DNA of 38,281 nucleotides. It comes from a virus. How positions within the stretch are numbered: the first letter of the stretch is position 1; each line of letters opens with the position of its first letter. The notes beneath the pieces are model-generated. The model ran no database searches. It saw only the letters and a list, made by a program, of their open reading frames with translations, and was not told the DNA's origin. The stretch spans positions 1-38,281 of the IMG/VR virus record IMGVR_UViG_3300030339_000122, one strand, 5' to 3'. Positions 1-38,281 of this stretch are shown piece by piece. The position numbers were made by a program, and so were the translations under genes.

Positions 1-71
1 CCGTGGGGGATTCCGTGAGGGCTTCCGTGGGGGATTCCGTGAGGGCTTCCGTGGGGGATTCCGTGAGGGCT
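1..71 (+). repeat. 12-bp coding minisatellite, continuation
   Basis: Six units, strictly alternating GGGGAT and AGGGCT types, ending just before TGGTTAGAT. Continues the array at the other end of the window. Confidence 0.85.
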
Positions 72-728
72 TGGTTAGATTCGGGATGGGTATCACACTA
101 TAAGTTTTTTTCGGAACAGTTTGAAGAGAATGCATTAAATGATTGGTGTATATACCTTGAACAAGTAAATGGAGGTATACTATCAGATACAGAGGTACAC
201 CTTGTACGAAAGCCAATACGTCTCGTTCGGAATAACGAAGGAAGATTACATTATGACCATGGCAAAGCAGTAGAATGGGAGGACGGTACTGGTTACTACT
301 ACTTAGACGGTGTGGAGCTACCGGAAAAGATATTTAACCGAGTAGTAAACAATGAAACAACAGCAGACGATATGTTGTCTGGTGAACTTAATTCAGACCA
401 ACGTGCAGTAGTTTTACGGTACTTGAAACCAGAACTACTAATTAAACAGCTAGTTGCAGAGCTAATCAACGAGGGTAAAAGTGGTACAAAACTATATGAG
501 GTAAAAGACTTTGGAAAGAAAGTAAGTCAACAAACAGATATGGATGATGAAGAACTGGAAAACAGCACCGAGTACTTTATGCTTATGAAACATCCAAGTC
601 TCGAAACTTTTTATATTGAATGGGTTAATCCTGATACAGTAAAAGAGAACAATTCAGCAGACTATTGCCAAGCAGTAGCCTTTGGACAAACCGCAGCAGA
701 AATTTATAACCAAGCCGTAAAGGCATAA
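1..728 (+). CDS. DUF6745-like repeat protein, C-terminal part
   Basis: This is the C-terminal two thirds of a protein whose N-terminus lies at 37930-38281. The frame carries over exactly when the ends are joined (a split TCC codon). It opens with six of the 12-bp units encoding S-V-x-x tetrapeptides (SVGD, SVRA), then a globular domain of about 215 residues. That domain resembles the DUF6745 family: tryptophan/aromatic-rich start, a segment like RLHYDHGKAVEWEDGTGYYY, and a PEKIF helix. Function is unknown. Such proteins commonly carry the same SVRDSV-like repeats, and a small partner with a GHSETGH-type motif often follows, as it does here. The joined protein is about 359 residues if the ends simply abut, or about 16 shorter if the 48-nt terminal identity is an assembly overlap. 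The family call rests on recalled similarity, not on a search. Confidence 0.75.
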   Translation, partial: VGDSVRASVGDSVRASVGDSVRAWLDSGWVSHYKFFSEQFEENALNDWCIYLEQVNGGILSDTEVHLVRKPIRLVRNNEGRLHYDHGKAVEWEDGTGYYYLDGVELPEKIFNRVVNNETTADDMLSGELNSDQRAVVLRYLKPELLIKQLVAELINEGKSGTKLYEVKDFGKKVSQQTDMDDEELENSTEYFMLMKHPSLETFYIEWVNPDTVKENNSADYCQAVAFGQTAAEIYNQAVKA

Positions 729-738
729 GGAGAACATT

Positions 739-1086
739 ATGTTACAAAATACAGCAAATCAAGCAATTATGCACGGCGAAAATCTTATTAAGCCTGTAGA
801 ACTTCCAAAATGTTTAAAAGAAGTTAAACACAAGGGATTATTCATATTTGCTCATTCTGAGACAGGTCACAATCATGTTATTGAAGCGCCGGTAAGAGAT
901 AACTTCCGTATCTTAGAAGATAAAGAAGGAAATATATACTTTGATATTACTGGTGAGGCAACAATAAAACACCAGAAGTCATTTGATATTCACGAGCCTA
1001 TTAAGGTAAAAGAAGGTACTTACCGAGTTTATAGAAAAACAGAGTATAACCCATTCACTAAATTAATTGGTGCTGTTAGAGACTAA
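739..1086 (+). CDS. conserved small protein next to the DUF6745-like gene
   Basis: It encodes 115 residues and starts 10 nt after the preceding stop behind a strong AAGGAG site. The motif AHSETGHNHVIEAP (around residues 38-51) and the closing section EGTYRVYRKTEYNPF match small proteins that I recall accompanying DUF6745 proteins in other genomes. The fold is probably beta-rich. There are no membrane segments. No biochemical function is known. The tight spacing suggests co-translation with, and possibly partnership to, the repeat protein upstream. Confidence 0.7.
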   Translation: MLQNTANQAIMHGENLIKPVELPKCLKEVKHKGLFIFAHSETGHNHVIEAPVRDNFRILEDKEGNIYFDITGEATIKHQKSFDIHEPIKVKEGTYRVYRKTEYNPFTKLIGAVRD

Positions 1087-1208
1087 TGGAAAATTTAATA
1101 CACAACTGGATAGACGAAGCCTGTATGGATTTAACAATCATGCGTCTAGACCTTAAAGGCTACTCAAGTGACTATATTTGGAATCGCTGGATTCGCTCAA
1201 ATAATTAA
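1086..1208 (+). CDS. small hypothetical protein (40 aa)
   Basis: The ATG overlaps the preceding TAA (TAATG), which usually means translational coupling. The product is MENLIHNWIDEACM followed by a helix and the end DYIWNRWIRSNN. It contains three tryptophans and no recognised domain. It is kept because it fills the gap exactly in an otherwise gapless operon. Confidence 0.45.
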   Translation: MENLIHNWIDEACMDLTIMRLDLKGYSSDYIWNRWIRSNN

Positions 1209-1230
1209 TACTAACAACCAAGGAATAAAC

Positions 1231-1464
1231 ATGACAACCCAAAGCGATAAAGCACGACAGACAATTATAGATAAATACGGTGATTGGGAAACATACCTGA
1301 CTATTCGCTATAGAAGCCCAGAGGAGGCCGCTAAACGCTCTGAGGCTGCTTCTAAAGCAGGGAAAGCCTCACAAGCGAGTGGTAATGCTGTACGACCATT
1401 TACTGATAAACAGAAAGCTAGAGAAGCCCAGCGTTTAAGTGTTGAGGCTAAGAGGAAGAAATGA
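1231..1464 (+). CDS. small basic hypothetical protein (77 aa)
   Basis: The start MTTQSDKARQ is chosen because AAGGAA lies 7 nt upstream; an in-frame start further up (1168) has no ribosome site. The C-terminal half is very rich in Lys, Arg, Ala and Ser (SPEEAAKRSEAASKAGKASQ, then AREAQRLSVEAKRKK), suggesting a helical nucleic-acid-binding tail. It ends in an ATGA overlap with the next gene. Function unknown. Confidence 0.6.
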   Translation: MTTQSDKARQTIIDKYGDWETYLTIRYRSPEEAAKRSEAASKAGKASQASGNAVRPFTDKQKAREAQRLSVEAKRKK

Positions 1465-1595
1465 AACAGTCTGAGGCACAAATCGCAGTAGAAGTTGAGC
1501 AGCAAGTATTTTCTTACTTTGAAATATCTGCTAATTACGAAAGAGAATCTAGTGTTAAGGGCTTTATACAGCACATGATTGAGAGTTACGAATGA
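1461..1595 (+). CDS. small hypothetical protein (44 aa)
   Basis: It overlaps the previous gene by ATGA at its start and the methyltransferase by ATGA at its end. Both junctions are typical of real phage operon genes. The AGAGGAAGA upstream provides the ribosome site. The sequence (MKQSEAQIAVEVEQQVF, ending IQHMIESYE) is acidic and helical with no recognised domain. Confidence 0.5.
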   Translation: MKQSEAQIAVEVEQQVFSYFEISANYERESSVKGFIQHMIESYE

Positions 1596-2152
1596 TTGAA
1601 AAGTACGCAATTATTTATGCAGACCCACCATGGACATATAAACAGTCTGGCAGTACAAAAAATAGTCGAGGTATGGCAAAGCAACACTATAACACAATGA
1701 AGATTGAAGATATTTGCAGGTTACCGGTAAGAAACATGGCTGAAGATAATGCAGTTCTTTTTATGTGGGCAACATTTCCAATGATGGCTGAGGCGCTCAA
1801 GGTTATTGATAGCTGGGGGTTCATATATAAATCTGCTGCATTTGTTTGGGTTAAGCAAAATAAAGTTTCTTTAACACCATTTTGGGGAATGGGAGCATAT
1901 ACAAGAGCAAATTCAGAAGTGTGTTTGATTGCAATCAGTAAAAATACAAAAGCAAAAAAGCAAGTTCTATCTCATGCGGTTCATCAAATCATACATGCAC
2001 CAGTTATGAAGCATAGCCAGAAGCCAGCAGAAGTCAGAGATTCAATTGTGAAGCTTTTAGGCGACAGGAAGCGAATTGAACTTTTTGCTCGACAAAAAAC
2101 TACTGGCTGGGATATATGGGGAAATGAATTAGAAAATGATATTGAGCTATGA
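1592..2152 (+). CDS. MT-A70 family DNA adenine N6-methyltransferase
   Basis: It is a SAM-dependent methyltransferase expected to make N6-methyladenine in DNA, probably to protect phage DNA from restriction or to mark it. The 186 residues carry the MT-A70 catalytic motif DPPW near residue 11 (YADPPWTY). They are followed by the family blocks HYNTM, VLFMWATFPM, WGFIYKSAAFVWVKQ, the SAM-binding GxGxYTRANSEVCLIAI-type segment, a HSQKPAEVRD motif, ELFARQKTTGWDIWGNE and a C-terminal acidic tail. Length fits phage members. The start overlaps the preceding gene by ATGA, and it ends by ATGA overlap with the NinG-like gene. No cognate endonuclease is nearby, so it acts as an orphan methylase. Its sequence specificity cannot be read. 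Confidence 0.9.
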   Translation: MIEKYAIIYADPPWTYKQSGSTKNSRGMAKQHYNTMKIEDICRLPVRNMAEDNAVLFMWATFPMMAEALKVIDSWGFIYKSAAFVWVKQNKVSLTPFWGMGAYTRANSEVCLIAISKNTKAKKQVLSHAVHQIIHAPVMKHSQKPAEVRDSIVKLLGDRKRIELFARQKTTGWDIWGNELENDIEL

Positions 2153-2742
2153 AACAACAAACCTGTAAATACATAGCAGAAGACAGTACTAAGTGCCTCT
2201 CTCTATTCCACACAAAAATGTATCACAACCCACCTAAGCCTATAAAACGAACACCAATAAAGAAACCCGACCATATTGCGGAAGTCCGCAATATGGTTTC
2301 AAAAAGTCATATCGTGGCCGGACACAAAATGGAAATTACTAAGGTTAAGAAACCTAGCAAAAAGAAAACAAAAAGCCGTTCCTACTACGTCAAAAAACTA
2401 GACAGTGTGTTCTCTCAATATATCCGCCAGACATACGCCATAGACGGCCTTACGGCCTGCGTAACCTGCGGAGTGATTAAACCATGGCAAGAACAACAAA
2501 ACGGCCACTACGAATCACGAGGAAATTTGCCTACTAGGTGGAGTGAAGATAACTGCCACCCACAGTGTGTAGCTTGTAACGTGTTTAAAAAAGGTAACTA
2601 CACCGAGTACGCTTTGTGGATGATAGACACTTATGGAGCGGACAAACTGGTTGGTTTAAAGGCGAGAGCTAATAGTAAAGAGAAGATACCGACCTTAGTA
2701 ATAAAAGAAAAAATTGAGTATTATAAGGGGTTATTGAAATAA
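2149..2742 (+). CDS. ninG: NinG/Rap-like recombination protein
   Basis: It resembles lambda NinG (Rap), a structure-specific nuclease that acts on D-loops and Holliday junctions in RecA/Red recombination. The 197 residues comprise a basic N-terminal region of about 80 residues, then LDSVFSQYIRQ, a CVTCG zinc knuckle, QNGHYESRGNLPTRWSEDNCHPQCVACNVFKKGNY with the HNH-like His and Cys residues, and a C-terminal helical part. The Cys pairs CxxC and CxxxCxxC match the NinG zinc-binding pattern. It is the last gene before a promoter and a 410-base noncoding stretch. Together with RecT at the other end of the operon it suggests a phage recombination module, although no partner exonuclease is visible. 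Confidence 0.85.
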   Translation: MKQQTCKYIAEDSTKCLSLFHTKMYHNPPKPIKRTPIKKPDHIAEVRNMVSKSHIVAGHKMEITKVKKPSKKKTKSRSYYVKKLDSVFSQYIRQTYAIDGLTACVTCGVIKPWQEQQNGHYESRGNLPTRWSEDNCHPQCVACNVFKKGNYTEYALWMIDTYGADKLVGLKARANSKEKIPTLVIKEKIEYYKGLLK

Positions 2743-2757
2743 TATAAGCTTTTTCTA

Positions 2758-2786
2758 TTGCATTATTAGCACGACCGTGATATTAT
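2758..2786 (+). promoter_or_regulatory. early promoter P1 with palindromic operator block
   Basis: TTGCAT and TATTAT are 17 bp apart with an extended -10 (TGATATTAT). The last 18 bases, GCACGACCGTGATATTAT at 2769-2786, are identical in two other promoters (4106-4134, 36917-36945). They contain the palindrome CACG-AC-CGTG. Unlike the other copies, the GAAAGGAC ribosome site downstream is not followed by an ATG, so this transcript begins with structured noncoding RNA. Confidence 0.8.
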
Positions 2787-2817
2787 TGAATTAGTCCACA
2801 AGAAAGGACAACGAAGC

Positions 2818-3131
2818 AAAGTCGGCATTCCAGTTGTATATCGCCATCGTGCATACCGACCGACTAGCTTTACCAAATTAACAAACCATTGAGCCGTAGT
2901 AGTGCTGGTAGTAACGTGGACTAGCAGTTGCATATGGATGCCACTCTTAGCAACTGAAAAGGATTGCTACTAGCACCATACGGCTCAATACACACATTAA
3001 CAATTAGAGCGTAATAGTGCTGGTAGTAATCTCGCTCCAGTCCTGTGCAGGGAATGGAGTTCTAAAGGGCGAACTAAATGATGAGCCACTCCGAAGACTG
3101 CATATTGTTACCAGCACCATACGCTCTAATA
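2818..3131 (+). ncRNA. structured leader with twin covarying hairpins
   Basis: This occupies most of the 410-base gap between ninG and the next gene. A small hairpin GTCGG/CCGAC comes first (2821-2825 with 2856-2860). Two homologous long hairpins follow. Element 1 pairs 2889-2898 with 2979-2988 and 2902-2914 with 2964-2976. Element 2 pairs 3004-3013 with 3120-3129 and 3017-3030 with 3104-3117. Both have the same NTA/CA internal loop and the core GTGCTGGTAGTAA, while the outer stems differ at four compensated positions. G-U pairs occur only in the plus-strand reading. The apical parts differ; in element 1 a 7-bp hairpin (2925-2931 with 2950-2956) has a loop that can pair as a pseudoknot (2916-2919 with 2941-2944). 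It may be a long 5' leader or a processed RNA. Confidence 0.7.
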
Positions 3132-3152
3132 CAAAACAGAAAGGGCTATCAC

Positions 3153-3353
3153 ATGCCAAACAAAAAGAACACCGTAGAAGAATTTAAAAAAGAAATTAAC
3201 ATCAAACAACTTAACGCTAACTGGCGCACTTTCCTAGTAATGGTAATCGCTGCAACATTCGTATTTACATGGATTCTGTGTTATTTCACAACCCACGCTC
3301 AAATCATGGAAGCAGCACAACTAGTAAATGAAGTGTCAAAAGTAAGTCAGTAG
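3153..3353 (+). CDS. single-pass membrane protein, probable anchor of the lysozyme-like domain
   Basis: The start MPNKKNTVEEF is preferred because GAAAGGG precedes it; an upstream in-frame ATG (3078) lies inside the twin-hairpin RNA. The 66 residues have a charged N-terminus, one strong membrane span (FLVMVIAATFVFTWILCYF, about residues 27-45) and a short external tail ending in SKVSQ. The stop is immediately followed, in the -1 frame, by a Pro/Thr/Val-rich linker and a lysozyme-like domain. The two parts may therefore be one membrane-anchored enzyme joined by frameshifting, or split by a mutation. Confidence 0.65.
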   Translation: MPNKKNTVEEFKKEINIKQLNANWRTFLVMVIAATFVFTWILCYFTTHAQIMEAAQLVNEVSKVSQ

Positions 3354-3730
3354 AAGCCGTCGCTACTGTTCAACCACCACAGACGGTAACTGAACCAACT
3401 ATTGTGCAAACGCCCGTTACAGAGCCTCTGGTACAGCCAAAAGGTGATTGTATTCTGGTTAACCAGTATGATTGGAATACAAGTATTATGTATGCTATCT
3501 GTATGGCTGAGAGTGGCGGAAACCCCAATGCACTAGGTCATAATAAAAATGGAACTACAGACGGTGGGTTACTTCAAATAAACAGCATCCATGTAAATAG
3601 TGGGCTAATCAGTTCAGAAGATAGGTTTATACCTGAAAAGAACTTAGCTGCTGCGTACGCTATTTACAAGGGTTCTGGCTATAAGGCTTGGAGCAGTTAC
3701 AATTCTGGTGTATATTTAAAGTATCTTTAA
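3332..3730 (+). CDS. lysozyme / lytic-transglycosylase-like domain, start uncertain (possible -1 frameshift product)
   Basis: It contains a lysozyme-superfamily core: ICMAESGGNPNALGHNKNGTTDGGLLQINS with the likely catalytic Glu in AESGG, then a helix and KAWSSYNSG. It would cleave peptidoglycan glycan strands. The open frame begins right after a TGA at 3329-3331 and encodes a Pro/Thr-rich linker before the domain. The only in-frame start before the domain is a GTG at 3404 with no ribosome site. Reading from the upstream membrane protein and slipping -1 at the A-AAA-G at 3338-3342 would give anchor, linker and enzyme in one chain of about 190 residues. That arrangement makes better structural sense than a linker with no start. 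An assembly indel is the main alternative. Confidence 0.6.
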   Translation, partial: SVKSKSVEAVATVQPPQTVTEPTIVQTPVTEPLVQPKGDCILVNQYDWNTSIMYAICMAESGGNPNALGHNKNGTTDGGLLQINSIHVNSGLISSEDRFIPEKNLAAAYAIYKGSGYKAWSSYNSGVYLKYL

Positions 3731-3738
3731 CAACTCGA

Positions 3739-4095
3739 ATGAAGACATGGCGAGATAAATAGCCCGGTTAGAGCAGGTTACACCTGTAAGTGAGGCGCAT
3801 ACAATGGTCGTTCATTGGTTTATCTCGTCTTCATGGGCTATGTAAGTTGAAGCGATTCCGACCATATTTGGTTCACTGCGATATATAAAATAAGCAGTAG
3901 CTTACATAGACCAACGCTACCAACCAGGCTCGCGCCCTCTTCGGTGATTGCATTCACTGGGAATGGTCTGTAACGAGCAAGTAGCATGATATCGTGAATT
4001 GTATCCGAAAGGGTTTGCTCGTTATCTAAACTACTTGCTTCCATGTTTTTGTTGGAGTTACCCCCAAGCACCTGTAAAAAGGTGCTATTTTATTT
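3739..4095 (+). ncRNA. large folded RNA with intrinsic terminator
   Basis: No protein gene fits here. Long perfect pairings include 3751-3759/3819-3827, 3838-3846/3901-3909 (enclosing hairpins 3860-3873 and 3875-3898) and 3971-3980/4015-4024 (enclosing ATCC-GAAA-GGGT, a GNRA-type loop at 4003-4014). A possible closing helix 3741-3750/4041-4050 uses two G-U pairs that exist only on the plus strand. A terminator ends it at 4067-4095. The 77-nt segment 3751-3827 has tRNA-like length and a D-arm-like GGTTAGAGC, but its anticodon and T arms do not fit a tRNA. Two 9-10 bp helices compete for 3976-3980 (see findings). It could be a 3' RNA of the preceding transcript or an independent RNA. Confidence 0.6.
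4067..4095 (+). terminator. intrinsic terminator
   Basis: A 7-bp stem (AGCACCT, loop GTAAAA, AGGTGCT) is followed by ATTTTATTT. The U-rich tail is present only in the plus reading. It separates the structured RNA from the next early promoter. Confidence 0.75.
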
Positions 4096-4105
4096 GCCTA
4101 AACCA

Positions 4106-4134
4106 TTTACATTTTTGCACGACCGTGATATTAT
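4106..4134 (+). promoter_or_regulatory. early promoter P2 with palindromic operator block
   Basis: TTTACA, 17 bp, TATTAT with extended TGA. The block GCACGACCGTGATATTAT (4117-4134) is identical to P1 and P3. The leader has the GAAAGGAC ribosome site, 12 nt before the ATG at 4170. It drives the 4.17-8.5 kb operon of small genes. Confidence 0.8.
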
Positions 4135-4169
4135 TAATACATCAACAAGTCACCGAAAGGACAAGTAAA

Positions 4170-4397
4170 ATGGCAGTACGAAACTCACACGTAAGGCAAT
4201 CAACCAAAGAAGTTTACGCAACACTTGACGGTAAGAAATACAGCCTAACAGCAGAAAATTGGAACGTAAACATGAACAAAGTACGTTATGCAGCGAAGAA
4301 GCTTGAACAAGGCAAGTTATCTATCCCAGTAGACGCTCAAGTTTACTACACGATTACACACTTACAAGTAACAGAAGAAGGAAAGGTGATAGCATAA
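4170..4397 (+). CDS. hypothetical protein (75 aa), first gene of the small-gene operon
   Basis: The start MAVRNSHVRQSTK follows the P2 promoter and a GAAAGGAC site. The product is basic, with a short beta-type start (VYATLDGKKYSLTAENWNVNMNKVRYAAKKLEQG) and ends HLQVTEEGKVIA. As the first gene behind an operator-bearing promoter it could be a regulator, but no helix-turn-helix is evident. TAATG overlap with the next gene. Confidence 0.7.
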   Translation: MAVRNSHVRQSTKEVYATLDGKKYSLTAENWNVNMNKVRYAAKKLEQGKLSIPVDAQVYYTITHLQVTEEGKVIA

Positions 4398-4522
4398 TGG
4401 AACACGAATACACCGAAGCAGAATATAAGGAACTGGAAACTATTTTCCCCTTTGTGGAAGATGATGATGAAGACTGCAGTGATTTCTTCCGTGGCCCTAA
4501 TGGCGAATTAGAGGAGTGCTAA
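4397..4522 (+). CDS. acidic hypothetical protein (41 aa)
   Basis: The ATG overlaps the preceding TAA. The product is strongly acidic (FVEDDDEDCSDFF, ending GELEEC). Small acidic phage proteins sometimes inhibit host DNA-binding proteins by mimicking DNA; here that is only a possibility. Confidence 0.5.
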   Translation: MEHEYTEAEYKELETIFPFVEDDDEDCSDFFRGPNGELEEC

Positions 4523-4523
4523 T

Positions 4524-4724
4524 ATGAGTACATCAATCAGCCAGGTCATTGCAGAAGGGGGTTTTAACCTTACTACCAAAGAAGATGCTGAGTGGCTTAT
4601 TGCTCAAGTACCTCAATTTGAAGCACTTGTTACACTAGCAGAAGACCTTTTAGAAGCAATCGAAGACCAAGAACTAGCTAAGTCAGAAGCGCAATATCAA
4701 TTAACTTTTGCGAAAGAAGCGTAA
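4524..4724 (+). CDS. hypothetical protein (66 aa)
   Basis: GAGGAG lies 8 nt upstream. The protein is helical and acidic (EDAEWLIAQVPQFEALVTLAEDLLEAIEDQELAKSEA) with a likely short coiled coil and no known domain. Its last base is shared with the next ATG. Confidence 0.6.
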   Translation: MSTSISQVIAEGGFNLTTKEDAEWLIAQVPQFEALVTLAEDLLEAIEDQELAKSEAQYQLTFAKEA

Positions 4725-4975
4725 TGTCACAAACATCAAAGCTACTCACTATGTTAAAAAAGGCCGGCAAGCATGGTATCGAAAACTATAAATTTCCACA
4801 GCAAGGCATTCTACGCTACAGTGCCCGTATTGCTGACCTACGCGCTGAAGGTTTTAATATCTACTGTGAACGAGTTATTATAAAGGGTAGATATACTGGC
4901 ACATTTAAGTATTTTCTTATTGAAGAACCTAAACAGGAATCATGGATTGCAGCATTATGGCAAAAAGCAAACTAA
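4724..4975 (+). CDS. small winged-helix/HTH protein
   Basis: The 83 residues match the helix-turn-helix family found widely in phages in which FPxxGILRYSARIADLRAEGFNI forms the recognition helix and wing (here residues 24-46). The C-terminal part, CERVIIKGRYTGTFKYFLIEE, forms the remaining strands. It is likely a DNA-binding protein. Its target is unknown, although the palindromic operators of the early promoters are candidates. Confidence 0.65.
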   Translation: MSQTSKLLTMLKKAGKHGIENYKFPQQGILRYSARIADLRAEGFNIYCERVIIKGRYTGTFKYFLIEEPKQESWIAALWQKAN

Positions 4976-5052
4976 GCAAAACAGTTATTACATACGAATG
5001 GGACAAAATCCTACGTACTATTAAAAAGGAAATCAAAGGACGTACCATATGA
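4957..5052 (+). CDS. small basic hypothetical protein (31 aa)
   Basis: It overlaps the end of the HTH gene by 19 nt and the next gene by ATGA. The sequence MAKSKLSKTVITYEWDKILRTIKKEIKGRTI is basic. It is supported only by its fit between neighbours. Confidence 0.35.
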   Translation: MAKSKLSKTVITYEWDKILRTIKKEIKGRTI

Positions 5053-5210
5053 AAGAAGTAAAACTTGGCTGGTGGGTGAAGCGACGCATTAGAAAGCTAT
5101 TTAAAGAGAGATATGACCTAGAAGAACTCTACATCATGTACAAGTGTATTATCCCCTACAGCCAGCTAAGAAGCATTGTACAAGGCGTTAAACGTTGGGA
5201 GAAGATATAA
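5049..5210 (+). CDS. small basic hypothetical protein (53 aa)
   Basis: It starts by ATGA overlap behind AAAGGA and ends by TAATG overlap with the HNH gene. It is rich in Lys, Arg and aromatics (GWWVKRRIRKLFKERYDLEELYIMYKC). No domain recognised. Confidence 0.5.
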   Translation: MKEVKLGWWVKRRIRKLFKERYDLEELYIMYKCIIPYSQLRSIVQGVKRWEKI

Positions 5211-5701
5211 TGGCTCACAAGGGAGTGCCTGCTAACCACTTAAAAGTTTTATTGAGAGTTGAGACAGATGAATGTATACTGTGGCCTTATGCTCAAGACC
5301 ATATGGGATATGGATTAGTTTGGCACGATGGTAAAACACAAAGAGTCCATAGGGTTGCTCTAAAAATAAGAATCGGAGAACCAACTAAAAAGAATAAATA
5401 TGCCCTCCACACTCCTTTGATGTGCCACAATAGACTTTGTTTAAACTATAGGCATTTACGCTGGGGGACACCAGCTGATAACACAAAAGATTCTTTTATT
5501 GATGGAACATTCGCAATTGGTGAAAGGAGCGGTTTTTCTAAAATATCAGATGAAAAAAGAATTATTATTGCATTAGATAATAGAAAAGTTAAAGACATAG
5601 CTATACATTATGGTGTTTCTGAATCATCGGTAGTGGTGTATAGAAGAAAATATAGAAGCTTAAACAACGATAATGGACTTATTTTAAAAGAAAGGATTTA
5701 A
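5210..5701 (+). CDS. HNH homing endonuclease with C-terminal HTH
   Basis: The start MAHKGVPANHLK is chosen because GGGAG is correctly placed and the ATG overlaps the previous stop. The 163 residues contain an HNH-type core (VHRVALKI, CHNRLCLNYRHLRWGTPADNTKDS) and a C-terminal helix-turn-helix (KVKDIAIHYGVSESSVVVYRRKYRS) for site recognition. Such enzymes are mobile and spread by cutting unoccupied sites. Lower density of flanking small genes and separate HNH copies elsewhere in the window support repeated invasion. Confidence 0.85.
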   Translation: MAHKGVPANHLKVLLRVETDECILWPYAQDHMGYGLVWHDGKTQRVHRVALKIRIGEPTKKNKYALHTPLMCHNRLCLNYRHLRWGTPADNTKDSFIDGTFAIGERSGFSKISDEKRIIIALDNRKVKDIAIHYGVSESSVVVYRRKYRSLNNDNGLILKERI

Positions 5702-5704
5702 CTA

Positions 5705-5989
5705 ATGTCTACCCATAAAGAAGATACAGAACTAGATACATTAATTGACGATATAAGTAACTTTGTATCAATCAATCTACACGACCAACGCTGGGTAAAA
5801 GACGGTATCCAAGCCCTTATTAATAGAGAAATAGTAAAGGCTACTACTCACCTTAAGCAATTATTGGAAGACGTAGATGGATTTATTGTAGAACAAGGTA
5901 ATTTAGCTGCGATGGAGAGCAATTTATTTCCACACGATAACTTTCACACTCGGCTTGTAGAAGCAATTAAGGAGCTAGAAGATGAATAA
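5705..5989 (+). CDS. hypothetical protein (94 aa)
   Basis: AAAGGA precedes the start. Largely helical, acidic (TELDTLIDDISNFVSINLHDQ, ending EAIKELEDE). No recognised domain. Member of the small-gene operon. Confidence 0.6.
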   Translation: MSTHKEDTELDTLIDDISNFVSINLHDQRWVKDGIQALINREIVKATTHLKQLLEDVDGFIVEQGNLAAMESNLFPHDNFHTRLVEAIKELEDE

Positions 5990-6119
5990 GCTTGATGAAT
6001 TTCTACAGAATAACAAACCTATACGTTTTTACAGAATACTAAAAAGGTTGAAGCTATCACTTGGTAGATACCAGATAGAGATTAGGATATTACGAGATGA
6101 GCAACCCCATGCCAACTAA
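5982..6119 (+). CDS. small basic hypothetical protein (45 aa)
   Basis: It starts inside the previous gene behind GGAG and overlaps the following gene by 23 nt. The sequence is basic (FYRILKRLKLSLGRYQIEIRILRDE). The double overlap lowers confidence. Confidence 0.35.
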   Translation: MNKLDEFLQNNKPIRFYRILKRLKLSLGRYQIEIRILRDEQPHAN

Positions 6120-6366
6120 CAAGCAAATAGAAGATATAATGCAACCAATCCGCAACTACGCAGATATTGTTGAAATTGACAAAGCCGTCCAAGCCCTCTC
6201 TGAATTATTAGTACGGGAACGGATAGAAGAAAATACGCTATGGAAGATAGTTGCTGAAGAAATTGTAGCCAAAGATGGTGTATACCGAGCAGTTAATTAT
6301 TTGAATCAACGTAGCCAAGAGTTGCACGCCCAACTCACACCAGAAAGTAAGGAGGGGCAGATATGA
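6097..6366 (+). CDS. hypothetical protein (89 aa)
   Basis: Helical protein (KQIEDIMQPIRNYADIVEIDKAVQALSELL) with a possible alternative start four codons downstream. It shares ATGA with the next gene. Function unknown. Confidence 0.55.
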   Translation: MSNPMPTNKQIEDIMQPIRNYADIVEIDKAVQALSELLVRERIEENTLWKIVAEEIVAKDGVYRAVNYLNQRSQELHAQLTPESKEGQI

Positions 6367-6545
6367 GTAAAACAATTATTTGCTTTAGGGGTCGTTGTAG
6401 TACTTGGGGTAAAAGCTGGAAATATCATATGTGGACTGCTAAAGAAACCATAGATGAAGGTGAACGTACTGGTGAAGTAGTAACTACAAAATCAGATACC
6501 TGTTACCGATGTGGATTTACAAAAGAGGAGGCTAAGAATGACTAA
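6363..6545 (+). CDS. small Cys-containing protein (60 aa)
   Basis: It has an AGGAGGGG site upstream. A CFRGRC pair at residues 7-12 and a CYRCG knuckle near the end could bind one zinc ion. Trp-rich middle. Possibly a small zinc protein; no specific family recognised. Confidence 0.55.
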   Translation: MSKTIICFRGRCSTWGKSWKYHMWTAKETIDEGERTGEVVTTKSDTCYRCGFTKEEAKND

Positions 6546-6612
6546 CCAAGACACCCTACCCCAGCAAATAATGTTCGCTAAGGTTGACAAAACAGTTAGG
6601 AATAGTTTATGA
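6538..6612 (+). CDS. very small hypothetical protein (24 aa)
   Basis: A strong AAAGAGGAG site precedes the ATG. The peptide MTNQDTLPQQIMFAKVDKTV ends by ATGA overlap with the next gene. It may be only a coupling leader. Confidence 0.35.
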   Translation: MTNQDTLPQQIMFAKVDKTVRNSL

Positions 6613-6884
6613 CCCTACTAGATGATAAAGCACTACGAGAAGTAATAGCTAATACGATTTACTTTAATGGTGTGAAGAATGGTCAGATTGACCCAGAAGA
6701 TAATAAGGCAGTAAGTCGAATGTTTGACCTCGTGAAGGAACAACAACGGGCGTATGGGGAAGCTGCACGTTCTAATGACCCACACCTATGTGAGTTTGGA
6801 CATGAAGTTTATAGCCACAAGACGGTAGATGGATATTGTTGTGCTTGTGAAGCTGATATTGCATTTATGGAAGGGGGTAAGTAA
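6609..6884 (+). CDS. hypothetical protein with Cys/His cluster (91 aa)
   Basis: N-terminal helical part, then CEFGHEVYSHKTVDGYCCACE, a Cys/His cluster that may bind zinc. The stop shares a base with the next ATG. Function unknown. Confidence 0.55.
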   Translation: MTLLDDKALREVIANTIYFNGVKNGQIDPEDNKAVSRMFDLVKEQQRAYGEAARSNDPHLCEFGHEVYSHKTVDGYCCACEADIAFMEGGK

Positions 6885-7252
6885 TGGCTAAAGATGCACA
6901 TAGAATGTCGATACAAAACAACACTAAAGATTATAGTGAAGAACTAGATAAAATATTTCCATGCGATTGTGCATTTACTAAAGGGTTCGCCTATAAGGTC
7001 GGTGACACTTGTGACGGTAGTTGTGTACTTGCTAGCTATAGAGAGCGTGTTGCCAACCTCCTCCATAAACAAGATATACAAAGCCGTTTGGCGGAAATCA
7101 AATCAACTAAGGAAAACTCTGATGTGGCCTACCTTAGCGAAGACTGGTTTGCTGACGAAAATATTAAAGATAATTCTGCGCATGAAGTGCCATTGTCATA
7201 CTTCGTAACCCATATCACTTCATTAGAACAAGAATTGGAGACAAATTCATGA
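6884..7252 (+). CDS. hypothetical Cys-rich protein (122 aa)
   Basis: AAGGGGG site upstream. CDCAFTKGFAYKVGDTCDGSC (residues about 26-46) holds four cysteines, and the rest is helical and acidic. Ends by ATGA overlap. Confidence 0.55.
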   Translation: MAKDAHRMSIQNNTKDYSEELDKIFPCDCAFTKGFAYKVGDTCDGSCVLASYRERVANLLHKQDIQSRLAEIKSTKENSDVAYLSEDWFADENIKDNSAHEVPLSYFVTHITSLEQELETNS

Positions 7253-7542
7253 ACAAGGAATATATAAAATTAACCTTGCTGAATAATTTCAATACGATAA
7301 TAGGTGATGGTGGAAAGTCGGGTACTTCTAAATATTGGGAAGTTCTCAACGAAAGTGTACTAGGCTCAATGGTTATCAAATCAAAAAGTGGCGTAGCTTA
7401 TATATTTGGGAAAGATGTAGTGGACGAGGTTTGGACTAGCAGCCCAACATTTTTAGTACCAAGCGGAATGATGTTTAAGATAGAAAAAGACTTTAAGCGT
7501 ACATGGTACGGCCGATATTTTAAGGAAGCGAGTAAGCAATGA
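7249..7542 (+). CDS. hypothetical protein (97 aa)
   Basis: Small, mixed alpha/beta (YIKLTLLNNFNTIIGDGGKSGTSKYWEVL, then SGVAYIFGKDVVDEVW). ATGA overlaps on both sides. No known family. Confidence 0.55.
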   Translation: MNKEYIKLTLLNNFNTIIGDGGKSGTSKYWEVLNESVLGSMVIKSKSGVAYIFGKDVVDEVWTSSPTFLVPSGMMFKIEKDFKRTWYGRYFKEASKQ

Positions 7543-7781
7543 ATGATAAACCAGAAAAATTAGTAGTTGTTATTAACGAAAATATAATAGTATCTGTAGT
7601 TAAAGATATTTTTACTTTCGGAATGTTCGCAGGGCTTATGTATTTTAACCACCAATATCTAGATGGAAACGGGTGGATTGACATGGCATTTATACTATTT
7701 GTTTTCTTGTTTCTTACAGCTAGAAGTAGCAAATCAGTATTTAGAGGCACAAAATCAGAAGCAATTAAATGGTTACAATAA
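7539..7781 (+). CDS. small two-span membrane protein (80 aa)
   Basis: Two hydrophobic segments (DIFTFGMFAGLMYF and MAFILFVFLFLTA) are separated by HQYLDGNGWID. This is a common type of uncharacterised small phage membrane protein. It lies far from the lysis cassette, so a holin role is not favoured. Confidence 0.6.
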   Translation: MNDKPEKLVVVINENIIVSVVKDIFTFGMFAGLMYFNHQYLDGNGWIDMAFILFVFLFLTARSSKSVFRGTKSEAIKWLQ

Positions 7782-7791
7782 AAGGTAAGCA

Positions 7792-8340
7792 ATGAAAACA
7801 ATTAAAGAGGAATGGCTACCTGTTGCTGGTTATGAAGACGAGTATCAAGTAAGTAATCTTGGTTCAGTAAAGTCATTAAATAGATACACTAAGAGTAGGT
7901 TCAGCTTGAAGAAAAGCCCCGGTAAAGTACTAAAAGGTGAAGTTGGGAAGGTAGGATATATAAGGTTTCAGCTGTCTAAAAACGGTATTACCAAGAGATA
8001 TTTTATACATAGATTAGTCGCTAGCGCTTTTATACCAAACTGAGAGAATAAACCCTGTGTAAATCATATTAATAGTGACAAATCTAACAACAAATCAAAA
8101 AACTTGGAATGGGTGACACACAAAGAAAATACCCAACATGGACTTAAAGCAGGCACTATAAAATGTGTACCGAAGAAAACCCATTGCAAGAATGGACACC
8201 TACTCGCCGAAACTCAATTTTTTTATAAGAGCGGTGCTAGGCAGTGTTCAATTTGTTATCAGATTTATATAAAAGCATATAGAATAAAGCGACGTGAATA
8301 CATACGCAGTATTAAAGCAAAAGAACTGTTAGGAGAGTAA
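7792..8340 (+). pseudogene. HNH homing endonuclease interrupted by TGA
   Basis: The frame is open from MKTIKEEWLPVAGYEDEYQVSNLG (NUMOD4-like start) to RLVASAFIPN, is stopped by TGA at 8041-8043, and continues in the same frame as ENKPCVNHINSDKSNNKSKNLEWVTHKENTQHG and a Cys-rich tail (HCKNGHLL, QCSICYQ). In the family the tract FIPNxENKPxVNHI is continuous, so one codon has become a stop. Without it the gene would encode 182 residues. The HNH histidines lie after the stop, so the first 83 residues alone would be inactive. TGA is a normal stop elsewhere here, so recoding is unlikely. Confidence 0.8.
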
Positions 8341-8421
8341 ATGAACATAACACTCAAAACAGGTAGCCAGATGGTAGACGTGAAGGGCAAAAAATATTTA
8401 GTAACAATAGAAAGATTATAG
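8341..8421 (+). CDS. very small hypothetical protein (26 aa)
   Basis: AGGAG is well placed before the ATG, directly after the broken HNH gene. Product MNITLKTGSQMVDVKGKKYL and six more residues; probably one beta hairpin. Confidence 0.4.
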   Translation: MNITLKTGSQMVDVKGKKYLVTIERL

Positions 8422-8428
8422 AGGTATA

Positions 8429-8485
8429 ATGTTTGAAGTATTAGTAACCATACTTCTTATCCTTATATTGCTAAGTGTTGCATAA
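8429..8485 (+). CDS. tiny membrane peptide (18 aa)
   Basis: Product MFEVLVTILLILILLSVA is entirely one hydrophobic helix, preceded by GAGG. It is the last open frame before the late promoter, whose -35 lies inside it. Confidence 0.35.
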   Translation: MFEVLVTILLILILLSVA

Positions 8486-8496
8486 GTTGTTATACT
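8468..8496 (+). promoter_or_regulatory. promoter of the terminase region
   Basis: TTGCTA, 17 bp, TATACT. A leader of about 25 nt with GGAGCG precedes the terS start at 8528. Confidence 0.65.
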
Positions 8497-8527
8497 ACCA
8501 GCATTATTTAATGGAGCGAACACAACG

Positions 8528-9010
8528 ATGGCTCAATCTCCTGTTGGACGACCAACTAAATACACTCAAGAAATAGCAGACCTCATATGTGAACAGCTTG
8601 CAATGGGTATATCTATGCGTTCAATATCTAAAGATGATGTTTTTCCTGCAATGAGTACGATGTTTAAATGGCTCAGAGAACATAAAGAGTTTTCGGAGCA
8701 ATACGTGAAGGCTAAGCAAGAATCAGCAGATGCTATGGCAGAGGAAATACTCTATATAACAGATACGCCTGAGCGTGGGATGATTGTTACTACAAAAGCA
8801 GATGGGACTATTGAGACAAAAGAAGAAGACATGTTAGGACATAGGCGTTTACAGGTAGATACTCGTAAATGGTTGATGGCTAAGATGAAGCCTAAGGTAT
8901 ATGGCGACAAGCTTGATATGACGAGTGACGGTAAAGCATTGCCATCTCCTATTTTAAACGGCATATCTATGCCTAATAATACCAACCTTGATATAAATGA
9001 AGCAAAGTAG
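8528..9010 (+). CDS. terS: terminase small subunit
   Basis: It is the DNA-recognition subunit of the packaging motor. The 160 residues begin GRPTKYTQEIADLICEQLAMGISMRSISKDD, a helix-turn-helix like those of TerS proteins, continue MSTMFKWLREHKEFSEQYVKAKQESADAMAEEI, and carry LQVDTRKWLMAKMKPKVYGDKLD, the conserved C-terminal block of this TerS type. It directly precedes terL behind its own promoter. The flexible tail after residue 130 fits oligomer contacts with TerL. Confidence 0.85.
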   Translation: MAQSPVGRPTKYTQEIADLICEQLAMGISMRSISKDDVFPAMSTMFKWLREHKEFSEQYVKAKQESADAMAEEILYITDTPERGMIVTTKADGTIETKEEDMLGHRRLQVDTRKWLMAKMKPKVYGDKLDMTSDGKALPSPILNGISMPNNTNLDINEAK

Positions 9011-9027
9011 TGCCGAGATTTACGGCC

Positions 9028-9036
9028 TGGTATAAT
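9028..9036 (+). promoter_or_regulatory. extended -10 promoter before terL
   Basis: TGGTATAAT is a perfect extended -10 with a poor -35. It lies 34 nt before the terL start, in the short terS-terL gap. It may boost terL expression. Confidence 0.5.
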
Positions 9037-9070
9037 TTACCTACTAAAAAACTTATCATGGATGATATAA

Positions 9071-10339
9071 ATGGCATTTACTGAAACAACAGCGCTGCAT
9101 AAGATAGCCCGGCTTCGTAAGCGCATACGTGGTGTATCAGGTGGTACGAGTGCTTCTAAAACTATTAGCATTCTTATGTGGCTTATCGACTATGCACAGA
9201 CACGAGAAGGGGAACTAATTAGTGTAGTATCGGAAAGTATTCCACACCTTAAACGTGGAGCTATGCGTGACTTTCTTAATATTATGCAACAACAACATTA
9301 CTACAAAGAAGACTTATGGAACCGAACTGACTTCATCTATACCTTTGAAACAGGTAGTAAGATTGAGTTCTTCTCAGCCGATGCACCAGACAAGGTGCGT
9401 GGCCCAAGGCGTGACGTCCTGTACATGAACGAGGCTAATAACATGACCTATGAGACCTATACGCAGCTTGAGGTTCGTACTCGCAAACTAGTATGGATTG
9501 ACCATAACCCCGTCAACGAATACTGGTGGTACTCCGAAGTCATGCCCAATAACGATGTAGACTTCCTCACCCTTACCTACCTTGACAACGAAGCACTTGA
9601 CCCCTCTATCGTTCAATCAATCGAATCACGTAAGAACAATACTGCTTGGTGGCGTGTCTATGGCCTTGGGCTACTTGGCGAGGTCGATGGTAAGATTTAT
9701 AAAGGTTGGAATATCATCGACTTTATACCGCATGAGGCAAAGCTTGTCAGCCGTGGTCTAGACTTTGGGTTTTCTAACGACCCCACAACAATCATTGACG
9801 TATATAAATATAATGGTGGCTTTATCCTTGACGAACGTCTCTACCAAAAGGGAATGCACAACAAGCCTATCGCTGACTTTCTGCTTAACCTAGAAGACCC
9901 ACAGATGACAGTATTTGCTGATAGCAGTGAGCCAAAGAGTATTGATGAGATACGAACATATGGAGTCAACATCCTCGGGGCTAAAAAGGGCAAAGACTCA
10001 ATTAACCAAGGTATTGACTATTTACAAGACCAACGCATCTCAATGACAAAGCGCTCAACCAACCTTATTAAGGAGTATCGTATGTATATGTGGGAAACAG
10101 ATAAAGACGGCAAGATACTCAACACTGCCATTGACCTATGGAACCATGCGCTAGATGCCGTGCGGTACGCCGTCGAAACCTATAGCCGTAGTTATGCAAC
10201 AATTGCCGGTATCGTGACCTCAACGCCATATGGACAGCTTAAGACGAATCCTTTTGAGATAGATGAGAACGGACAAGCACACGGGATGTATGACATCGGT
10301 CGAGTTGTTAAGAATAATGCAGAATGGGAGGACGTCTGA
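9071..10339 (+). CDS. terL: terminase large subunit
   Basis: It is the ATPase/nuclease that pumps and cuts phage DNA at the portal. The 422 residues have a Walker A-type GGTSASKT near residue 24, a Walker B-like VLYMNEAN near 115, and coupling motif IDHNPVNEYWW. The RNase H-like nuclease domain supplies GLDFGFSNDPT, VFADSSEP and NHALDAVRYAVE with the metal-binding aspartates. Length is normal for phage TerL. Start is the first ATG after the promoter. The TGA stop overlaps the next ATG. Confidence 0.95.
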   Translation: MAFTETTALHKIARLRKRIRGVSGGTSASKTISILMWLIDYAQTREGELISVVSESIPHLKRGAMRDFLNIMQQQHYYKEDLWNRTDFIYTFETGSKIEFFSADAPDKVRGPRRDVLYMNEANNMTYETYTQLEVRTRKLVWIDHNPVNEYWWYSEVMPNNDVDFLTLTYLDNEALDPSIVQSIESRKNNTAWWRVYGLGLLGEVDGKIYKGWNIIDFIPHEAKLVSRGLDFGFSNDPTTIIDVYKYNGGFILDERLYQKGMHNKPIADFLLNLEDPQMTVFADSSEPKSIDEIRTYGVNILGAKKGKDSINQGIDYLQDQRISMTKRSTNLIKEYRMYMWETDKDGKILNTAIDLWNHALDAVRYAVETYSRSYATIAGIVTSTPYGQLKTNPFEIDENGQAHGMYDIGRVVKNNAEWEDV

Positions 10340-10566
10340 TGTATATAACAATGTACATCTACACCAGCCAGCTACCCGGCTTTGAGTTACAACTATTCCG
10401 TTGTCTTAACTGTGGTCGAGGACTATTTAAGGCGAGTGCTGAGGCCGTAGTGATAGCGAACATCTCAGGTATGAACCACTTATCCTACGAACCAGGTGCG
10501 GCATACTTTGAGCACCAATGCCATTCATGCAAAACACAATATCGTGTACTTTTTCAGAGTAACTAG
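10339..10566 (+). CDS. Com-like zinc-binding protein
   Basis: The 75 residues contain FRCLNCGRGLFKAS and HQCHSCKTQYRVLF, two CxxC knuckles spaced as in Mu Com-type translational regulators, which bind mRNA to open a downstream start. The ATG overlaps the TGA of terL, the usual position for such proteins in several phages. It could also be a structural zinc ribbon. Confidence 0.65.
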   Translation: MYITMYIYTSQLPGFELQLFRCLNCGRGLFKASAEAVVIANISGMNHLSYEPGAAYFEHQCHSCKTQYRVLFQSN

Positions 10567-10620
10567 TGATATACTCAATTTATTAGGCATTATATAACTA
10601 GCCCCACCGAGGGCTTTTAA
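10567..10620 (+). promoter_or_regulatory. late promoter plus terminator-like leader hairpin (portal)
   Basis: Extended -10 TGATATACT (10567-10575), AGGCAT at 10585-10590, then stem AGCCC/GGGCT (10600-10615) followed by TTTTAATTTT. The hairpin sits between promoter and gene. The same order recurs before five other genes. Confidence 0.65.
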
Positions 10621-10633
10621 TTTTAGGATAAAT

Positions 10634-12844
10634 ATGGCAATACAATACAACAACGGCTCACCATTTCTCGGCGATACATCAGTTGACAATATCGTTAATC
10701 AAACAGGGACGATAGATACTTTAGCACCACTAGATATTGATATCCCAGACATTGATATTATTCGTAACCTTAATATGCGCATTCAAGACTCTCAAGCATA
10801 TTGGGATAGTGCTAAAGGCTTTGATTTAACAGCCCGACGTAATAAGAACGTACGTTATCACTTAGGACACCAGGTAGATACTAATAACCTCTATCGTTAT
10901 CAAACACCCTACATTGAGAATGAGCTATTCGTTGGCCTAGAATCTATCCTTGCCTATACAACTGCACAGCAGGCACAGCCAGAGATTTACCCAGCTCAAG
11001 ATACTGACCGTTCAAAGATATTTGCCCAAGACTTAGAAAAAGCACTCATGTCCCACTCACAAAAGTTTGACCTAATGGCCCTAGTCGAAGTTGCTGTGCG
11101 CAACCTCATGCTCAAGCAAATTGGTGTTATTAAACTTAGCTATAACCCTGACTATGGTAAGAACGGTGAAGTTATCCCAACTGCCCCTGACCCCGCACAT
11201 ATTATCTTTGATAAGAATGCTGTTAAGGGTGAGAACCCCGAGTTTATTTGCCACGTACTCAAGATGAGTGCGAGTGAAGTATGTGGACGTTGGCCTAAAA
11301 AGAAAAAAGAAATTATGGATGCTCTTGGTATTAAACGTGAAGGCTATAAGAATATGGAGCAAGAGGTAGCAATTTCCGAGGTGTGGCTTACTTACTACGA
11401 CAAAAACTACAAACCTCAAGAAGGACTAGTTTATTACTTTGGTAAGGTAGTGCTTGAAAAGAATAAGAACCCCAACTGGATATACTCTGACGCTAACCGT
11501 AACTTCCTTGATACCCCATTAAAGCCATTTATATTACTAAATTTCATTAACGATGGCTCACACGTTATTGACAACACTACACCGTTTGAACAGGCACTAG
11601 GTATGCAAGACGTACTTAACAAGCGTGGCCGTCAGATTATGGAGAATGCAGACCGTGCCAACGGAACACTCGTTATCTCTACCGACTCGGGACTTACTAA
11701 GGATGACGCACAGAACCTTACCGGTGACCCTAACCAGAAACTGCTTATTAAAACCGCTGGTCAACGAACCAGTGATATGATTTACCAAGTTCCACCACAT
11801 GACCTACCTAACTATGTCATTAACGACAAGATGGATGCTCGTACAACTATCCATGCTATTCTCGGTACACCTTCAGACTTCACCGGTGCAGATAACGATG
11901 GCAAGGGTGAAGAAACACTTGGCCAATCTATGCTCAAAAAGAACCAAGCTTCGGGCCGTCAAGACGCAATTGTCCGTGCTATTGACCGCTTTATGGATAA
12001 ATACTTTAACTACCTTACTCATATGATGGCTGTTCACTACGATGAAAAGCATTTCTTTGTATTTAATGGTGGTGACGGTGAGTTTGATTACATCACCATA
12101 TCCCGTGACCTATTTGAAGATGGTATTGCTGTATATGTGAAGGCCGGTACAACCCTACCATTCGATAAGGGACGCCAAGAAGCTGTTTCGCTTAAGCTTG
12201 CCGATATGGGCGTTATATCCCCTCTCGACCTTTATAAAGACCTTCACATGGATAGAATCCAACAACGCTACGACAACTGGTACAAGTATAAGACAGCCCC
12301 AGAGGAGCTTGCTAGGGACGCTCAAGAGAATAATGACCAGTCTGACGCTTTTGTTGCCTATACGGACATTATGAACGGTAAGGATGCCCCCGAGAAGCTT
12401 GACCCTAACCTTGATTACATTCTTTCACTTCGGAAGCTCATGGTTAGTGATGAGTTCCTAAAAGCAGATAAGAAGAAGCAGTCAGCATTCATTAAGTTTG
12501 TTGATAAATGTATTGACTCACTTGACCTACGTAACGCATTAGATGAAATGTCTAAACAGGGCCCTGATGCCCTAAAGCCTGGCGCGCCACAGCAACCTCA
12601 AATGATGCAACAACCACAAATGCCAATGCAACCCGGTATGCAACCGCCAGCTCAACCACCAATGATGCCAAATGGATTACCCCCTAGCGGTGCTGGACAA
12701 CCTCCACAAATGGGATTACTTGGTTCATTCCCACCTCAAGCACCCATAGCCCCATACCCCGAACAGGGTATACCGGGGCTTCAGAATCCTTCAGCACCAC
12801 AGACGCCTAGCCCAGCAAGCGTTACTGGTTTACCAAGCTCCTAA
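10634..12844 (+). CDS. portal protein
   Basis: It forms the dodecameric ring at one capsid vertex through which DNA is packaged. The 736 residues follow terL and precede the scaffold. Visible portal-like features are the N-terminal RIQDSQAYWDSAKGFDLTARRNKNVRYHLG, the wing segments with PDPAHIIFDKNA, and the stem/crown region DMIYQVPPHDLPNYVINDKMDARTTIHAILGTPSDFTGA. A low-complexity Pro/Gln/Met-rich tail covers the last 100 residues. The size matches podovirus portals of the P22 or similar type. The tail is probably disordered and may contact tail or ejection proteins. Confidence 0.88.
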   Translation: MAIQYNNGSPFLGDTSVDNIVNQTGTIDTLAPLDIDIPDIDIIRNLNMRIQDSQAYWDSAKGFDLTARRNKNVRYHLGHQVDTNNLYRYQTPYIENELFVGLESILAYTTAQQAQPEIYPAQDTDRSKIFAQDLEKALMSHSQKFDLMALVEVAVRNLMLKQIGVIKLSYNPDYGKNGEVIPTAPDPAHIIFDKNAVKGENPEFICHVLKMSASEVCGRWPKKKKEIMDALGIKREGYKNMEQEVAISEVWLTYYDKNYKPQEGLVYYFGKVVLEKNKNPNWIYSDANRNFLDTPLKPFILLNFINDGSHVIDNTTPFEQALGMQDVLNKRGRQIMENADRANGTLVISTDSGLTKDDAQNLTGDPNQKLLIKTAGQRTSDMIYQVPPHDLPNYVINDKMDARTTIHAILGTPSDFTGADNDGKGEETLGQSMLKKNQASGRQDAIVRAIDRFMDKYFNYLTHMMAVHYDEKHFFVFNGGDGEFDYITISRDLFEDGIAVYVKAGTTLPFDKGRQEAVSLKLADMGVISPLDLYKDLHMDRIQQRYDNWYKYKTAPEELARDAQENNDQSDAFVAYTDIMNGKDAPEKLDPNLDYILSLRKLMVSDEFLKADKKKQSAFIKFVDKCIDSLDLRNALDEMSKQGPDALKPGAPQQPQMMQQPQMPMQPGMQPPAQPPMMPNGLPPSGAGQPPQMGLLGSFPPQAPIAPYPEQGIPGLQNPSAPQTPSPASVTGLPSS

Positions 12845-12857
12845 CAAGTGGTATAAT
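12829..12857 (+). promoter_or_regulatory. late promoter before scaffold
   Basis: TTTACC, 17 bp, TATAAT with extended TGG. The -35 lies in the end of the portal gene. A short leader with AAGGAG leads to the ATG at 12887. No leader hairpin is present here. Confidence 0.7.
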
Positions 12858-12886
12858 TCGGCTATATAACTAAGGAGAAGCACTGA

Positions 12887-13765
12887 ATGAGCGCAACTAC
12901 CGACCTTGTCGATGCAATGAATGACGACTTATCGCCTAATGAAGAGGTAAATGAAGAAGTAACCGATACCACCGAAGAGTCTAAAGATACTAATGATACT
13001 GGTACGGATGAAGAGAAAACCGAAGATGACGACGATGGATATGTTATCGACGATGAAACTGAAGACGAAACAAAAGAAGAACCAGCCAAACAAACGGCAG
13101 TGGAGAAGCCAACTAATCTTACCGCTGAACAGCAATTCATCTACGACGGACTTCCAACCCTCAGTGTTATAGGGAAAGACGGAACAGTTCGTAATGTTAA
13201 GGTACCCAACGAACTCCCTAATGATTTCGAGTTTGCAAGCTCTCGTGAGCAAGCAAACTTCTTCGCAGCGGTTGCTTCACAAGAACTCAAAGCAAACAAT
13301 CTACAACAAAAGTTTCAGTCTGACGCAAATCAGAAATCAGCCGATGAGTTTGCTACCCGGGAAGACCGCGCTATTACTGACGATATTGCAAATCTCCAAA
13401 AGACTGGTGACCTACCAAAGTTCAAGAAGCAACCAAGCGACCCAGACTTTGACTCAGACCCTACCGCTAAACAAGTAGACGAGATTGTTCAATTCATGCA
13501 GAAGAAGAATGCTGAGTACTTAAAGCGTAACCAAGCCGGTCAAGCATATCGCCACATTGGGTTCGAAGAGGCTTTCTACCTATACCGACGCGAGAATCCT
13601 GAAAAGACACGCTCTGTAGAACAAAAGGCAGAAGATGCACAACGTAAAGAAGTCACTCGTAATGTAAGCGCTAAAGGCTCACCTGCGAATGCGGCTAAGC
13701 GTACACCTATCAACGCCCGCTCTACTCGTGACCTGTATGCCTTCATTGATGGTATGGATGACTAA
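12887..13765 (+). CDS. scaffolding protein
   Basis: It guides capsid assembly and is then lost. The 292 residues show the classic polarity: a very acidic N-terminal 75 residues (long Glu/Asp/Thr stretches), a helical middle (SREQANFFAAVASQELKANNLQQKFQ) and a basic C-terminus (KEVTRNVSAKGSPANAAKRTPINARSTRDLYAFIDGMDD) that would bind the coat. Position between portal and major capsid agrees. Confidence 0.85.
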   Translation: MSATTDLVDAMNDDLSPNEEVNEEVTDTTEESKDTNDTGTDEEKTEDDDDGYVIDDETEDETKEEPAKQTAVEKPTNLTAEQQFIYDGLPTLSVIGKDGTVRNVKVPNELPNDFEFASSREQANFFAAVASQELKANNLQQKFQSDANQKSADEFATREDRAITDDIANLQKTGDLPKFKKQPSDPDFDSDPTAKQVDEIVQFMQKKNAEYLKRNQAGQAYRHIGFEEAFYLYRRENPEKTRSVEQKAEDAQRKEVTRNVSAKGSPANAAKRTPINARSTRDLYAFIDGMDD

Positions 13766-14007
13766 TGAGGAGCTGGCTCAAACTCTACATTGATTTAGAC
13801 CTATTATTACCATTGCTACCACAACTTGATATACTCATTAATGAGCGAACAATTGCCGGTAAACTTTCAATCCGTTTAGATGAGATAATAGTTACCCCGA
13901 AGCAGTTTAAACTATTAAGCCAACAACTCATAGAAGATACACTCCACCGAACACTGTTATATAGGTCAATACCAATTAAAGAAGGAAATACACCCCATGA
14001 ATACTAA
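13765..14007 (+). CDS. hypothetical protein (80 aa)
   Basis: The ATG shares a base with the scaffold stop (TAATG), behind GGATGAC. Leu-rich, mixed charge (WLKLYIDLDLLLPLLPQLDILINERTIAG). Function unknown; possibly an assembly accessory. Confidence 0.6.
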   Translation: MRSWLKLYIDLDLLLPLLPQLDILINERTIAGKLSIRLDEIIVTPKQFKLLSQQLIEDTLHRTLLYRSIPIKEGNTPHEY

Positions 14008-14161
14008 CTGGTTTCTCGCTATACTTGTTATCAAGAAAATAATTGATGAAGATACTGCTACCGAGCTTGCACGTAAGCTTGATATAACTACCTATTCACA
14101 CGACTTTACAGATGCCCTAGAAGATATACAAAAGCTTCTCGATGAAATAGAGTCAGAATAG
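13997..14161 (+). CDS. hypothetical helical protein (54 aa)
   Basis: GAAGGAAA precedes the start, and it overlaps the previous gene by 11 nt. Hydrophobic start (NWFLAILVIKKII), then an acidic helix (DALEDIQKLLDEIESE). Unknown. Confidence 0.55.
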   Translation: MNTNWFLAILVIKKIIDEDTATELARKLDITTYSHDFTDALEDIQKLLDEIESE

Positions 14162-14234
14162 TTGCAATTTCTAGTACACTATATATAATGTAGTTATTAG
14201 GCATCTCCGAAAGCCCTCCACCGAGGGCTTTTTT
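14162..14234 (+). promoter_or_regulatory. major capsid promoter plus perfect terminator-like leader
   Basis: TTGCAA, 16 bp, TATAAT (14184-14189), AGGCAT at 14199-14204. A perfect 8-bp stem AAGCCCTC-cacc-GAGGGCTT (14211-14230) runs into TTTT. By rule this is an intrinsic terminator, yet it sits between the promoter and the most abundant virion gene. AAGGAG follows before the ATG at 14273. Confidence 0.75.
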
Positions 14235-14272
14235 GTTTGCTGAAAAATAACGTAATTAAGGAGCAATATATA

Positions 14273-15364
14273 ATGGCAGGTCAAGTATTTACCGACCGAG
14301 TAATTGATATTACTTACCAAGACATCCTACCGAGCATTGTTGACCAAATCAACAACTCAAACGTTTTCTTGGCTAAAGTTTTAAGCAAACCAGAAAAATG
14401 GAGTGGTGTCACCGAGAACCAACCTATTAGCATTGCGAACTCAACCACTGGTGGTTCATTCGCAGGTTTGGATACATTCCCAACCGCAGCAACAAACAAC
14501 ACCCGTTTACTTACTTGGTACGTCGCAGGTTACGAACAATCAGTTGTCGTCCCTGGTATCGAAAAAGCTATTAACGGCAACAGCGAAAAACAAGTTCTTC
14601 GTTTGCTTACCACTCGTCTTGACGAAGCTAAGATTAGCGCTTCACAAAGCGTTGGACAAATCTTCTACGGTCTTGGTGCGGGTAAAGACTTTGATGGCCT
14701 TGGACTTATTGTTGACAACGGTACTGCAACTGCATCATATGCAGGTCAGACTCGTACAACTAGCCCATTCATCAACGGTGACGTTACTGCTGTTACAGGC
14801 GGTGTTATCACCCTTGACTACCTATCAAGCGAATTTGACAACGTTAGCGCTGCTGGTTCTACATCTGAAAGCCCTACACTTGGTCTTACGACTAAAGCAA
14901 TCTGGACATTTATCGAAGGTGTTATGCAACCAATGGTATCTGCACGTTACGAAACACTCCAACTTAAGGGTTATGACCGTGTTGACGGCGGAACTCCCGT
15001 AGGCACATCAGTCCCAGAAGGTGACGCGCGTCTTTCAGGCTTTGGTGGATTCAACGCCCTAAGCTACCGCGCTCGTCCACTTGTTGCAGACGACAACGCT
15101 ACCGCTCAGACATTCTACTGGATTAACGAAAACTACTTGGCTTTCAAACGTCTTGTAGACTCTGACCTTGTACAAATTGCTTCAACTGTTCAAGTAACAG
15201 AAGGCTACTACAAGGACGTTCCAACACCTAGCGCTTGGCAGTACCGAGACTTGCTCTCACCTGTCAACCAATACGGTGAAGTAGGTCTGTTACTCCTAAT
15301 GGGCAACCTCATCCATAGACAGCCCCGCCGTAACGGAAAACTTCAAAACATTACGTCAAACTAA
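14273..15364 (+). CDS. major capsid protein
   Basis: It is the main shell protein. The start MAGQVFTDRVIDITYQDILPSIVDQINNSN is chosen for its AAGGAG site. The 363 residues have features of HK97-fold coats: a GGSFAGLDTFPTAA stretch, an ALLTW-like strand segment (TRLLTWYVAGYEQSVVVPG), a long spine helix (EKQVLRLLTTRLDEAKISASQSVGQIFYGLG), and a C-terminal YWINENYLAFKRLVDSDLVQ block. It follows the scaffold and has the strongest promoter-leader of the late region, as expected for the most abundant protein. Confidence 0.85.
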   Translation: MAGQVFTDRVIDITYQDILPSIVDQINNSNVFLAKVLSKPEKWSGVTENQPISIANSTTGGSFAGLDTFPTAATNNTRLLTWYVAGYEQSVVVPGIEKAINGNSEKQVLRLLTTRLDEAKISASQSVGQIFYGLGAGKDFDGLGLIVDNGTATASYAGQTRTTSPFINGDVTAVTGGVITLDYLSSEFDNVSAAGSTSESPTLGLTTKAIWTFIEGVMQPMVSARYETLQLKGYDRVDGGTPVGTSVPEGDARLSGFGGFNALSYRARPLVADDNATAQTFYWINENYLAFKRLVDSDLVQIASTVQVTEGYYKDVPTPSAWQYRDLLSPVNQYGEVGLLLLMGNLIHRQPRRNGKLQNITSN

Positions 15365-15390
15365 AAAGATTTCCTATATTTAACCCTTTG

Positions 15391-15405
15391 TGCTACAATA
15401 AGTAC
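15391..15405 (+). promoter_or_regulatory. leaderless promoter of HNH gene
   Basis: Extended -10 TGCTACAAT ends exactly 6 nt before ATG, placing the expected start of transcription on the A of ATG. No ribosome site is present. Confidence 0.6.
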
Positions 15406-15933
15406 ATGGTTAAAAAAGTATCAATCAGCAAAATAGTTTTTACGGAAATGTATGTCAACGAAAAGAAGACTGGGTTAGAAATAGCCCAGTTTTTTGGTAT
15501 CGGAAGAACAACAGTAAGTAGGTATATAGATAGGTATGGGCTAGAGCGTAGAGGAGTATCTGAGGCTCGTAAGTATAAATACTGGGGTATGACTGATGAA
15601 GGTAAGAAAAAGATGTCCGAAAGGTTAAAAGGTAAGTACGGACAAGACCATCCAGGGTATAAAGGTACAAGTTTTACATTAGTAAAGGGATACAGGCGAG
15701 TAAATAGGGAAGGTAAACGAGTATTAGAACATCGCTATATAATGGAAAAACATCTTGGAAGACCACTAACAGATGATGAAGACGTCCACCATATTAATAA
15801 GATTAGGGGAGATAATCGTATTGAAAATCTTCAACTAATGACTAAACGTGAACACATGCAACACCATTGGAATACTGAAAATAAAAGTGAAGTACTCAGT
15901 AAAGCAAAAAAGGAAAAGCGACAATCTAATTAG
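15406..15933 (+). CDS. HNH homing endonuclease with N-terminal HTH
   Basis: The start MVKKVSISKIVF is set by the leaderless promoter. The 175 residues have an N-terminal HTH (KKTGLEIAQFFGIGRTTVSRYIDRYGL) and a C-terminal HNH core (LEHRYIMEKHLGRPLTDDEDVHHINKIRGDNRIENLQLMTKREHMQHH), with HH and N residues of the active site intact. It is a free-standing mobile gene inserted between the capsid and decoration genes. Its A/T-rich codon use differs from that of the capsid gene. Confidence 0.85.
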   Translation: MVKKVSISKIVFTEMYVNEKKTGLEIAQFFGIGRTTVSRYIDRYGLERRGVSEARKYKYWGMTDEGKKKMSERLKGKYGQDHPGYKGTSFTLVKGYRRVNREGKRVLEHRYIMEKHLGRPLTDDEDVHHINKIRGDNRIENLQLMTKREHMQHHWNTENKSEVLSKAKKEKRQSN

Positions 15934-15948
15934 CTTACCATATTTTTC

Positions 15949-16022
15949 TTGCCATCTCACTCAACCTGCCTTATTATAGTAACTAGGCATACAACAAAGC
16001 CCCCTCGTAGGGGCTTTTTATT
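15949..16022 (+). promoter_or_regulatory. late promoter plus leader hairpin
   Basis: TTGCCA, 17 bp, TATTAT (15972-15977), AGGCAT (15985-15990). An 8-bp stem AAAGCCCC/GGGGCTTT (15996-16017) is followed by T-rich sequence and then AAAGGAG. Same layout as before the portal and capsid genes. Confidence 0.7.
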
Positions 16023-16038
16023 ATTTAAAGGAGAAAAT

Positions 16039-16818
16039 ATGCAAGACGGACCACGATTTTTAACAGACTCAGATATTAGCGTACTAACTACAGTTAAACG
16101 TGAAATCTATGGAACCATTGGCCAAGCGGCTGACGGACGACGATACCGATACGTCCAGTTCGGTGGAACAGCAACTATTGCCTCAGGACAATTAGTCGTA
16201 GCCCCTGCGGTTACTGCTGCTTACCAAGGTTTAGCTATCCCAGCTGCCGGCGCAAGCGGACAGGTAGCAGCCAACTTAGCACTTAATGCAACTCAAATTG
16301 TTGTAACAAACGGCGCAACTGCAATCACACAAGACCAGTTTGCAGAAGGCTACATTGAAGTACTTGTTGGTGCTGCTGGTGTTACTAGCTCATACCTATA
16401 CAAGATTCGTGGTAACACTGCCGATTCAGTTGGTAGCGCACCTGTAACTGTTTACCTTGCCGAACCACTACGTAATACAACTGCAATTGTTGCCGGTACT
16501 GACACGGTAAACCTTAACGTAAACCTCTCTGCTGGTGTTATTACATCTGCAACAGCTAACGTCCCACAGGGTATTACTATTGCACCAGTTCCTAACACAG
16601 CGTCTGTTACTAACTACGGCTGGGTACTTACGAATGGTCCAGTAGATGTTAAGAATGATGCCGTTGGTACAATCGCAGTCGGTACAGCAATCGGACAGAG
16701 TGTAACAGTAGCTGGTGCGGTTCGTACGGCTACAGCTTCAACTAGCCCAGTTATTGGCTACACTCGTGCCGCTATCACCGCCTCAACTGCAGGCCCAGTA
16801 TACATTTGTATTAACTAA
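16039..16818 (+). CDS. probable capsid decoration / minor virion protein (259 aa)
   Basis: The start MQDGPRFLTDSDISVLTTVKREIYG has AAAGGAG upstream. The rest is Ala/Val/Thr/Gly-rich beta-type sequence (GLAIPAAGASGQVAANLALNATQIVV, GPVDVKNDAVGTIAVGTAIGQ), typical of exposed virion proteins such as decoration proteins. Its own strong promoter and its position next to the capsid gene support high copy number. The assignment is by position and composition. Confidence 0.6.
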   Translation: MQDGPRFLTDSDISVLTTVKREIYGTIGQAADGRRYRYVQFGGTATIASGQLVVAPAVTAAYQGLAIPAAGASGQVAANLALNATQIVVTNGATAITQDQFAEGYIEVLVGAAGVTSSYLYKIRGNTADSVGSAPVTVYLAEPLRNTTAIVAGTDTVNLNVNLSAGVITSATANVPQGITIAPVPNTASVTNYGWVLTNGPVDVKNDAVGTIAVGTAIGQSVTVAGAVRTATASTSPVIGYTRAAITASTAGPVYICIN

Positions 16819-16862
16819 TTCTTACATAAGAATCTAAACCATAACTCTTAAAGGAGAAAATC

Positions 16863-17363
16863 ATGGCAAAACTAATAGAGAAATACGTTTCCGTTGTTCG
16901 CTTAAACCGAGGTATTACTACTGCTTACCCTGTTACACTCAGTGGTAGTACGTCAAACTTAACCGTTGGTGGTACATTGACAGTAACAGGCAATACTTTT
17001 GGAATTACAACACCATTAGTTCAAAGTGCTCTTGTTGGTGCAACAGTAGTTCTTACAGCTGTACAATCTGGTGGCGTATTCCAAAACCGTTCAACAAGTG
17101 GTAGCCCTTCGTGGACACTTCCAGCTGCAACAACTGCAGGACTTGAGTATACGTTTATTACTGCTAATACGACGACTGGCTTCACCATTACAGGTGCACA
17201 AGTTATTCATGCTAAGACAAGTGCTACTGGTACGGCAATCACAACAACAACAACCTTGACTAATACTCAGGCTACAGCTGTTGTAGGTGATGCAATCACT
17301 ATTGTAAGTGATGGTACAGCATGGTGGATTACCGCCCAAACTGGTATCTTCGCAGCTTCATAG
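16863..17363 (+). CDS. Thr/Gly-rich virion protein (166 aa)
   Basis: AAAGGAG precedes the start. Beta-rich sequence (LSGSTSNLTVGGTLTVTGNTFGITTP, SPSWTLPAATTAGLEYTFITANTTTGFTITG) resembles phage fibre or head-decoration domains in which GLEYTFxxAN recurs. Probably a surface virion protein transcribed with the preceding gene. Confidence 0.6.
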   Translation: MAKLIEKYVSVVRLNRGITTAYPVTLSGSTSNLTVGGTLTVTGNTFGITTPLVQSALVGATVVLTAVQSGGVFQNRSTSGSPSWTLPAATTAGLEYTFITANTTTGFTITGAQVIHAKTSATGTAITTTTTLTNTQATAVVGDAITIVSDGTAWWITAQTGIFAAS

Positions 17364-17381
17364 TAAATAAACAAAAAAGAG

Positions 17382-17408
17382 ACAGCCTTACATTGTAGGG
17401 CTGTTTTG
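17382..17408 (+). terminator. intrinsic terminator
   Basis: ACAGCC pairs with GGCTGT across an 11-nt loop and is followed by TTTTG. It closes the decoration transcript just before a leaderless HNH promoter. Confidence 0.6.
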
Positions 17409-17421
17409 TATGGCTGTTTCT

Positions 17422-17436
17422 TGTTATAATAAAAGT
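17422..17436 (+). promoter_or_regulatory. leaderless promoter of HNH gene
   Basis: Extended -10 TGTTATAAT ends 6 nt before ATG, with no ribosome site, exactly as before the other free-standing HNH genes. Confidence 0.65.
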
Positions 17437-17886
17437 ATGAATAATAAAGTACTTTATGATAAAGAAGATGAGGAGCTAATAAATCAATATAAGTGGTATA
17501 AGCCTCGTTTATACCATCCCCGCAGTAAGACAATGTATGTTACGGGTTATAAAGATGGCAAAAAAGTGTTAATGCACCGCCTAGTAATGCATTCACCCAA
17601 GGGTAATATAGACCATATTAATGGGAATGGTCTTGATAACAGGAAAATAAATCTTAGAGTAGTAACAAGAAGCCAAAATGGTGCTAATAATGATAAGTAC
17701 AAGAATAATACATCTGGGTATAAAGGTGTGTCTTGGCATAAAAAAAGAAAGGTTTGGCAAGCAAGTTTGTCACATAATGGACATACTGTTTTTATTGGTA
17801 GGTTTAACAACCCCATTGAGGCAGCAGTTGCATATGACAAAAAAAGCGTTGAGCTTTTTGGAGATTATTCAAAACATAATTTTTAA
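17437..17886 (+). CDS. HNH endonuclease with AP2-type domain
   Basis: The 149 residues start MNNKVLYDKEDEELI. The HNH core LMHRLVMHSPKGNIDHINGNGLDNRKINLRVVT has all key residues. The C-terminal AP2/ERF-like DNA-binding domain is SGYKGVSWHKKRKVWQASLSHNGHTVFIGRFNNPIEAAVAYDKKSVELFGDYS. It is a free-standing mobile gene with its own leaderless promoter and is similar in layout to the copy at 26145. Confidence 0.88.
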   Translation: MNNKVLYDKEDEELINQYKWYKPRLYHPRSKTMYVTGYKDGKKVLMHRLVMHSPKGNIDHINGNGLDNRKINLRVVTRSQNGANNDKYKNNTSGYKGVSWHKKRKVWQASLSHNGHTVFIGRFNNPIEAAVAYDKKSVELFGDYSKHNF

Positions 17887-17900
17887 TTGTATACAACTTA

Positions 17901-17917
17901 TGTTACAATTCAGGCAT
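17901..17917 (+). promoter_or_regulatory. promoter with AGGCAT motif
   Basis: Extended -10 TGTTACAAT followed 2 nt later by AGGCAT. The leader is short with GAGG before ATG 17938, and there is no hairpin. Confidence 0.5.
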
Positions 17918-17937
17918 AACTTAATTGAGGTCTATCA

Positions 17938-18459
17938 ATGCCACTTATTCAGAACGAAGAGCAACTACAGCAACTAGAAAGTGCGTCTAACGTCAATGTA
18001 ACCTTATTGTTCCAAGAGCGACTTCGTGAACGCTATAAACCCCACGAGTTTGTAAAAGTTATTAACGTCGATGATGAAGACTTTATTTGGCAGTATATGC
18101 CCGAGAGCGGTGAGGAAACCGCACAATCAAGTGATGGTATGCACCGTATCGTTACCCGTACACGACCAGAAGTATGGCTTATCGAACCAGGAGAAACAGA
18201 AGTACTCCAAGGTGCTAATGCTAATGTTATGATTGAAGCCCTCTATAAAAAGATTTCAGCTAAAAGGGTCATCGCTAAAACTCCTAACCAGTCTGCTACT
18301 TCGGCCCGTAACTTTAACTGGACTGACCCAATTGCCCAAGAAGAAGCTATTGACCGCATTTACCTTGGTAAAGAGAAATTAAATTTTGGAGTTACTAAAG
18401 ATGAAGAGCCAACTCGAACTGTTGGACGACCTCCAAAAGTTACATCAGCAGATATCTAA
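17938..18459 (+). CDS. hypothetical virion-region protein with C-terminal GRPPK (173 aa)
   Basis: Acidic helical N-terminus, a central segment FIWQYMPESGEETAQSSDGMHRIVTRTRPEVWLIEPGE, and a C-terminal RTVGRPPKVTSADI resembling an AT-hook core (GRP flanked by basic residues). It lies in the late block. No family recognised; it could be a head-completion or DNA-contacting virion protein. Confidence 0.55.
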   Translation: MPLIQNEEQLQQLESASNVNVTLLFQERLRERYKPHEFVKVINVDDEDFIWQYMPESGEETAQSSDGMHRIVTRTRPEVWLIEPGETEVLQGANANVMIEALYKKISAKRVIAKTPNQSATSARNFNWTDPIAQEEAIDRIYLGKEKLNFGVTKDEEPTRTVGRPPKVTSADI

Positions 18460-18727
18460 AGCAAAGGCCGAACTTAACAAGATTAAGGACGAATCTGGTA
18501 CGCGTAAACGTTACTTAGCTGAACAAGAGGCCATTATTTCTCATATGATGGAAGAAGCTAATAATGCAATTGCTGACGCACATACACAATATTCTCAGTT
18601 AGAGCGTTCAATTAATTTTATGGAAAGTCAAAAAATTATACTTAAAAGTGAGATTGAGACCCTTGTACTTGATAAAAATACACTTGAAGCAGATATAATC
18701 TTAATGGTTGAAACTAGTAATATATAA
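18401..18727 (+). CDS. coiled-coil hypothetical protein (108 aa)
   Basis: The start MKSQLELLDDLQKL is used because GGAG lies 9 nt upstream; it overlaps the previous gene by 59 nt in another frame. Heptad-like pattern through most of its length (QISKAKAELNKIKDES, QLERSINFMESQKIILKSEIETLVLDKNTLEADI) predicts a long coiled coil. Possibly a virion rod or assembly protein. Confidence 0.6.
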   Translation: MKSQLELLDDLQKLHQQISKAKAELNKIKDESGTRKRYLAEQEAIISHMMEEANNAIADAHTQYSQLERSINFMESQKIILKSEIETLVLDKNTLEADIILMVETSNI

Positions 18728-18738
18728 GGAGTAAATTT

Positions 18739-18882
18739 ATGGATAAAAAAGAAGCTGAGTCAATTATAAAAGAGGCTTGTGCGTTACTTGTAGCAAATCT
18801 TGCCTCACACCAGCGAGTACAAGAAGCACTAAGGGTAATATTTACTCCAGAACCTATTGTAGAAATGCCTGTAAAGAAGTAA
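18739..18882 (+). CDS. small helical hypothetical protein (47 aa)
   Basis: AAGGAG lies before the ATG. Product MDKKEAESIIKEACALLVAN continues with a second helix and PVKK end. Unknown. Confidence 0.55.
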   Translation: MDKKEAESIIKEACALLVANLASHQRVQEALRVIFTPEPIVEMPVKK

Positions 18883-18940
18883 TATATAAACATATAGGCA
18901 TTTTTATTCTAGCCCTTCGCAAGAGGGTTTTTTATTTTTT
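18883..18940 (+). promoter_or_regulatory. promoter-like AT-rich start, AGGCAT motif and leader hairpin
   Basis: TATATAAA (18883-18890), AGGCAT (18896-18901), then CCCTT/AAGAGGG hairpin (18913-18927) with a long T tract, then AAGGAG and ATG 18952. The -35 is unclear, so promoter activity is less sure than the hairpin. Confidence 0.5.
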
Positions 18941-18951
18941 AAGGAGATACA

Positions 18952-19326
18952 ATGGTTTATACACCAACTGGCCCACGAACAAAAGTAGCACCTAACAACT
19001 TTGGTGGCCTACGTAACGATGGCAACCGTGTAGCGATGACGGGCGCACTTGGTAACGCCTTTCAGACACGAGATGCAACTGGAACCCCGGTTATTTCACC
19101 TGTTACGGTTGCGACAACACAAACACTAGTTGTCCCAACAGGTGCAGTACGCTTTACAGTCGTAAGTACTACTAATGCAGTACAGATTTCTGAAGATTCA
19201 ACCTTTAGTACCATATTTACTGTTCCTGCTGGGCAAATTTATACAATAGATTGTGCTAACATGACTAATATTTACTTGCAAACATTATTAAGTACTGTTG
19301 TAAACTTCAACTTCGCCACTGTATAG
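18952..19326 (+). CDS. virion-associated protein (124 aa)
   Basis: It starts MVYTPTGPRTKVAPNNFGGLRNDGNRVAMTGALGN, then a beta-rich domain (QTLVVPTGAVRFTVVSTTNAVQISEDSTFSTIFTVPAGQIYTIDC) of the sort seen in tail or decoration proteins. It leads the fibre cluster. Role assigned by context only. Confidence 0.55.
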   Translation: MVYTPTGPRTKVAPNNFGGLRNDGNRVAMTGALGNAFQTRDATGTPVISPVTVATTQTLVVPTGAVRFTVVSTTNAVQISEDSTFSTIFTVPAGQIYTIDCANMTNIYLQTLLSTVVNFNFATV

Positions 19327-19334
19327 GAGAAATA

Positions 19335-19676
19335 ATGCCAAAGAACGCCACAAAATGGTCTACCAACCCTCTATCAACAACTAATCAACGCGTCTATGAC
19401 TCGACAGTTATTTACGATACGACGGTGACTTACGATGGCATTACAACGGGCCAGAGTGCCTTTACTACTAAGAAGCCGACTGTATGGTCAGTTGGGTCTA
19501 AAACGGCTACGCAGTGGCTCGCAAACTCTTCTCTCGGGAGCCTTGATGGTTATGATACATCAAGTGATACCTTTGATGGTGGTGGTTCAACCTCTGCCTT
19601 TGATAGCTATGATGGTGTATCGGCTGGACAGAGTATCCTTGGAACGAAAAAAGCTACAGTTTGGAGTACAACTTAA
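19335..19676 (+). CDS. virion protein with internal duplication (113 aa)
   Basis: Two internal copies of YDG(I/V)(T/S)xGQSxxxTKKxTVWS (about residues 33-52 and 91-110) flank a Ser/Asp/Gly-rich middle. Such short beta repeats occur in tail fibres and connectors. TAATG overlap with the next gene. Confidence 0.55.
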   Translation: MPKNATKWSTNPLSTTNQRVYDSTVIYDTTVTYDGITTGQSAFTTKKPTVWSVGSKTATQWLANSSLGSLDGYDTSSDTFDGGGSTSAFDSYDGVSAGQSILGTKKATVWSTT

Positions 19677-20533
19677 TGGTTAACTTTCCCGCTAGCCTCG
19701 ACAATGGCACATCTCTACCTTATCCTTCGGCACTTTCTAAGCGTAACTCTCCATCACTCGCAGGCCTCTCGGATTCGCAAAACGACGGTATTATTGCTGT
19801 TGAAACTAAGCTAGGTACGGGAGCCTCAACTCCTACAGCGAGTAATTTCTTAGTTGGTACTGGAGTGGGTATAAGTGCATGGACTAAGGCCGTTCCTGCT
19901 GGTGCAGTGGTTGGAACAACAGATAGCCAGACGTTGACTAATAAGACTTTAACTAGCCCGACAATTAACAGCCCTATCATCACTAATGCAACACTAACAA
20001 CCGATTTAATCAGTGGGTTTACCACAGCTAACTCAGGAACTATCTACGGGGTAGGAGTTGTATCTGGAGCTATCAGCGCTGCTGGTACTATTAGTGGTGC
20101 TGCATTGGTTGCATCGAGTGTACAAACAGCCTCTATCGCTAACGGGGCAATCACTGCGCCAAAAATCGGTACTGATTCATCGTTTGCATGGACAGGAGTT
20201 TGGACACCCGTATATACAGCAACTACTGGCACTCCGACCGCAGTAACCACAAATAAAGCTCGTTATACGCAGATAGGTAAGACGGTTCATGCTAGGTTAG
20301 ACTTTACTGTCACTACCGTTGGTACAGCGGCGGGACACATTAACTACACACTTCCAATCGCCGCGCTAGATACATCTGGTGCAGGCTGGGGTCAAGAAAT
20401 AGCGGTTACAGGTTTTGCGGGTGCATCTTATATTGAGACAACGACCAAAGCAAGCGTAACACTTTATACTGGTGCAACTGGCTGGGTAGTTAACTATCGC
20501 TGGCTTGTTGGTATAACATACGAGGTAGCATAA
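19676..20533 (+). CDS. tail fibre protein, copy 1 (285 aa)
   Basis: The N-terminal 130 residues (NFPASLDNGTSLPYPSALSKRNSPSLAGLSDSQNDGIIAVE, then GTTDSQTLTNKTLTSPTINSPIITNATL) match the shaft-type repeats widespread in phage fibres, with the hallmark LTNKTLTSPTINSP. The C-terminal domain (WTGVWTPVYTATTGTP through GWVVNYRWLVGITYEVA) differs from copy 2 and is the likely receptor-binding tip. TAATG overlaps on both sides. Confidence 0.75.
   Translation: MVNFPASLDNGTSLPYPSALSKRNSPSLAGLSDSQNDGIIAVETKLGTGASTPTASNFLVGTGVGISAWTKAVPAGAVVGTTDSQTLTNKTLTSPTINSPIITNATLTTDLISGFTTANSGTIYGVGVVSGAISAAGTISGAALVASSVQTASIANGAITAPKIGTDSSFAWTGVWTPVYTATTGTPTAVTTNKARYTQIGKTVHARLDFTVTTVGTAAGHINYTLPIAALDTSGAGWGQEIAVTGFAGASYIETTTKASVTLYTGATGWVVNYRWLVGITYEVA
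19995..20037 (+). repeat. 43-bp direct repeat in fibre genes, copy 1
   Basis: Identical to 20855-20897, although flanking parts of the two fibre genes have diverged at many synonymous sites. It encodes TTDLISGFTTANSG. Confidence 0.85.
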
Positions 20534-21411
20534 TGGCTACGAACTTCCCTGGATCAATCGACAACTCAACATCGCTTCCATACCCAACAAGCGGTAACTT
20601 TACTAATGGCCCTAGCCTCGCAGGTGGTCAGGACAACCAAAACGATGCTATCATTGCGACACAGACAAAACTCGGTAGTGGTGCCTCAACCCCGACCAAC
20701 AATCAGCTTCTTATTGGAACCGGAATAGGTACATCTACATGGAGTAAATTAGCACCTACCGGTATTATAGTAGGTACGACAGATTCCCAGACACTAACAA
20801 ATAAAACACTTACTTCTCCAACAATTAACTCACCTGTGATTACGAATGCTACCTTAACAACCGATTTAATCAGTGGGTTTACCACAGCTAACTCAGGTAC
20901 TATATTTGGGGTTCCTATTACTACAGGGGTAATTCAAACTGCAAATACTGTTAGTGGTGCAGCATTAACTTCTGCAAGTGTTACTACTACACAAATAGCC
21001 TCAGGTACTATTGTTCCGGGTAATCTTAACACCTCTACTTTTAACAGGTTTTTACTCCTAACTGGTACATCCCAGTCGCTTGCAGCAAGTTCTGGTACGA
21101 CTTTAAGCAATTTTACAACTACTACTAATACCGGTAGCTTTACAACTACTTCATCAAGTTTCACTATACCAGCAACGGGAGTCTATTCATTATGGTTTGC
21201 TGGTTTATTTGATGGTACTAACTTTCGCTGTGATTGTAATATTGTTAATACAAAAATGGCACAATCGTTTAACCAAACTTTTGGAAAAATAAACACGAGT
21301 AGTGTTGAAACACTTACAGCCGGTACGGTGATTTCGGTATCAATCACAAACAACAGTGCTTCAATTGCAACAATTAGTAGCTATTATTTTGGCGCGTATA
21401 GGTTAATATAA
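20533..21411 (+). CDS. tail fibre protein, copy 2 (292 aa)
   Basis: This is a paralogue of copy 1: same N-terminal shaft, different C-terminus (RFLLLTGTSQSLAASSGTTLSNFTTTTNTGSF, then YSLWFAGLFDGTNFRC), which looks like a C1q/TNF-type jelly roll. A 43-bp tract is identical in the two genes. Together they may form hetero-fibres or give two host specificities. Confidence 0.75.
   Translation: MATNFPGSIDNSTSLPYPTSGNFTNGPSLAGGQDNQNDAIIATQTKLGSGASTPTNNQLLIGTGIGTSTWSKLAPTGIIVGTTDSQTLTNKTLTSPTINSPVITNATLTTDLISGFTTANSGTIFGVPITTGVIQTANTVSGAALTSASVTTTQIASGTIVPGNLNTSTFNRFLLLTGTSQSLAASSGTTLSNFTTTTNTGSFTTTSSSFTIPATGVYSLWFAGLFDGTNFRCDCNIVNTKMAQSFNQTFGKINTSSVETLTAGTVISVSITNNSASIATISSYYFGAYRLI
20855..20897 (+). 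repeat. 43-bp direct repeat in fibre genes, copy 2
   Basis: Second copy of the 43-bp identity, 860 bp downstream in the same frame of the paralogous fibre gene. Confidence 0.85.
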
Positions 21412-21424
21412 TGGAGACTAGAAC

Positions 21425-22354
21425 ATGCTAACATACACAACAATGTGGAATCGAGCAATAGACATGACAGGAGTAAACGCCTCGTCTAATACCCAAGACC
21501 TTTTAAATATTCAAATGGACATTAACCAGGGCCTTAGGTTATTCAAAAATGCTTCTCGCCGTTACTGGACACGAGCCGAAAAATCTGCAAGTTTAGTAGC
21601 TAATCAACAATATTATCTCTTACCTGCCGATCTTGTAAGGGTTACAGAAGTTAAAGTTGTCTCTAACGGTCTTACTTTTCCGCTTACTCAAATAGACTCA
21701 GAGGCGATCTGGAATAAACAAAATATCATTCCTTCAATGACAATCAGCCTTCCGCTCTATTACTTTATCCGTGGCAATGGTGAGATTGGTTTGTGGCCTG
21801 TACCGTCTCAGAACACATCTAATGCCCTTGTGGTATCGTATGAGCCAAGACTTGCGGATATGAGTATAGATGACGTTACAAGCACTGTGAATAGCCTTGC
21901 ACCTACCGTTGTTACTGCCACCGTTTCAAACGGTTCAACAACAGTTACTTTCTCGGGTAGTATTATCACTGCTTCAATGGTGGGACGTTGGTTTACAGTT
22001 AACGATGGAACGGACGGTAACTGGTACCAGATTAGCTCATTCAACTCATCAACCTCGTTTGAACTCGTAGGAGATTACCAAGGTATTTCAGGCGGTGCTC
22101 ATACCTTTGTGATAGGCCAAGCCCCTGACATTCCAGAGGATTATCACTTAGGACTTGTTTATTATGCTGCATATCAATATTACCTCAAGCGTTCAGACAA
22201 TGAGAGCGCTATGCTTTATAAATCGCTCTTTCAAGATTTACTTACTCAATACATTGAGGTTTATGCTGCTAAGACGACAGGACAAGTGCAATACGATATG
22301 GGTAATATAGCATACAATATACTTACCATCCCACCAACTGGTTTAACAAGTTAG
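21425..22354 (+). CDS. head-tail adaptor (connector) protein
   Basis: GGAG precedes the start. The 309 residues have an N-terminal helical bundle (MWNRAIDMTGVNASSNTQDLLNIQMDINQGLRLFKNASRRYWTR), then strands (YYLLPADLVRVTEVKVVSNG, LYYFIRGNGEIGLWPVP), an inserted Ig-like region rich in Thr/Val, and a C-terminal helix (PEDYHLGLVYYAAYQYYLKRSDNESAMLYKSLFQDLL). This resembles podoviral adaptors placed under the portal (T7 gp11 or P22 gp4 type). Confidence 0.7.
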   Translation: MLTYTTMWNRAIDMTGVNASSNTQDLLNIQMDINQGLRLFKNASRRYWTRAEKSASLVANQQYYLLPADLVRVTEVKVVSNGLTFPLTQIDSEAIWNKQNIIPSMTISLPLYYFIRGNGEIGLWPVPSQNTSNALVVSYEPRLADMSIDDVTSTVNSLAPTVVTATVSNGSTTVTFSGSIITASMVGRWFTVNDGTDGNWYQISSFNSSTSFELVGDYQGISGGAHTFVIGQAPDIPEDYHLGLVYYAAYQYYLKRSDNESAMLYKSLFQDLLTQYIEVYAAKTTGQVQYDMGNIAYNILTIPPTGLTS

Positions 22355-22361
22355 GACTACC

Positions 22362-24497
22362 ATGGCTCAAAATGCTAAGAATACAAATAAGTTCAAAATC
22401 AACATGGGGGCTTTCTCTGGTGGTATGTCAGTAGACTTTAAGAATGGTGTGGCTGCTTCGTTTTATAACTCGGTTGCTTTAGACTTTCGCAAGAAGTCTT
22501 CTCAAATGTCTGTACTTCCAGGACTAGCGACAACAATTACTAACTTACTCGACCTTCCAGTTGCAATGCTTCAAGACCCAACAGGGGTGCGTTGGATGGT
22601 TGGTGACCTCGGAAACCTATACCGAGTCAATGTCAACAACATAGCAACTAAGGTAGCCCAACTGAGTTCTGCGAGTGGACACGGCTTAGAATACAACCAG
22701 CTATCGGACATGCTCTATATCTCAGGTCAACAAACTATTTCTCTGTACGGCCCAATTACCTCAACAGTTACTAGCGCAGTCTTTTACTCAGACCTGTTTG
22801 GCAAATCTGCCTCTGTAGTCAACGGACTGATAAACTTATATAACCCCGCAACGAATAACTACGATACAACCCAACGCAATAATGCCCAGTCTATTGGCTT
22901 GAACGTTGGTATCACTACGTCTACACAAGTCAGTAACTCAACATCATCGACCTATGGAACATATGTACTCAAGAACACGATTAGTGAAGCCGTGGGAGAC
23001 TTTACAACCTTTGCCCCAGACATTGAACCATTTTACTCTATTGCTGTTTATGTGGGTGTAAAGGGTACGGGTGATTGGACATTGACTCTGCATGATGGAT
23101 TTAATAACAAGCTCGCAGCTGTAACAATTACTAATGCTAACATTATTGCCGGAGCATTTAATGAGTTTGTATTTACCGCCCCGGGAATTAGGTCGTTTAC
23201 TGGTGCGGTACAATCTGGCCTGAGTGCCGCCTACCACTTTCACCTTACTTCATCGGTAGCGGGCGATACGGCCTCGGCGTCTTCCGTTCTTGACCCATCA
23301 ACAAATACCACTACAGCCGTAGGGGTTAACTTTCTACTTTACGTCTACCGTATGGTTAAGACTAACAATACTTGGCATCCAATGACCCTATTTACCGGCT
23401 CTACTACTTTACTTTGTATAGGAAACGGTCAATATATCTCTACGTATAACCTATCAAATGACCAAAACCCCTCTAATAACGTCTATCAACGTGAGCGCTT
23501 TCCATTAGATGCTGGGTATGAAGTCTGTGGCCTAACCTCAAATAACCAATATCTAATTATTGCTGCAGAAAAACGTTCAACGAATGCAACGAATAGTTAC
23601 CAAGATGGTTACTTGTATTTCTGGGATGGTACGAACCCAACCTACAACTTCAAAGTTCAGATACCGATGGGAGCACCATATGCTATTAAAACATTTAATA
23701 ATATCATCTACTTTGTCTGTGCTGGCTCACTTTATGCCCACTCGGGAACTGCCGGAACCTCAGCTATTAAGATTCGACCAATTAGCTACCAGAACACCGA
23801 TTATCTTGGTACTGTTGATACTACCTATGTTAATCCAAACATGATGGATTCACGCTCTAACCTCTTAATGATTGGTTACCCTTCAACCACAACAAATATA
23901 CAGAACAACTTCGGTATTTATTCATGGGGAACAGTGGAGCTTATCTACCCCAACTCTTTTGGTTTGTCGTACCAACTTGCTAATGGCCAAACAAACTATT
24001 CAGCTTCAAACCTACTCCGCATTGGTATGATTAAGAACTTTGTTGATACGATGTATGTTTCATGGAGCTATAAAGACTCTGGCGGTATAACACGCTATGG
24101 GGTAGATATTACTAATAACTCCTCTGGCCCGGCAACTACCTTTGCATGGGACTCCCTTATATGGGACGGTGGCGCACGCTATAAGATGAAACAAGCCATG
24201 CGCCTTAAAATCAACTTCTTACCACTACCTATAGGTTCAACGATTACCGCCTACTATCAGATTGACCGTGGTACTAAAATTACTGCCGATGTATTATCGG
24301 GGAACACTTTCACGGCTAGAGTGGGAGAAACTGAGTTAGTTGTTGAATTAGACTCTGCACGTTTCCATGAAATACAGTTTGGCTTTACGGGTACTACGAC
24401 ATTAGCAACTACTACTCCACCTACCATTACTGGCGTAGTCCTCGAACTTGACCCACTATCTGGCGAAGTTGATGTACGAATGGATGACAAAGAATGA
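22362..24497 (+). CDS. tail hub / nozzle protein
   Basis: The 711 residues start 7 nt after the adaptor. Repeated strand-rich blocks such as GVRWMVGDLGNLYRVN, YNQLSDMLYISGQQTISLYGP and YQDGYLYFWDGTNPTYNFKVQIPMGAPYAIKTFNNIIYFVC suggest a beta-propeller, as in T7 gp12-type nozzles and P22 gp10-type hubs. It would form the DNA exit of the short tail. The call is by size, order and beta-propeller-like sequence. Confidence 0.7.
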   Translation: MAQNAKNTNKFKINMGAFSGGMSVDFKNGVAASFYNSVALDFRKKSSQMSVLPGLATTITNLLDLPVAMLQDPTGVRWMVGDLGNLYRVNVNNIATKVAQLSSASGHGLEYNQLSDMLYISGQQTISLYGPITSTVTSAVFYSDLFGKSASVVNGLINLYNPATNNYDTTQRNNAQSIGLNVGITTSTQVSNSTSSTYGTYVLKNTISEAVGDFTTFAPDIEPFYSIAVYVGVKGTGDWTLTLHDGFNNKLAAVTITNANIIAGAFNEFVFTAPGIRSFTGAVQSGLSAAYHFHLTSSVAGDTASASSVLDPSTNTTTAVGVNFLLYVYRMVKTNNTWHPMTLFTGSTTLLCIGNGQYISTYNLSNDQNPSNNVYQRERFPLDAGYEVCGLTSNNQYLIIAAEKRSTNATNSYQDGYLYFWDGTNPTYNFKVQIPMGAPYAIKTFNNIIYFVCAGSLYAHSGTAGTSAIKIRPISYQNTDYLGTVDTTYVNPNMMDSRSNLLMIGYPSTTTNIQNNFGIYSWGTVELIYPNSFGLSYQLANGQTNYSASNLLRIGMIKNFVDTMYVSWSYKDSGGITRYGVDITNNSSGPATTFAWDSLIWDGGARYKMKQAMRLKINFLPLPIGSTITAYYQIDRGTKITADVLSGNTFTARVGETELVVELDSARFHEIQFGFTGTTTLATTTPPTITGVVLELDPLSGEVDVRMDDKE

Positions 24498-24820
24498 ACA
24501 ATGACAATTTAATGTCTAATATGCCAAATGACTCAATGTCATACGCAACCTATACGCCTATTTTTGGTAATATGAACTTCATGATTGCCCCATCTAAATC
24601 TGGTGAGGTTTCAAATACTTTTGCTACTGTTTCTAATCCACCATCTGTTGAGTCTTTAGTATATATGCAACAGATGAGTGCCCAAACTATGCCTACTTCT
24701 ATTGTGAGTGGACAAAATACCGGTAATCAGAATATCCAAGGGGCTTACACGGTACAAAATGCTGTTGGAACTACTCAAGTATCTATTGGCTACACGCAGA
24801 CGGCTACAGGGGGTTATTAG
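24494..24820 (+). CDS. small tail-region protein (108 aa)
   Basis: It overlaps the hub gene by ATGA. Met/Asn/Thr-rich, low complexity (NDNLMSNMPNDSMSYATYTPIFGNMNFMIAP). Its stop abuts the next start. Unknown tail component. Confidence 0.55.
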   Translation: MNNDNLMSNMPNDSMSYATYTPIFGNMNFMIAPSKSGEVSNTFATVSNPPSVESLVYMQQMSAQTMPTSIVSGQNTGNQNIQGAYTVQNAVGTTQVSIGYTQTATGGY

Positions 24821-25615
24821 ATGGCAACCCCTGGCATTATCATTACTCAGCCAGGTATTGACGCACGAACCGCTGCCGACTATCAGATGATATTTAACTC
24901 TAACTGGCCATCGTTACAGATTGCTTTTGAAGGGGTTATTTCTGTTTCAGCTGGTGGAACGGGACAAACTGCCCATAACCTAGGTTTCTATCCCATAACG
25001 ATGGCATGGTACTCGGTAAATGGGGTGAGTATGGGCCGGTGGTATGGCACAACCTCTTTTGACAAAACAAATGTGTATATTGCTAATACTGGTAGTTCTA
25101 ACTACTTTGGTGCAAGACAGACCACATCAGATGTAGTAGTGAGTATTAAATGCTATAACATTGATATTTCACAGAGTAAGGACTATACCCTTCCCCTTGC
25201 ACCAACATTTAAAGTTCCCTATGATTCTACATATGGTATTAAAGTAGTAAAGAATGGTAAGGCAATTACTTCTACAGACTTAAGGGATTTTATCTTACAT
25301 TCTCGTGCGCAATCACCTGCTATACTTTCTATACTTACTCAGGACAAGGGAAAAATTGGCGGAGGGATTAAAGCTATTAGTTACACAAACCCCGCAAATT
25401 ATGCACCGTGGGTTCTTGGGTTTATATCTGTCGGTGGTGATAATACTAAATATCAATGTTATCCTCCAGGAGGGAACCAGGCAGCACCCGCATTTTTCCA
25501 ATTGGGTTCAACTGCTATAGTTTGGACAGATGGAATAACGGGTAACGGAACATTAGTAGTTCTTCGCGACCCACTTGTCTTAGCAAATAAAACACAGGTA
25601 ATCTATAATGGCTAA
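24821..25615 (+). CDS. tail protein (264 aa)
   Basis: Starts MATPGIIITQPGIDARTAADYQMIFNSNWPSLQIAFEG, a motif shared with phage tail proteins of unknown role, followed by beta-rich sequence (NLGFYPITMAWYSVNGVSMGRWYG). It shares an 8-nt overlap with the next gene, and both carry TAHNLGFYP/FAHGYTYVP-like segments, suggesting related domains. Confidence 0.6.
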   Translation: MATPGIIITQPGIDARTAADYQMIFNSNWPSLQIAFEGVISVSAGGTGQTAHNLGFYPITMAWYSVNGVSMGRWYGTTSFDKTNVYIANTGSSNYFGARQTTSDVVVSIKCYNIDISQSKDYTLPLAPTFKVPYDSTYGIKVVKNGKAITSTDLRDFILHSRAQSPAILSILTQDKGKIGGGIKAISYTNPANYAPWVLGFISVGGDNTKYQCYPPGGNQAAPAFFQLGSTAIVWTDGITGNGTLVVLRDPLVLANKTQVIYNG

Positions 25616-26132
25616 TAATGGCCCTATTTCGGTATCGGCTTCTGGTACATCACTACAAAATGCTTCTGGTGCTCAGGTTACTTTTAATACTCGGTACCCT
25701 TTTCACAAACTTGATTCTACTAATAATAGTAGCTTTAAAGTCATCACTATACTTATTGGTGTAGAACCGCCTAATCCTGTAGCACCTACGAGTGTTGCTA
25801 CTTATTCAGAAACATTAATTTATTCGTTTGCTCATGGCTATACCTACGTACCATCTACATGGTTTCTTATTTCACTAGACAATTTTCAAACTACTATTGG
25901 CCCAGAAGGTAATGCTTTTTTGGTACAAGGACAAATACCTGGCTCTACTAATGCCATATTAAATATTCGGGTTGATGCAACAAACGTCAATTTTTATATC
26001 ACGAAACGATGGGGGTATATCTTTGGTACACCTGACCCCGTAGCACCCAATGTTGTTGGAACTACCCTTTATGTACGCTCATATGTTTTCGTCGAGGATT
26101 TAGTTGGAAATGGAGTTTCGGTTAACCCATGA
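25608..26132 (+). CDS. tail protein (174 aa)
   Basis: Beta-rich, with IYSFAHGYTYVPSTWFLISLDNFQTTIG. The HGYxYxP element resembles the previous protein and is recurrent in phage tail fibres. It ends just before a leaderless HNH gene whose -10 overlaps the TGA. Confidence 0.6.
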   Translation: MANNGPISVSASGTSLQNASGAQVTFNTRYPFHKLDSTNNSSFKVITILIGVEPPNPVAPTSVATYSETLIYSFAHGYTYVPSTWFLISLDNFQTTIGPEGNAFLVQGQIPGSTNAILNIRVDATNVNFYITKRWGYIFGTPDPVAPNVVGTTLYVRSYVFVEDLVGNGVSVNP

Positions 26133-26144
26133 TATAATAATTTC
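26130..26144 (+). promoter_or_regulatory. leaderless promoter of HNH gene
   Basis: Extended -10 TGATATAAT overlaps the stop of the previous gene and ends 6 nt before ATG 26145. No ribosome site. Confidence 0.65.
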
Positions 26145-26603
26145 ATGGATGAACGTATTCTTTATGATGAAGAGGATAAAGAGTTGGTACTCTCTCATAG
26201 ATGGAGTTTGAAACATTCAAGTTCAAAACAAAAAAAGACATTTTATTATGCACGTACATATATAGATGGAAAGTCTATCACGATGCACAGACTTATTATG
26301 GGTAATCCTATAGATATGGAAATAGATCACATAAACCACGATACCCTAGACAATAGAAGAGGTAATTTGCGGATTGTAACTCATAAAGAAAACATGGCCA
26401 ATAGAAAACCTAATGCATATAGTGAATCGCTTACAATCAAGAATAAATCTGGATTTAGGGGTGTACATTGGGATAAAGAGAGAAGAAGATGGCGGGCGTA
26501 TATAGTAAAAAATGGTAAAAATGTACAGTTGGGAAGATTTGATAATATTCTTGAGGCAGCGGAAGCATACAAAAAGGCAAATGTATTATATAATTCGCAT
26601 TGA
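26145..26603 (+). CDS. HNH endonuclease with AP2-type domain
   Basis: The 152 residues share the architecture of the copy at 17437: YDEEDKELV start, HNH core MHRLIMGNPIDMEIDHINHDTLDNRRGNLRIVTHKENMANR, and AP2-like SGFRGVHWDKERRRWRAYIVKNGKNVQLGRFDNILEAAEAY. It is a free-standing mobile gene between tail genes with its own promoter. Confidence 0.88.
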   Translation: MDERILYDEEDKELVLSHRWSLKHSSSKQKKTFYYARTYIDGKSITMHRLIMGNPIDMEIDHINHDTLDNRRGNLRIVTHKENMANRKPNAYSESLTIKNKSGFRGVHWDKERRRWRAYIVKNGKNVQLGRFDNILEAAEAYKKANVLYNSH

Positions 26604-26673
26604 TAAACACACATAATTAGTGCTATTATAACTTATATAGGCAATTATTTCAGCCCCCAAGGAGGGTTTTTTT
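26600..26673 (+). promoter_or_regulatory. late promoter plus leader hairpin containing the Shine-Dalgarno
   Basis: TTGATA, 18 bp, TATTAT (26624-26629), AGGCAA (26639-26644), weak stem AGCCC/GGGTT (26652-26668) with seven T. The only AAGGAGG lies in the loop and 3' arm of this hairpin, 16-17 nt before the ATG at 26683. Confidence 0.6.
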
Positions 26674-26682
26674 GTATTCATA

Positions 26683-27615
26683 ATGAATTTTGACCAACTA
26701 GCCCAAGACGCCAGCAAACAAGGAGCAGCTAACACAGCTGACTACACTAATAAAGCCAATCAATATGCTGGCGACTATTCTAATTACCAAAATCAGGCTA
26801 ATGCTGCCAGCCAAAATATTCAGGCTCAAAATGACTACATGAAGGGTGCTGGTTCCGCCAATAATCTTTACTCAAATGCTTTTAACACCCAAGCGGGCCA
26901 AACAGGATATAACCAGAATGCCCTACAGCAAGCTCAAGCAGGCTTAACAAATGCAGTTGGTACACAAGCAGCATATAACGATTATGCAGGCCAGGCGGCT
27001 TCTAAATGGGGTCTTAATGCGGGTGGCGTTGCTTCAGCTAATGCTGGTGCAACTCAGGGGTTGAATAACAATATCGCTTCTCAAGGTGGCGCATTGGCTG
27101 CACAGCAAAAAGCTTTCGAACAAGCCCAAACTGGGGCAAACCAACAAACGGGATTAAACCTTCAACAGCAAGCTTCACAATTAGAGGGTTACAAGAATGC
27201 CTTTAACGCAGCTGCTGCACAGCAAAAGACTGCCCAAGACTCTATGCTTGCCTACCAGAAGATGGCCCAAGACCAAGGTGGTCTTACTGCACAACAAGTA
27301 CAAGGCTATCAGCAAGCCAAAGCAAATTCAGCAGCAGCCCAAGCCTCACTCGCGGGTGCTCAGCAAGCCATTGCTCAAGCTCAATATGCTCGTAGCCAAA
27401 CCACTGGCCAAGACCTTGCAAACCAAAAAACACAGTCATACATTAACTCAAATGCTTACCAGAGTTATCTTAATGGCCAAACGGATATTAACGGACAACC
27501 TCTACAAGGAGGAGTGAGTCTATCACCAGCCGTCCAACAATATGGAAATTATGGCCCGGGTGTATCAAGCCTGCAGGGTAGTAATGGTCAATCAATGATG
27601 GTACCTAATTTCTAA
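26683..27615 (+). CDS. Ala/Gln-rich coiled-coil protein, probable ejection protein
   Basis: The 310 residues are extremely rich in Ala, Gln and Asn with few charges (ANQYAGDYSNYQNQANAASQNIQAQNDYMKG, QAKANSAAAQASLAGAQQAIAQAQY) and predict long helices. Such proteins next to large Gly/Ala-rich partners are typical podoviral internal virion or ejection proteins that form a DNA channel during infection. The call is by composition and position. Confidence 0.6.
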   Translation: MNFDQLAQDASKQGAANTADYTNKANQYAGDYSNYQNQANAASQNIQAQNDYMKGAGSANNLYSNAFNTQAGQTGYNQNALQQAQAGLTNAVGTQAAYNDYAGQAASKWGLNAGGVASANAGATQGLNNNIASQGGALAAQQKAFEQAQTGANQQTGLNLQQQASQLEGYKNAFNAAAAQQKTAQDSMLAYQKMAQDQGGLTAQQVQGYQQAKANSAAAQASLAGAQQAIAQAQYARSQTTGQDLANQKTQSYINSNAYQSYLNGQTDINGQPLQGGVSLSPAVQQYGNYGPGVSSLQGSNGQSMMVPNF

Positions 27616-27623
27616 GGATTATT

Positions 27624-29600
27624 ATGAACCCAAATTTTTCACTTAACCCAATCATAGATAACGCGCAAAACGGCCAACAAAGTATGCAAAGTACTTCTGC
27701 CGTATCTCCTGCGGTTCAATACGGAAATGTTATACCACAAATGGGTGGTAGCCAACCAACAAATACTGCACCAAAAGACTCTAGTAACTGGTTTACCCAT
27801 TTACTTCCAACTATTGGAAGTATTGCAGCCCCAATTATTGGCGGATTAGCAACGGGTGGAACTGGTTTACTTGCCGGAAGTGCATTATCGGCAGCTGGTG
27901 GTGCTGGTGGACAGGCGTTAGAAAATTTAATTGAAGGAAAAGACCCATTACAACAAAATGTTGTTGATTCTGGTGTTCAAAATGCCTTTGGTGGATTAGC
28001 TGGTGGATTACTTGGTAAAATTGGTGGCAAATTACTACCTAAGGCAGCTTCTGCATTCGGGAATGCTTCAGATAACCTTATTATGGGTCAAGCTGTACCA
28101 GGTGCTGTTAATAAGCAGCTTGCTAATACTCTTCGAACCCAATATGGCTCTACTAACCTAGCAAAAACAGCTGAAGGCGCACAAATTGCAACTGGTCAAA
28201 ATACTGGTATTGATAAGATTGTTAATTCAATTCTGCAACGTGGAAATGATAATGGTATTAGTACTAAGATTAGTGGGTATGGTCGTTTAGGTAACAAGAT
28301 TAACAGCCCGGAAGTTAATAATGCCGCTGTTGCAAGTGGATTAGGTGAGGGAACTAAGGGCGCGGGTGTTGTTCAATCTTATATTGATACGTTATTACAA
28401 AAATATAACCCTGAAGCTATTACATCTATTAATGGCAAAGCTGGTAACGTAGTAAAAGGTTTTGATAATGGTGTATTAAACACCCAATCGCCCCTAACTA
28501 TTAAAAAGATGACCTCTGATATGGGTAGTACTGCTAGCACCTGGATGTCTTCTCGTGACCCAACAATTATTGCTCAAGGTAAGACACTTCAAACCATTCG
28601 CAATAACTTTAATGACCTTTTGTCTGGCCCTGCTGGTGGTAATGCAATGCCTGTAACGATGGCAGATAAAATAGCAGCTACACAAGAACTAGCGCCATTA
28701 GAAGCAACTAATAAAAGTTTGTATCAGGCTTTAGTTGATAAGATACATAGCCCAGATGTGGCAACTGTTGGAGATTTACGCTCAATTGAAGCCCCACTAG
28801 TACGCTCAAACATTGCCGTTAATAATACTTCTCAAGCAATAGATAAAAGTGGTGGCTTAAGTCTAACAGATATGTTACCAATGGGTGGTGGTGCTGCTGG
28901 TTTTGGCCTGGGCGGTATTCAGGGTGGCGTTACTGGTTACTTAGCAGGCAAAGCCCTAAAAAGTCAGCCAGCTCAAGTTGCTGGTGCGGGGATATTAAGT
29001 CAACTCTCAAAAGTTGCCGGTAGTGATACTGCTAAGAAAATGTTACCTATATTATCAAAAGTTGGTGCAACTACGGCGGTAAACATTCCGACCATGGGCG
29101 CAGGAGCAACACAATCAACTATAGACCAACCTACATTAGGAGGAGAAATGAATAACCAACAAACTGGAATTTCACAACCAGGAAAACAACCGGCCCAGAC
29201 ACCGTATGACCAAATGGTACAAGCTGCGATTGCACAATCAATTTTAGACCCAGGTAATGGTAATGGTGAAGCATTCCTATCAGGAATTGCACCAAAACTA
29301 CAAGCACGTCAAACACTACAGAGTATGTTACCAACACTACAGACAGCCTACGATACAGCTGGTGGTGCTCAAGGTCTTGGCGGTATCGGTTCGATGGCTT
29401 CAAGCTTGTTCCCCGGAACTGCAGCTAATGCCTATCAATCACAGCAACAAGCAGTAGCGGGACAATTGGCAAATACTCTTGGAATATCAAAAGAAGAAGC
29501 ACTTGCTATGTTGCCTCAACTTATGCAGGATTCTGCTACGTCTGCTAACCGAATATCGGGACTTAACAGTATTGTTGGTAGTCTTGCAGGTGGTCGTTAA
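27624..29600 (+). CDS. large internal virion / ejection protein (658 aa)
   Basis: AAGGATT precedes the start. An early Gly/Ala-rich hydrophobic segment (THLLPTIGSIAAPIIGGLATGGTGLLAGSALSAAGG and GGLAGGLLGKIGGKLLPKA, about residues 50-135) has glycine-zipper character and could enter a membrane. The middle is helical, and a second Gly-rich stretch lies near residue 415. The end is Gln/Ala rich. It fits a podoviral ejection protein that crosses the host envelope. Its stop overlaps the stop of a convergent gene. Confidence 0.6.
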   Translation: MNPNFSLNPIIDNAQNGQQSMQSTSAVSPAVQYGNVIPQMGGSQPTNTAPKDSSNWFTHLLPTIGSIAAPIIGGLATGGTGLLAGSALSAAGGAGGQALENLIEGKDPLQQNVVDSGVQNAFGGLAGGLLGKIGGKLLPKAASAFGNASDNLIMGQAVPGAVNKQLANTLRTQYGSTNLAKTAEGAQIATGQNTGIDKIVNSILQRGNDNGISTKISGYGRLGNKINSPEVNNAAVASGLGEGTKGAGVVQSYIDTLLQKYNPEAITSINGKAGNVVKGFDNGVLNTQSPLTIKKMTSDMGSTASTWMSSRDPTIIAQGKTLQTIRNNFNDLLSGPAGGNAMPVTMADKIAATQELAPLEATNKSLYQALVDKIHSPDVATVGDLRSIEAPLVRSNIAVNNTSQAIDKSGGLSLTDMLPMGGGAAGFGLGGIQGGVTGYLAGKALKSQPAQVAGAGILSQLSKVAGSDTAKKMLPILSKVGATTAVNIPTMGAGATQSTIDQPTLGGEMNNQQTGISQPGKQPAQTPYDQMVQAAIAQSILDPGNGNGEAFLSGIAPKLQARQTLQSMLPTLQTAYDTAGGAQGLGGIGSMASSLFPGTAANAYQSQQQAVAGQLANTLGISKEEALAMLPQLMQDSATSANRISGLNSIVGSLAGGR

Positions 29601-29845
29601 GACTCATTGGGTATAACGGTTACTTTTAGTTTCTTATCTTCTGAGTCAAAGTCCATTTCAAATTGTAAATCTTCTTTTGCATCATAACCAAGGCGGTTAG
29701 TTGCTACAAACTTTAGAAATCCACCAATAGCACGGCCATCTTCTTGAAAGTGACGATTGCGTAGTTCATTAATGGCAACAATATACTCTAGTTCATCGGC
29801 AGTTAATTCATATTCTGTTTCTTTATTAGCTTTAATTTTACCCAT
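29597..29845 (-). CDS. small hypothetical protein (82 aa)
   Basis: Last gene of the leftward groESL operon; its stop overlaps the convergent stop of the ejection gene. Charged, with ETEYELTADELEYIVAINELRNRHFQEDGRAIGGFLKFVATNRLGYD. Unknown. Confidence 0.6.
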   Translation of the reverse strand: MGKIKANKETEYELTADELEYIVAINELRNRHFQEDGRAIGGFLKFVATNRLGYDAKEDLQFEMDFDSEDKKLKVTVIPNES

Positions 29846-30093
29846 TATTTACTCCTATTCAATTTATTAAACATACTTTGTTCTTGCCTTACTAATATAC
29901 TAAACACTGCCTTATATATATACCATTCAGAACCTTGGTCATGTAAACCGGCGAATGATATAGTATAGTTACAACCAACATTATTATCGCCATATTTGTC
30001 TATAAATTCACTATACTTACTAACTGAATCTGTTAAATCGTTAAAATAAAACGTTTCTTCGTAAGCGTAATCTGGCTTAAGTGCTACGCTCAT
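29845..30093 (-). CDS. hypothetical protein (82 aa)
   Basis: The start MSVALKPDYAYEETFYF is preferred because it begins directly after the stop of the preceding operon gene; a longer version would overlap that gene by 50 nt. Mixed alpha/beta. Unknown. Confidence 0.5.
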   Translation of the reverse strand: MSVALKPDYAYEETFYFNDLTDSVSKYSEFIDKYGDNNVGCNYTISFAGLHDQGSEWYIYKAVFSILVRQEQSMFNKLNRSK

Positions 30094-30094
30094 A

Positions 30095-30322
30095 CTATTC
30101 TTTTGGCTTATAACCATAACCTTTTGACTCATCGGGATATTGTTCAATAAACTCAGAATTAAGTTTTCCTTGTTTCCATGGTTGTATTAAATCTCGTTTA
30201 TGTTCGGCCCGTTGCATATCTTGTTGGTATCTCTTATCTGTAATCGCACGTTTTGATACTACTGGTTTTTCACCTTGTGGGTAGTACACTCCGTCTATAA
30301 TGACACCCTGTAACTTTGGCAT
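30095..30322 (-). CDS. hypothetical protein (75 aa)
   Basis: Starts MPKLQGVIIDGVYYPQGEKPVVSKRAITDKRYQQDMQRAEHKRDLIQPW. The GVYYPQGEKP and KRYQQDMQRAEHKRDL blocks recall small phage proteins of unknown role. GGGAGATAAT upstream serves as ribosome site. Part of the leftward operon. Confidence 0.65.
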   Translation of the reverse strand: MPKLQGVIIDGVYYPQGEKPVVSKRAITDKRYQQDMQRAEHKRDLIQPWKQGKLNSEFIEQYPDESKGYGYKPKE

Positions 30323-30323
30323 A

Positions 30324-30584
30324 TTATCTCCCTAGTGATTGATTCTTTTTTAGTAGTTCCTGTTCAGCTTCCCACTCAATAAGTTGTGGGGTTTTAGCTT
30401 CTGAAATACCTACAGGCGTACCGTTATCAGTTGTATAGGTAGGCGCATAACTACCGGGAGTGACGCCCGCTTGTGTGATTGTATTAATTTCTAAGTCTTG
30501 AGGTTCATGCTTATATATCTTATATGTGAGAACTGCAATAACACTTAGTACAATGACGATAAGACTCAGCAGTATATCAGTCAT
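30324..30584 (-). CDS. single-span membrane protein (86 aa)
   Basis: N-terminal span ILLSLIVIVLSVIAVLTYKIY (residues about 4-24) followed by a polar tail ending EWEAEQELLKKNQSLGR. It overlaps the end of groEL by 8 nt. A spanin-like or envelope role is possible but unproven. Confidence 0.6.
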   Translation of the reverse strand: MTDILLSLIVIVLSVIAVLTYKIYKHEPQDLEINTITQAGVTPGSYAPTYTTDNGTPVGISEAKTPQLIEWEAEQELLKKNQSLGR

Positions 30585-32136
30585 GTTTTTGTTCGCGGTC
30601 TTTAAAGGTTACTGCTACCGAAGCGGTTATAAGTTTAGCGACAACTGAAGTTGAGTTGCGCACCACTTCTTTAATAACAGACGCCGGGTCAACAACACCA
30701 ACCTTTATCATATCTACAGGTTTGTAGTTAAAGTCTTCATCACGGAGGTTATACCCAAAGCCTGGTTTCGAGTTTAAGACTTTGTAGGCAGCTTGTTCCG
30801 TGTTATAGCCAGCATTATCTACAAGAGTTTTAAATGGAGCCTTGAAAGCTTCGCCAAAGTATTCAGATTTAGAGCGAAGAAGAACAGTACCACCGCCGGG
30901 AACAATACCACCATCTAAAGCAGCACGTACGGCTGAAATAGCGTCATCGGCACGTAGCTTGACTTCAACCTGTTCAACCTCTGTAGCCCCACCAACACGG
31001 ATAATAGCAACCTTACCGGTTAGCTTTGAAATACGGTCATGTAATGCTTCTCGAGTTCCCTGTGATTCAGATTCAGCCAGTTGTTGGCGTAGGTCATTAA
31101 TACGCTTTTGGGCAACGTCTGATTGACCCTGAGCACCAATAATAGTTGTCTCAAGTTCATTGATGATTACCTTATCAGCACCGCCAAGCATATCTTTAGT
31201 AAATGAGTTAGGATTAGCGCCAATAGTAAGAACTTGGCCACCAGTCACGATTGCAATGTCTTCAAGGAACAATGAACGCATTGGGCCAGAATTAGGAACG
31301 TCTACTACAGTTGCGTTCAAGACACCCTTTAACTTATTAAGAATAAGAGTAGCAAGTGCTTCTTCTTGCACATCGGCAATTATAACTACTTCAGCGCCCT
31401 GGTTGCCACCTTCAATAATCTTACCGATTAATGGGGTAATGTCGGCAGCGGTTCGAAGGGGTTTATCAGAGATAAGAATATCAACGTCTTCATGTACCGA
31501 TTGCACGGCCGTTGGGTCATTAATAAGATTGACGTGCGTAAAGCCCCGGCGGAAATAAAGACCCTTAACAAGTTCGGAGTAAGTGCCCGAACCAGCAAAA
31601 TCCTCTACAATAACACCGCCATCAAGCCCAACTGCACCAATTACATCGGCAATTAGATGGCCTAATGCTTCGTCGCCAGCTGATACAACTGCTACGTGCT
31701 TTAGTAATTTGGAATCAACATCAATTTTAATTTTATCAATCTGTGCAATAATTTCTAAAGCAGTTTTTTCAAGCATCTTTGCTACTTGCATACGATTGTA
31801 GCCAGCACCAATAAGTTTCCGTGCTTCTTTATAAAGGTTACGAGCCAAGATAACTACAGCAGTAGTACCATCGCCTACCTTAGTATTGTTTTTCTTAGAG
31901 GCCTGTACGATTGTCCGAGCAGCCATATTTTCTACAGCGTCTTCAAGATAAACATTCTTTACGTTCGTAACACCATCACGGCTAATCATTGGGTCGCCAT
32001 AAGGAAGCTCTAGGATTGCGTTACCCGCACCCGGCCCATAAGCAGCTTTAGCAACCTTATATATAGCCTCAACACCACGGGCAATTTTTGCATCTAATTC
32101 TTCATCTGAAATAACTTCACGTACTTGTTTACTCAC
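30577..32136 (-). CDS. groEL: GroEL-type chaperonin
   Basis: It is the 60-kDa chaperonin subunit that folds proteins with GroES in an ATP-driven double ring. The start is a GTG (VSKQVREVISDEEL) with GAGG upstream, inside the end of groES. The 519 residues show group I signatures: AYGPGAGNAILE, ISRDGVTNVKNVYLED, NTKVGDGTTAVVILARNLYKEA (ATP site), AVVSAGDEALGHLIADVIGAVGLDGGVIVED, DDAISAVRAALDGGIVPGGGTVLLR. It lacks the Gly-Met-rich C-terminal tail and is about 25 residues shorter than typical GroEL. A phage copy probably helps fold its own capsid or tail proteins or replaces a host chaperonin under stress. Confidence 0.95.
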   Translation of the reverse strand: MSKQVREVISDEELDAKIARGVEAIYKVAKAAYGPGAGNAILELPYGDPMISRDGVTNVKNVYLEDAVENMAARTIVQASKKNNTKVGDGTTAVVILARNLYKEARKLIGAGYNRMQVAKMLEKTALEIIAQIDKIKIDVDSKLLKHVAVVSAGDEALGHLIADVIGAVGLDGGVIVEDFAGSGTYSELVKGLYFRRGFTHVNLINDPTAVQSVHEDVDILISDKPLRTAADITPLIGKIIEGGNQGAEVVIIADVQEEALATLILNKLKGVLNATVVDVPNSGPMRSLFLEDIAIVTGGQVLTIGANPNSFTKDMLGGADKVIINELETTIIGAQGQSDVAQKRINDLRQQLAESESQGTREALHDRISKLTGKVAIIRVGGATEVEQVEVKLRADDAISAVRAALDGGIVPGGGTVLLRSKSEYFGEAFKAPFKTLVDNAGYNTEQAAYKVLNSKPGFGYNLRDEDFNYKPVDMIKVGVVDPASVIKEVVRNSTSVVAKLITASVAVTFKDREQKHD

Positions 32137-32392
32137 TCTTATAACCTCGAATATCATTAATATCAATAAAGGCAAATATCTTATCGCCGTCTTTTACTTG
32201 AGAGTCATCCTTGAAACCCTCAAAGTATATTTTGCTTCCGATTGGAGGTAGGTCTTTAGCGTCTTCATCAGTTACTTTTAATAATATGCCACTTGTCTTT
32301 GTGTCATACTTTTTTTCTACTGTGTAGACTCCTTCCCATTCTTCCGTTAGTTCAACTAATACGTTTCCGTTCATAGGTAAGAGATTTATCAT
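32129..32392 (-). CDS. groES: GroES co-chaperonin
   Basis: The 87 residues start MINLLPMNGNVLVELTEEWEGVYTVEKKY, continuing KTSGILLKVTDEDAKDLPPIGSKIYFEGF, GDKIFAFIDINDIRGY. The LLPMNGNVLVE start and SGILL mobile-loop anchor match GroES. It would cap the GroEL ring. The start is set by a leaderless promoter with TACAAT 6 nt upstream of ATG. The end overlaps the groEL start by 8 nt, ensuring coupled expression. Unlike some phage co-chaperonins (such as T4 gp31), this phage carries both partners. Confidence 0.9.
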   Translation of the reverse strand: MINLLPMNGNVLVELTEEWEGVYTVEKKYDTKTSGILLKVTDEDAKDLPPIGSKIYFEGFKDDSQVKDGDKIFAFIDINDIRGYKSE

Positions 32393-32470
32393 AGACACAT
32401 TGTAGCATAAAAGGTATAATGTCAACTATAAGGCACTAAGCATAGCCCTCTCAACAGGGGCTTATTTTTA
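32392..32470 (+). promoter_or_regulatory. lysis-region promoter plus leader hairpin
   Basis: TAGACA, 17 bp, TATAAT (32415-32420), AGGCA at 32431-32435, stem AGCCC/GGGCT (32444-32462), T-rich tail, then AAGGAG and ATG 32486. It overlaps the divergent groES promoter. Confidence 0.75.
32393..32425 (-). promoter_or_regulatory. leaderless groESL promoter
   Basis: Leftward consensus TTGACA (32420-32425), 15-bp spacer, extended -10 TGCTACAAT, 6 nt, ATG of groES. It overlaps the rightward lysis promoter, so the two cannot be bound by polymerase together. Confidence 0.7.
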
Positions 32471-32485
32471 TTTAAGGAGAAAATC

Positions 32486-32653
32486 ATGGCAGACAAAAAA
32501 GGCTTCGGTAAATCAGCACTATTATCTTGGGTAGCTGGAAAGAAAAAACCTGGTGCTGACGAAAAGCAAGAAATGAGTTGGAAAAATAAGGCAACTGTTA
32601 AAAAAGTTAAGAAAATTGCCGATAAAGACGATGTTAAAGAAAAAAACGACTAG
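32486..32653 (+). CDS. small Lys-rich protein (55 aa)
   Basis: AAGGAG precedes the start. Product MADKKGFGKSALLSWVAGKK continues with alternating Lys and Asp/Glu (TVKKVKKIADKDDVKEKND). Soluble, nucleic-acid-binding or anti-host role possible; nothing specific can be seen. First gene behind a strong promoter-leader. Confidence 0.6.
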   Translation: MADKKGFGKSALLSWVAGKKKPGADEKQEMSWKNKATVKKVKKIADKDDVKEKND

Positions 32654-32658
32654 ATATA

Positions 32659-33027
32659 ATGGTGGACTATTCATATTTAGGAAATATCAGCGGTATTATT
32701 ATACTTGCTTCATTATTTCTTAAATATATATCTAGTAAAGATAAATCACAGGAATTACGTGATGAAAAGTTTGTAACAGCAATTGATACCATGGCTCGAA
32801 CGCATAGAGATGTTGCCATATCCAATAAAGAAATTGCTAAATATACAAAACAAGGGAATGAAGAAGCCAAAGAACGAAACGGCCACTTAGCAGAACTTCA
32901 ACTTGAAGGAAAATCTGCAAGTAATGCAAATGCTATTGCCATACTTGAAGCAGTAAAAGAAATTAAAACACAACATGTTTCAGTTCAAAACGTCGATAAG
33001 CAAACTATTAAAGAGGAGATTAAATAA
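32659..33027 (+). CDS. membrane-anchored coiled-coil protein of lysis cassette (122 aa)
   Basis: N-terminal span ISGIIILASLFLKYI (about residues 10-24), then a charged helical tail (ELRDEKFVTAIDTMARTHRDVAISNKEIAKYTKQGNEEAKERNGHLAELQLEG). Resembles small holin-like or Rz/spanin-like anchors beside an endolysin. It lies directly upstream of the endolysin gene. Confidence 0.6.
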   Translation: MVDYSYLGNISGIIILASLFLKYISSKDKSQELRDEKFVTAIDTMARTHRDVAISNKEIAKYTKQGNEEAKERNGHLAELQLEGKSASNANAIAILEAVKEIKTQHVSVQNVDKQTIKEEIK

Positions 33028-33029
33028 CA

Positions 33030-33835
33030 TGGGTAAATACATACAAGTTCGTGGTGCAGATACAGGGATTACATATACAGGCGGTTGGTGTTTAAAAGCC
33101 GTTGCTGACGCTTTTGGAACCCCTCACATCTTTCCTACTGCCACAGCAGACTGGTTAAGCGGAGAACACAACGGTGATACTTCTTTAGGAAACCATAACG
33201 GTCAAACCCCACCCGATGGTGTACAGGTTCCCGTATACTTATCATTAAGTAAAGTACCAGCAGGTGATGTTGCTATTTCTCTAGGCGACGGAAGAATAGC
33301 AGCTGCTGCACAATCGGGCACACACAAGGGTCTTTATATCTATGGCTCATTACAGGCATACATTAATGACTATTCTCGTTATAATGGCGGTGCTACATAT
33401 CTTGGATGGAGCGAGGGTACTGAAAATACTCGAGTCGTTTCATACCAACCAGATATTACCACTCAAGATTTAACCCAAACTGACGCTATTCCATTCATGG
33501 AAGAAACTCAAGAAGATTCATTCTTACCCGTTGGGCAGTCTAAAACAGTTCAAGTAGGCATTGACGGTTCACATACCATTGTTACTCGCATAACCTATTC
33601 AGACGGTTCTCAGACAGGTTCTACGGTACTTTCAGATACTACTGTTCCAGCAGTTCCACATATTGTTGCAAATGGTACACAAGTTCCAGTAACTATACCC
33701 GACCCTACCGTACCTGTTGAGCATCCAGTTAACCCGACGCCACCAGTTCCACCAAAGTTACCAGCTGGATTTTGGCAAGCCATCATTGATTTCATCACTT
33801 TTATAGTAAAAAACGTAATTTTAGGAGTTAAATAA
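33030..33835 (+). CDS. endolysin, CHAP/NlpC-P60-like peptidase
   Basis: GAGGAG sets the start MGKYIQVRGADTGITYTGGWCLKAVADAFG. The Cys in GGWCLKAV aligns with the catalytic Cys of NlpC/CHAP-type phage lysins; PAGDVAISLGDGRIAAA (usually GHVAI) and TYLGWSEGTENTRVV match this lysin subgroup, though the usual catalytic His in GHVAI is an Asp here and THKG may supply it. A middle linker and Pro-rich stretch precede a C-terminal hydrophobic helix (WQAIIDFITFIVKNVILGVK), unusual for an endolysin and possibly membrane-active. It would cleave peptide bonds in the cell wall at lysis. Confidence 0.75.
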
Positions 33836-33836
33836 T

Positions 33837-33998
33837 ATGAACCTCGCACAATATAATAAGCTCATTGTATTTGTTATCACTGCAATTCTTACATTAGTAC
33901 CGGCTTTCTGGCCTGACCTACCATCTTGGTGGCAAGCTATTGTGCTTCTTGCCGGTGCGTATGGTATTTATAGGGTTCCCAATATTACAATTAAATAG
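33837..33998 (+). CDS. holin-like two-span membrane protein (53 aa)
   Basis: AGGAG in TTAGGAGTT precedes it. Two spans (LIVFVITAILTLVPAFW and WWQAIVLLAGAYGIYRV) joined by PDLPS give the typical small phage holin hairpin; holins control the time of lysis by opening the membrane. Next to the endolysin gene. Confidence 0.75.
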   Translation: MNLAQYNKLIVFVITAILTLVPAFWPDLPSWWQAIVLLAGAYGIYRVPNITIK

Positions 33999-34133
33999 AT
34001 GAGTGACTTTACCCGAATTTCTAAAAGTATTCAAAAGCTTATAGATGAAGCGAAGGAACGTCGTAAGCCTAAAATTGTGCAATATTGGCATAAATTACTA
34101 AAAAGACTAGCAAAGATGAATAAGAAAAGCTAA
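33999..34133 (+). CDS. small basic protein after holin (44 aa)
   Basis: Starts immediately after the holin stop. Very basic helix (SIQKLIDEAKERRKPKIVQYWHKLLKRLAKMNKKS). Possibly an amphipathic lysis accessory. Followed by a gap of about 115 bases that holds a terminator and a promoter. Confidence 0.5.
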   Translation: MSDFTRISKSIQKLIDEAKERRKPKIVQYWHKLLKRLAKMNKKS

Positions 34134-34186
34134 TATTTAGAAGCCCCTATTTACATTATTAACTTGTGGTAATTAGCAAAATAATA

Positions 34187-34212
34187 ACCCACGTACATGC
34201 GTGGGTATTTTG
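34187..34212 (+). terminator. intrinsic terminator after lysis genes
   Basis: ACCCACG pairs with CGTGGGT over a TACATG loop, followed by ATTTTGTTATT. It ends the lysis transcript. Confidence 0.7.
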
Positions 34213-34215
34213 TTA

Positions 34216-34250
34216 TTGTGCTTATTCTTTACTTAGTTTATTATTGACGC
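34216..34250 (+). promoter_or_regulatory. leaderless promoter
   Basis: TTGTGC, 17 bp, TATTAT (34239-34244), then exactly 6 nt to ATG 34251. No ribosome site. Confidence 0.6.
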
Positions 34251-34436
34251 ATGAACAGTCTTGAAAATATGTCAAGTCGCGAACTTATCAACCTCCAAAC
34301 AGAGGCTAATAATGGTGGGGATTATGAGCTAGCTCGCCAAGTTATTGATAGGGAACTACTCCGTCGCAGCCTGGCCATACAAGCACTCAGTGTTGTTAAT
34401 ACCCCGGCCTGGGACATGCTTGAGGGTACAAACTAG
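34251..34436 (+). CDS. hypothetical protein (61 aa)
   Basis: Helical (NMSSRELINLQTEANNGGDYELARQVIDRELLRRSLAIQALSVV). First gene of the last rightward small-gene operon, likely translated from a leaderless mRNA. Unknown. Confidence 0.6.
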   Translation: MNSLENMSSRELINLQTEANNGGDYELARQVIDRELLRRSLAIQALSVVNTPAWDMLEGTN

Positions 34437-34437
34437 C

Positions 34438-34833
34438 ATGGAAAAGCCGTGGCCTTCTCGACACGGTATTGCGCTACGTATTGAAGAACTACACCTACCC
34501 GAATCCCGGCTTGACCTTAGCAACCCCAATAATATTAATAATCATCACTACGGTCATGCCCGACGGTGGTTTTCTCGTTTGGCAATTTTACAGACTTTCC
34601 GTGATTTAGACCGTGAACAACAACAAATCCCGATTGATACGCATGTTCTTGGTCATAAACTATTCAGTCCCCCAATGATGCCGACCCCTGAACAAGCCTT
34701 AAGTAACGTAATGGACGCCTACGAACAAGATGAACTATTACGCTATGGGAGTGCCCGCAATCCTAAGTACGAACCTATTACCTCGCACTTAATAGACCAA
34801 CTTGTTCATGAATACAATGGACTACGAGCATGA
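34438..34833 (+). CDS. hypothetical protein (131 aa)
   Basis: Starts MEKPWPSRHGIALRIEELHLPESRLDLSNPNNINNHHYGHARRWFSRLAIL, one base after the previous stop, with GAGGG somewhat far upstream. His/Asn-rich middle could bind metal. The HHxxHARRWF block suggests a conserved phage family that I do not recognise. Confidence 0.6.
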   Translation: MEKPWPSRHGIALRIEELHLPESRLDLSNPNNINNHHYGHARRWFSRLAILQTFRDLDREQQQIPIDTHVLGHKLFSPPMMPTPEQALSNVMDAYEQDELLRYGSARNPKYEPITSHLIDQLVHEYNGLRA

Positions 34834-34973
34834 GCCACGAATTTGAACTACAAGAGGCAACTGAAGAGTTGTATGAAGCCTCGTTAGAACTTAACAAAGC
34901 TAGTGAGCGCTATAACCAAGCTATCTTGGCTCGCATTGCGCTACGGACAATTATTAATCAGGAGAACCACTAA
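34830..34973 (+). CDS. small acidic coiled-coil protein (47 aa)
   Basis: ATGA overlap at the start and TAATG overlap at the end. Helical (ELQEATEELYEASLELNKASERYNQAILARIALR). Unknown. Confidence 0.5.
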   Translation: MSHEFELQEATEELYEASLELNKASERYNQAILARIALRTIINQENH

Positions 34974-35185
34974 TGGAGTTTATTCACGATACCCCGTACA
35001 ACAAACATGAACACAATCATCTTGAATGGACAGATGAACAACTAAGCAATGAAGCGGCCCTATGTGAGCTTTTGCTTGATAAATGGCAAGTAAGTGAGGA
35101 ACGACGCAAACAACTTGGCAAACGCGCTCTACTCACGCGAGAAGAGATCATAAACCGCTATGGTGAACGTTACCAAGAAAGTTAG
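34973..35185 (+). CDS. hypothetical protein (70 aa)
   Basis: GGAG precedes the overlapping start. Starts MEFIHDTPYNKHEHNHLEW (His-rich), then a charged helix. It overlaps the next open frame by 26 nt if the longer start there is used. Confidence 0.55.
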   Translation: MEFIHDTPYNKHEHNHLEWTDEQLSNEAALCELLLDKWQVSEERRKQLGKRALLTREEIINRYGERYQES

Positions 35186-35522
35186 AGTTAATATGGAACA
35201 AGAACCTAGTTTTACGGTTGAAATTAACGATAAGAAATATGAGCTATCCCAGAGCAATACGACGCTCTATCGCCATTTAGGAGCTAAGGCACTTGACCAT
35301 TTCTTTTTAAAAATTGGTGAAACAGAAACCACCATAACTGGTACCCGTTTCTTCCGTGAAATATTTGCAGAAGATTCTTTTGATACTACCTCTAATTACA
35401 TGCTACAAAAAGGTTATGAAGCTCACTTAAATATCCACGAACCAGGCGAGGATGATATGGAAGCCTATATTCGCTTTAGTAACCGAAGCGAAGAAACACC
35501 CGACTGGCTTCCCGAAGCTTAA
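35160..35522 (+). CDS. hypothetical protein (120 aa; or 109 aa from 35193)
   Basis: The start at 35160 has GAAGAG upstream. MEQEPSFTVEINDKKYELSQ at 35193 is an alternative start that avoids overlap. Beta-rich and acidic (YRHLGAKALDHFFLKIGETETTITGTRFFREIFAE, ending PDWLPEA). Last protein gene before the 1.4-kb noncoding region. Confidence 0.55.
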   Translation: MVNVTKKVRVNMEQEPSFTVEINDKKYELSQSNTTLYRHLGAKALDHFFLKIGETETTITGTRFFREIFAEDSFDTTSNYMLQKGYEAHLNIHEPGEDDMEAYIRFSNRSEETPDWLPEA

Positions 35523-35555
35523 AAGGGGCGGTTACACTGGTCAAAAACCGCCCCT
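35521..35555 (-). terminator. leftward terminator of RNA E
   Basis: A perfect 10-bp stem AGGGGCGGTT/AACCGCCCCT (35524-35533 with 35546-35555) is followed by TTTT in the leftward reading. On the rightward strand there is no T run, though it may still slow the late transcript. Confidence 0.65.
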
Positions 35556-35700
35556 CTACACTAATCACGCGTTATGACAATATAAAAAAGCATTCATTGG
35601 GCCGTAAATCTTCCTTATGCAACCAAGTGGTTAATGTCATACTACCTCCCTACGCCGAAGTAAACAGCGGTACACTTGCACCCTACAAGCTAGTTAATAG

Positions 35701-35774
35701 TATATTTTAGTATTGATAGTCTGAATGTTAGGTATTTCACATAAAAACAATAAAATAAACTTATATTTTAGTAT
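35701..35774. repeat. pair of 13-bp AT-rich direct repeats
   Basis: TATATTTTAGTAT occurs at 35701-35713 and 35762-35774 in the AT-richest part of the noncoding region. It could be a replication or binding site, or part of the 3' end of RNA E. Nothing decides between these. Confidence 0.4.
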
Positions 35775-36333
35775 ACCTTTAATAGTCCCTATTTTTTGAA
35801 CGTAACCGCTCAGGGGGACTCTGACATGTGCGAGGTGTTCAATTCATGGAGCGATGCTCTTGGACATTGATAAGCCTTGCTGTTGTGTATTCCCCTGTTC
35901 TGGTAGCGACATCAATGTCGGAACCAAATGGGTATTGAAGGTATGTGAGAGGGTACTGGTGTGTTGTCGCTTCACTCCCACTCTACGAATTTGGCTTGCG
36001 GACTGGATACCGTTGTCCTACCGTGTTACTCAGGATTGCTCCTTTTAGTAGTTCCCCCACAGTTACCTTCAATTGTTATAGACAGAAATGGAGCTGGGCG
36101 ACTGTGTGAGGTAAGGATTTCATAATCGCTAATGTTGCGATTATTGCTAGCTTTCCCGCCTCAGAGTAAGCACTCCCCATTGCCATCTATAACTATACTT
36201 AATTGTTAAGGTAAAAGTGGTCATTGACGCACCTCCTGTACCACAAGCCGTACAGGTAGCCATGTTCCTTTTATTTACTTGGCTCTTTTACGTCCCCAAG
36301 TCGGTGCAGGAAACCGTCCCTAGACTGAACATA

Positions 36334-36458
36334 AGAAAAACGCCCGGTTAGGGGCGTTCCATAGTCATCTGTCATATATTATTATAGACAAGATTAATAA
36401 GAATGCAAGCCCCTACGCTTGTTTTAATAGCAAGTCATTTTTGACAGATGACGAGCTA
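36334..36458 (-). ncRNA. small RNA D
   Basis: Consensus-like promoter TTGTAA, 17 bp, TATAAT (36465-36493) gives a start near 36458. The RNA of about 125 nt has a perfect 11-bp stem (36442-36452 with 36364-36374) enclosing a hairpin CAAGC/GCTTG. It ends with terminator AACGCCC/GGGCGTT plus five U at 36336-36358. The promoter of RNA E lies in its central loop region. Confidence 0.65.
36336..36358 (-). terminator. leftward terminator of RNA D
   Basis: 7-bp GC-rich stem (36339-36345 with 36352-36358) and TTTTTCTT in the leftward reading only. It also lies in the first 40 nt of the proposed RNA E transcript, repeating the promoter-hairpin order of the late genes. Confidence 0.7.
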
Positions 36459-36464
36459 CGTAGA

Positions 36465-36493
36465 ATTATAAACCTAAAGCATAATGATTACAA
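36465..36493 (-). promoter_or_regulatory. promoter of small RNA D
   Basis: TTGTAA, 17 bp, TATAAT, leftward. One of the best sigma70-type matches in the window, with no leftward protein gene downstream. Confidence 0.7.
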
Positions 36494-36496
36494 TAA

Positions 36497-36576
36497 GAAA
36501 ATCACCGCTTCCTAACAACAATGGGGACAGCGGTGATAAAACTTGGAGGGTATATTGGTCAGGTGCGTAACCAATG
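36497..36576 (-). ncRNA. small RNA C with exposed CCCUCC
   Basis: Promoter TTGTTG (36606-36611), 18 bp, TATTAT (36582-36587) overlaps the AGGCAT motif region. The RNA of about 80 nt has hairpin ATTGGT/ACCAAT (36570-36575 with 36554-36559), a single-stranded linker containing CCCUCC (36545-36550), and a terminator with a 19-nt loop containing UCCCC. Exposed CCUCC could pair with Shine-Dalgarno sequences. Confidence 0.6.
36498..36537 (-). terminator. leftward terminator of RNA C
   Basis: Perfect 9-bp stem ATCACCGCT/AGCGGTGAT (36501-36509 with 36529-36537), then TTTTCTTATT leftward. Rightward it is followed by AAAACTTGG, not a T run. Confidence 0.65.
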
Positions 36577-36598
36577 CCTACATAATAACATAAGCAAT

Positions 36599-36628
36599 GA
36601 AAAAACAACAAGCTCGAAAGCCTGTTGT
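36599..36628 (-). terminator. leftward terminator of RNA B
   Basis: Stem ACAACAGGCT/AGCTTGTTGT with a UUCG loop is fully paired leftward thanks to one G-U; the rightward strand has an A-C mismatch there. Six T follow leftward. This settles the direction. Confidence 0.75.
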
Positions 36629-36732
36629 AATGTTTGTTTAAGAGTGTACCCATTCATATGAAAGGTGAGTATATATGAAACCTAAGGTGCGTTGCTTGAC
36701 AGGTTCCGGATTGCTTACCGGTATCAAGTAAT
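36599..36732 (-). ncRNA. small RNA B
   Basis: Promoter TTGTAA (36762-36767), 17 bp, TATTAT (36739-36744), start near 36732. The RNA of about 134 nt has a 5' stem CTTGA/TCAAG around a CCGG hairpin, an AU-rich middle, and a terminator with UUCG in its loop. No ribosome site plus open frame was found in it. Confidence 0.55.
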
Positions 36733-36774
36733 AAGCTAATAATACGCTTACGGTTGTTTAATTACAAGAAGAAA

Positions 36775-36808
36775 AAGAAAAACCGCAGACGGTGGGCGAA
36801 CTGCGGTT
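36775..36808 (-). terminator. leftward terminator of RNA A
   Basis: Perfect 8-bp stem AACCGCAG/CTGCGGTT (36781-36788 with 36801-36808) followed leftward by TTTCTTTTTCTT. Confidence 0.7.
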
Positions 36809-36884
36809 AATCTCATCGGGGTGAAAGGACTAAGTAGCATAAAGACACTACAAAAGCTCCCGATATATTCCTATCATAACAGAT
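36775..36884 (-). ncRNA. small RNA A (weak promoter)
   Basis: A leftward TATAAT (36890-36895) with no good -35 would start a transcript of about 110 nt. It has a CGGG/CCCG helix enclosing GTAG/CTAC and ends in a strong terminator. It is the first member of the leftward array. Confidence 0.4.
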
Positions 36885-36916
36885 GAGAGATTATAGCGCA
36901 ATTATTCCTAAAAGCC

Positions 36917-36945
36917 TTTCTTTTTTTGCACGACCGTGATATTAT
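36917..36945 (+). promoter_or_regulatory. early promoter P3 with palindromic operator block
   Basis: Weak -35 TTTCTT, 17 bp, TATTAT with extended TGA. The block GCACGACCGTGATATTAT (36928-36945) is identical to P1 and P2. Leader with GAAAGGAC leads to the recT start at 36979. Confidence 0.8.
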
Positions 36946-36978
36946 AGATACATAACAAAGTTCAAGAAAGGACTATAA

Positions 36979-37908
36979 ATGCCAACACTAGTCGAAGTAA
37001 AAGATGAAATTAAAGAATCACTTGTAGATATAAATAAATCGTTTGTAGATAAGTTTTTGTCTTACTACGACGATTCTGCCCGAGCAGAGCAAGGTAAAAA
37101 TAGCAAAGGCTATGATAAGCCTAAAACAGTAAGTTCACAGCCGGTAGAGGTATTGTCTGGGTTAGTTAAAAAATTCCATAACCTTGGATTACCAATAGAC
37201 GGTGTAAATGTCGTTATCACTGGTAAGAATATGGCTATGGTTACGTATAACGGTTATAAGAATAAGGTACTTGAAACCTACCCAGAAACAGAGTTTGATG
37301 TACAGCTGATACGAGAAGGCGATACCTATAGCTTTGCAAAAGAAAGCGGTTCGGTGATTTACTCTCACAATATCAGCGACCCATTCGCAGATAGCGAACC
37401 TAAAATTATCGGTGCGTACTGTGTTATTAAGAACAAGCGGGGTGAATTTCTTGAAACCTTGAATATGAACGATTACAAAGAAATGAAAAGCGGTAGCAAA
37501 CAATCTGCTTTATGGGATAAATGGGCAAGTGAGTTTTGGCTTAAATCGGTTATTAAACGTGCTTGTAAACGCCACTTTAATGATATTGTTTCTGATATTG
37601 ATAAAGTTGACAACGAAGATTTTGGTTTATCTGATGAGATAGTAGACAGAAGCACACCAACTGAGAAATGGGTGCCACGTTCGGATGAACCTATGAGCGA
37701 ACAGCAAAAAGAAATCCTTGACAACCAACTACGTCAACGAAGCATTACGACCGATGACGAAAAGAATAACTGGATGTGGGACAACTATGGTGCTGGATAT
37801 GATTTACTTACCGAGGAACAAGCCGCAGCCGTTATAAGTGACCTACAGGCTGAATATAAAGAAGGACTAGCTAATACAAAGCAAGTTAGAGATAGGTCAA
37901 AAGAATAA
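36979..37908 (+). CDS. recT: RecT-family single-strand annealing protein
   Basis: It binds single-stranded DNA and anneals complementary strands in phage recombination and possibly in replication by recombination. The 309 residues contain the RecT pattern: EVLSGLVKKFHNLGLPIDG, the GAYCVIKNKRGEFLETLNMNDYKEMKSGSKQSALWDKWASEFWLKSVIKRACKRHF block (a conserved MxxKTxxRRxxK-like helix), and an acidic C-terminal tail with SEQQKEILDNQLRQRSITTDDEKNNWMWDNYG. First gene of the early operon behind P3. No RecE/YqaJ exonuclease is present. Confidence 0.8.
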   Translation: MPTLVEVKDEIKESLVDINKSFVDKFLSYYDDSARAEQGKNSKGYDKPKTVSSQPVEVLSGLVKKFHNLGLPIDGVNVVITGKNMAMVTYNGYKNKVLETYPETEFDVQLIREGDTYSFAKESGSVIYSHNISDPFADSEPKIIGAYCVIKNKRGEFLETLNMNDYKEMKSGSKQSALWDKWASEFWLKSVIKRACKRHFNDIVSDIDKVDNEDFGLSDEIVDRSTPTEKWVPRSDEPMSEQQKEILDNQLRQRSITTDDEKNNWMWDNYGAGYDLLTEEQAAAVISDLQAEYKEGLANTKQVRDRSKE

Positions 37909-37929
37909 TGATTAATAAAGGAGAACAGC

Positions 37930-38281
37930 ATGAATAAGCTTTTTAAAGATTTTAACTGGAAGAAGGGTAATTTTAATGAAGCACAAAAAGCGTTTGTTGA
38001 AGAATACGGGCAAAACCAAATAAACATATACCTCAATGGTAAAACTAATAAAGAAATAGCAGAAAAACACTTAAAGGCTGTTTATAAACAATTAGGGAAA
38101 CAAGACCCTAAGGTTACTTGGTATGATTCACCTGAACATCTCGCCAAAACCGTGTGGGCTTCCGTGGGGGATTCCGTGAGGGCTTCCGTGAGGGCTTCCG
38201 TGGGGGATTCCGTGTGGGCTTCCGTGAGGGCTTCCGTGGGGGATTCCGTGAGGGCTTCCGTGGGGGATTCCGTGAGGGCTT
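37930..38281 (+). CDS. DUF6745-like repeat protein, N-terminal part
   Basis: AAAGGAG precedes the start [22 protein letters not shown]. After 77 residues (to TVWA) come ten 12-bp repeat units encoding S-V-G-D, S-V-R-A or S-V-W-A. The gene runs off the end and continues in frame at base 1. The N-terminal part ([27 protein letters not shown]) looks helical. See the entry at 1-728 for the other part. Confidence 0.75.
38161..38281 (+). repeat. 12-bp coding minisatellite
   Basis: Ten tandem units of TCCGTG(G/A/T)GGG(A/C)T, each one tetrapeptide; six more stand at 1-71. The last 48 bases equal the first 48. The number of units across the join is uncertain by four. Confidence 0.85.

Follow-up and report, generated by a model that had tools for sequence, protein, structure and literature searches.

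What kind of element is formed by two adjacent hairpins that share their stems, differ at their tips, and stand between two genes of a phage? The hairpins in question lie in a 38,281-base virus record (IMGVR_UViG_3300030339_000122; the whole stretch that was analysed, called the window below), whose phage genes, as identified by Pfam and PHROG searches, include NinG, an SLT lysozyme-like gene, terminase, portal, RecT, and a Cpn60-like gene. We propose that each of the two is a copy of a new RNA module of phages, one with exchangeable cargo, which we call the clamp hairpin, and we give this reading about even odds (roughly 0.5).

The closest cultured relatives of the window's terminase (46%) belong to Flavobacterium phages. 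The Cpn60/GroEL-like gene is found at 30577-32175 on the minus strand (PF00118, 7.3e-48). Both ends of the record (1-84 and 38150-38281) carry a 12-base tandem repeat, CCGTGGGGGATT / CCGTGAGGGCTT, of which the left-end copy codes for repeated GDSVRASV.

Twin hairpins between NinG and the lysis region

Hairpins A (2888-2989) and B (3003-3130) sit between the NinG gene and a 66-aa ORF, and are built to one common design: an 11-bp outer stem, an RTA/CA (3x2) internal loop, a 13-bp inner stem (GTGCTGGTAGTAA/TTRYTACYAGCAC in both hairpins), and an insert at the tip, the cargo. The features of the region are as follows:

2149..2742, plus strand: NinG/Rap-like endonuclease gene, upstream of the hairpins (Pfam PF05766, 9.8e-22)
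2758..2789, plus strand: promoter-like repeat TTGCATTATTAGCACGACCGTGATATTATTGA of repeat family D4, a putative promoter
2812..2872, plus strand: possible leader hairpin with its own loop, AAGC..GTCGG / CCGAC..GCTT (by eye from the sequence)
2888..2898, plus strand: A, outer stem, 5' side, ATTGAGCCGTA
2899..2901, plus strand: A, internal loop GTA, opposite CA at 2977-2978
2902..2914, plus strand: A, inner stem, 5' side, GTGCTGGTAGTAA
2915..2963, plus strand: cargo A, variable insert of 49 nt
2964..2976, plus strand: A, inner stem, 3' side, TTGCTACTAGCAC
2977..2978, plus strand: A, internal loop CA
2979..2989, plus strand: A, outer stem, 3' side, TACGGCTCAAT
2990..3002, plus strand: spacer between A and B, ACACACATTAACA
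3003..3013, plus strand: B, outer stem, 5' side, ATTAGAGCGTA
3014..3016, plus strand: B, internal loop ATA, opposite CA
3017..3029, plus strand: B, inner stem, 5' side
3030..3104, plus strand: cargo B, variable insert of 75 nt
3105..3117, plus strand: B, inner stem, 3' side, TTGTTACCAGCAC
3118..3119, plus strand: B, internal loop CA
3120..3130, plus strand: B, outer stem, 3' side, TACGCTCTAAT
3153..3353, plus strand: 66-aa ORF with a hydrophobic stretch, in a holin-like position, RBS AGAAAGGG; first gene past the hairpins
3404..3730, plus strand: ORF with an SLT/lysozyme-like domain, lysis region (Pfam PF18896, 3.3e-13; PF01464, 5.6e-10)

The first-pass annotation had described twin tandem hairpins with a common core, and both are present at that place: the core GTGCTGGTAGTAAY (up to two mismatches) occurs five times in the window vs 0.64 times in shuffles, and four of the five occurrences are the arms of A and B. 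The claim of four differences between the outer stems, each matched by a compensating change, is correct, while their length, given there as 10 bp, is 11 bp. The statement that G-U pairs appear on the plus strand alone also holds, as on this strand the stems of A and B contain G-U and no A-C pairs. The RNA fold z-scores of A and B are -6.25 and -4.94 on the plus strand and -4.66 and -5.69 on the opposite strand; since both hairpins fold strongly on both strands, z alone does not indicate the strand, and A and B in a single genome cannot by themselves tell an RNA from a single-stranded DNA hairpin.

The promoter-like repeat at 2758..2789 is the probable start of the hairpin-bearing transcript. 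D4 has three copies in the window, at 2758, 4106, and 36917. In a consensus promoter scan, the copy at 4106 was the only one of these to score, and promoter-like sites near the hairpins were not in excess (5 vs 4.2 in shuffles). All three copies contain GCACGACCGTGATATTAT, followed by AGAAAGGAC in two of them and by CGAAAGGAC in the other. The 66-aa ORF has no match in Pfam or PHROG, and its homologues come after the hairpin in three related loci (L022, L031, and L035). NinG homologues, grouped by blastp clustering, are found near the hairpin in L012, L015, L022, L025, and L035.

A covarying scaffold in phages and bacterial genomes

The scaffold also occurs in 35 other records, giving a total of 39 hairpins in 36 records, which include the window and one bacterial MAG contig (L057). 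A pattern built on both inner arms matched nine viral contigs, and patterns built on one arm matched 25 and 29 stretches in overlapping sets. Two viral contigs (L023 and L032) were one-arm false matches and were removed, and 14 of the 15 one-arm matches in genome_contigs are not elements. L018 carries the same hairpin as L011 and was left out of the counts. Further copies are found in two other bacterial genomes (L081 and L082) and, with a different inner stem, at 124-228 of L031, while one more copy (L130) stands outside all counts. The contig L043 contains a stretch of more than 2 kb twice, 100% identical and 2749 bases apart, as a duplication or an assembly artefact; the second L043 copy of the hairpin was left out of the ATTAACA and RBS-ORF counts given below. 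The full pattern (9-bp outer stem, GTA, 9-bp inner stem ... CA) has 37 matches in 1,107,353 bases of loci and none in two shuffled passes, a figure that is not a genome-wide rate, as these loci were largely fetched by the motif itself.

Among cultured phages and plasmids, blastn with the scaffold gave chance-level matches only. The terminase relatives of the window (L002-L010, several of which are fragments) contain no such hairpin at E values up to 1, so the module does not simply track the terminase lineage. A covariance-model search of 379 genomes returned no match but also missed the known copy in genome G001, which makes its negative result uninformative. A pattern search of 392 genomes of G001's class gave matches in 24 genomes, of which three are elements. 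The genomic settings of the hairpin vary. In one group (the window, L012, L022, L031, L035, and others), it lies ahead of genes for small membrane proteins or lysis, with NinG nearby. Prophages of small-genome bacteria have it close to genes of the host: RecG, a phosphomannomutase, and an rsmD-like protein (the last by eye) on one side of the L139 hairpin and YqaJ on the other, and Ddl, a Mur ligase, and tRNAs in L138/L082. On L137, another hairpin-like repeat (GCACTAGAAC ... GTTCTAGTGC) comes right after the clamp hairpin, at 6300-6520. Genomes of G001's class are mostly 0.5-1.3 Mb in size, and a Saccharibacteria 16S primer target is present in two of 12 genomes: twice, each time with one mismatch, in G001, and as an exact match in G539. 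The small-genome carriers are likely Patescibacteria-like and, tentatively, Saccharibacteria.

Covariation was assessed in an alignment (A1) of 22 hairpins from the set of 39, in which the shorter inserts predominate. In A1, 95.5% of cells pair, compared with 20-56% when the partner is slid. Two-sided changes occur at 12 of 24 pairs (5.4 in shuffles) and in 53 cells (17.4 in shuffles), and the covariation score of 0.297 (0.117 in shuffles) was reached by none of 500 shuffles. The outer helix is the most variable part, and the inner helix is nearly constant, with a retained G-U pair. Compensatory changes thus exceed both the shuffle and the slide controls, as expected for a conserved structured RNA. 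The family thereby bears out the selection for structure that the first-pass annotation had seen in the two copies of the window, and relatives that keep the sequence and lose the pairing, which it had named as counter-evidence, were not seen among the collected copies.

On the sense strand, G-U outnumbers A-C by 71 to 6 in the inner stems and by 16 to 5 in the outer stems (39 rows; L039, L045, and L046 are out of register here and in the ATTAACA count, and were included as they fell). Elements that were found on both strands score higher on the sense strand than on the opposite one. Of 35 hairpins, 19 are followed within 300 nt by the start of a same-strand RBS-ORF (at least 40 aa), compared with 3 of 35 in the mirror control. 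In 15 of 38 copies, the 14 nt that precede the stem on its 5' side contain an ATTAACA-like motif (25 of 1900 control windows). The G-U bias, the same-strand ORFs, and the ATTAACA-like motif point to a transcribed RNA that would fold on the sense strand; the G-U bias by itself would equally fit folded single-stranded DNA. The aligned sequences show the scaffold to be a hairpin of two helices joined by a 3x2 internal loop, which is conserved, covaries, and is preferred on the strand of the next gene.

Cargo exchange and a second scaffold

The suggestion that one scaffold presents different loops extends beyond A and B: almost every phage has loops of its own, substituted where the inner stem ends. 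Cargo lengths range from 29 to 227 nt across the family, and blastn among the 39 cargos (E 0.05) found only the pair L024/L026, the L043 duplicate, and one 13-nt match between L014 and L028. In three loci of one lineage (L020, L038, and L043), the 5' stretch (350 nt plus arm) is 95-97% identical and the 3' stretch (150 nt) 90-94% identical, while the cargos are no more alike than shuffled controls. The alignments break off no more than a few bases from where the 5' arm ends and pick up again where the 3' arm begins. In L097, which belongs to the same lineage, the site is continuous and without a hairpin. L014 and L027 have the start of the 3' flank in common and differ in cargo and 5' flank, and the difference between L022 and L035 is one whole hairpin. 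The L024 and L026 hairpins are 92.6% identical including their cargo, with no further alignment of at least 60 nt within 1.5 kb on either side, so that their surroundings are unrelated. Their differences fit 57 predicted pairs, three of which are kept by two-sided changes (two inside the cargo and one in the outer stem).

The contrast between flanks and cargo, the empty site, and the L024/L026 pair together indicate that cargo is swapped, that modules are gained and lost, and that at least one cargo is held as a structure. The tip takes cargo of any sequence and of any length within the observed range, which is replaced wholesale between close relatives. A site that has an entire hairpin in one phage can lack it in another, and hairpins of this kind are found in unrelated phages. 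Cargo on its own folds little better than shuffles (mean z -0.56; below -2 in 3 of 38), and most cargo therefore need not be structured. The cargos have no k-mer in common beyond shuffles and no common motif, and cargos A and B have no antisense match within the window beyond shuffles. A 14-nt same-sense match to cargo A (AGCAGTTGCATATG) at 17823 of the window is probably due to chance. Three inserts (L034, L047, and L057) contain an RBS-like sequence followed by a start codon, with a stop codon ahead of the 3' arm; viral_contigs contains no relative of the L034 protein, so this ORF may not be a gene. By eye, the L039 cargo is a tRNA-like sequence ending in CCA, and the L028 cargo has a T-arm-like end.

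In L020, L038, and L043, the hairpin belongs to an array of different RNA scaffolds placed side by side (at least four, by eye), whose arms stay constant while their inserts are swapped between these close relatives. A second scaffold is a tRNA-Leu-like RNA with GTGGCGGAATAGGTAGACGC, seen at L038 (5073, oriented), L019, L033, L043, and L091-L129, in which the T-arm is split by a variable insert (GCAGGGTGACTATACGAGT ... CTCGTCAAATCCCTGC). Its 19-mer is found in 44 viral stretches, representing 40 distinct loci, and the scaffold has no Rfam match in the carriers scanned. Like the clamp hairpin, it combines constant arms with hypervariable inserts, lies mostly between phage genes, and has matching acceptor arms that differ between phages. 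Unlike the clamp hairpin, it has another sequence and fold, and cultured Lactobacillus-group phages also have it with no insert in the T-loop. Its copy in L107 sits inside a stem resembling that of the clamp hairpin. Simpler, unannotated tRNA-Leu-like RNAs with a variable middle are found in cultured Lactobacillus-group and Hujiaoplasma phages (L131, L132, L133, L134, and L135, from position 1201), and those of the Lactobacillus-group phages are not called by Rfam.

Known RNAs, alternative readings, and a possible mechanism

The clamp hairpin is apparently undescribed. Rfam 15 gave no match on the window at the gathering threshold and, on 14 carrier-related loci, called only two ordinary tRNAs in L082 and nothing over the hairpin; a permissive Rfam scan of 2743-3160 gave two chance-level matches (E 3.6 and 3.9). 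ARAGORN called no tRNA or tmRNA on the window, and none of its calls on 35 carrier loci overlaps a type-1 (clamp) hairpin. The literature searched, at the level of abstracts and with partial text of PMC10746230, PMC12286853, and PMC12045711, contains no description of it. GOLLD and ROOL have constant parts and a variable linker, with tRNAs sometimes present in that of GOLLD; like the clamp hairpin, they are structured phage or prophage RNAs of unknown function in which constant RNA is joined to a variable part (PMC12286853). GOLLD and ROOL are large and many-helixed, whereas the clamp hairpin has two helices and no Rfam match to either, and is set against them by the wholesale replacement of cargo among closely related phages. 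The TIGR guide arrays that belong to Tas systems are RNA arrays in phages and Patescibacteria, some with stem-loops and variable parts, but their spacers are 8-12 nt long, compared with 29-227 nt for clamp cargo, and a Nop-domain protein is encoded alongside (PMC12045711). The Nop domain (PF01798) was found in 0 of 12 phage records, which may be fragments, and in 4 of 14 control genomes. As each testable named family fails a defining feature, and as we know of no phage RNA in which a fixed clamp has the cargo at its tip exchanged wholesale, we regard the clamp hairpin as new in kind; on a stricter view, it may be a further family of structured phage RNAs, next to GOLLD and ROOL.

Some features of the clamp hairpin recall regulatory elements in phage transcripts. 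The RNase III signals of T7-like phages have two helices of ~10 bp and an asymmetric internal loop in a polycistronic transcript, and the predicted clamp geometry fits this; unlike the clamp hairpin, these signals are not known to need a conserved inner-stem sequence or an exchangeable tip. The HK022 put antiterminator RNA likewise has paired hairpins in the leader, and we know of no exchangeable inserts in put. Along these lines, the hairpins might be cis-acting transcription elements near an operon start, which suppress termination in a put-like manner or set expression, with an idle tip that is free to vary. Such a role would suit the tandem twins, the position ahead of lysis genes and after NinG in the window and several relatives, and the 19 of 35 hairpins that lead a same-strand RBS-ORF. 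We nevertheless consider it unlikely, though the foremost of the alternatives: compensatory pairs are kept in the L024/L026 cargo, so the tip matters at least there, cargo can contain ORFs or tRNA-like sequence, and the L020/L038/L043 hairpin lies within an array of RNA elements, in two of three cases without a close RBS-ORF behind it. Less likely than a cis element is a DNA element for recombination or mobility, whose palindrome would fold as single-stranded DNA into a site for cassette insertion or swapping, like integron attC or the hairpin end of a transposon. An attC site likewise combines an imperfect palindrome with a terminal part that varies, and is linked to the exchange of cassettes, and a DNA element would be consistent with cargo junctions at the arm ends, the empty site in L097, the transfer between unrelated phages (L024/L026), the L138 and L139 hairpins near a host/prophage border, and the serine recombinase gene on L137. 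But the orientation and G-U bias of the hairpins follow the neighbouring genes, no target-site duplication is readable between L097 and L020/L038/L043, and ordinary recombination through the constant arms accounts for the junctions. Moreover, the R''/R' boxes of attC are ordered RYYYAAC..GTTRRRY, and the outer clamp arms, ATTRAGC..GCTYAAT, have the inverse order, in an orientation that follows transcription.

Less likely again is a minimal tRNA-like RNA, in which the inner stem and ...GCACCA would mimic an acceptor, be trimmed by RNase P and trailer nucleases, and yield a product that titrates a tRNA-handling factor. The 3' side indeed reads AGCACCA in almost all copies, L017 and L107 contain a tRNA-Leu-like element with an acceptor resembling or lying within the clamp stem, and the L039 cargo is tRNA-like. 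Weighing against mimicry are the lack of any tRNA or tmRNA call on the window and of any Rfam tRNA over the hairpin, the pairing of leader with trailer, which would hinder RNase P, and the absence of a D- or T-arm common to the cargos. Most records are metagenomic and the L043 contig has a duplicated stretch, as might be expected of chance, an assembly artefact, or a functionless plain DNA repeat; this explanation is highly improbable and already contradicted by the presence of the hairpin on separate contigs of many samples and in three bacterial genomes, and by covariation far above shuffles.

In the preferred reading, that of an RNA module with exchangeable cargo, the clamp hairpin would be transcribed together with the operon behind it, and its long interrupted duplex would be recognised on the RNA by a host or phage factor, resulting in an RNase III-like cut or in binding of a protective protein. 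RNase III does not need strong sequence conservation of the inner stem, which counts against an RNase III-like cut. The cargo would be freed or stabilised as a small RNA, in three cases a tiny mRNA, and cargo exchange would occur by homologous recombination through the ~20-nt constant arms. The least certain step, which we regard as possible rather than probable, is that the cargo has its effect in trans and is subject to diversifying selection, with conflict between phage and host or between phages as the most plausible setting. More broadly, we tentatively suggest that phages, including Patescibacteria-like prophages, might carry an RNA cassette system with at least two unrelated constant scaffolds (the clamp hairpin and the tRNA-Leu-like RNA with T-loop inserts), each of which would display RNA effectors that are hypervariable, exchangeable, and turned over in conflict, whereby the effector is changed and the holder kept.

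If true, the clamp hairpin would be a modular viral RNA platform that annotation has missed for want of any sequence conservation in the cargo. It would also make a set of phage small RNAs searchable by their holder, from which the cargo can then be read out, and would raise the question of what selects for such fast cargo replacement.

What the first reader, a model, noticed from the sequence alone, without database searches (positions are those of the whole stretch)
3739..4095. Folded RNA with mutually exclusive helices and a tRNA-like module
Two perfect helices compete for 3976-3980: 3971-3980/4015-4024 and 3976-3984/4031-4039. A further pair of alternatives uses 3741-3745, which can join 3828-3832 or 4046-4050. 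Such switching is the hallmark of riboswitches and attenuators, yet no gene start follows; a terminator does. The 77-nt module 3751-3827 has a 9-bp acceptor-like stem and a GGTTAGAGC D-arm remnant but fails as a tRNA.
Basis: partly seen in the sequence, partly recalled or inferred. Interest (0 to 1): 0.75.

Follow-up and report, generated by a model that had tools for sequence, protein, structure and literature searches.

The report
New folded RNA beside phage lysis genes
A bacterial virus from environmental DNA makes an elaborately folded, non-protein-coding RNA of about 320 bases right after its cell-lysis genes; a relative keeps the same fold with different letters, so it is a real and apparently undescribed RNA, but it is not the molecular switch first suspected.

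Summary
The segment is a real structured RNA: fold z -4.8, and four perfect helices of at least 9 bp against 0.19 expected. It is not a riboswitch or attenuator. A syntenic phage (L024) has the same RNA between the same lysozyme gene and a terminator. Both sequences fold on their own into one layout: a long closing helix, an acceptor-like arm, an identical UCUUCA linker, a second arm and the 9-bp helix 'B'. All 41 shared pairs are kept, 13 by changes on both sides. A second relative (L061) lacks the RNA, and its terminator overlaps the lysozyme stop codon. So the RNA is an accessory domain between lysozyme and terminator. The tRNA-like module is a near-miss tRNA-Leu cloverleaf (0.4% of shuffles do as well), not conserved in L024. 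No Rfam family matches. I propose a structured phage ncRNA made with the lysis mRNA; acting in trans is inferred, function untested. In passing: a second RNA family, tandem leader hairpins at 2882-3137, has 11 members and strong covariation.

The parts
3738..3750 (+). closing helix, 5' arm (AATGAAGACATGG)
   Evidence: pairs 4041-4053 in the MFE; 13/13 pairs kept in L024, 4 changed on both sides
3751..3827 (+). module 1: acceptor-like arm, stem 3751-3760/3818-3827
   Evidence: P 0.999; 9/9 compared pairs kept in L024, 4 changed on both sides
3754..3826 (+). degenerate tRNA-Leu(AAG)-like cloverleaf inside module 1
   Evidence: ARAGORN at 90-91% of default threshold; only such call in the window at 90%; 8/2000 shuffles; not found in L024's module 1
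3828..3833 (+). junction linker TCTTCA, identical in L024 (7403-7408)
3834..3913 (+). module 2: second arm, stem 3834-3848/3899-3913
   Evidence: MFE; 11/11 compared pairs kept in L024, 4 changed on both sides
3914..3975 (+). extra hairpin domain absent from L024 (lineage-specific insertion)
   Evidence: MFE helices 3923-3926/3964-3967 and 3942-3947/3954-3959; L024 has module 2 and helix B adjacent
3976..4039 (+). helix B arm, stem 3976-3984/4031-4039: the conserved one of the two competing helices
   Evidence: P 0.998; 8/8 compared pairs kept in L024, one A-U to U-A
3971..4024 (+). helix A, 3971-3980/4015-4024: transient alternative to B, not conserved
   Evidence: P 0.0007 in full RNA, about 1 in transcripts ending near 4030; no counterpart in L024
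4041..4053 (+). closing helix, 3' arm (CCATGTTTTTGTT)
   Evidence: see 3738-3750
4067..4095 (+). intrinsic terminator AGCACCT-GTAAAA-AGGTGCT and T-rich tail
   Evidence: equivalents in L024 7631-7656 and in L061 overlapping the lysozyme stop codon
3332..3730 (+). SLT-type lysozyme frame just upstream; the RNA begins 8 nt after its stop codon
   Evidence: Pfam SLT_3 and SLT; frame limits
3153..3353 (+). small protein with one apparent membrane segment, first gene of the operon
   Evidence: translation, read by eye; syntenic in L024 and L061
2758..2786 (+). promoter of the lysis operon, TTGCAT-17-TATTAT, with the CACGACCGTGA spacer shared by three promoters
   Evidence: hexamers read by eye
2882..3137 (+). 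two tandem leader hairpins of a separate covarying RNA family, at the 5' end of the same operon
   Evidence: z -7.15; covariation and 11 members
4106..4134 (+). promoter of the next operon (TTTACA-17-TATTAT)

Best explanation
3738-4053 is a conserved structured non-coding RNA domain of a phage, transcribed from the plus strand as the 3' part of the lysis-operon transcript (promoter 2758 - leader hairpins - membrane protein - SLT lysozyme - RNA - terminator 4067-4095). It folds into a compact multi-arm junction closed by a 13-bp helix. Shown by sequence: position, fold, covariation, presence in one relative and absence from another. Inferred: the RNA is processed out or persists as a stable RNA of about 320-350 nt late in infection and acts in trans as a folded scaffold or binding partner, the tRNA-like arm being one variable docking module. 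Helix A is a short-lived folding intermediate that B displaces within about 15 nt of further transcription; it is not a sensor.
For: Fold z -4.8 here and -6.2 in the homologue, each folded independently to the same four-helix layout. 41/41 compared pairs kept, 13 changed on both sides; sliding the partners drops pairing to 26-42%. Linker UCUUCA identical. Synteny NinG - leader hairpin(s) - membrane protein - SLT - RNA - terminator in window and L024. L061 shares the operon but its terminator overlaps the SLT stop, with no RNA, so the RNA is a separable accessory domain. In L024 no ORF of 50 aa or more overlaps the RNA. G-U pairs in the closing helix and the lower plus-strand energy (-119.6 against -105.6) favour the plus strand.
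Against: Only two homologues. The layout was read from their own folds, loops were trimmed by hand before pairs were counted, and a model built from the pair finds the full window RNA only weakly (20 bits, E 0.03). No transcript data. Nothing shows release from the mRNA or action in trans; a role in cis on the lysis mRNA fits the same facts. Absence from L061 means it is dispensable at least there.
Confidence: 0.5

Rival explanations
1. Cis-acting 3'-UTR element: the tight closed fold, together with the 5' leader hairpins, protects or processes the lysis mRNA and so sets the level and timing of lysozyme.
For: It always lies between the SLT stop codon and the terminator where present; leader hairpins sit at the other end of the same operon.
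Against: A terminator hairpin alone would give 3' protection, and L061 manages with that; conservation of a specific multi-arm layout and of the UCUUCA linker suggests a more specific role.
Confidence: 0.27
2. Riboswitch, attenuator or other ligand-driven switch using the helix A/B and 3741 alternatives.
For: Two perfect overlapping helices, seen in only 0.2% of shuffles; A forms first and is displaced by B in growing transcripts.
Against: L024 lacks helix A and the 3741/3828 pairing while keeping B and the closing helix. Neither helix overlaps the terminator stem, and the next gene has its own promoter.
Confidence: 0.04
3. Decayed tRNA gene(s) or attachment-site remnant without present function.
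For: 3754-3826 is a near-miss tRNA-Leu(AAG); the leader hairpin of L024 encloses another near-tRNA with a proper T-arm.
Against: Covariation in helices outside any tRNA fold; L024's module 1 is not tRNA-like at any tested threshold but keeps its stem by compensatory changes; decay does not preserve 41/41 pairs.
Confidence: 0.08
4. A DNA-level or mobile element (recombination site, intron-like insertion) that landed in the terminator loop behind the lysozyme gene.
For: Presence/absence between relatives and a sharp end of DNA similarity at window 3731; the L061 terminator halves resemble the sequences flanking the window RNA.
Against: No Rfam intron or ribozyme match even at E 10; the closing helix uses G-U pairs, which are mismatches on the other DNA strand, and the covariation is at RNA level.
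Confidence: 0.08

Closest known systems
GOLLD RNA (phage/prophage large ornate RNA)
   Same: Phage-encoded large structured RNA with tRNA sequences sometimes inside it; function unknown; raised expression during lysis (PMC12286853)
   Different: GOLLD is often over 800 nt with its own conserved 3' domain; this RNA is about 320 nt and does not match any Rfam model
ROOL RNA
   Same: Phage/prophage non-coding RNA with several arms, often near tRNA islands (PMC12286853)
   Different: The solved ROOL is 659 nt with several pseudoknots (PMC12286853); no Rfam match here, and no tRNA gene in the window
tRNA / pseudo-tRNA genes of phages
   Same: Module 3754-3826 folds as a cloverleaf close to ARAGORN's threshold
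   Different: Short D-stem, mismatched anticodon stem and 6-nt T-loop; embedded in a larger covarying RNA; not tRNA-like in the homologue
Riboswitches and transcription attenuators
   Same: Two alternative helices that share bases
   Different: Located in a 3' UTR; terminator not part of the alternatives; alternatives not conserved

Membership tests
Riboswitch / attenuator | mutually exclusive helices conserved among homologues | tested here: not met
   L024 keeps B and the closing helix only; no perfect helix of 6 bp or more competes for B's 5' arm there
Riboswitch / attenuator | sits in a 5' leader and controls the downstream gene through terminator or start codon | tested here: not met
   Lies between SLT stop and terminator; next gene has its own promoter at 4106-4134
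Riboswitch / attenuator | ligand-dependent change of structure | not testable with these tools
   needs SHAPE or in-line probing
tRNA | passes a tRNA gene finder at default threshold | tested here: not met
   ARAGORN 0 genes at default; called only at 91% of threshold or below
tRNA | tRNA fold conserved in the homologue | tested here: not met
   No call in L024 7300-7660 down to 50% of threshold
GOLLD / ROOL | match to the Rfam covariance model | tested here: not met
   Whole window at gathering threshold: 0 matches; 2700-4200 at E 10: 0 matches
GOLLD / ROOL | homo-oligomeric cage | not testable with these tools
   needs cryo-EM or native gels
tmRNA, RNase P RNA, group I or II intron, known ribozymes | match to the Rfam model or ARAGORN tmRNA search | tested here: not met
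   none

The most novel reading that the evidence does not exclude
These phages, probably of Saccharibacteria, carry a lysis-operon RNA system with no described counterpart: conserved leader hairpins around an invariant GUA-loop-GUG/CAC-loop-UAC core at the 5' end and a junction RNA with exchangeable tRNA-mimic modules at the 3' end, which act in trans on a host factor that reads tRNA-like folds.
Probability: 0.15. Interest if true: 0.8.

Novelty: new variant of a known kind. Interest (0 to 1): 0.52.

Why it matters
It adds an apparently undescribed family, supported by covariation, to the short list of large structured phage RNAs whose jobs are unknown. It lies in a defined operon (lysis), in phages of a poorly studied group with at least one naturally RNA-lacking relative. 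That makes the question 'what do big phage RNAs do?' testable by presence/absence comparison. The associated leader hairpin family is more widespread and gives a precise motif to search for.

Tried and rejected
Switch hypothesis: rejected on homologue evidence. Near-identical DNA in IMG/VR by helix pattern or promoter pattern: none. The nine terminase relatives: share virion genes, lack this operon. 379 Patescibacteria genomes: by BLAST of the RNA only scattered short matches at E 0.001-0.1, taken as chance; by R2 model nothing. INPHARED phages: by window DNA, by L024 RNA and by RecT nothing. RecT relatives other than G394 (L067-L071): no leader hairpin and no R2 match. The large RNA-rich stretches of L039, L042 and L043 fold well but I could not align them with this RNA. 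Host: the leader hairpin in one Saccharibacteria assembly (L043) and an SLT protein 53% identical in a genome of that phylum hint at Saccharibacteria; RecT gave nothing there, so the host is not settled. MAFFT of the two full RNAs misaligned the arms, so arms were anchored on the independent folds.

Full report
What the window is. The 38,281-base window is one IMG/VR phage record. Its proteins include terminase, portal, major capsid, a GroEL, RecT, NinG, an MT-A70 methylase and an SLT lysozyme. The nearest catalogued terminase is below 50% identical, from Flavobacterium phages. Sigma-70-like promoters with a shared CACGACCGTGA spacer occur three times: 2758-2786, 4106-4134 and 36917-36945. The finding lies in one transcription unit: promoter 2758, two leader hairpins (2882-3137), a small protein with a membrane segment (3153-3353), the SLT lysozyme frame (3332-3730), the RNA (3738-4053) and a terminator (4067-4095). 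The next gene (4170-4397) has its own promoter.

Checking the observation. The 366-nt segment folds at -119.6 kcal/mol against -95.2 +/- 5.1 for shuffles, z -4.8; the two strands of the 366-nt window starting at 3735 rank second and third of 206 in the genome scan. Four perfect Watson-Crick helices of at least 9 bp occur; 2000 shuffles average 0.19, none reaches four, and an overlapping (mutually exclusive) pair occurs in 0.2%.

Thermodynamics. In the full RNA helix B (3976-3984/4031-4039) has probability 0.998, helix A (3971-3980/4015-4024) 0.0007, and forcing A costs 5.4 kcal/mol. Growing transcripts form A when they end near 4030 and lose it for B at 4040. The pairing 3741-3745/3828-3832 likewise gives way to the closing helix at 4050. 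These are predictions for single strands at 37 C. They show an ordered folding path and need no ligand.

Homologues. A search with the lysozyme protein found L061, from a 35.5-kb phage contig (G394), with lysozyme 68%, RecT 88% and NinG 43% identical, two leader hairpins and the same gene order. There the terminator stem overlaps the lysozyme stop codon and no RNA is present. DNA similarity ends at window 3731. The NinG search had brought in L024, from the same metagenome. It has NinG, a leader hairpin, the membrane protein, an SLT-like lysozyme frame, then a 256-nt RNA (7307-7562) and a terminator. The L024 RNA folds with z -6.2.

Same fold. Folded independently, window and L024 give the same order: closing helix, module 1 stem with no bases between, linker TCTTCA (identical), module 2 stem, helix B stem, then 1-2 bases and the closing strand. 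Of 41 pairs compared, 41 are standard in both; 13 differ on both sides (closing 4, module 1 4, module 2 4, B 1) and 2 on one side. Sliding the 3' partners by 1-3 columns drops pairing to 26-42%. Caveats: two sequences, loops trimmed by hand, and pairs taken from each sequence's own fold, which raises the paired fraction; the both-sides changes are the informative part. A covariance model from these arms finds L024 at 78 bits but the full window RNA only at 20 bits, E 0.03, probably because of the window's extra 62-nt hairpin domain (3914-3975) and trimmed loops.

What is not conserved. L024 has no helix competing with B: without B its arm finds only a 5-bp helix, whereas in the window A takes over. 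The 3741-3745 GAAGA that could pair with TCTTC is absent from L024, while TCTTC itself stays as an unpaired junction linker.

tRNA likeness. ARAGORN finds no tRNA at default. At 90-91% of threshold it calls 3754-3826 tRNA-Leu(AAG), the only call in the window at 90%; 8 of 2000 shuffles do as well. So the resemblance exceeds chance, but the module in L024 is not tRNA-like even at 50%. L024's leader hairpin instead encloses a near-tRNA with a TTCGAAT T-loop and an 8-nt anticodon loop, and at 90% a near-tRNA is also called in the RNA-rich stretch of L039. tRNA-like modules therefore seem to come and go in these RNAs. That is an impression, not a tested claim.

Mechanism. I rank first a structured phage RNA made with the lysis transcript and acting as a stable folded RNA; second a cis-acting 3'-UTR element. 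Position, fold and covariation are shown; release and action in trans are inferred. GOLLD and ROOL are the closest kind (phage-encoded, ornate, sometimes with tRNAs inside or near, unknown function; PMC12286853), but no Rfam family matches, so it is not filed under them. The literature searches on Saccharibacteria phages, structured phage RNAs with tRNA-like parts, and GOLLD/ROOL returned no paper that I recognised as describing this RNA; subscription papers are mostly not held.

Side finding. The leader hairpins form their own family. An alignment of 8 gives 24 pairs, 8 with changes on both sides. Adding L061 (two) and L024 makes 11, with invariant GUA..GUG / CAC..UAC around a small asymmetric loop and outer pairs that occur as up to four standard pair types. 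Members were found by exact motif patterns or in syntenic loci, so the sampling is biased towards similarity; the L024 member is assigned by position and by eye, since the model R1 does not find it. They occur in unrelated phage contigs and one Saccharibacteria assembly contig and in no other of 379 genomes of that phylum.

Noticed in passing
window 2882-2996 and 2997-3137; L039-L044, L061 (two), L024 6551-6664: Tandem leader hairpins of an RNA family with no Rfam match: invariant GUA-[3 nt]-GUG...CAC-[1-2 nt]-UAC core, covarying flanking helices, variable loops; 11 members in different phages and one Saccharibacteria assembly. Position behind promoters invites comparison with antiterminator or leader RNAs.
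   Followed up: partly
window 3332-3353; L061 4905-4929; L024 6864-6891: In all three phages the SLT lysozyme frame overlaps the upstream membrane-protein frame by 22-28 nt in the -1 frame, has no ATG near its beginning, and the overlap holds an A-AAA stretch before the stop: a candidate -1 frameshift making a membrane-anchored lysozyme.
   Followed up: partly
window 2758-2786, 4106-4134, 36917-36945: Three promoters share an identical 17-base block CACGACCGTGATATTAT (near-palindromic spacer plus -10), likely a common regulator site; no exact match in the other IMG/VR contigs searched.
   Followed up: partly
window 35770-36370: Non-coding stretch of about 600 nt with a strong fold (z -3.9) and a minus-strand terminator-like site at 36360-36337: possibly another large RNA; strand unresolved.
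   Followed up: no
L042 1480-2575, L039 (reverse strand) 1000-1680, L043 5930-6500: Contigs with the leader hairpin also carry long stretches of strongly folding non-coding sequence (z -4 to -6 for most), some with tRNA-like pieces.
   Followed up: partly
window 30577-32175 (minus strand): Phage-encoded GroEL-type chaperonin (PHROG 5725, E 1e-104).
   Followed up: no
window ends; L061 1007-5310: In L061 RecT lies shortly before NinG on the same stretch, whereas in the window they sit at opposite ends, so the window is probably a circularly permuted, near-complete genome.
   Followed up: no

Follow-up and report, generated by a model that had tools for sequence, protein, structure and literature searches.

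Terminator-like hairpins behind a 5' tag in the late-gene leaders of a probable Patescibacteria phage and its relatives

Introduction

Little is known about the timing of gene expression in phages of Patescibacteria, and two recent open papers on these phages make no mention of promoters or terminators. With a regulatory module that is widespread and easy to recognise, late genes could be predicted in uncultured phages. The viral record analysed here (G000, 38,281 bp, analysed over its whole length and hereafter called the window), in which terminase, portal and capsid genes are recognisable, raises the question of what a terminator-like hairpin does between the promoter and the start codon of several late genes. 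An earlier note on this DNA had offered two answers: an antitermination or RNA-processing switch keyed to a tag at the 5' end of the mRNA, or 5' hairpins that stabilise late messages.

The phage and its relatives

The nearest annotated phage is TM7 phage DolZOral124_53_65 (MG269973), with 60% capsid and 41% portal identity to the window; the host is therefore probably a Saccharibacterium or Patescibacterium, as judged from this kinship. Capsid homology searches brought up viral contigs with about 80 relatives; a further one sits in L083, a small-genome MAG. The scan of relatives suggested in the earlier note put the pattern beyond doubt: some 60 of them, with capsid identities as low as ~55%, keep the layout of the capsid leader.

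Three other parts of the window were recorded. A GroEL-like phage gene (PHROG chaperonin, E 1e-104) lies on the minus strand at 29597-32425, in an operon with small conserved ORFs that has its own extended -10 promoter and is without an AGGCA leader. About 1.4 kb at 35523-36978 contain no large ORFs but do have, on the minus strand, sites resembling promoters and terminators; Rfam and tRNA searches of this region gave no match, and a non-coding RNA or an origin region is possible. Free-standing genes occur amid the late genes at 15388-15933, 17410-17886 and 26145-26603. They look like mobile insertions, because homologues of all three were found only in L053 and L063 among the compared relatives, and because the first encodes an HNH endonuclease.

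Leader anatomy

Base-by-base reading confirmed the six leaders of the earlier note, each consisting of promoter, AGGCA, hairpin with U tract, and gene (Table 1). The hairpins have stems of 5-10 bp and U-rich tails. AGGCA follows the best -10 by 9, 9, 7, 10, 9 and 10 nt in leaders 1 to 6, in agreement with the 7-10 nt first given; the promoter of gene 18952 is the weak one (-10 match 4/6). Other details had to be revised. The capsid hairpin, originally described as a perfect 8-bp stem with a U run, does end in TTTTTT, but its stem comprises ten pairs. A Shine-Dalgarno (SD) sequence after the hairpin is present in five leaders, but in front of 26683 the sole AGGAGG-like sequence lies inside the hairpin. 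The core AGGCA of the proposed AGGCAT motif is kept, but its last base is not conserved and the word is usually AGGCAA in relatives. An Rfam search of the leaders found no known RNA family.

Table 1. Leaders and associated features in the window
Feature	Coordinates	Strand	Promoter and predicted start	Tag	Hairpin	SD, start codon and remarks
Leader 1 (portal)	10570..10633	+	-10 TATACT 10570-10575; predicted start A10582	AGGCAT 10585-10590	10600-10615 with U tract; short 5-bp stem	SD AGGAT; ATG 10634
Leader 2 (major capsid)	14162..14272	+	-35 TTGCAA 14162; -10 TATAAT ending 14189; predicted start A14196	AGGCAT 14199-14204	14209-14232, 10 pairs, with TTTTTT; d-score 35.6	SD AAGGAG; ATG 14273
Leader 3 (gene 16039; late gene, function unassigned)	15949..16038	+	-35 TTGCCA; -10 TATTAT ending 15977	AGGCAT 15985-15990	15996-16017 with TTTTTATT	SD AAGGAG
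Leader 4 (gene 18952; late gene, function unassigned)	18880..18951	+	weak -10	AGGCAT 18896-18901	18911-18929; T tract	SD AAGGAG
Leader 5 (gene 26683)	26600..26682	+	-35 TTGATA; -10 TATTAT ending 26629	AGGCA 26639-26643	26652-26668, containing AAGGAGG; T tract	ATG 26683
Leader 6 (gene 32486; 55 aa, first in unit with G5-domain gene)	32392..32485	+	-35 TAGACA; -10 TATAAT ending 32420	AGGCA 32431-32435	32444-32462	SD AAGGAG
Candidate trans factor	10324..10566	+				80 aa, two CxxC pairs; between terL and portal, ends just upstream of leader 1
Outer stem of capsid leader	14199-14250					Also in capsid leaders of L002, L003, L007, L013, L027, L030, L033, L043, L045 and L058

As an enriched word by itself AGGCAT was ruled out, its count in the window being at chance (19 found, 19.9 expected). 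It is the combination that stands out: on both strands of the window there are 64 AGGCA sites, and a hairpin with T run follows exactly six of them, which are the six leaders; all six also have a -10 upstream and a gene downstream. Dinucleotide shuffles of the window (n=200) gave on average 0.35 hairpin sites (maximum 3) and 0.08 full modules (maximum 2), as against six. The AGGCAT at 17912, which is without a hairpin and stands behind a -10-like TACAAT just upstream of gene 17938, is probably a chance site.

Terminator signature of the hairpins

Capsid leaders, picked by protein homology alone, were scored for intrinsic terminators with the d'Aubenton-Carafa score, which was developed for E. 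coli. A score of d>0 was obtained for 50 of 63 capsid leaders and for none of 252 shuffled leaders; several of the 13 leaders below zero are hairpins by eye and were missed by the score owing to mismatches. When the most stable hairpin was taken regardless of its tail, the four bases 3' of it were U with frequencies of 0.92, 0.82, 0.78 and 0.75 and A with frequencies of 0.02, 0.07, 0.18 and 0.20, with no comparable excess of U on the 5' side of the stem. The stem pairs vary among 72 distinct hairpins. Hairpin and 3' U tract together are, judged by their sequence, a terminator signature and not an effect of AU-richness. AGGCA is the top pentamer upstream of leader terminators (37/50) as against other terminators (7/96). 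The tail is down to four Us in some distant relatives, and no capsid hairpin was found in L068, L075, L076 or the TM7 phage MG269973.

This asymmetry bears on the second answer of the earlier note, stabilising 5' hairpins. In that case a hairpin lying at the 5' terminus of the RNA, or close to it, would shield abundant late mRNAs from 5'-end-dependent decay, and the U tract would be incidental. Protection of this kind is known from T7 late mRNAs and from ompA mRNA. The position would suit it: in all leaders no more than ~20 nt separate the hairpin from the predicted 5' end, and where AGGCA belongs to the stem (L048, L078) the hairpin begins at +1 to +5. In capsid leaders, moreover, AGGCAA can pair with a UUGCC- or UUGUC-like sequence just past the U tract, with compensatory variants; this outer stem is significant (p<0.05) in 11 of 27 window-clade capsid leaders, versus 2 of 45 other genes. 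Since it pairs the 5' end of the window-clade capsid message it fits protection of that message and adds some weight to stabilisation, and it counts against transcriptional gating, as antitermination does not need it. As a general part of the modules the AGGCAA:UUGCC stem was rejected, being found in capsid leaders only. A stabiliser, however, needs no U tract, and yet the U residues are confined to the 3' side of the stem, where A is nearly absent from the first two positions; the high terminator scores also speak against it, and it leaves the clade-specific sequence tags described below unexplained. We therefore regard stabilisation as an unlikely account of the modules at large. The outer stem can form only in readthrough RNA, where it may protect the capsid message, so that gating and stabilisation may coexist there.

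Predicted transcription start and 5' tag

When 69 modules were aligned on the -10, an A was found at the 7th base past the hexamer in 84%, with a pyrimidine before it, as is normal for a transcription start; the start predicted in this way puts AGGCA at +1 to +5 of the RNA, mostly 6, 8 or 9 bases past the -10. The earlier placing of AGGCA at the mRNA 5' end thus holds as a prediction. The same alignment revealed no strong motif in the spacer between -35 and -10, where no position exceeds about 0.65 bit. Since AGGCA shifts by 1-5 nt against the fixed start, a rigid DNA element is disfavoured and such a floating tag is easier to read as an RNA-level or flexible element. AGGCA forms the 5' arm of the terminator stem in L048 and L078 and is unpaired in the window clade; its sequence is kept in both.

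Relatives without AGGCA still have the terminator at the start of the leader, together with another tag that is common to the leaders of that phage. These tags are ATAAGCCNNNGAGCA in L083 (first base variable, three times), AAGCCTGAGC in L073 (three times), AAGGCCTGAGCC in L072 (twice) and ACGGCC..AGCCC in L059 (twice). The words shared by leaders had a mean length of 7.7 within phages versus 5.2 between phages, in a small hand-collected set. Tags of this clade-specific kind would be expected if a phage-encoded reader co-evolved with them; part of the sharing could come from modules duplicated inside a genome.

Distribution of the modules

When whole records were scanned, most of the nearest relatives with complete genomes had about 5-8 candidate modules each, and the reversed pattern mostly occurred 0-1 times. 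Altogether 83 modules were curated in relatives, with a gap to the -10 of mostly 6-10 nt. The capsid module is present in every AGGCA phage whose available stretch includes the capsid leader, and the module of the 18952 orthologue in most relatives having that gene; portal, 16039 and 26683 orthologues carry it in part of the relatives. Positions compared by orthologue showed no modules at the groEL operon or the early genes of relatives, and other genes have plain promoters with short leaders. The modules thus appear confined to structural genes, which are taken as late from their products.

As a host-wide feature the leader was rejected at the level tested, in genomes that are host-like by inference. 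In 99 small genomes near the L083 genome, TATAAT-AGGCA-AGCC gave 17 matches, about the number in the reversed control (roughly a dozen), and an adjacent terminator was absent at 6 of 7 sites inspected in host-like genomes; a survey of about 284 kb from genomes of this kind came upon just five leader terminators, and not one of the five has AGGCA (0/5). One site in a host-like genome (L224, G036:C21, near 17800) is convincing, with TATAAT, AGGCAAACAGCC and a terminator hairpin with long T tract; it may represent the remnant of a prophage, or else a host gene of the same layout.

The constant arrangement bears on two further readings. That the hairpins are only the ends of upstream transcripts, named in the earlier note as a refuting outcome, is disfavoured because the order of promoter before hairpin is kept in about 80 modules. 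The terminators could instead be fixed attenuators or insulators, which block readthrough from upstream and set a constant fraction of promoter output, with no switching. Several modules do lie directly behind the end of an upstream gene, and stem strength differs between phages and between genes, as this would allow; an insulator would nevertheless be better placed upstream of the promoter, which the kept order promoter-AGGCA-terminator contradicts, and neither AGGCA nor the clade-specific tags would be explained. We consider a fixed device of this kind quite unlikely.

Candidate trans factor

The small zinc-ribbon protein listed in Table 1 is a candidate for the late factor, and is to be taken as a lead, not a result. 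All complete AGGCA phages that were tested have a homologue, as do phages bearing the other tags (L072, L073, L083, L069, L071, L074, L059). The search found none in MG269973, L075 and L076, all of which are without a capsid hairpin. L068 is an exception, in that it has no capsid hairpin but does have a weak homologue. Phylogeny confounds this joint occurrence of tag and zinc ribbon, and phylogenetic dependence weakens every argument from co-occurrence. In several phages the gene stops about 20-35 nt short of the first module's AGGCA; elsewhere hundreds of bases or more lie between them. Four Cys are invariant in 18 homologues. An AlphaFold model of the window protein is all-beta and zinc-ribbon-like (pLDDT 79), and a fold search with it gave nothing significant, the viral library offering just weak hits to proteins of the zinc-ribbon type.

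Similarity to the Com protein of phage Mu is suggestive. The best score against the Com family (PF10122) was 20.7 bits (L269), below the cut-off of 22.9; the window protein had no Pfam Com match and reached 11.8 bits (E 0.38) against PHROG gpCom, and the zinc ribbon of L083 likewise gave no hit with the Com model. The protein might accordingly act on translation, binding the leader hairpin and opening the message as Mu Com does on mom mRNA. Apart from the adjoining gene and the weak Com similarity, this is favoured by the sole SD-like sequence lying inside the hairpin in 9 of 81 distinct modules, and by three L083 leaders that read GCCNNNGAGCA, matching the mom target GCCUGCGAGCA. On the other hand, the SD follows the hairpin in 60 of 81 modules, a U tract is not needed for translational control, most window-clade leaders are without the Com motif, and the zinc ribbon of L083, a phage whose leaders do have it, was not matched by the Com model. 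Translational control of this type is very unlikely in our judgement. Masking of the SD was likewise rejected as a general role of the hairpin, since most SDs are downstream of it.

At L022 14607, L027 10303, L031 10948, L013 15240 and window 26652-26668 the sole SD-like AGGAGG is inside the hairpin, so that hairpin formation would also hide the ribosome site. The L083 leaders near 9949, 13898 and 17612 carry a tag whose pattern is identical to the Mu mom RNA site bound by Com.

Proposed late-gene switch

Taken together, the evidence points to late modules in which host-sigma promoters would be gated by promoter-proximal terminators until a phage factor, recognising the 5' tag, lifts the block; to this reading we give an even chance. 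Host RNA polymerase of the sigma70 type would start at the ordinary promoter of each late unit, within 0-4 nt of AGGCA, and would then meet an intrinsic terminator whose hairpin begins at about +12 to +18. If the hairpin terminates in vivo, the default product would be an RNA of roughly 40 nt, released before the gene. A phage-encoded factor would read the 5' tag on the nascent RNA (AGGCA, probably with the AGCCC arm) and, most likely acting with the polymerase, would allow passage into the gene. With readthrough regulated in this way, all late units would be released together though each has its own ordinary promoter.

The switch keyed to a 5' tag that the earlier note had put forward, by antitermination or RNA processing, draws support from the predicted 5'-end position of the tag, the asymmetric U tracts and the phage- or clade-specific tags; recognition at the RNA level and regulated readthrough are the parts that we infer. 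The identity of the factor is a further step, for which the Com-like zinc-ribbon protein encoded just upstream of the first module is the candidate. The fuller version, in which one small Com-like zinc ribbon reads the tag on several late mRNAs and turns promoter-proximal terminators into readthrough, tag and protein co-evolving as a lineage-specific code, we hold to be unlikely.

Comparison with known systems

Lambdoid phages of the Q type (lambda, 82, 21) have a host-sigma late promoter followed by a terminator, and their late genes are off until the phage factor acts. The modules resemble them in that a terminator separates a host-sigma late promoter from the unit's first gene. There is, however, one late promoter per lambdoid phage and several here; and the DNA site bound by Q is part of the promoter, whereas the element shared here lies at the predicted RNA 5' end and the -35/-10 spacer has no strong motif. 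The structure of lambdoid Q has been described (PMC6606751).

HK022 put RNA is a nascent phage RNA element that acts on termination (PMC9378689). It acts alone and suppresses downstream terminators, whereas here the 5' structure itself looks like a terminator. In the Caulobacter gene transfer agent, GafZ expresses the virion-gene cluster by antitermination (PMC11150451). Its putative binding element lies between -10 and -35, where no such element was found here, and the terminator tested with it comes after the first gene instead of within the leader.

The site read by Mu Com is CC(N)2-3GAG in the loop of a hairpin (PMC6483171). Like the system proposed here, Com/mom combines a small zinc-binding phage protein (two CxxC pairs) with an RNA hairpin near the gene start. 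The motif is present in the three L083 leaders named above and is not general in the window clade. Com is, however, a translational activator of one gene, whereas the modules have a U tract and many targets, and the zinc-ribbon similarity is below the family cut-off.

AlpA of Pseudomonas aeruginosa works on more than one promoter, with intrinsic terminators 54 and 26 nt past the start site (PMC7969949). Several promoters with a terminator right after the start, released by one regulator, are likewise proposed here. AlpA acts, as reported, via an element between -10 and -35, of which no counterpart was found in the modules; the hairpins here are closer to the start and come with a 5' RNA tag, and no AlpA-like protein was identified. 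General Pfam and/or PHROGs scans of about 30 window proteins gave no match to a Q, AlpA or GafZ homologue.

If the switch is real, it would add an RNA-tag route to late-gene antitermination, acting on many promoters at once, and would supply natural families of matching tags and proteins for testing RNA reading by small zinc ribbons. Of the known systems, AlpA and lambdoid Q come nearest to the logic proposed here.

Follow-up and report, generated by a model that had tools for sequence, protein, structure and literature searches.

What is encoded in the gap that lies to the left of the early operon in this phage, and how might it act on that operon? The window analyzed here is the whole 38,281-nt (38-kb) stretch of IMGVR_UViG_3300030339_000122. 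Its major head protein is 60% identical to the counterpart in TM7 phage DolZOral124_53_65, which by sequence makes the window a phage with a capsid protein of the TM7-phage (Saccharibacteria) type. A recT-like gene (36979-37908, plus strand; PHROG 148, E 4e-15) lies to the right of the gap and opens the divergent early operon. The gap itself is very probably a locus of non-coding RNAs.

Intrinsic terminators were sought on both strands of the gap (35500-36978) with a strict scan, which required a perfect stem of at least 7 pairs with at least 4 G-C pairs, a loop of 3-22 nt, and T at no fewer than 4 of the 5 following bases. Five leftward terminators were found, with stem ends at 36781, 36605, 36501, 36338, and 35525, and no rightward ones. 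Dinucleotide shuffles of the gap contain a mean of 0.1 terminators, and none of 100 shuffles reaches five. These counts bear out an earlier note on this DNA, which had described five hairpins with a T run in the leftward reading only. Elsewhere in the window, the strict scan gives just two leftward terminators (31572 and 15998). A permissive, energy-based (MFE) terminator scan did not separate the real sequence from shuffles, and the terminator claim therefore rests on the strict stem-plus-T-run scan. The stem of the 36338 terminator (GAACGCCC/GGGCGTTT) is closed by a G-U pair when read leftward and by an A-C mismatch when read rightward; the statement that one terminator is fully paired only leftward is thus correct. 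The hairpins could instead be DNA elements, such as operators or origin structures, given that the gap adjoins the early promoter and that inverted repeats are abundant. This reading is very improbable, because the T runs fall on one strand only, the promoters lie on that same strand, G-U pairs favor the leftward strand, and the stems keep their pairing by compensatory change while the sequence changes. A repeat search of the gap also found no iteron-like tandem repeats.

The non-coding reading is consistent with the open reading frames. No leftward ORF of at least 60 aa is present in the gap, in line with the earlier note's statement that no protein gene runs leftward here. The sole rightward ORF of at least 60 aa (35854-36048, 64 aa) has no visible ribosome-binding site (RBS) and no relative in the genomes compared. 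Short leftward leader peptides or small proteins were also considered: inspection by eye shows one leftward frame of 38 aa, having a good RBS, near 36275-36160, and another of 32 aa overlapping the terminator of the second unit described below. The latter, the lone candidate leftward frame across that unit, is broken in the closest relative by a one-base indel inside the most conserved block, and together with the lack of leftward frames of at least 60 aa this leaves the peptide explanation with hardly any probability.

Four leftward units can be outlined between the terminators. RNA1 (about 36777-36882, minus strand) has a closing stem AUCGGG/CCCCGAU, a loop containing the putative anti-RBS UAGUCCUUUC, and the terminator ending at 36781; the earlier note named no promoter for this unit, but a candidate -10 box TATAAT (36890-36895, minus strand) lacking a good -35 lies just ahead of it. 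RNA2 (36600-36738, minus strand) follows a promoter TTGTAA-17-TATTAT (36739-36767, minus strand) that passes a standard promoter scan, and carries conserved CATATATAC...TGGGTACA..CTTAAACAAACATTA directly before the terminator ending at 36605, as seen in the alignment with the relative G012 (locus L001). RNA3 (36497-36581, minus strand) consists of a hairpin and the terminator ending at 36501, and its promoter TTGTTG-18-TATTAT (36582-36611, minus strand), identified from sequence, has a weak -35. RNA4 (36335-36464, minus strand) has an 11-bp closing stem, a core CTTGCTA..AGGG..TTGCAT..TTATTAATC, and the terminator ending at 36338; its promoter TTGTAA-17-TATAAT (36465-36493, minus strand) passes the standard scan and is nearly identical in L001. 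Good promoters thus precede units 2 and 4, and those of units 1 and 3 have a weak -35. Among the four promoters of the earlier note, the two at 36767-36739 and 36493-36465 hold and TTGTTG-18-TATTAT is present in its weak form, but TTGCAT-16-TATAAT (about 36382-36410, minus strand) lies within the conserved RNA4 core, where L001 has TTGCAT-17-TATATT. Given this position inside RNA4, it does not serve as the promoter of a further, separately terminated unit.

The left-end segment (35525-36335, minus strand) ends in the leftward terminator at 35525; no clear promoter precedes it, and none of the genomes compared contains a relative of it. The stretch 35810-36360 folds better than shuffles, with z -3.8 leftward versus -2.6 rightward, and two long stems within 35525-36335 gain G-U pairs when read leftward. 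Transcription from unit 4 may continue into the segment, or the segment may be something else. Against Rfam, the window returns no family, 6S and GcvB included, at the gathering threshold, and nothing significant at a lax threshold, where the best GcvB score is 19.8 bits against a cut-off of 42 (E 0.11).

The closest early region among the relatives is that of G012, whose RecT is 88% identical. Although blastn detects no similarity between the window and L001 upstream of recT and most of the DNA there has diverged, the G012 gap contains three strict leftward terminators and no rightward ones, versus 0.04 expected. In the alignment, unit 4 has in common the promoter (TTGTAA in the window, TTGTAT in L001, each followed by -17-TATAAT) and the core, including TTGCAT and TTATTAATC. 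Unit 2 has in common a 50-nt block ending in CTTAAACAAACATTA before the terminator, and its promoter is also recognizable. The 5' end of RNA1, AUCUGUUA, is conserved in L001, and no counterpart of RNA3 was found there. Conservation is highest in RNA2 and RNA4. The RNA4 closing stem has 11 of 11 pairs in both phages, with five pairs changed on both sides, which is suggestive of conservation by compensatory change, as far as two sequences rather than a full covariation test can indicate. The layout and units 2 and 4 are thus kept in a related phage in which no reading frame is conserved. Conservation in related phages was the check that the earlier note had set for its view of the gap as tandem RNA genes, and the layout shared with G012 and the compensatory changes in the RNA4 stem speak in favor of that view; this support does not extend to the leftmost unit, which lacks a clear promoter or relative, or to the fourth promoter, which is internal.

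The same data bear on a reading of the hairpins as serial terminators or attenuators, which would keep antisense transcription out of the rightward genes or set the level of read-through to a leftward operon. G012 does carry leftward ORFs of 96, 199, and 216 aa past its array. In the window, however, there are five terminators even though no leftward gene occurs before 32.4 kb, the promoters between the terminators mark separate units, and the segment of unit 4 from promoter to terminator is conserved with compensatory changes that a plain terminator would not need. We therefore regard this reading as improbable.

In the syntenic relative G001, whose capsid protein is 88% identical, the corresponding gap contains three leftward promoter-like units; the strict scan finds no terminators in it, those of G001 being non-canonical. 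blastn of the region against 50,697 phages gave no match. Exact-pattern scans returned G012 as the only match for unit 2, and G012 plus five other contigs for unit 4, the latter being pattern matches only. The RecT relatives L012 and L013 (58-63% identity) have coding sequence and no array upstream of recT. A GroEL-like chaperonin is encoded in the window at 30577-32175 (minus strand; PHROG 5725, E 1e-104) and is common to TM7-type relatives, including the TM7 phage; in the GroEL-bearing relatives L125-L135, the gene order to the right of groEL is different and no array was identified. Among the relatives compared, a multi-unit array with recognizable homologues is seen in G012 alone.

The earlier note proposed no function for the array. 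A new finding is that RNA1 is complementary to the RBS of an early gene. The seed UAGUCCUUUC (36823-36832, minus strand) is the perfect complement of 36966-36975 (plus strand), the recT RBS GAAAGGACTA, which is the predicted target; the two sites form a direct repeat. RNA1 (36882-36777) and this RBS do not overlap, lie on opposite strands, and have separate promoters. In the predicted minimum-energy fold of RNA1, the CCUUUCAC stretch is largely unpaired. The recT RBS belongs to an early promoter/operator/RBS cassette (36923-36973, plus strand) made up of the palindrome CACGACCGTG, TGATATTAT, and GAAAGGAC, which is repeated at 4112-4162 and at about 2763-2810. The palindrome beside TGATATTAT is identical in all three copies and is probably the operator of a phage regulator. 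A second candidate target of RNA1 is the RBS CGAAAGGACAAGTA (4150-4172, plus strand) of a 75-aa gene at 4170, with 8+5 pairs and one bulge by eye.

For comparison, the first units of L001, G001, and L085 (the locus in G015) were outlined by eye from promoter and hairpin, and pairing with the first early gene was then tested. In the window, the longest perfect match between RNA1 and the recT RBS is 10 nt (shuffle P 0.0045). The first RNA of G001 matches the RBS of its first early gene over 9+5 nt (P 0.021; duplex P 0.001), and that of G015 over 13 nt (P 0.002); the match in G012 is weaker, at 8 nt with a better gapped duplex (P about 0.1). Among these first four phages, the cognate duplex is the best in every row and column of the comparison. 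When G013 is included, the best partner of the window RNA1 is the G013 site, since GAAAGGACTA occurs in both phages. No comparable match to the first early gene is seen for the sibling RNAs, and that gene is absent from their top five. Ranked by z among RBS-bearing starts, the first early gene is 1st of 102 in G013, 2nd of 40 in G015, 2nd of 108 in G001, 3rd of 108 in G012, and 5th of 112 in the window; Fisher's method on the four ranks from the window, G001, G015, and G012 gives about 6e-4. The best energy of RNA1 across the whole window genome is unexceptional (P 0.68), and no targets of RNA2-RNA4 stood out in the genome-wide ranking of the window.

Predicted pairing also extends to further early genes. 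In three of these four genomes, the other top match is a second early gene (G001, 14296; G015, 13808; G012, 33669), which by eye has a similar promoter or RBS. The best match of G001 RNA2 is to the second early gene, over 9 nt within a hairpin loop. G013 has a 71-nt hairpin RNA divergent from its early genes; it contains UUAGUCCUUUCGUU, which matches the first gene over 14 nt and the next over 15 nt (0 of 2000 shuffles). A terminator loop of G011, UCCUUUCGUU, matches the RBSs of five genes with a common promoter type; it lies on the same strand as one of them, upstream of that gene, and is not divergent. In shuffle comparisons, the G013 RNA matches seven start regions versus 0.36 expected, and the G011 RNA seven versus 0.94 expected (P 0.003). 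The RNAs of G001, G011, G013, and G015 also emerged from hairpin scans in which position was left free. The RNAs of G013 and G011 are not independent tests, because they were found by searching for complementarity itself. By sequence, then, four related phages appear to have an RNA in the same divergent position that matches the RBS of their own first early gene, and a fifth has a comparable RNA that is placed differently. In TM7 phage MG269973 (L069), one inverted-repeat element near the early promoter gave no convincing anti-RBS match; at 13950-14100 of that phage, an inverted repeat encloses a TTGCAT-17-TATACT promoter and adjoins a strong hairpin, directly upstream of the early genes.

Some complementarity is expected of any CCUUU-rich RNA, because the early genes use purine-rich RBSs. 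Across genes in general, direct repeats of the RBS show no enrichment upstream relative to downstream controls, and the RBS argument therefore rests on the defined RNAs rather than on repeats alone. The match could be a by-product of CCUUU-rich loops, with the leftward units being real non-coding RNAs directed at the host or at proteins, such as sponges or RNAs that bind RNA polymerase or the ribosome. RNA2 and RNA4 have the highest conservation of the units yet no clear phage target, and the promoter-like TTGCAT-16-TATAAT in the RNA4 core loosely recalls 6S-like promoter mimicry. We consider this explanation unlikely, as Rfam finds neither 6S nor any other family, and as the RNA1 pairing reaches outside the Shine-Dalgarno core and, in several phages, follows the cognate genome.

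The terminators, the layout in one relative, the compensatory change in a stem, and the cognate complementarity in related phages are computed results. On balance, we favor a model in which the gap is a four-unit leftward RNA locus divergent from the recT operon, with RNA1 as a trans-acting antisense RNA that blocks early translation. Each of the four well-defined units would be expressed from its own promoter-like sequence and end at its own intrinsic terminator. A loop displayed by the RNA1 closing stem would pair with the first early gene at its Shine-Dalgarno region, and RNA1 would probably also pair with that region of a second early gene under the same promoter cassette. This pairing would block ribosome entry and thereby limit early-gene expression. 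Transcription, translational repression, and timing are what we infer from the sequence; the repression may serve the late shut-off of early genes or the exclusion of a second phage, and RNA2-RNA4 may be further regulators. Hfq was found in 0 of 147 genomes in the class of G013, with positive controls, so a mechanism free of Hfq is plausible there. G013 is the only cellular MAG of that type that carries a related phage, and the host of the window phage may differ from this class. A broader proposal is tentative and rather doubtful: that, in phages of TM7-type bacteria that lack Hfq, the divergent array takes the role of a repressor operon, each of its units controlling a different early transcription unit, with loops that co-evolve with the RBS common to the promoter-cassette regulon.

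The model has parallels in known phage RNAs. The c4 RNA of P1 and P7 is a small structured phage RNA whose complementary stretches, likely in loops, pair around the RBS of ant and block translation (PMC12197685). Like c4, RNA1 has a loop complementary to the RBS of a phage gene that it does not overlap; such complementarity within a loop is most pronounced in G013 and G015; it is moderate in the window and weak in G012. c4 controls an antirepressor and temperate-phage immunity, whereas the predicted targets here comprise recT and small early genes without a known function, and for this reason RNA1 is classed as working like c4 rather than as a c4 RNA. Unlike c4, RNA1 is divergent from its target operon and heads an array of further RNAs; the likeness drawn here is one of mechanism. 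The sar RNA of P22 and the OOP and aQ RNAs of lambda are cis-encoded antisense transcripts of the genes they control, whereas RNA1 has no overlap with its target and would pair through about 9-15 nt. All three lower the expression of phage genes, and sar interferes with the initiation of ant translation (PMC12197685). The lambda RNA PreS (LPR1) and VpdS of VP882 are phage-encoded small RNAs made during infection (PMC12197685). Both depend on Hfq, the protein found in none of the 147 genomes above, and PreS targets host dnaN. RNAII of plasmid pMV158 is a small trans-acting antisense RNA that inhibits repB translation (PMC4485353). It serves plasmid copy control, and the parallel to RNA1 is only mechanistic. 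A search of open papers found no literature on small RNAs of Saccharibacteria phages. The RNA1 locus appears to be a new form of phage antisense control, in which the target of the first member is supported though unproven.

These observations define a concrete, testable RNA circuit for Saccharibacteria-type phages. Because seed and target change together between phages, reporters with swapped cognate and non-cognate pairs are feasible in E. coli without the native host. If the model is true, a very small RNA would exert antisense control over a whole early regulon, probably without Hfq.

Several other features were noted along the way. At 2878-3130 (plus strand), downstream of one of the early promoter cassettes, two structured RNAs that resemble each other are predicted in tandem, UUGAGCCGUAGUAGUGCUGGUAGUAAC...CUACUAGCACCAUACGGCUCAA and UUAGAGCGUAAUAGUGCUGGUAGUAAU...GUUACCAGCACCAUACGCUCUAA, with fold z of -6.3 and -4.7. 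The stretch 3735-4060 (plus strand), before the gene at 4170, is non-coding and has long inverted repeats, GGCGAGATAAA / TTTATCTCG and CTATGTAAG / CTTACATAG. At the end of the record (38150-38281), tandem repeats of the GGGCTTCCGTG / GGGGATTCCGTG type continue on from the gene at 37931. Finally, JAFTFC010000001.1 (L105, L106), a 71-kb contig binned as Prevotella, has two copies of the same TM7-type phage capsid region at a distance of 40 kb; it may therefore represent an almost doubled assembly of one phage genome that was placed in the wrong bin.

Follow-up and report, generated by a model that had tools for sequence, protein, structure and literature searches.

What occupies a stretch of 1,456 bases in which a phage has no open reading frame (ORF) of at least 75 amino acids? 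The stretch lies between the end of a plus-strand gene (35522) and the start of the RecT gene (36979) in an IMG/VR phage record of 38,281 bases, the whole of which was analyzed and is referred to here as the window. The record has a terminal repeat of 48 bases and encodes a terminase large subunit, a portal protein, a RecT-like protein, and a chaperonin. The chaperonin, on the minus strand at 30577-32175, is a phage-encoded GroEL-like protein (Cpn60, Pfam E value of 7e-48), and a TM7 phage has one too. A sequence-only reading had placed a large ornate RNA of GOLLD or ROOL character, with nested helices, in the ORF-free stretch. Our analysis points, with a probability of about 0.6, to a new family of modular large phage RNAs that the GOLLD and ROOL models do not cover and whose transcription probably proceeds from the minus strand.

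The non-coding segment and its relatives

The segment identified from nhmmer homologs, covarying helices, and AT skew was as follows.

35790-36328 (approximate ends), minus strand (predicted): large structured non-coding RNA

No ORF longer than 64 amino acids was found within this segment of about 540 bases, and a coding gene was rejected for that reason. A minus-strand frame conserved in its domain E (see below) was likewise rejected as coding, because a one-base deletion in the homolog L223 breaks the frame. The AT skew switches to −0.139 across 35790-36328, opposite to the flanks, and the folding z-scores of 35790-36365 against shuffles were −2.1 on the plus strand and −4.3 on the minus strand. 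When 35810-36328 was compared with 30 shuffles, it contained 4 stems of at least 8 bp (1.4 expected; shuffle maximum, 3) and 1 of at least 10 bp (0.07 expected), as well as 88 stems of at least 5 bp (88.5 expected). Of the nested helices proposed earlier, the long stems thus exceed chance, whereas the pairs of 4 to 5 bp by themselves are at the chance level.

Homologs were sought by sensitive nhmmer, with the window alone as the query, on loci fetched by protein similarity. This revealed matches in two prophage loci, one on a Kocuria contig (L047; E value of 5.9e-9) and one in Arthrobacter cavernae PO-11 (L043, contig NZ_JAFNLL010000005; E value of 1.8e-7), and patterns derived from shared blocks led to four IMG/VR phage contigs (L205, L220, L223, and L228). 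A DNA search within the family to which L043 belongs yielded a copy of domain A only, in a Micrococcaceae genome (L222). Further pattern hits (L201-L204, L206-L211, L226, and L227) and a hit in L168 were set aside, since the profile gave them no support. The nearest relative by synteny is L228, in which the element directly follows the second of two matched ORFs, as in the window; by eye, ORFs 259-501 and 3848-4222 of L228 look like 34973-35185 and 35160-35522 of the window. No counterpart was found in L002, the closest phage by RecT (88% identity), and blastn searches of phage and plasmid collections, with the RNAs of the window and of its homologs as queries, returned no family member. In the actinobacterial genomes sampled, the family was present only in G053 and G054, with domain A in G313, and it looks rare in that sample.

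A cmscan against Rfam 15 on both strands gave nothing convincing: the window had no match at gathering scores and, at E values up to 5, only weak matches outside the segment, and none of the homologs had a convincing match. No earlier description of the family was found in the part of the literature searched. The suggestion that the element may be a new class thus stands, as no Rfam family matches it. Homologous sequence is present in independent phages and helices are kept through double-sided substitutions (in hand-chosen arms), which shows that 35790-36328 is non-coding and belongs to a rare family of large structured elements, carried by phages and prophages, whose helices show compensatory changes.

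Domain architecture and helix conservation

Members of the family range from about 330 to 690 nt. The domains are named A, C, D, and E in the plus-strand reading, and in the window they are as follows.

35811-35897, minus strand (predicted): domain A equivalent, closed by CAGGGG (35811-35816) and CCCCTG (35892-35897); would be the 3′ end of a minus RNA
35934-36073, minus strand (predicted): domain C, with outer helix 35934-35943/36064-36073
36075-36193, minus strand (predicted): domain D, with closing helix 36075-36082/36186-36193 and a variable interior
36201-36213, minus strand (predicted): conserved motif AATTGTTAAGGTA (plus reading) at the start of domain E
36201-36328, minus strand (predicted): domain E, in which 36316-36320 can pair with 35815-35819; would be the 5′ end of a minus RNA

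The outer domains A and E are conserved, and the middle domains C and D are optional and variable: domain D is missing from L228, and both C and D are missing from L220. The comparison covers few members and hand-aligned helices, and the window itself has diverged, its domains A and E having been identified more by position than by sequence. In the homologs, domain A consists of GGGGAGTT...AACTCCCC enclosing inner helices; the closing arms of the window have diverged from GGGGAGTT/AACTCCCC, its equivalence to domain A of the six homologs and of the domain-only copy in L222 being one of position, and the domain A model R1 fails to detect the window. The motif that opens domain E reads AATTGTTAAAGTA in L043, AATTGTGAAGGTA in L205 and L223, and AATTGTTAAGGTA in L228, and the conserved core of the domain in the homologs, ATCAGTACAAAGCARRCTTTACG, has diverged in the window.

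Domain C is built on the plan ATTGAAGGTA/TACCTTCAAT, followed by GTGA/TCAC and, past a bulged GA, by a variable arm; its interior in the window comprises GTG (35945-35947)/CAC (36058-36060), a bulge, and GGG (35951-35953)/CCC (36054-36056). Domain D follows the plan GTTATAGA/TCTATAAC with an extension. To be read with the limit that the arms were chosen by hand, so that counts lean towards structure, the covariation data were these. The closing helix of domain D was Watson-Crick in 46 of 47 cells, with double-sided changes in 6 of 11 pairs across five members, and 18 of 2,000 arm shuffles were as good. Its extension showed double-sided changes in 6 of 9 pairs (count reached by 21 of 2,000 shuffles), the inner helix of domain C in 4 of 9 pairs across four members (32 of 33 cells Watson-Crick; 86 of 2,000), and the closing helix of domain E in 3 of 8 pairs (25 of 2,000). 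The outer helix of domain C, Watson-Crick in 56 of 60 cells in six members, says less, because it is nearly invariant. In most members, the folding of domain E did not surpass that of shuffles.

These results bear directly on the pairings put forward earlier, all six of which are exact Watson-Crick complements. Both long helices, 35934-35943/36064-36073 and 36075-36082/36186-36193, are preserved rather than broken in the homologs, the second through many double-sided substitutions (hand-picked arms), which supports the idea of a large and ornate non-coding element in a phage, whose nested helices the homologs maintain through compensatory change. Closure of the distant ends by GGGAC/GTCCC (35815-35819/36316-36320) also finds a parallel, as GGGGAG/CTCCCC occupies equivalent positions in six homologs by eye; in the homologs, a CTCCCC at the outer end of domain E could also be the partner of the domain A G-run, a pairing with which the local domain A helix competes. 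As for the crossing pairs proposed as pseudoknots, 36211-36217/36285-36291 has position equivalents by eye (AAGGTA/TACCTT in L228 and a partial GGTA/TACC in L205 and L223), whereas its partner, 36229-36233/36303-36307, received no support.

Probable strand of transcription

We consider it likely that the minus strand is the one transcribed. In all seven members the plus strand has more T than A, making the minus strand A-rich, and unpaired bases are 42% A on the minus strand and U-rich on the plus strand; A-rich unpaired bases are a general trait of structured RNAs. The minus strand gave the better fold for domain C in 4 of 6 members (L043 was level) and for domain D in 4 of 5, with domain D z-scores in the window of −4.48 (minus) and −2.40 (plus). 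In L228, a plus-strand terminator at about 4337-4365, read by eye, abuts the element and seems to leave little room for a plus promoter. The minus strand is favored because of this A-richness, the better folds of domains C and D, the L228 terminator, and a tRNA-Leu-like module on the minus strand of L047 (described below). The whole-element z-score was lower on minus in 5 of 7 members, and the domain z-scores left the strands unseparated (P = 0.34).

Transcription of the same RNA from the plus strand, codirectional with the upstream genes of the window, is unlikely on balance. It would agree with the closing helix of domain E, which has five G-U pairs on plus and none on minus, with the end pair of domain A, which is G-U in four members, and with domain A of several members, which folds equally well or better on plus; against it stand the base composition, the position of the L047 module, and the scant promoter space in L228.

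The G-U pairs also bear on whether the element acts as RNA at all. G-U pairs in the plus reading and A-C oppositions (G-U in minus) numbered 10 to 9 in hand-picked helices and, with a fold that was strand-symmetric, 49 to 50, and they therefore show no strand preference, as DNA-level structure would also give. Such near-equal mismatch counts are what pairing in DNA would lead one to expect, for example in a single-stranded or cruciform origin, recombination site, or packaging site. We nevertheless regard a DNA element as improbable, since the A/T strand bias is consistent across members, one member has a tRNA-like sequence, and RNA is the better fit for long unpaired motifs that are conserved and for middle domains that are optional.

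For an RNA read from the minus strand, the following signals may be relevant.

36381-36408, minus strand, directed towards the RNA: candidate promoter TTGCAT-16-TATAAT (consensus match only)
36337-36360, minus strand: terminator-like hairpin and U run, between the candidate promoter and the RNA
35520-35555, minus strand: terminator-like hairpin AGGGGCGGTT/AACCGCCCCT followed by TTTTA, at the end of the plus-strand gene 35160-35522

The same TTGCAT-16-TATAAT element is present in L002, and L043 has TTGCAT-16-CATAAT by eye. If the candidate promoter serves the RNA, the hairpin at 36337-36360 would have to be leaky. The hairpin at 35520-35555 could form the 3′ end of a minus transcript; it was read directly in the sequence and is paired in folds, and the terminator scan did not list it.

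Several small elements were observed near this region and its counterparts. More terminator-like hairpins lie upstream of RecT on the minus strand of the window (36494-36647 and 36778-36812), with similar ones in L002, suggesting that a series of small minus-strand RNAs may be made there. One small element recurs at 36337-36451 (minus) of the window, at 7480-7600 of L002, and, by eye, at 3669-3804 of L043: a promoter-like TTGCAT-16/17-TATAAT is followed about 20 nt on by a terminator-like hairpin, and the 11 to 13 bases after the promoter recur inverted upstream, the repeat differing between phages and the inverted copy being kept. Beyond domain E of L205, L223, L047, L220, and L228 (e.g., L228:4792-4915), a plus-strand promoter-like TTGCAT/TTGAAT-16/17, read by eye, lies a short stretch ahead of a terminator hairpin, and a direct repeat of about 12 to 15 bases flanks the hairpin.

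Relation to GOLLD and ROOL and the tRNA-Leu-like module

GOLLD and ROOL are large phage-encoded RNAs that form cages and whose function is unknown (PMC12286853), and they are the nearest in kind to the element, by analogy only. With GOLLD it shares a large ornate form, occurrence in phages and prophages, and one conserved end alongside a less conserved region; it differs in size, as many GOLLD RNAs exceed 800 nt and members here measure about 330 to 690 nt. GOLLD sometimes has tRNAs inside its linker (PMC12286853), whereas ARAGORN called no tRNA in the window, and the L047 domain D holds the tRNA-Leu-like module; a tRNA within or beside GOLLD RNAs is frequent, although not universal. The element resembles ROOL, a solved example of which is 659 nt (PMC12286853), in length, phage origin, and nested helices, and it differs in not lying near tRNAs in the window. 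The earlier assignment to one of these two families did not hold: the GOLLD (RF02032) and ROOL (RF03087) models matched neither the window nor any homolog on either strand, in gathering or E-value mode, which makes even a very diverged GOLLD or ROOL, scoring below the gathering threshold, quite improbable.

How might a minus-strand RNA of the new family work? In decreasing order of certainty, the element would act as an RNA; it would be read from the minus strand, with domain E at the 5′ end and domain A at the 3′ end; the helix between the G-run and the C-run could hold the two ends together; and it may be a free-standing folded RNA working in trans, because the flanking genes differ between members. 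A long 5′ leader regulating the next minus-strand gene is very improbable, since that gene, co-oriented with the minus RNA in L043, L205, L223, and L220, looks mutually unrelated among the four by eye, and L228, L047, and the window each have a convergent neighboring gene. The most likely action, by analogy only, would be that of a scaffold RNA, comparable to GOLLD or ROOL and produced in the course of infection, with a variable arm that can carry a module, the one in the Kocuria prophage being a tRNA-Leu-like structure. Our more tentative proposal, which we consider unlikely, is a closed scaffold displaying swappable arms, one of them a tRNA-Leu mimic with a T-loop insertion that would act as a tRNA decoy or else be carried as the cargo of an RNA cage. 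Very few large ornate phage RNAs of known fold exist (GOLLD and ROOL). An additional family with no relation to these, built with modular arms and represented in a named Arthrobacter strain, would make it possible to look for what such RNAs have in common. Its tRNA-like arm, seen in one member, suggests that there may be a connection with tRNA biology in the course of infection.

On the minus strand, domain D of L047 contains AGTGGCGGAATAGGTAGACGC, corresponding to the D-arm of tRNA-Leu, a T-arm-like GCAGGG...GCAAATCCCTGC, and an acceptor-like stem, and the region folds with z-scores of −6.5 (minus) and −4.8 (plus). Neither ARAGORN, which called no tRNA in any homolog, nor Rfam called this module, which is clear only in L047 and, as a stand-alone form, in the related phage contig L172. 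A hand-sketched cloverleaf for domain D of L043 was dropped, as neither Rfam nor folding backs it.

The stand-alone element of L172 (5840-6060, minus) is tRNA-Leu-like with a large T-loop insertion and matches domain D of L047. Two isolated phages, Lacticaseibacillus phage R24.2 and Bacillus phage vB_BauS_KLEB27-1, also hold a stand-alone form. The elements of L172 and of these two phages have in common with domain D of L047 a D-arm GTGGCGGAATAGGTAGACGC and a T-arm with GCAAAT in the loop; they differ from it in standing alone, and none is evident in domain D of the window itself. Phage R24.2 (L232) carries, at 2200-2660 (minus) in a gene-free kilobase, a row of unannotated degenerate tRNA-like elements, none of which ARAGORN calls, and vB_BauS_KLEB27-1 (L233) has, at 990-1125 (minus), an unannotated tRNA-Leu-like element with the T-loop TGCAAAT and an odd anticodon region.
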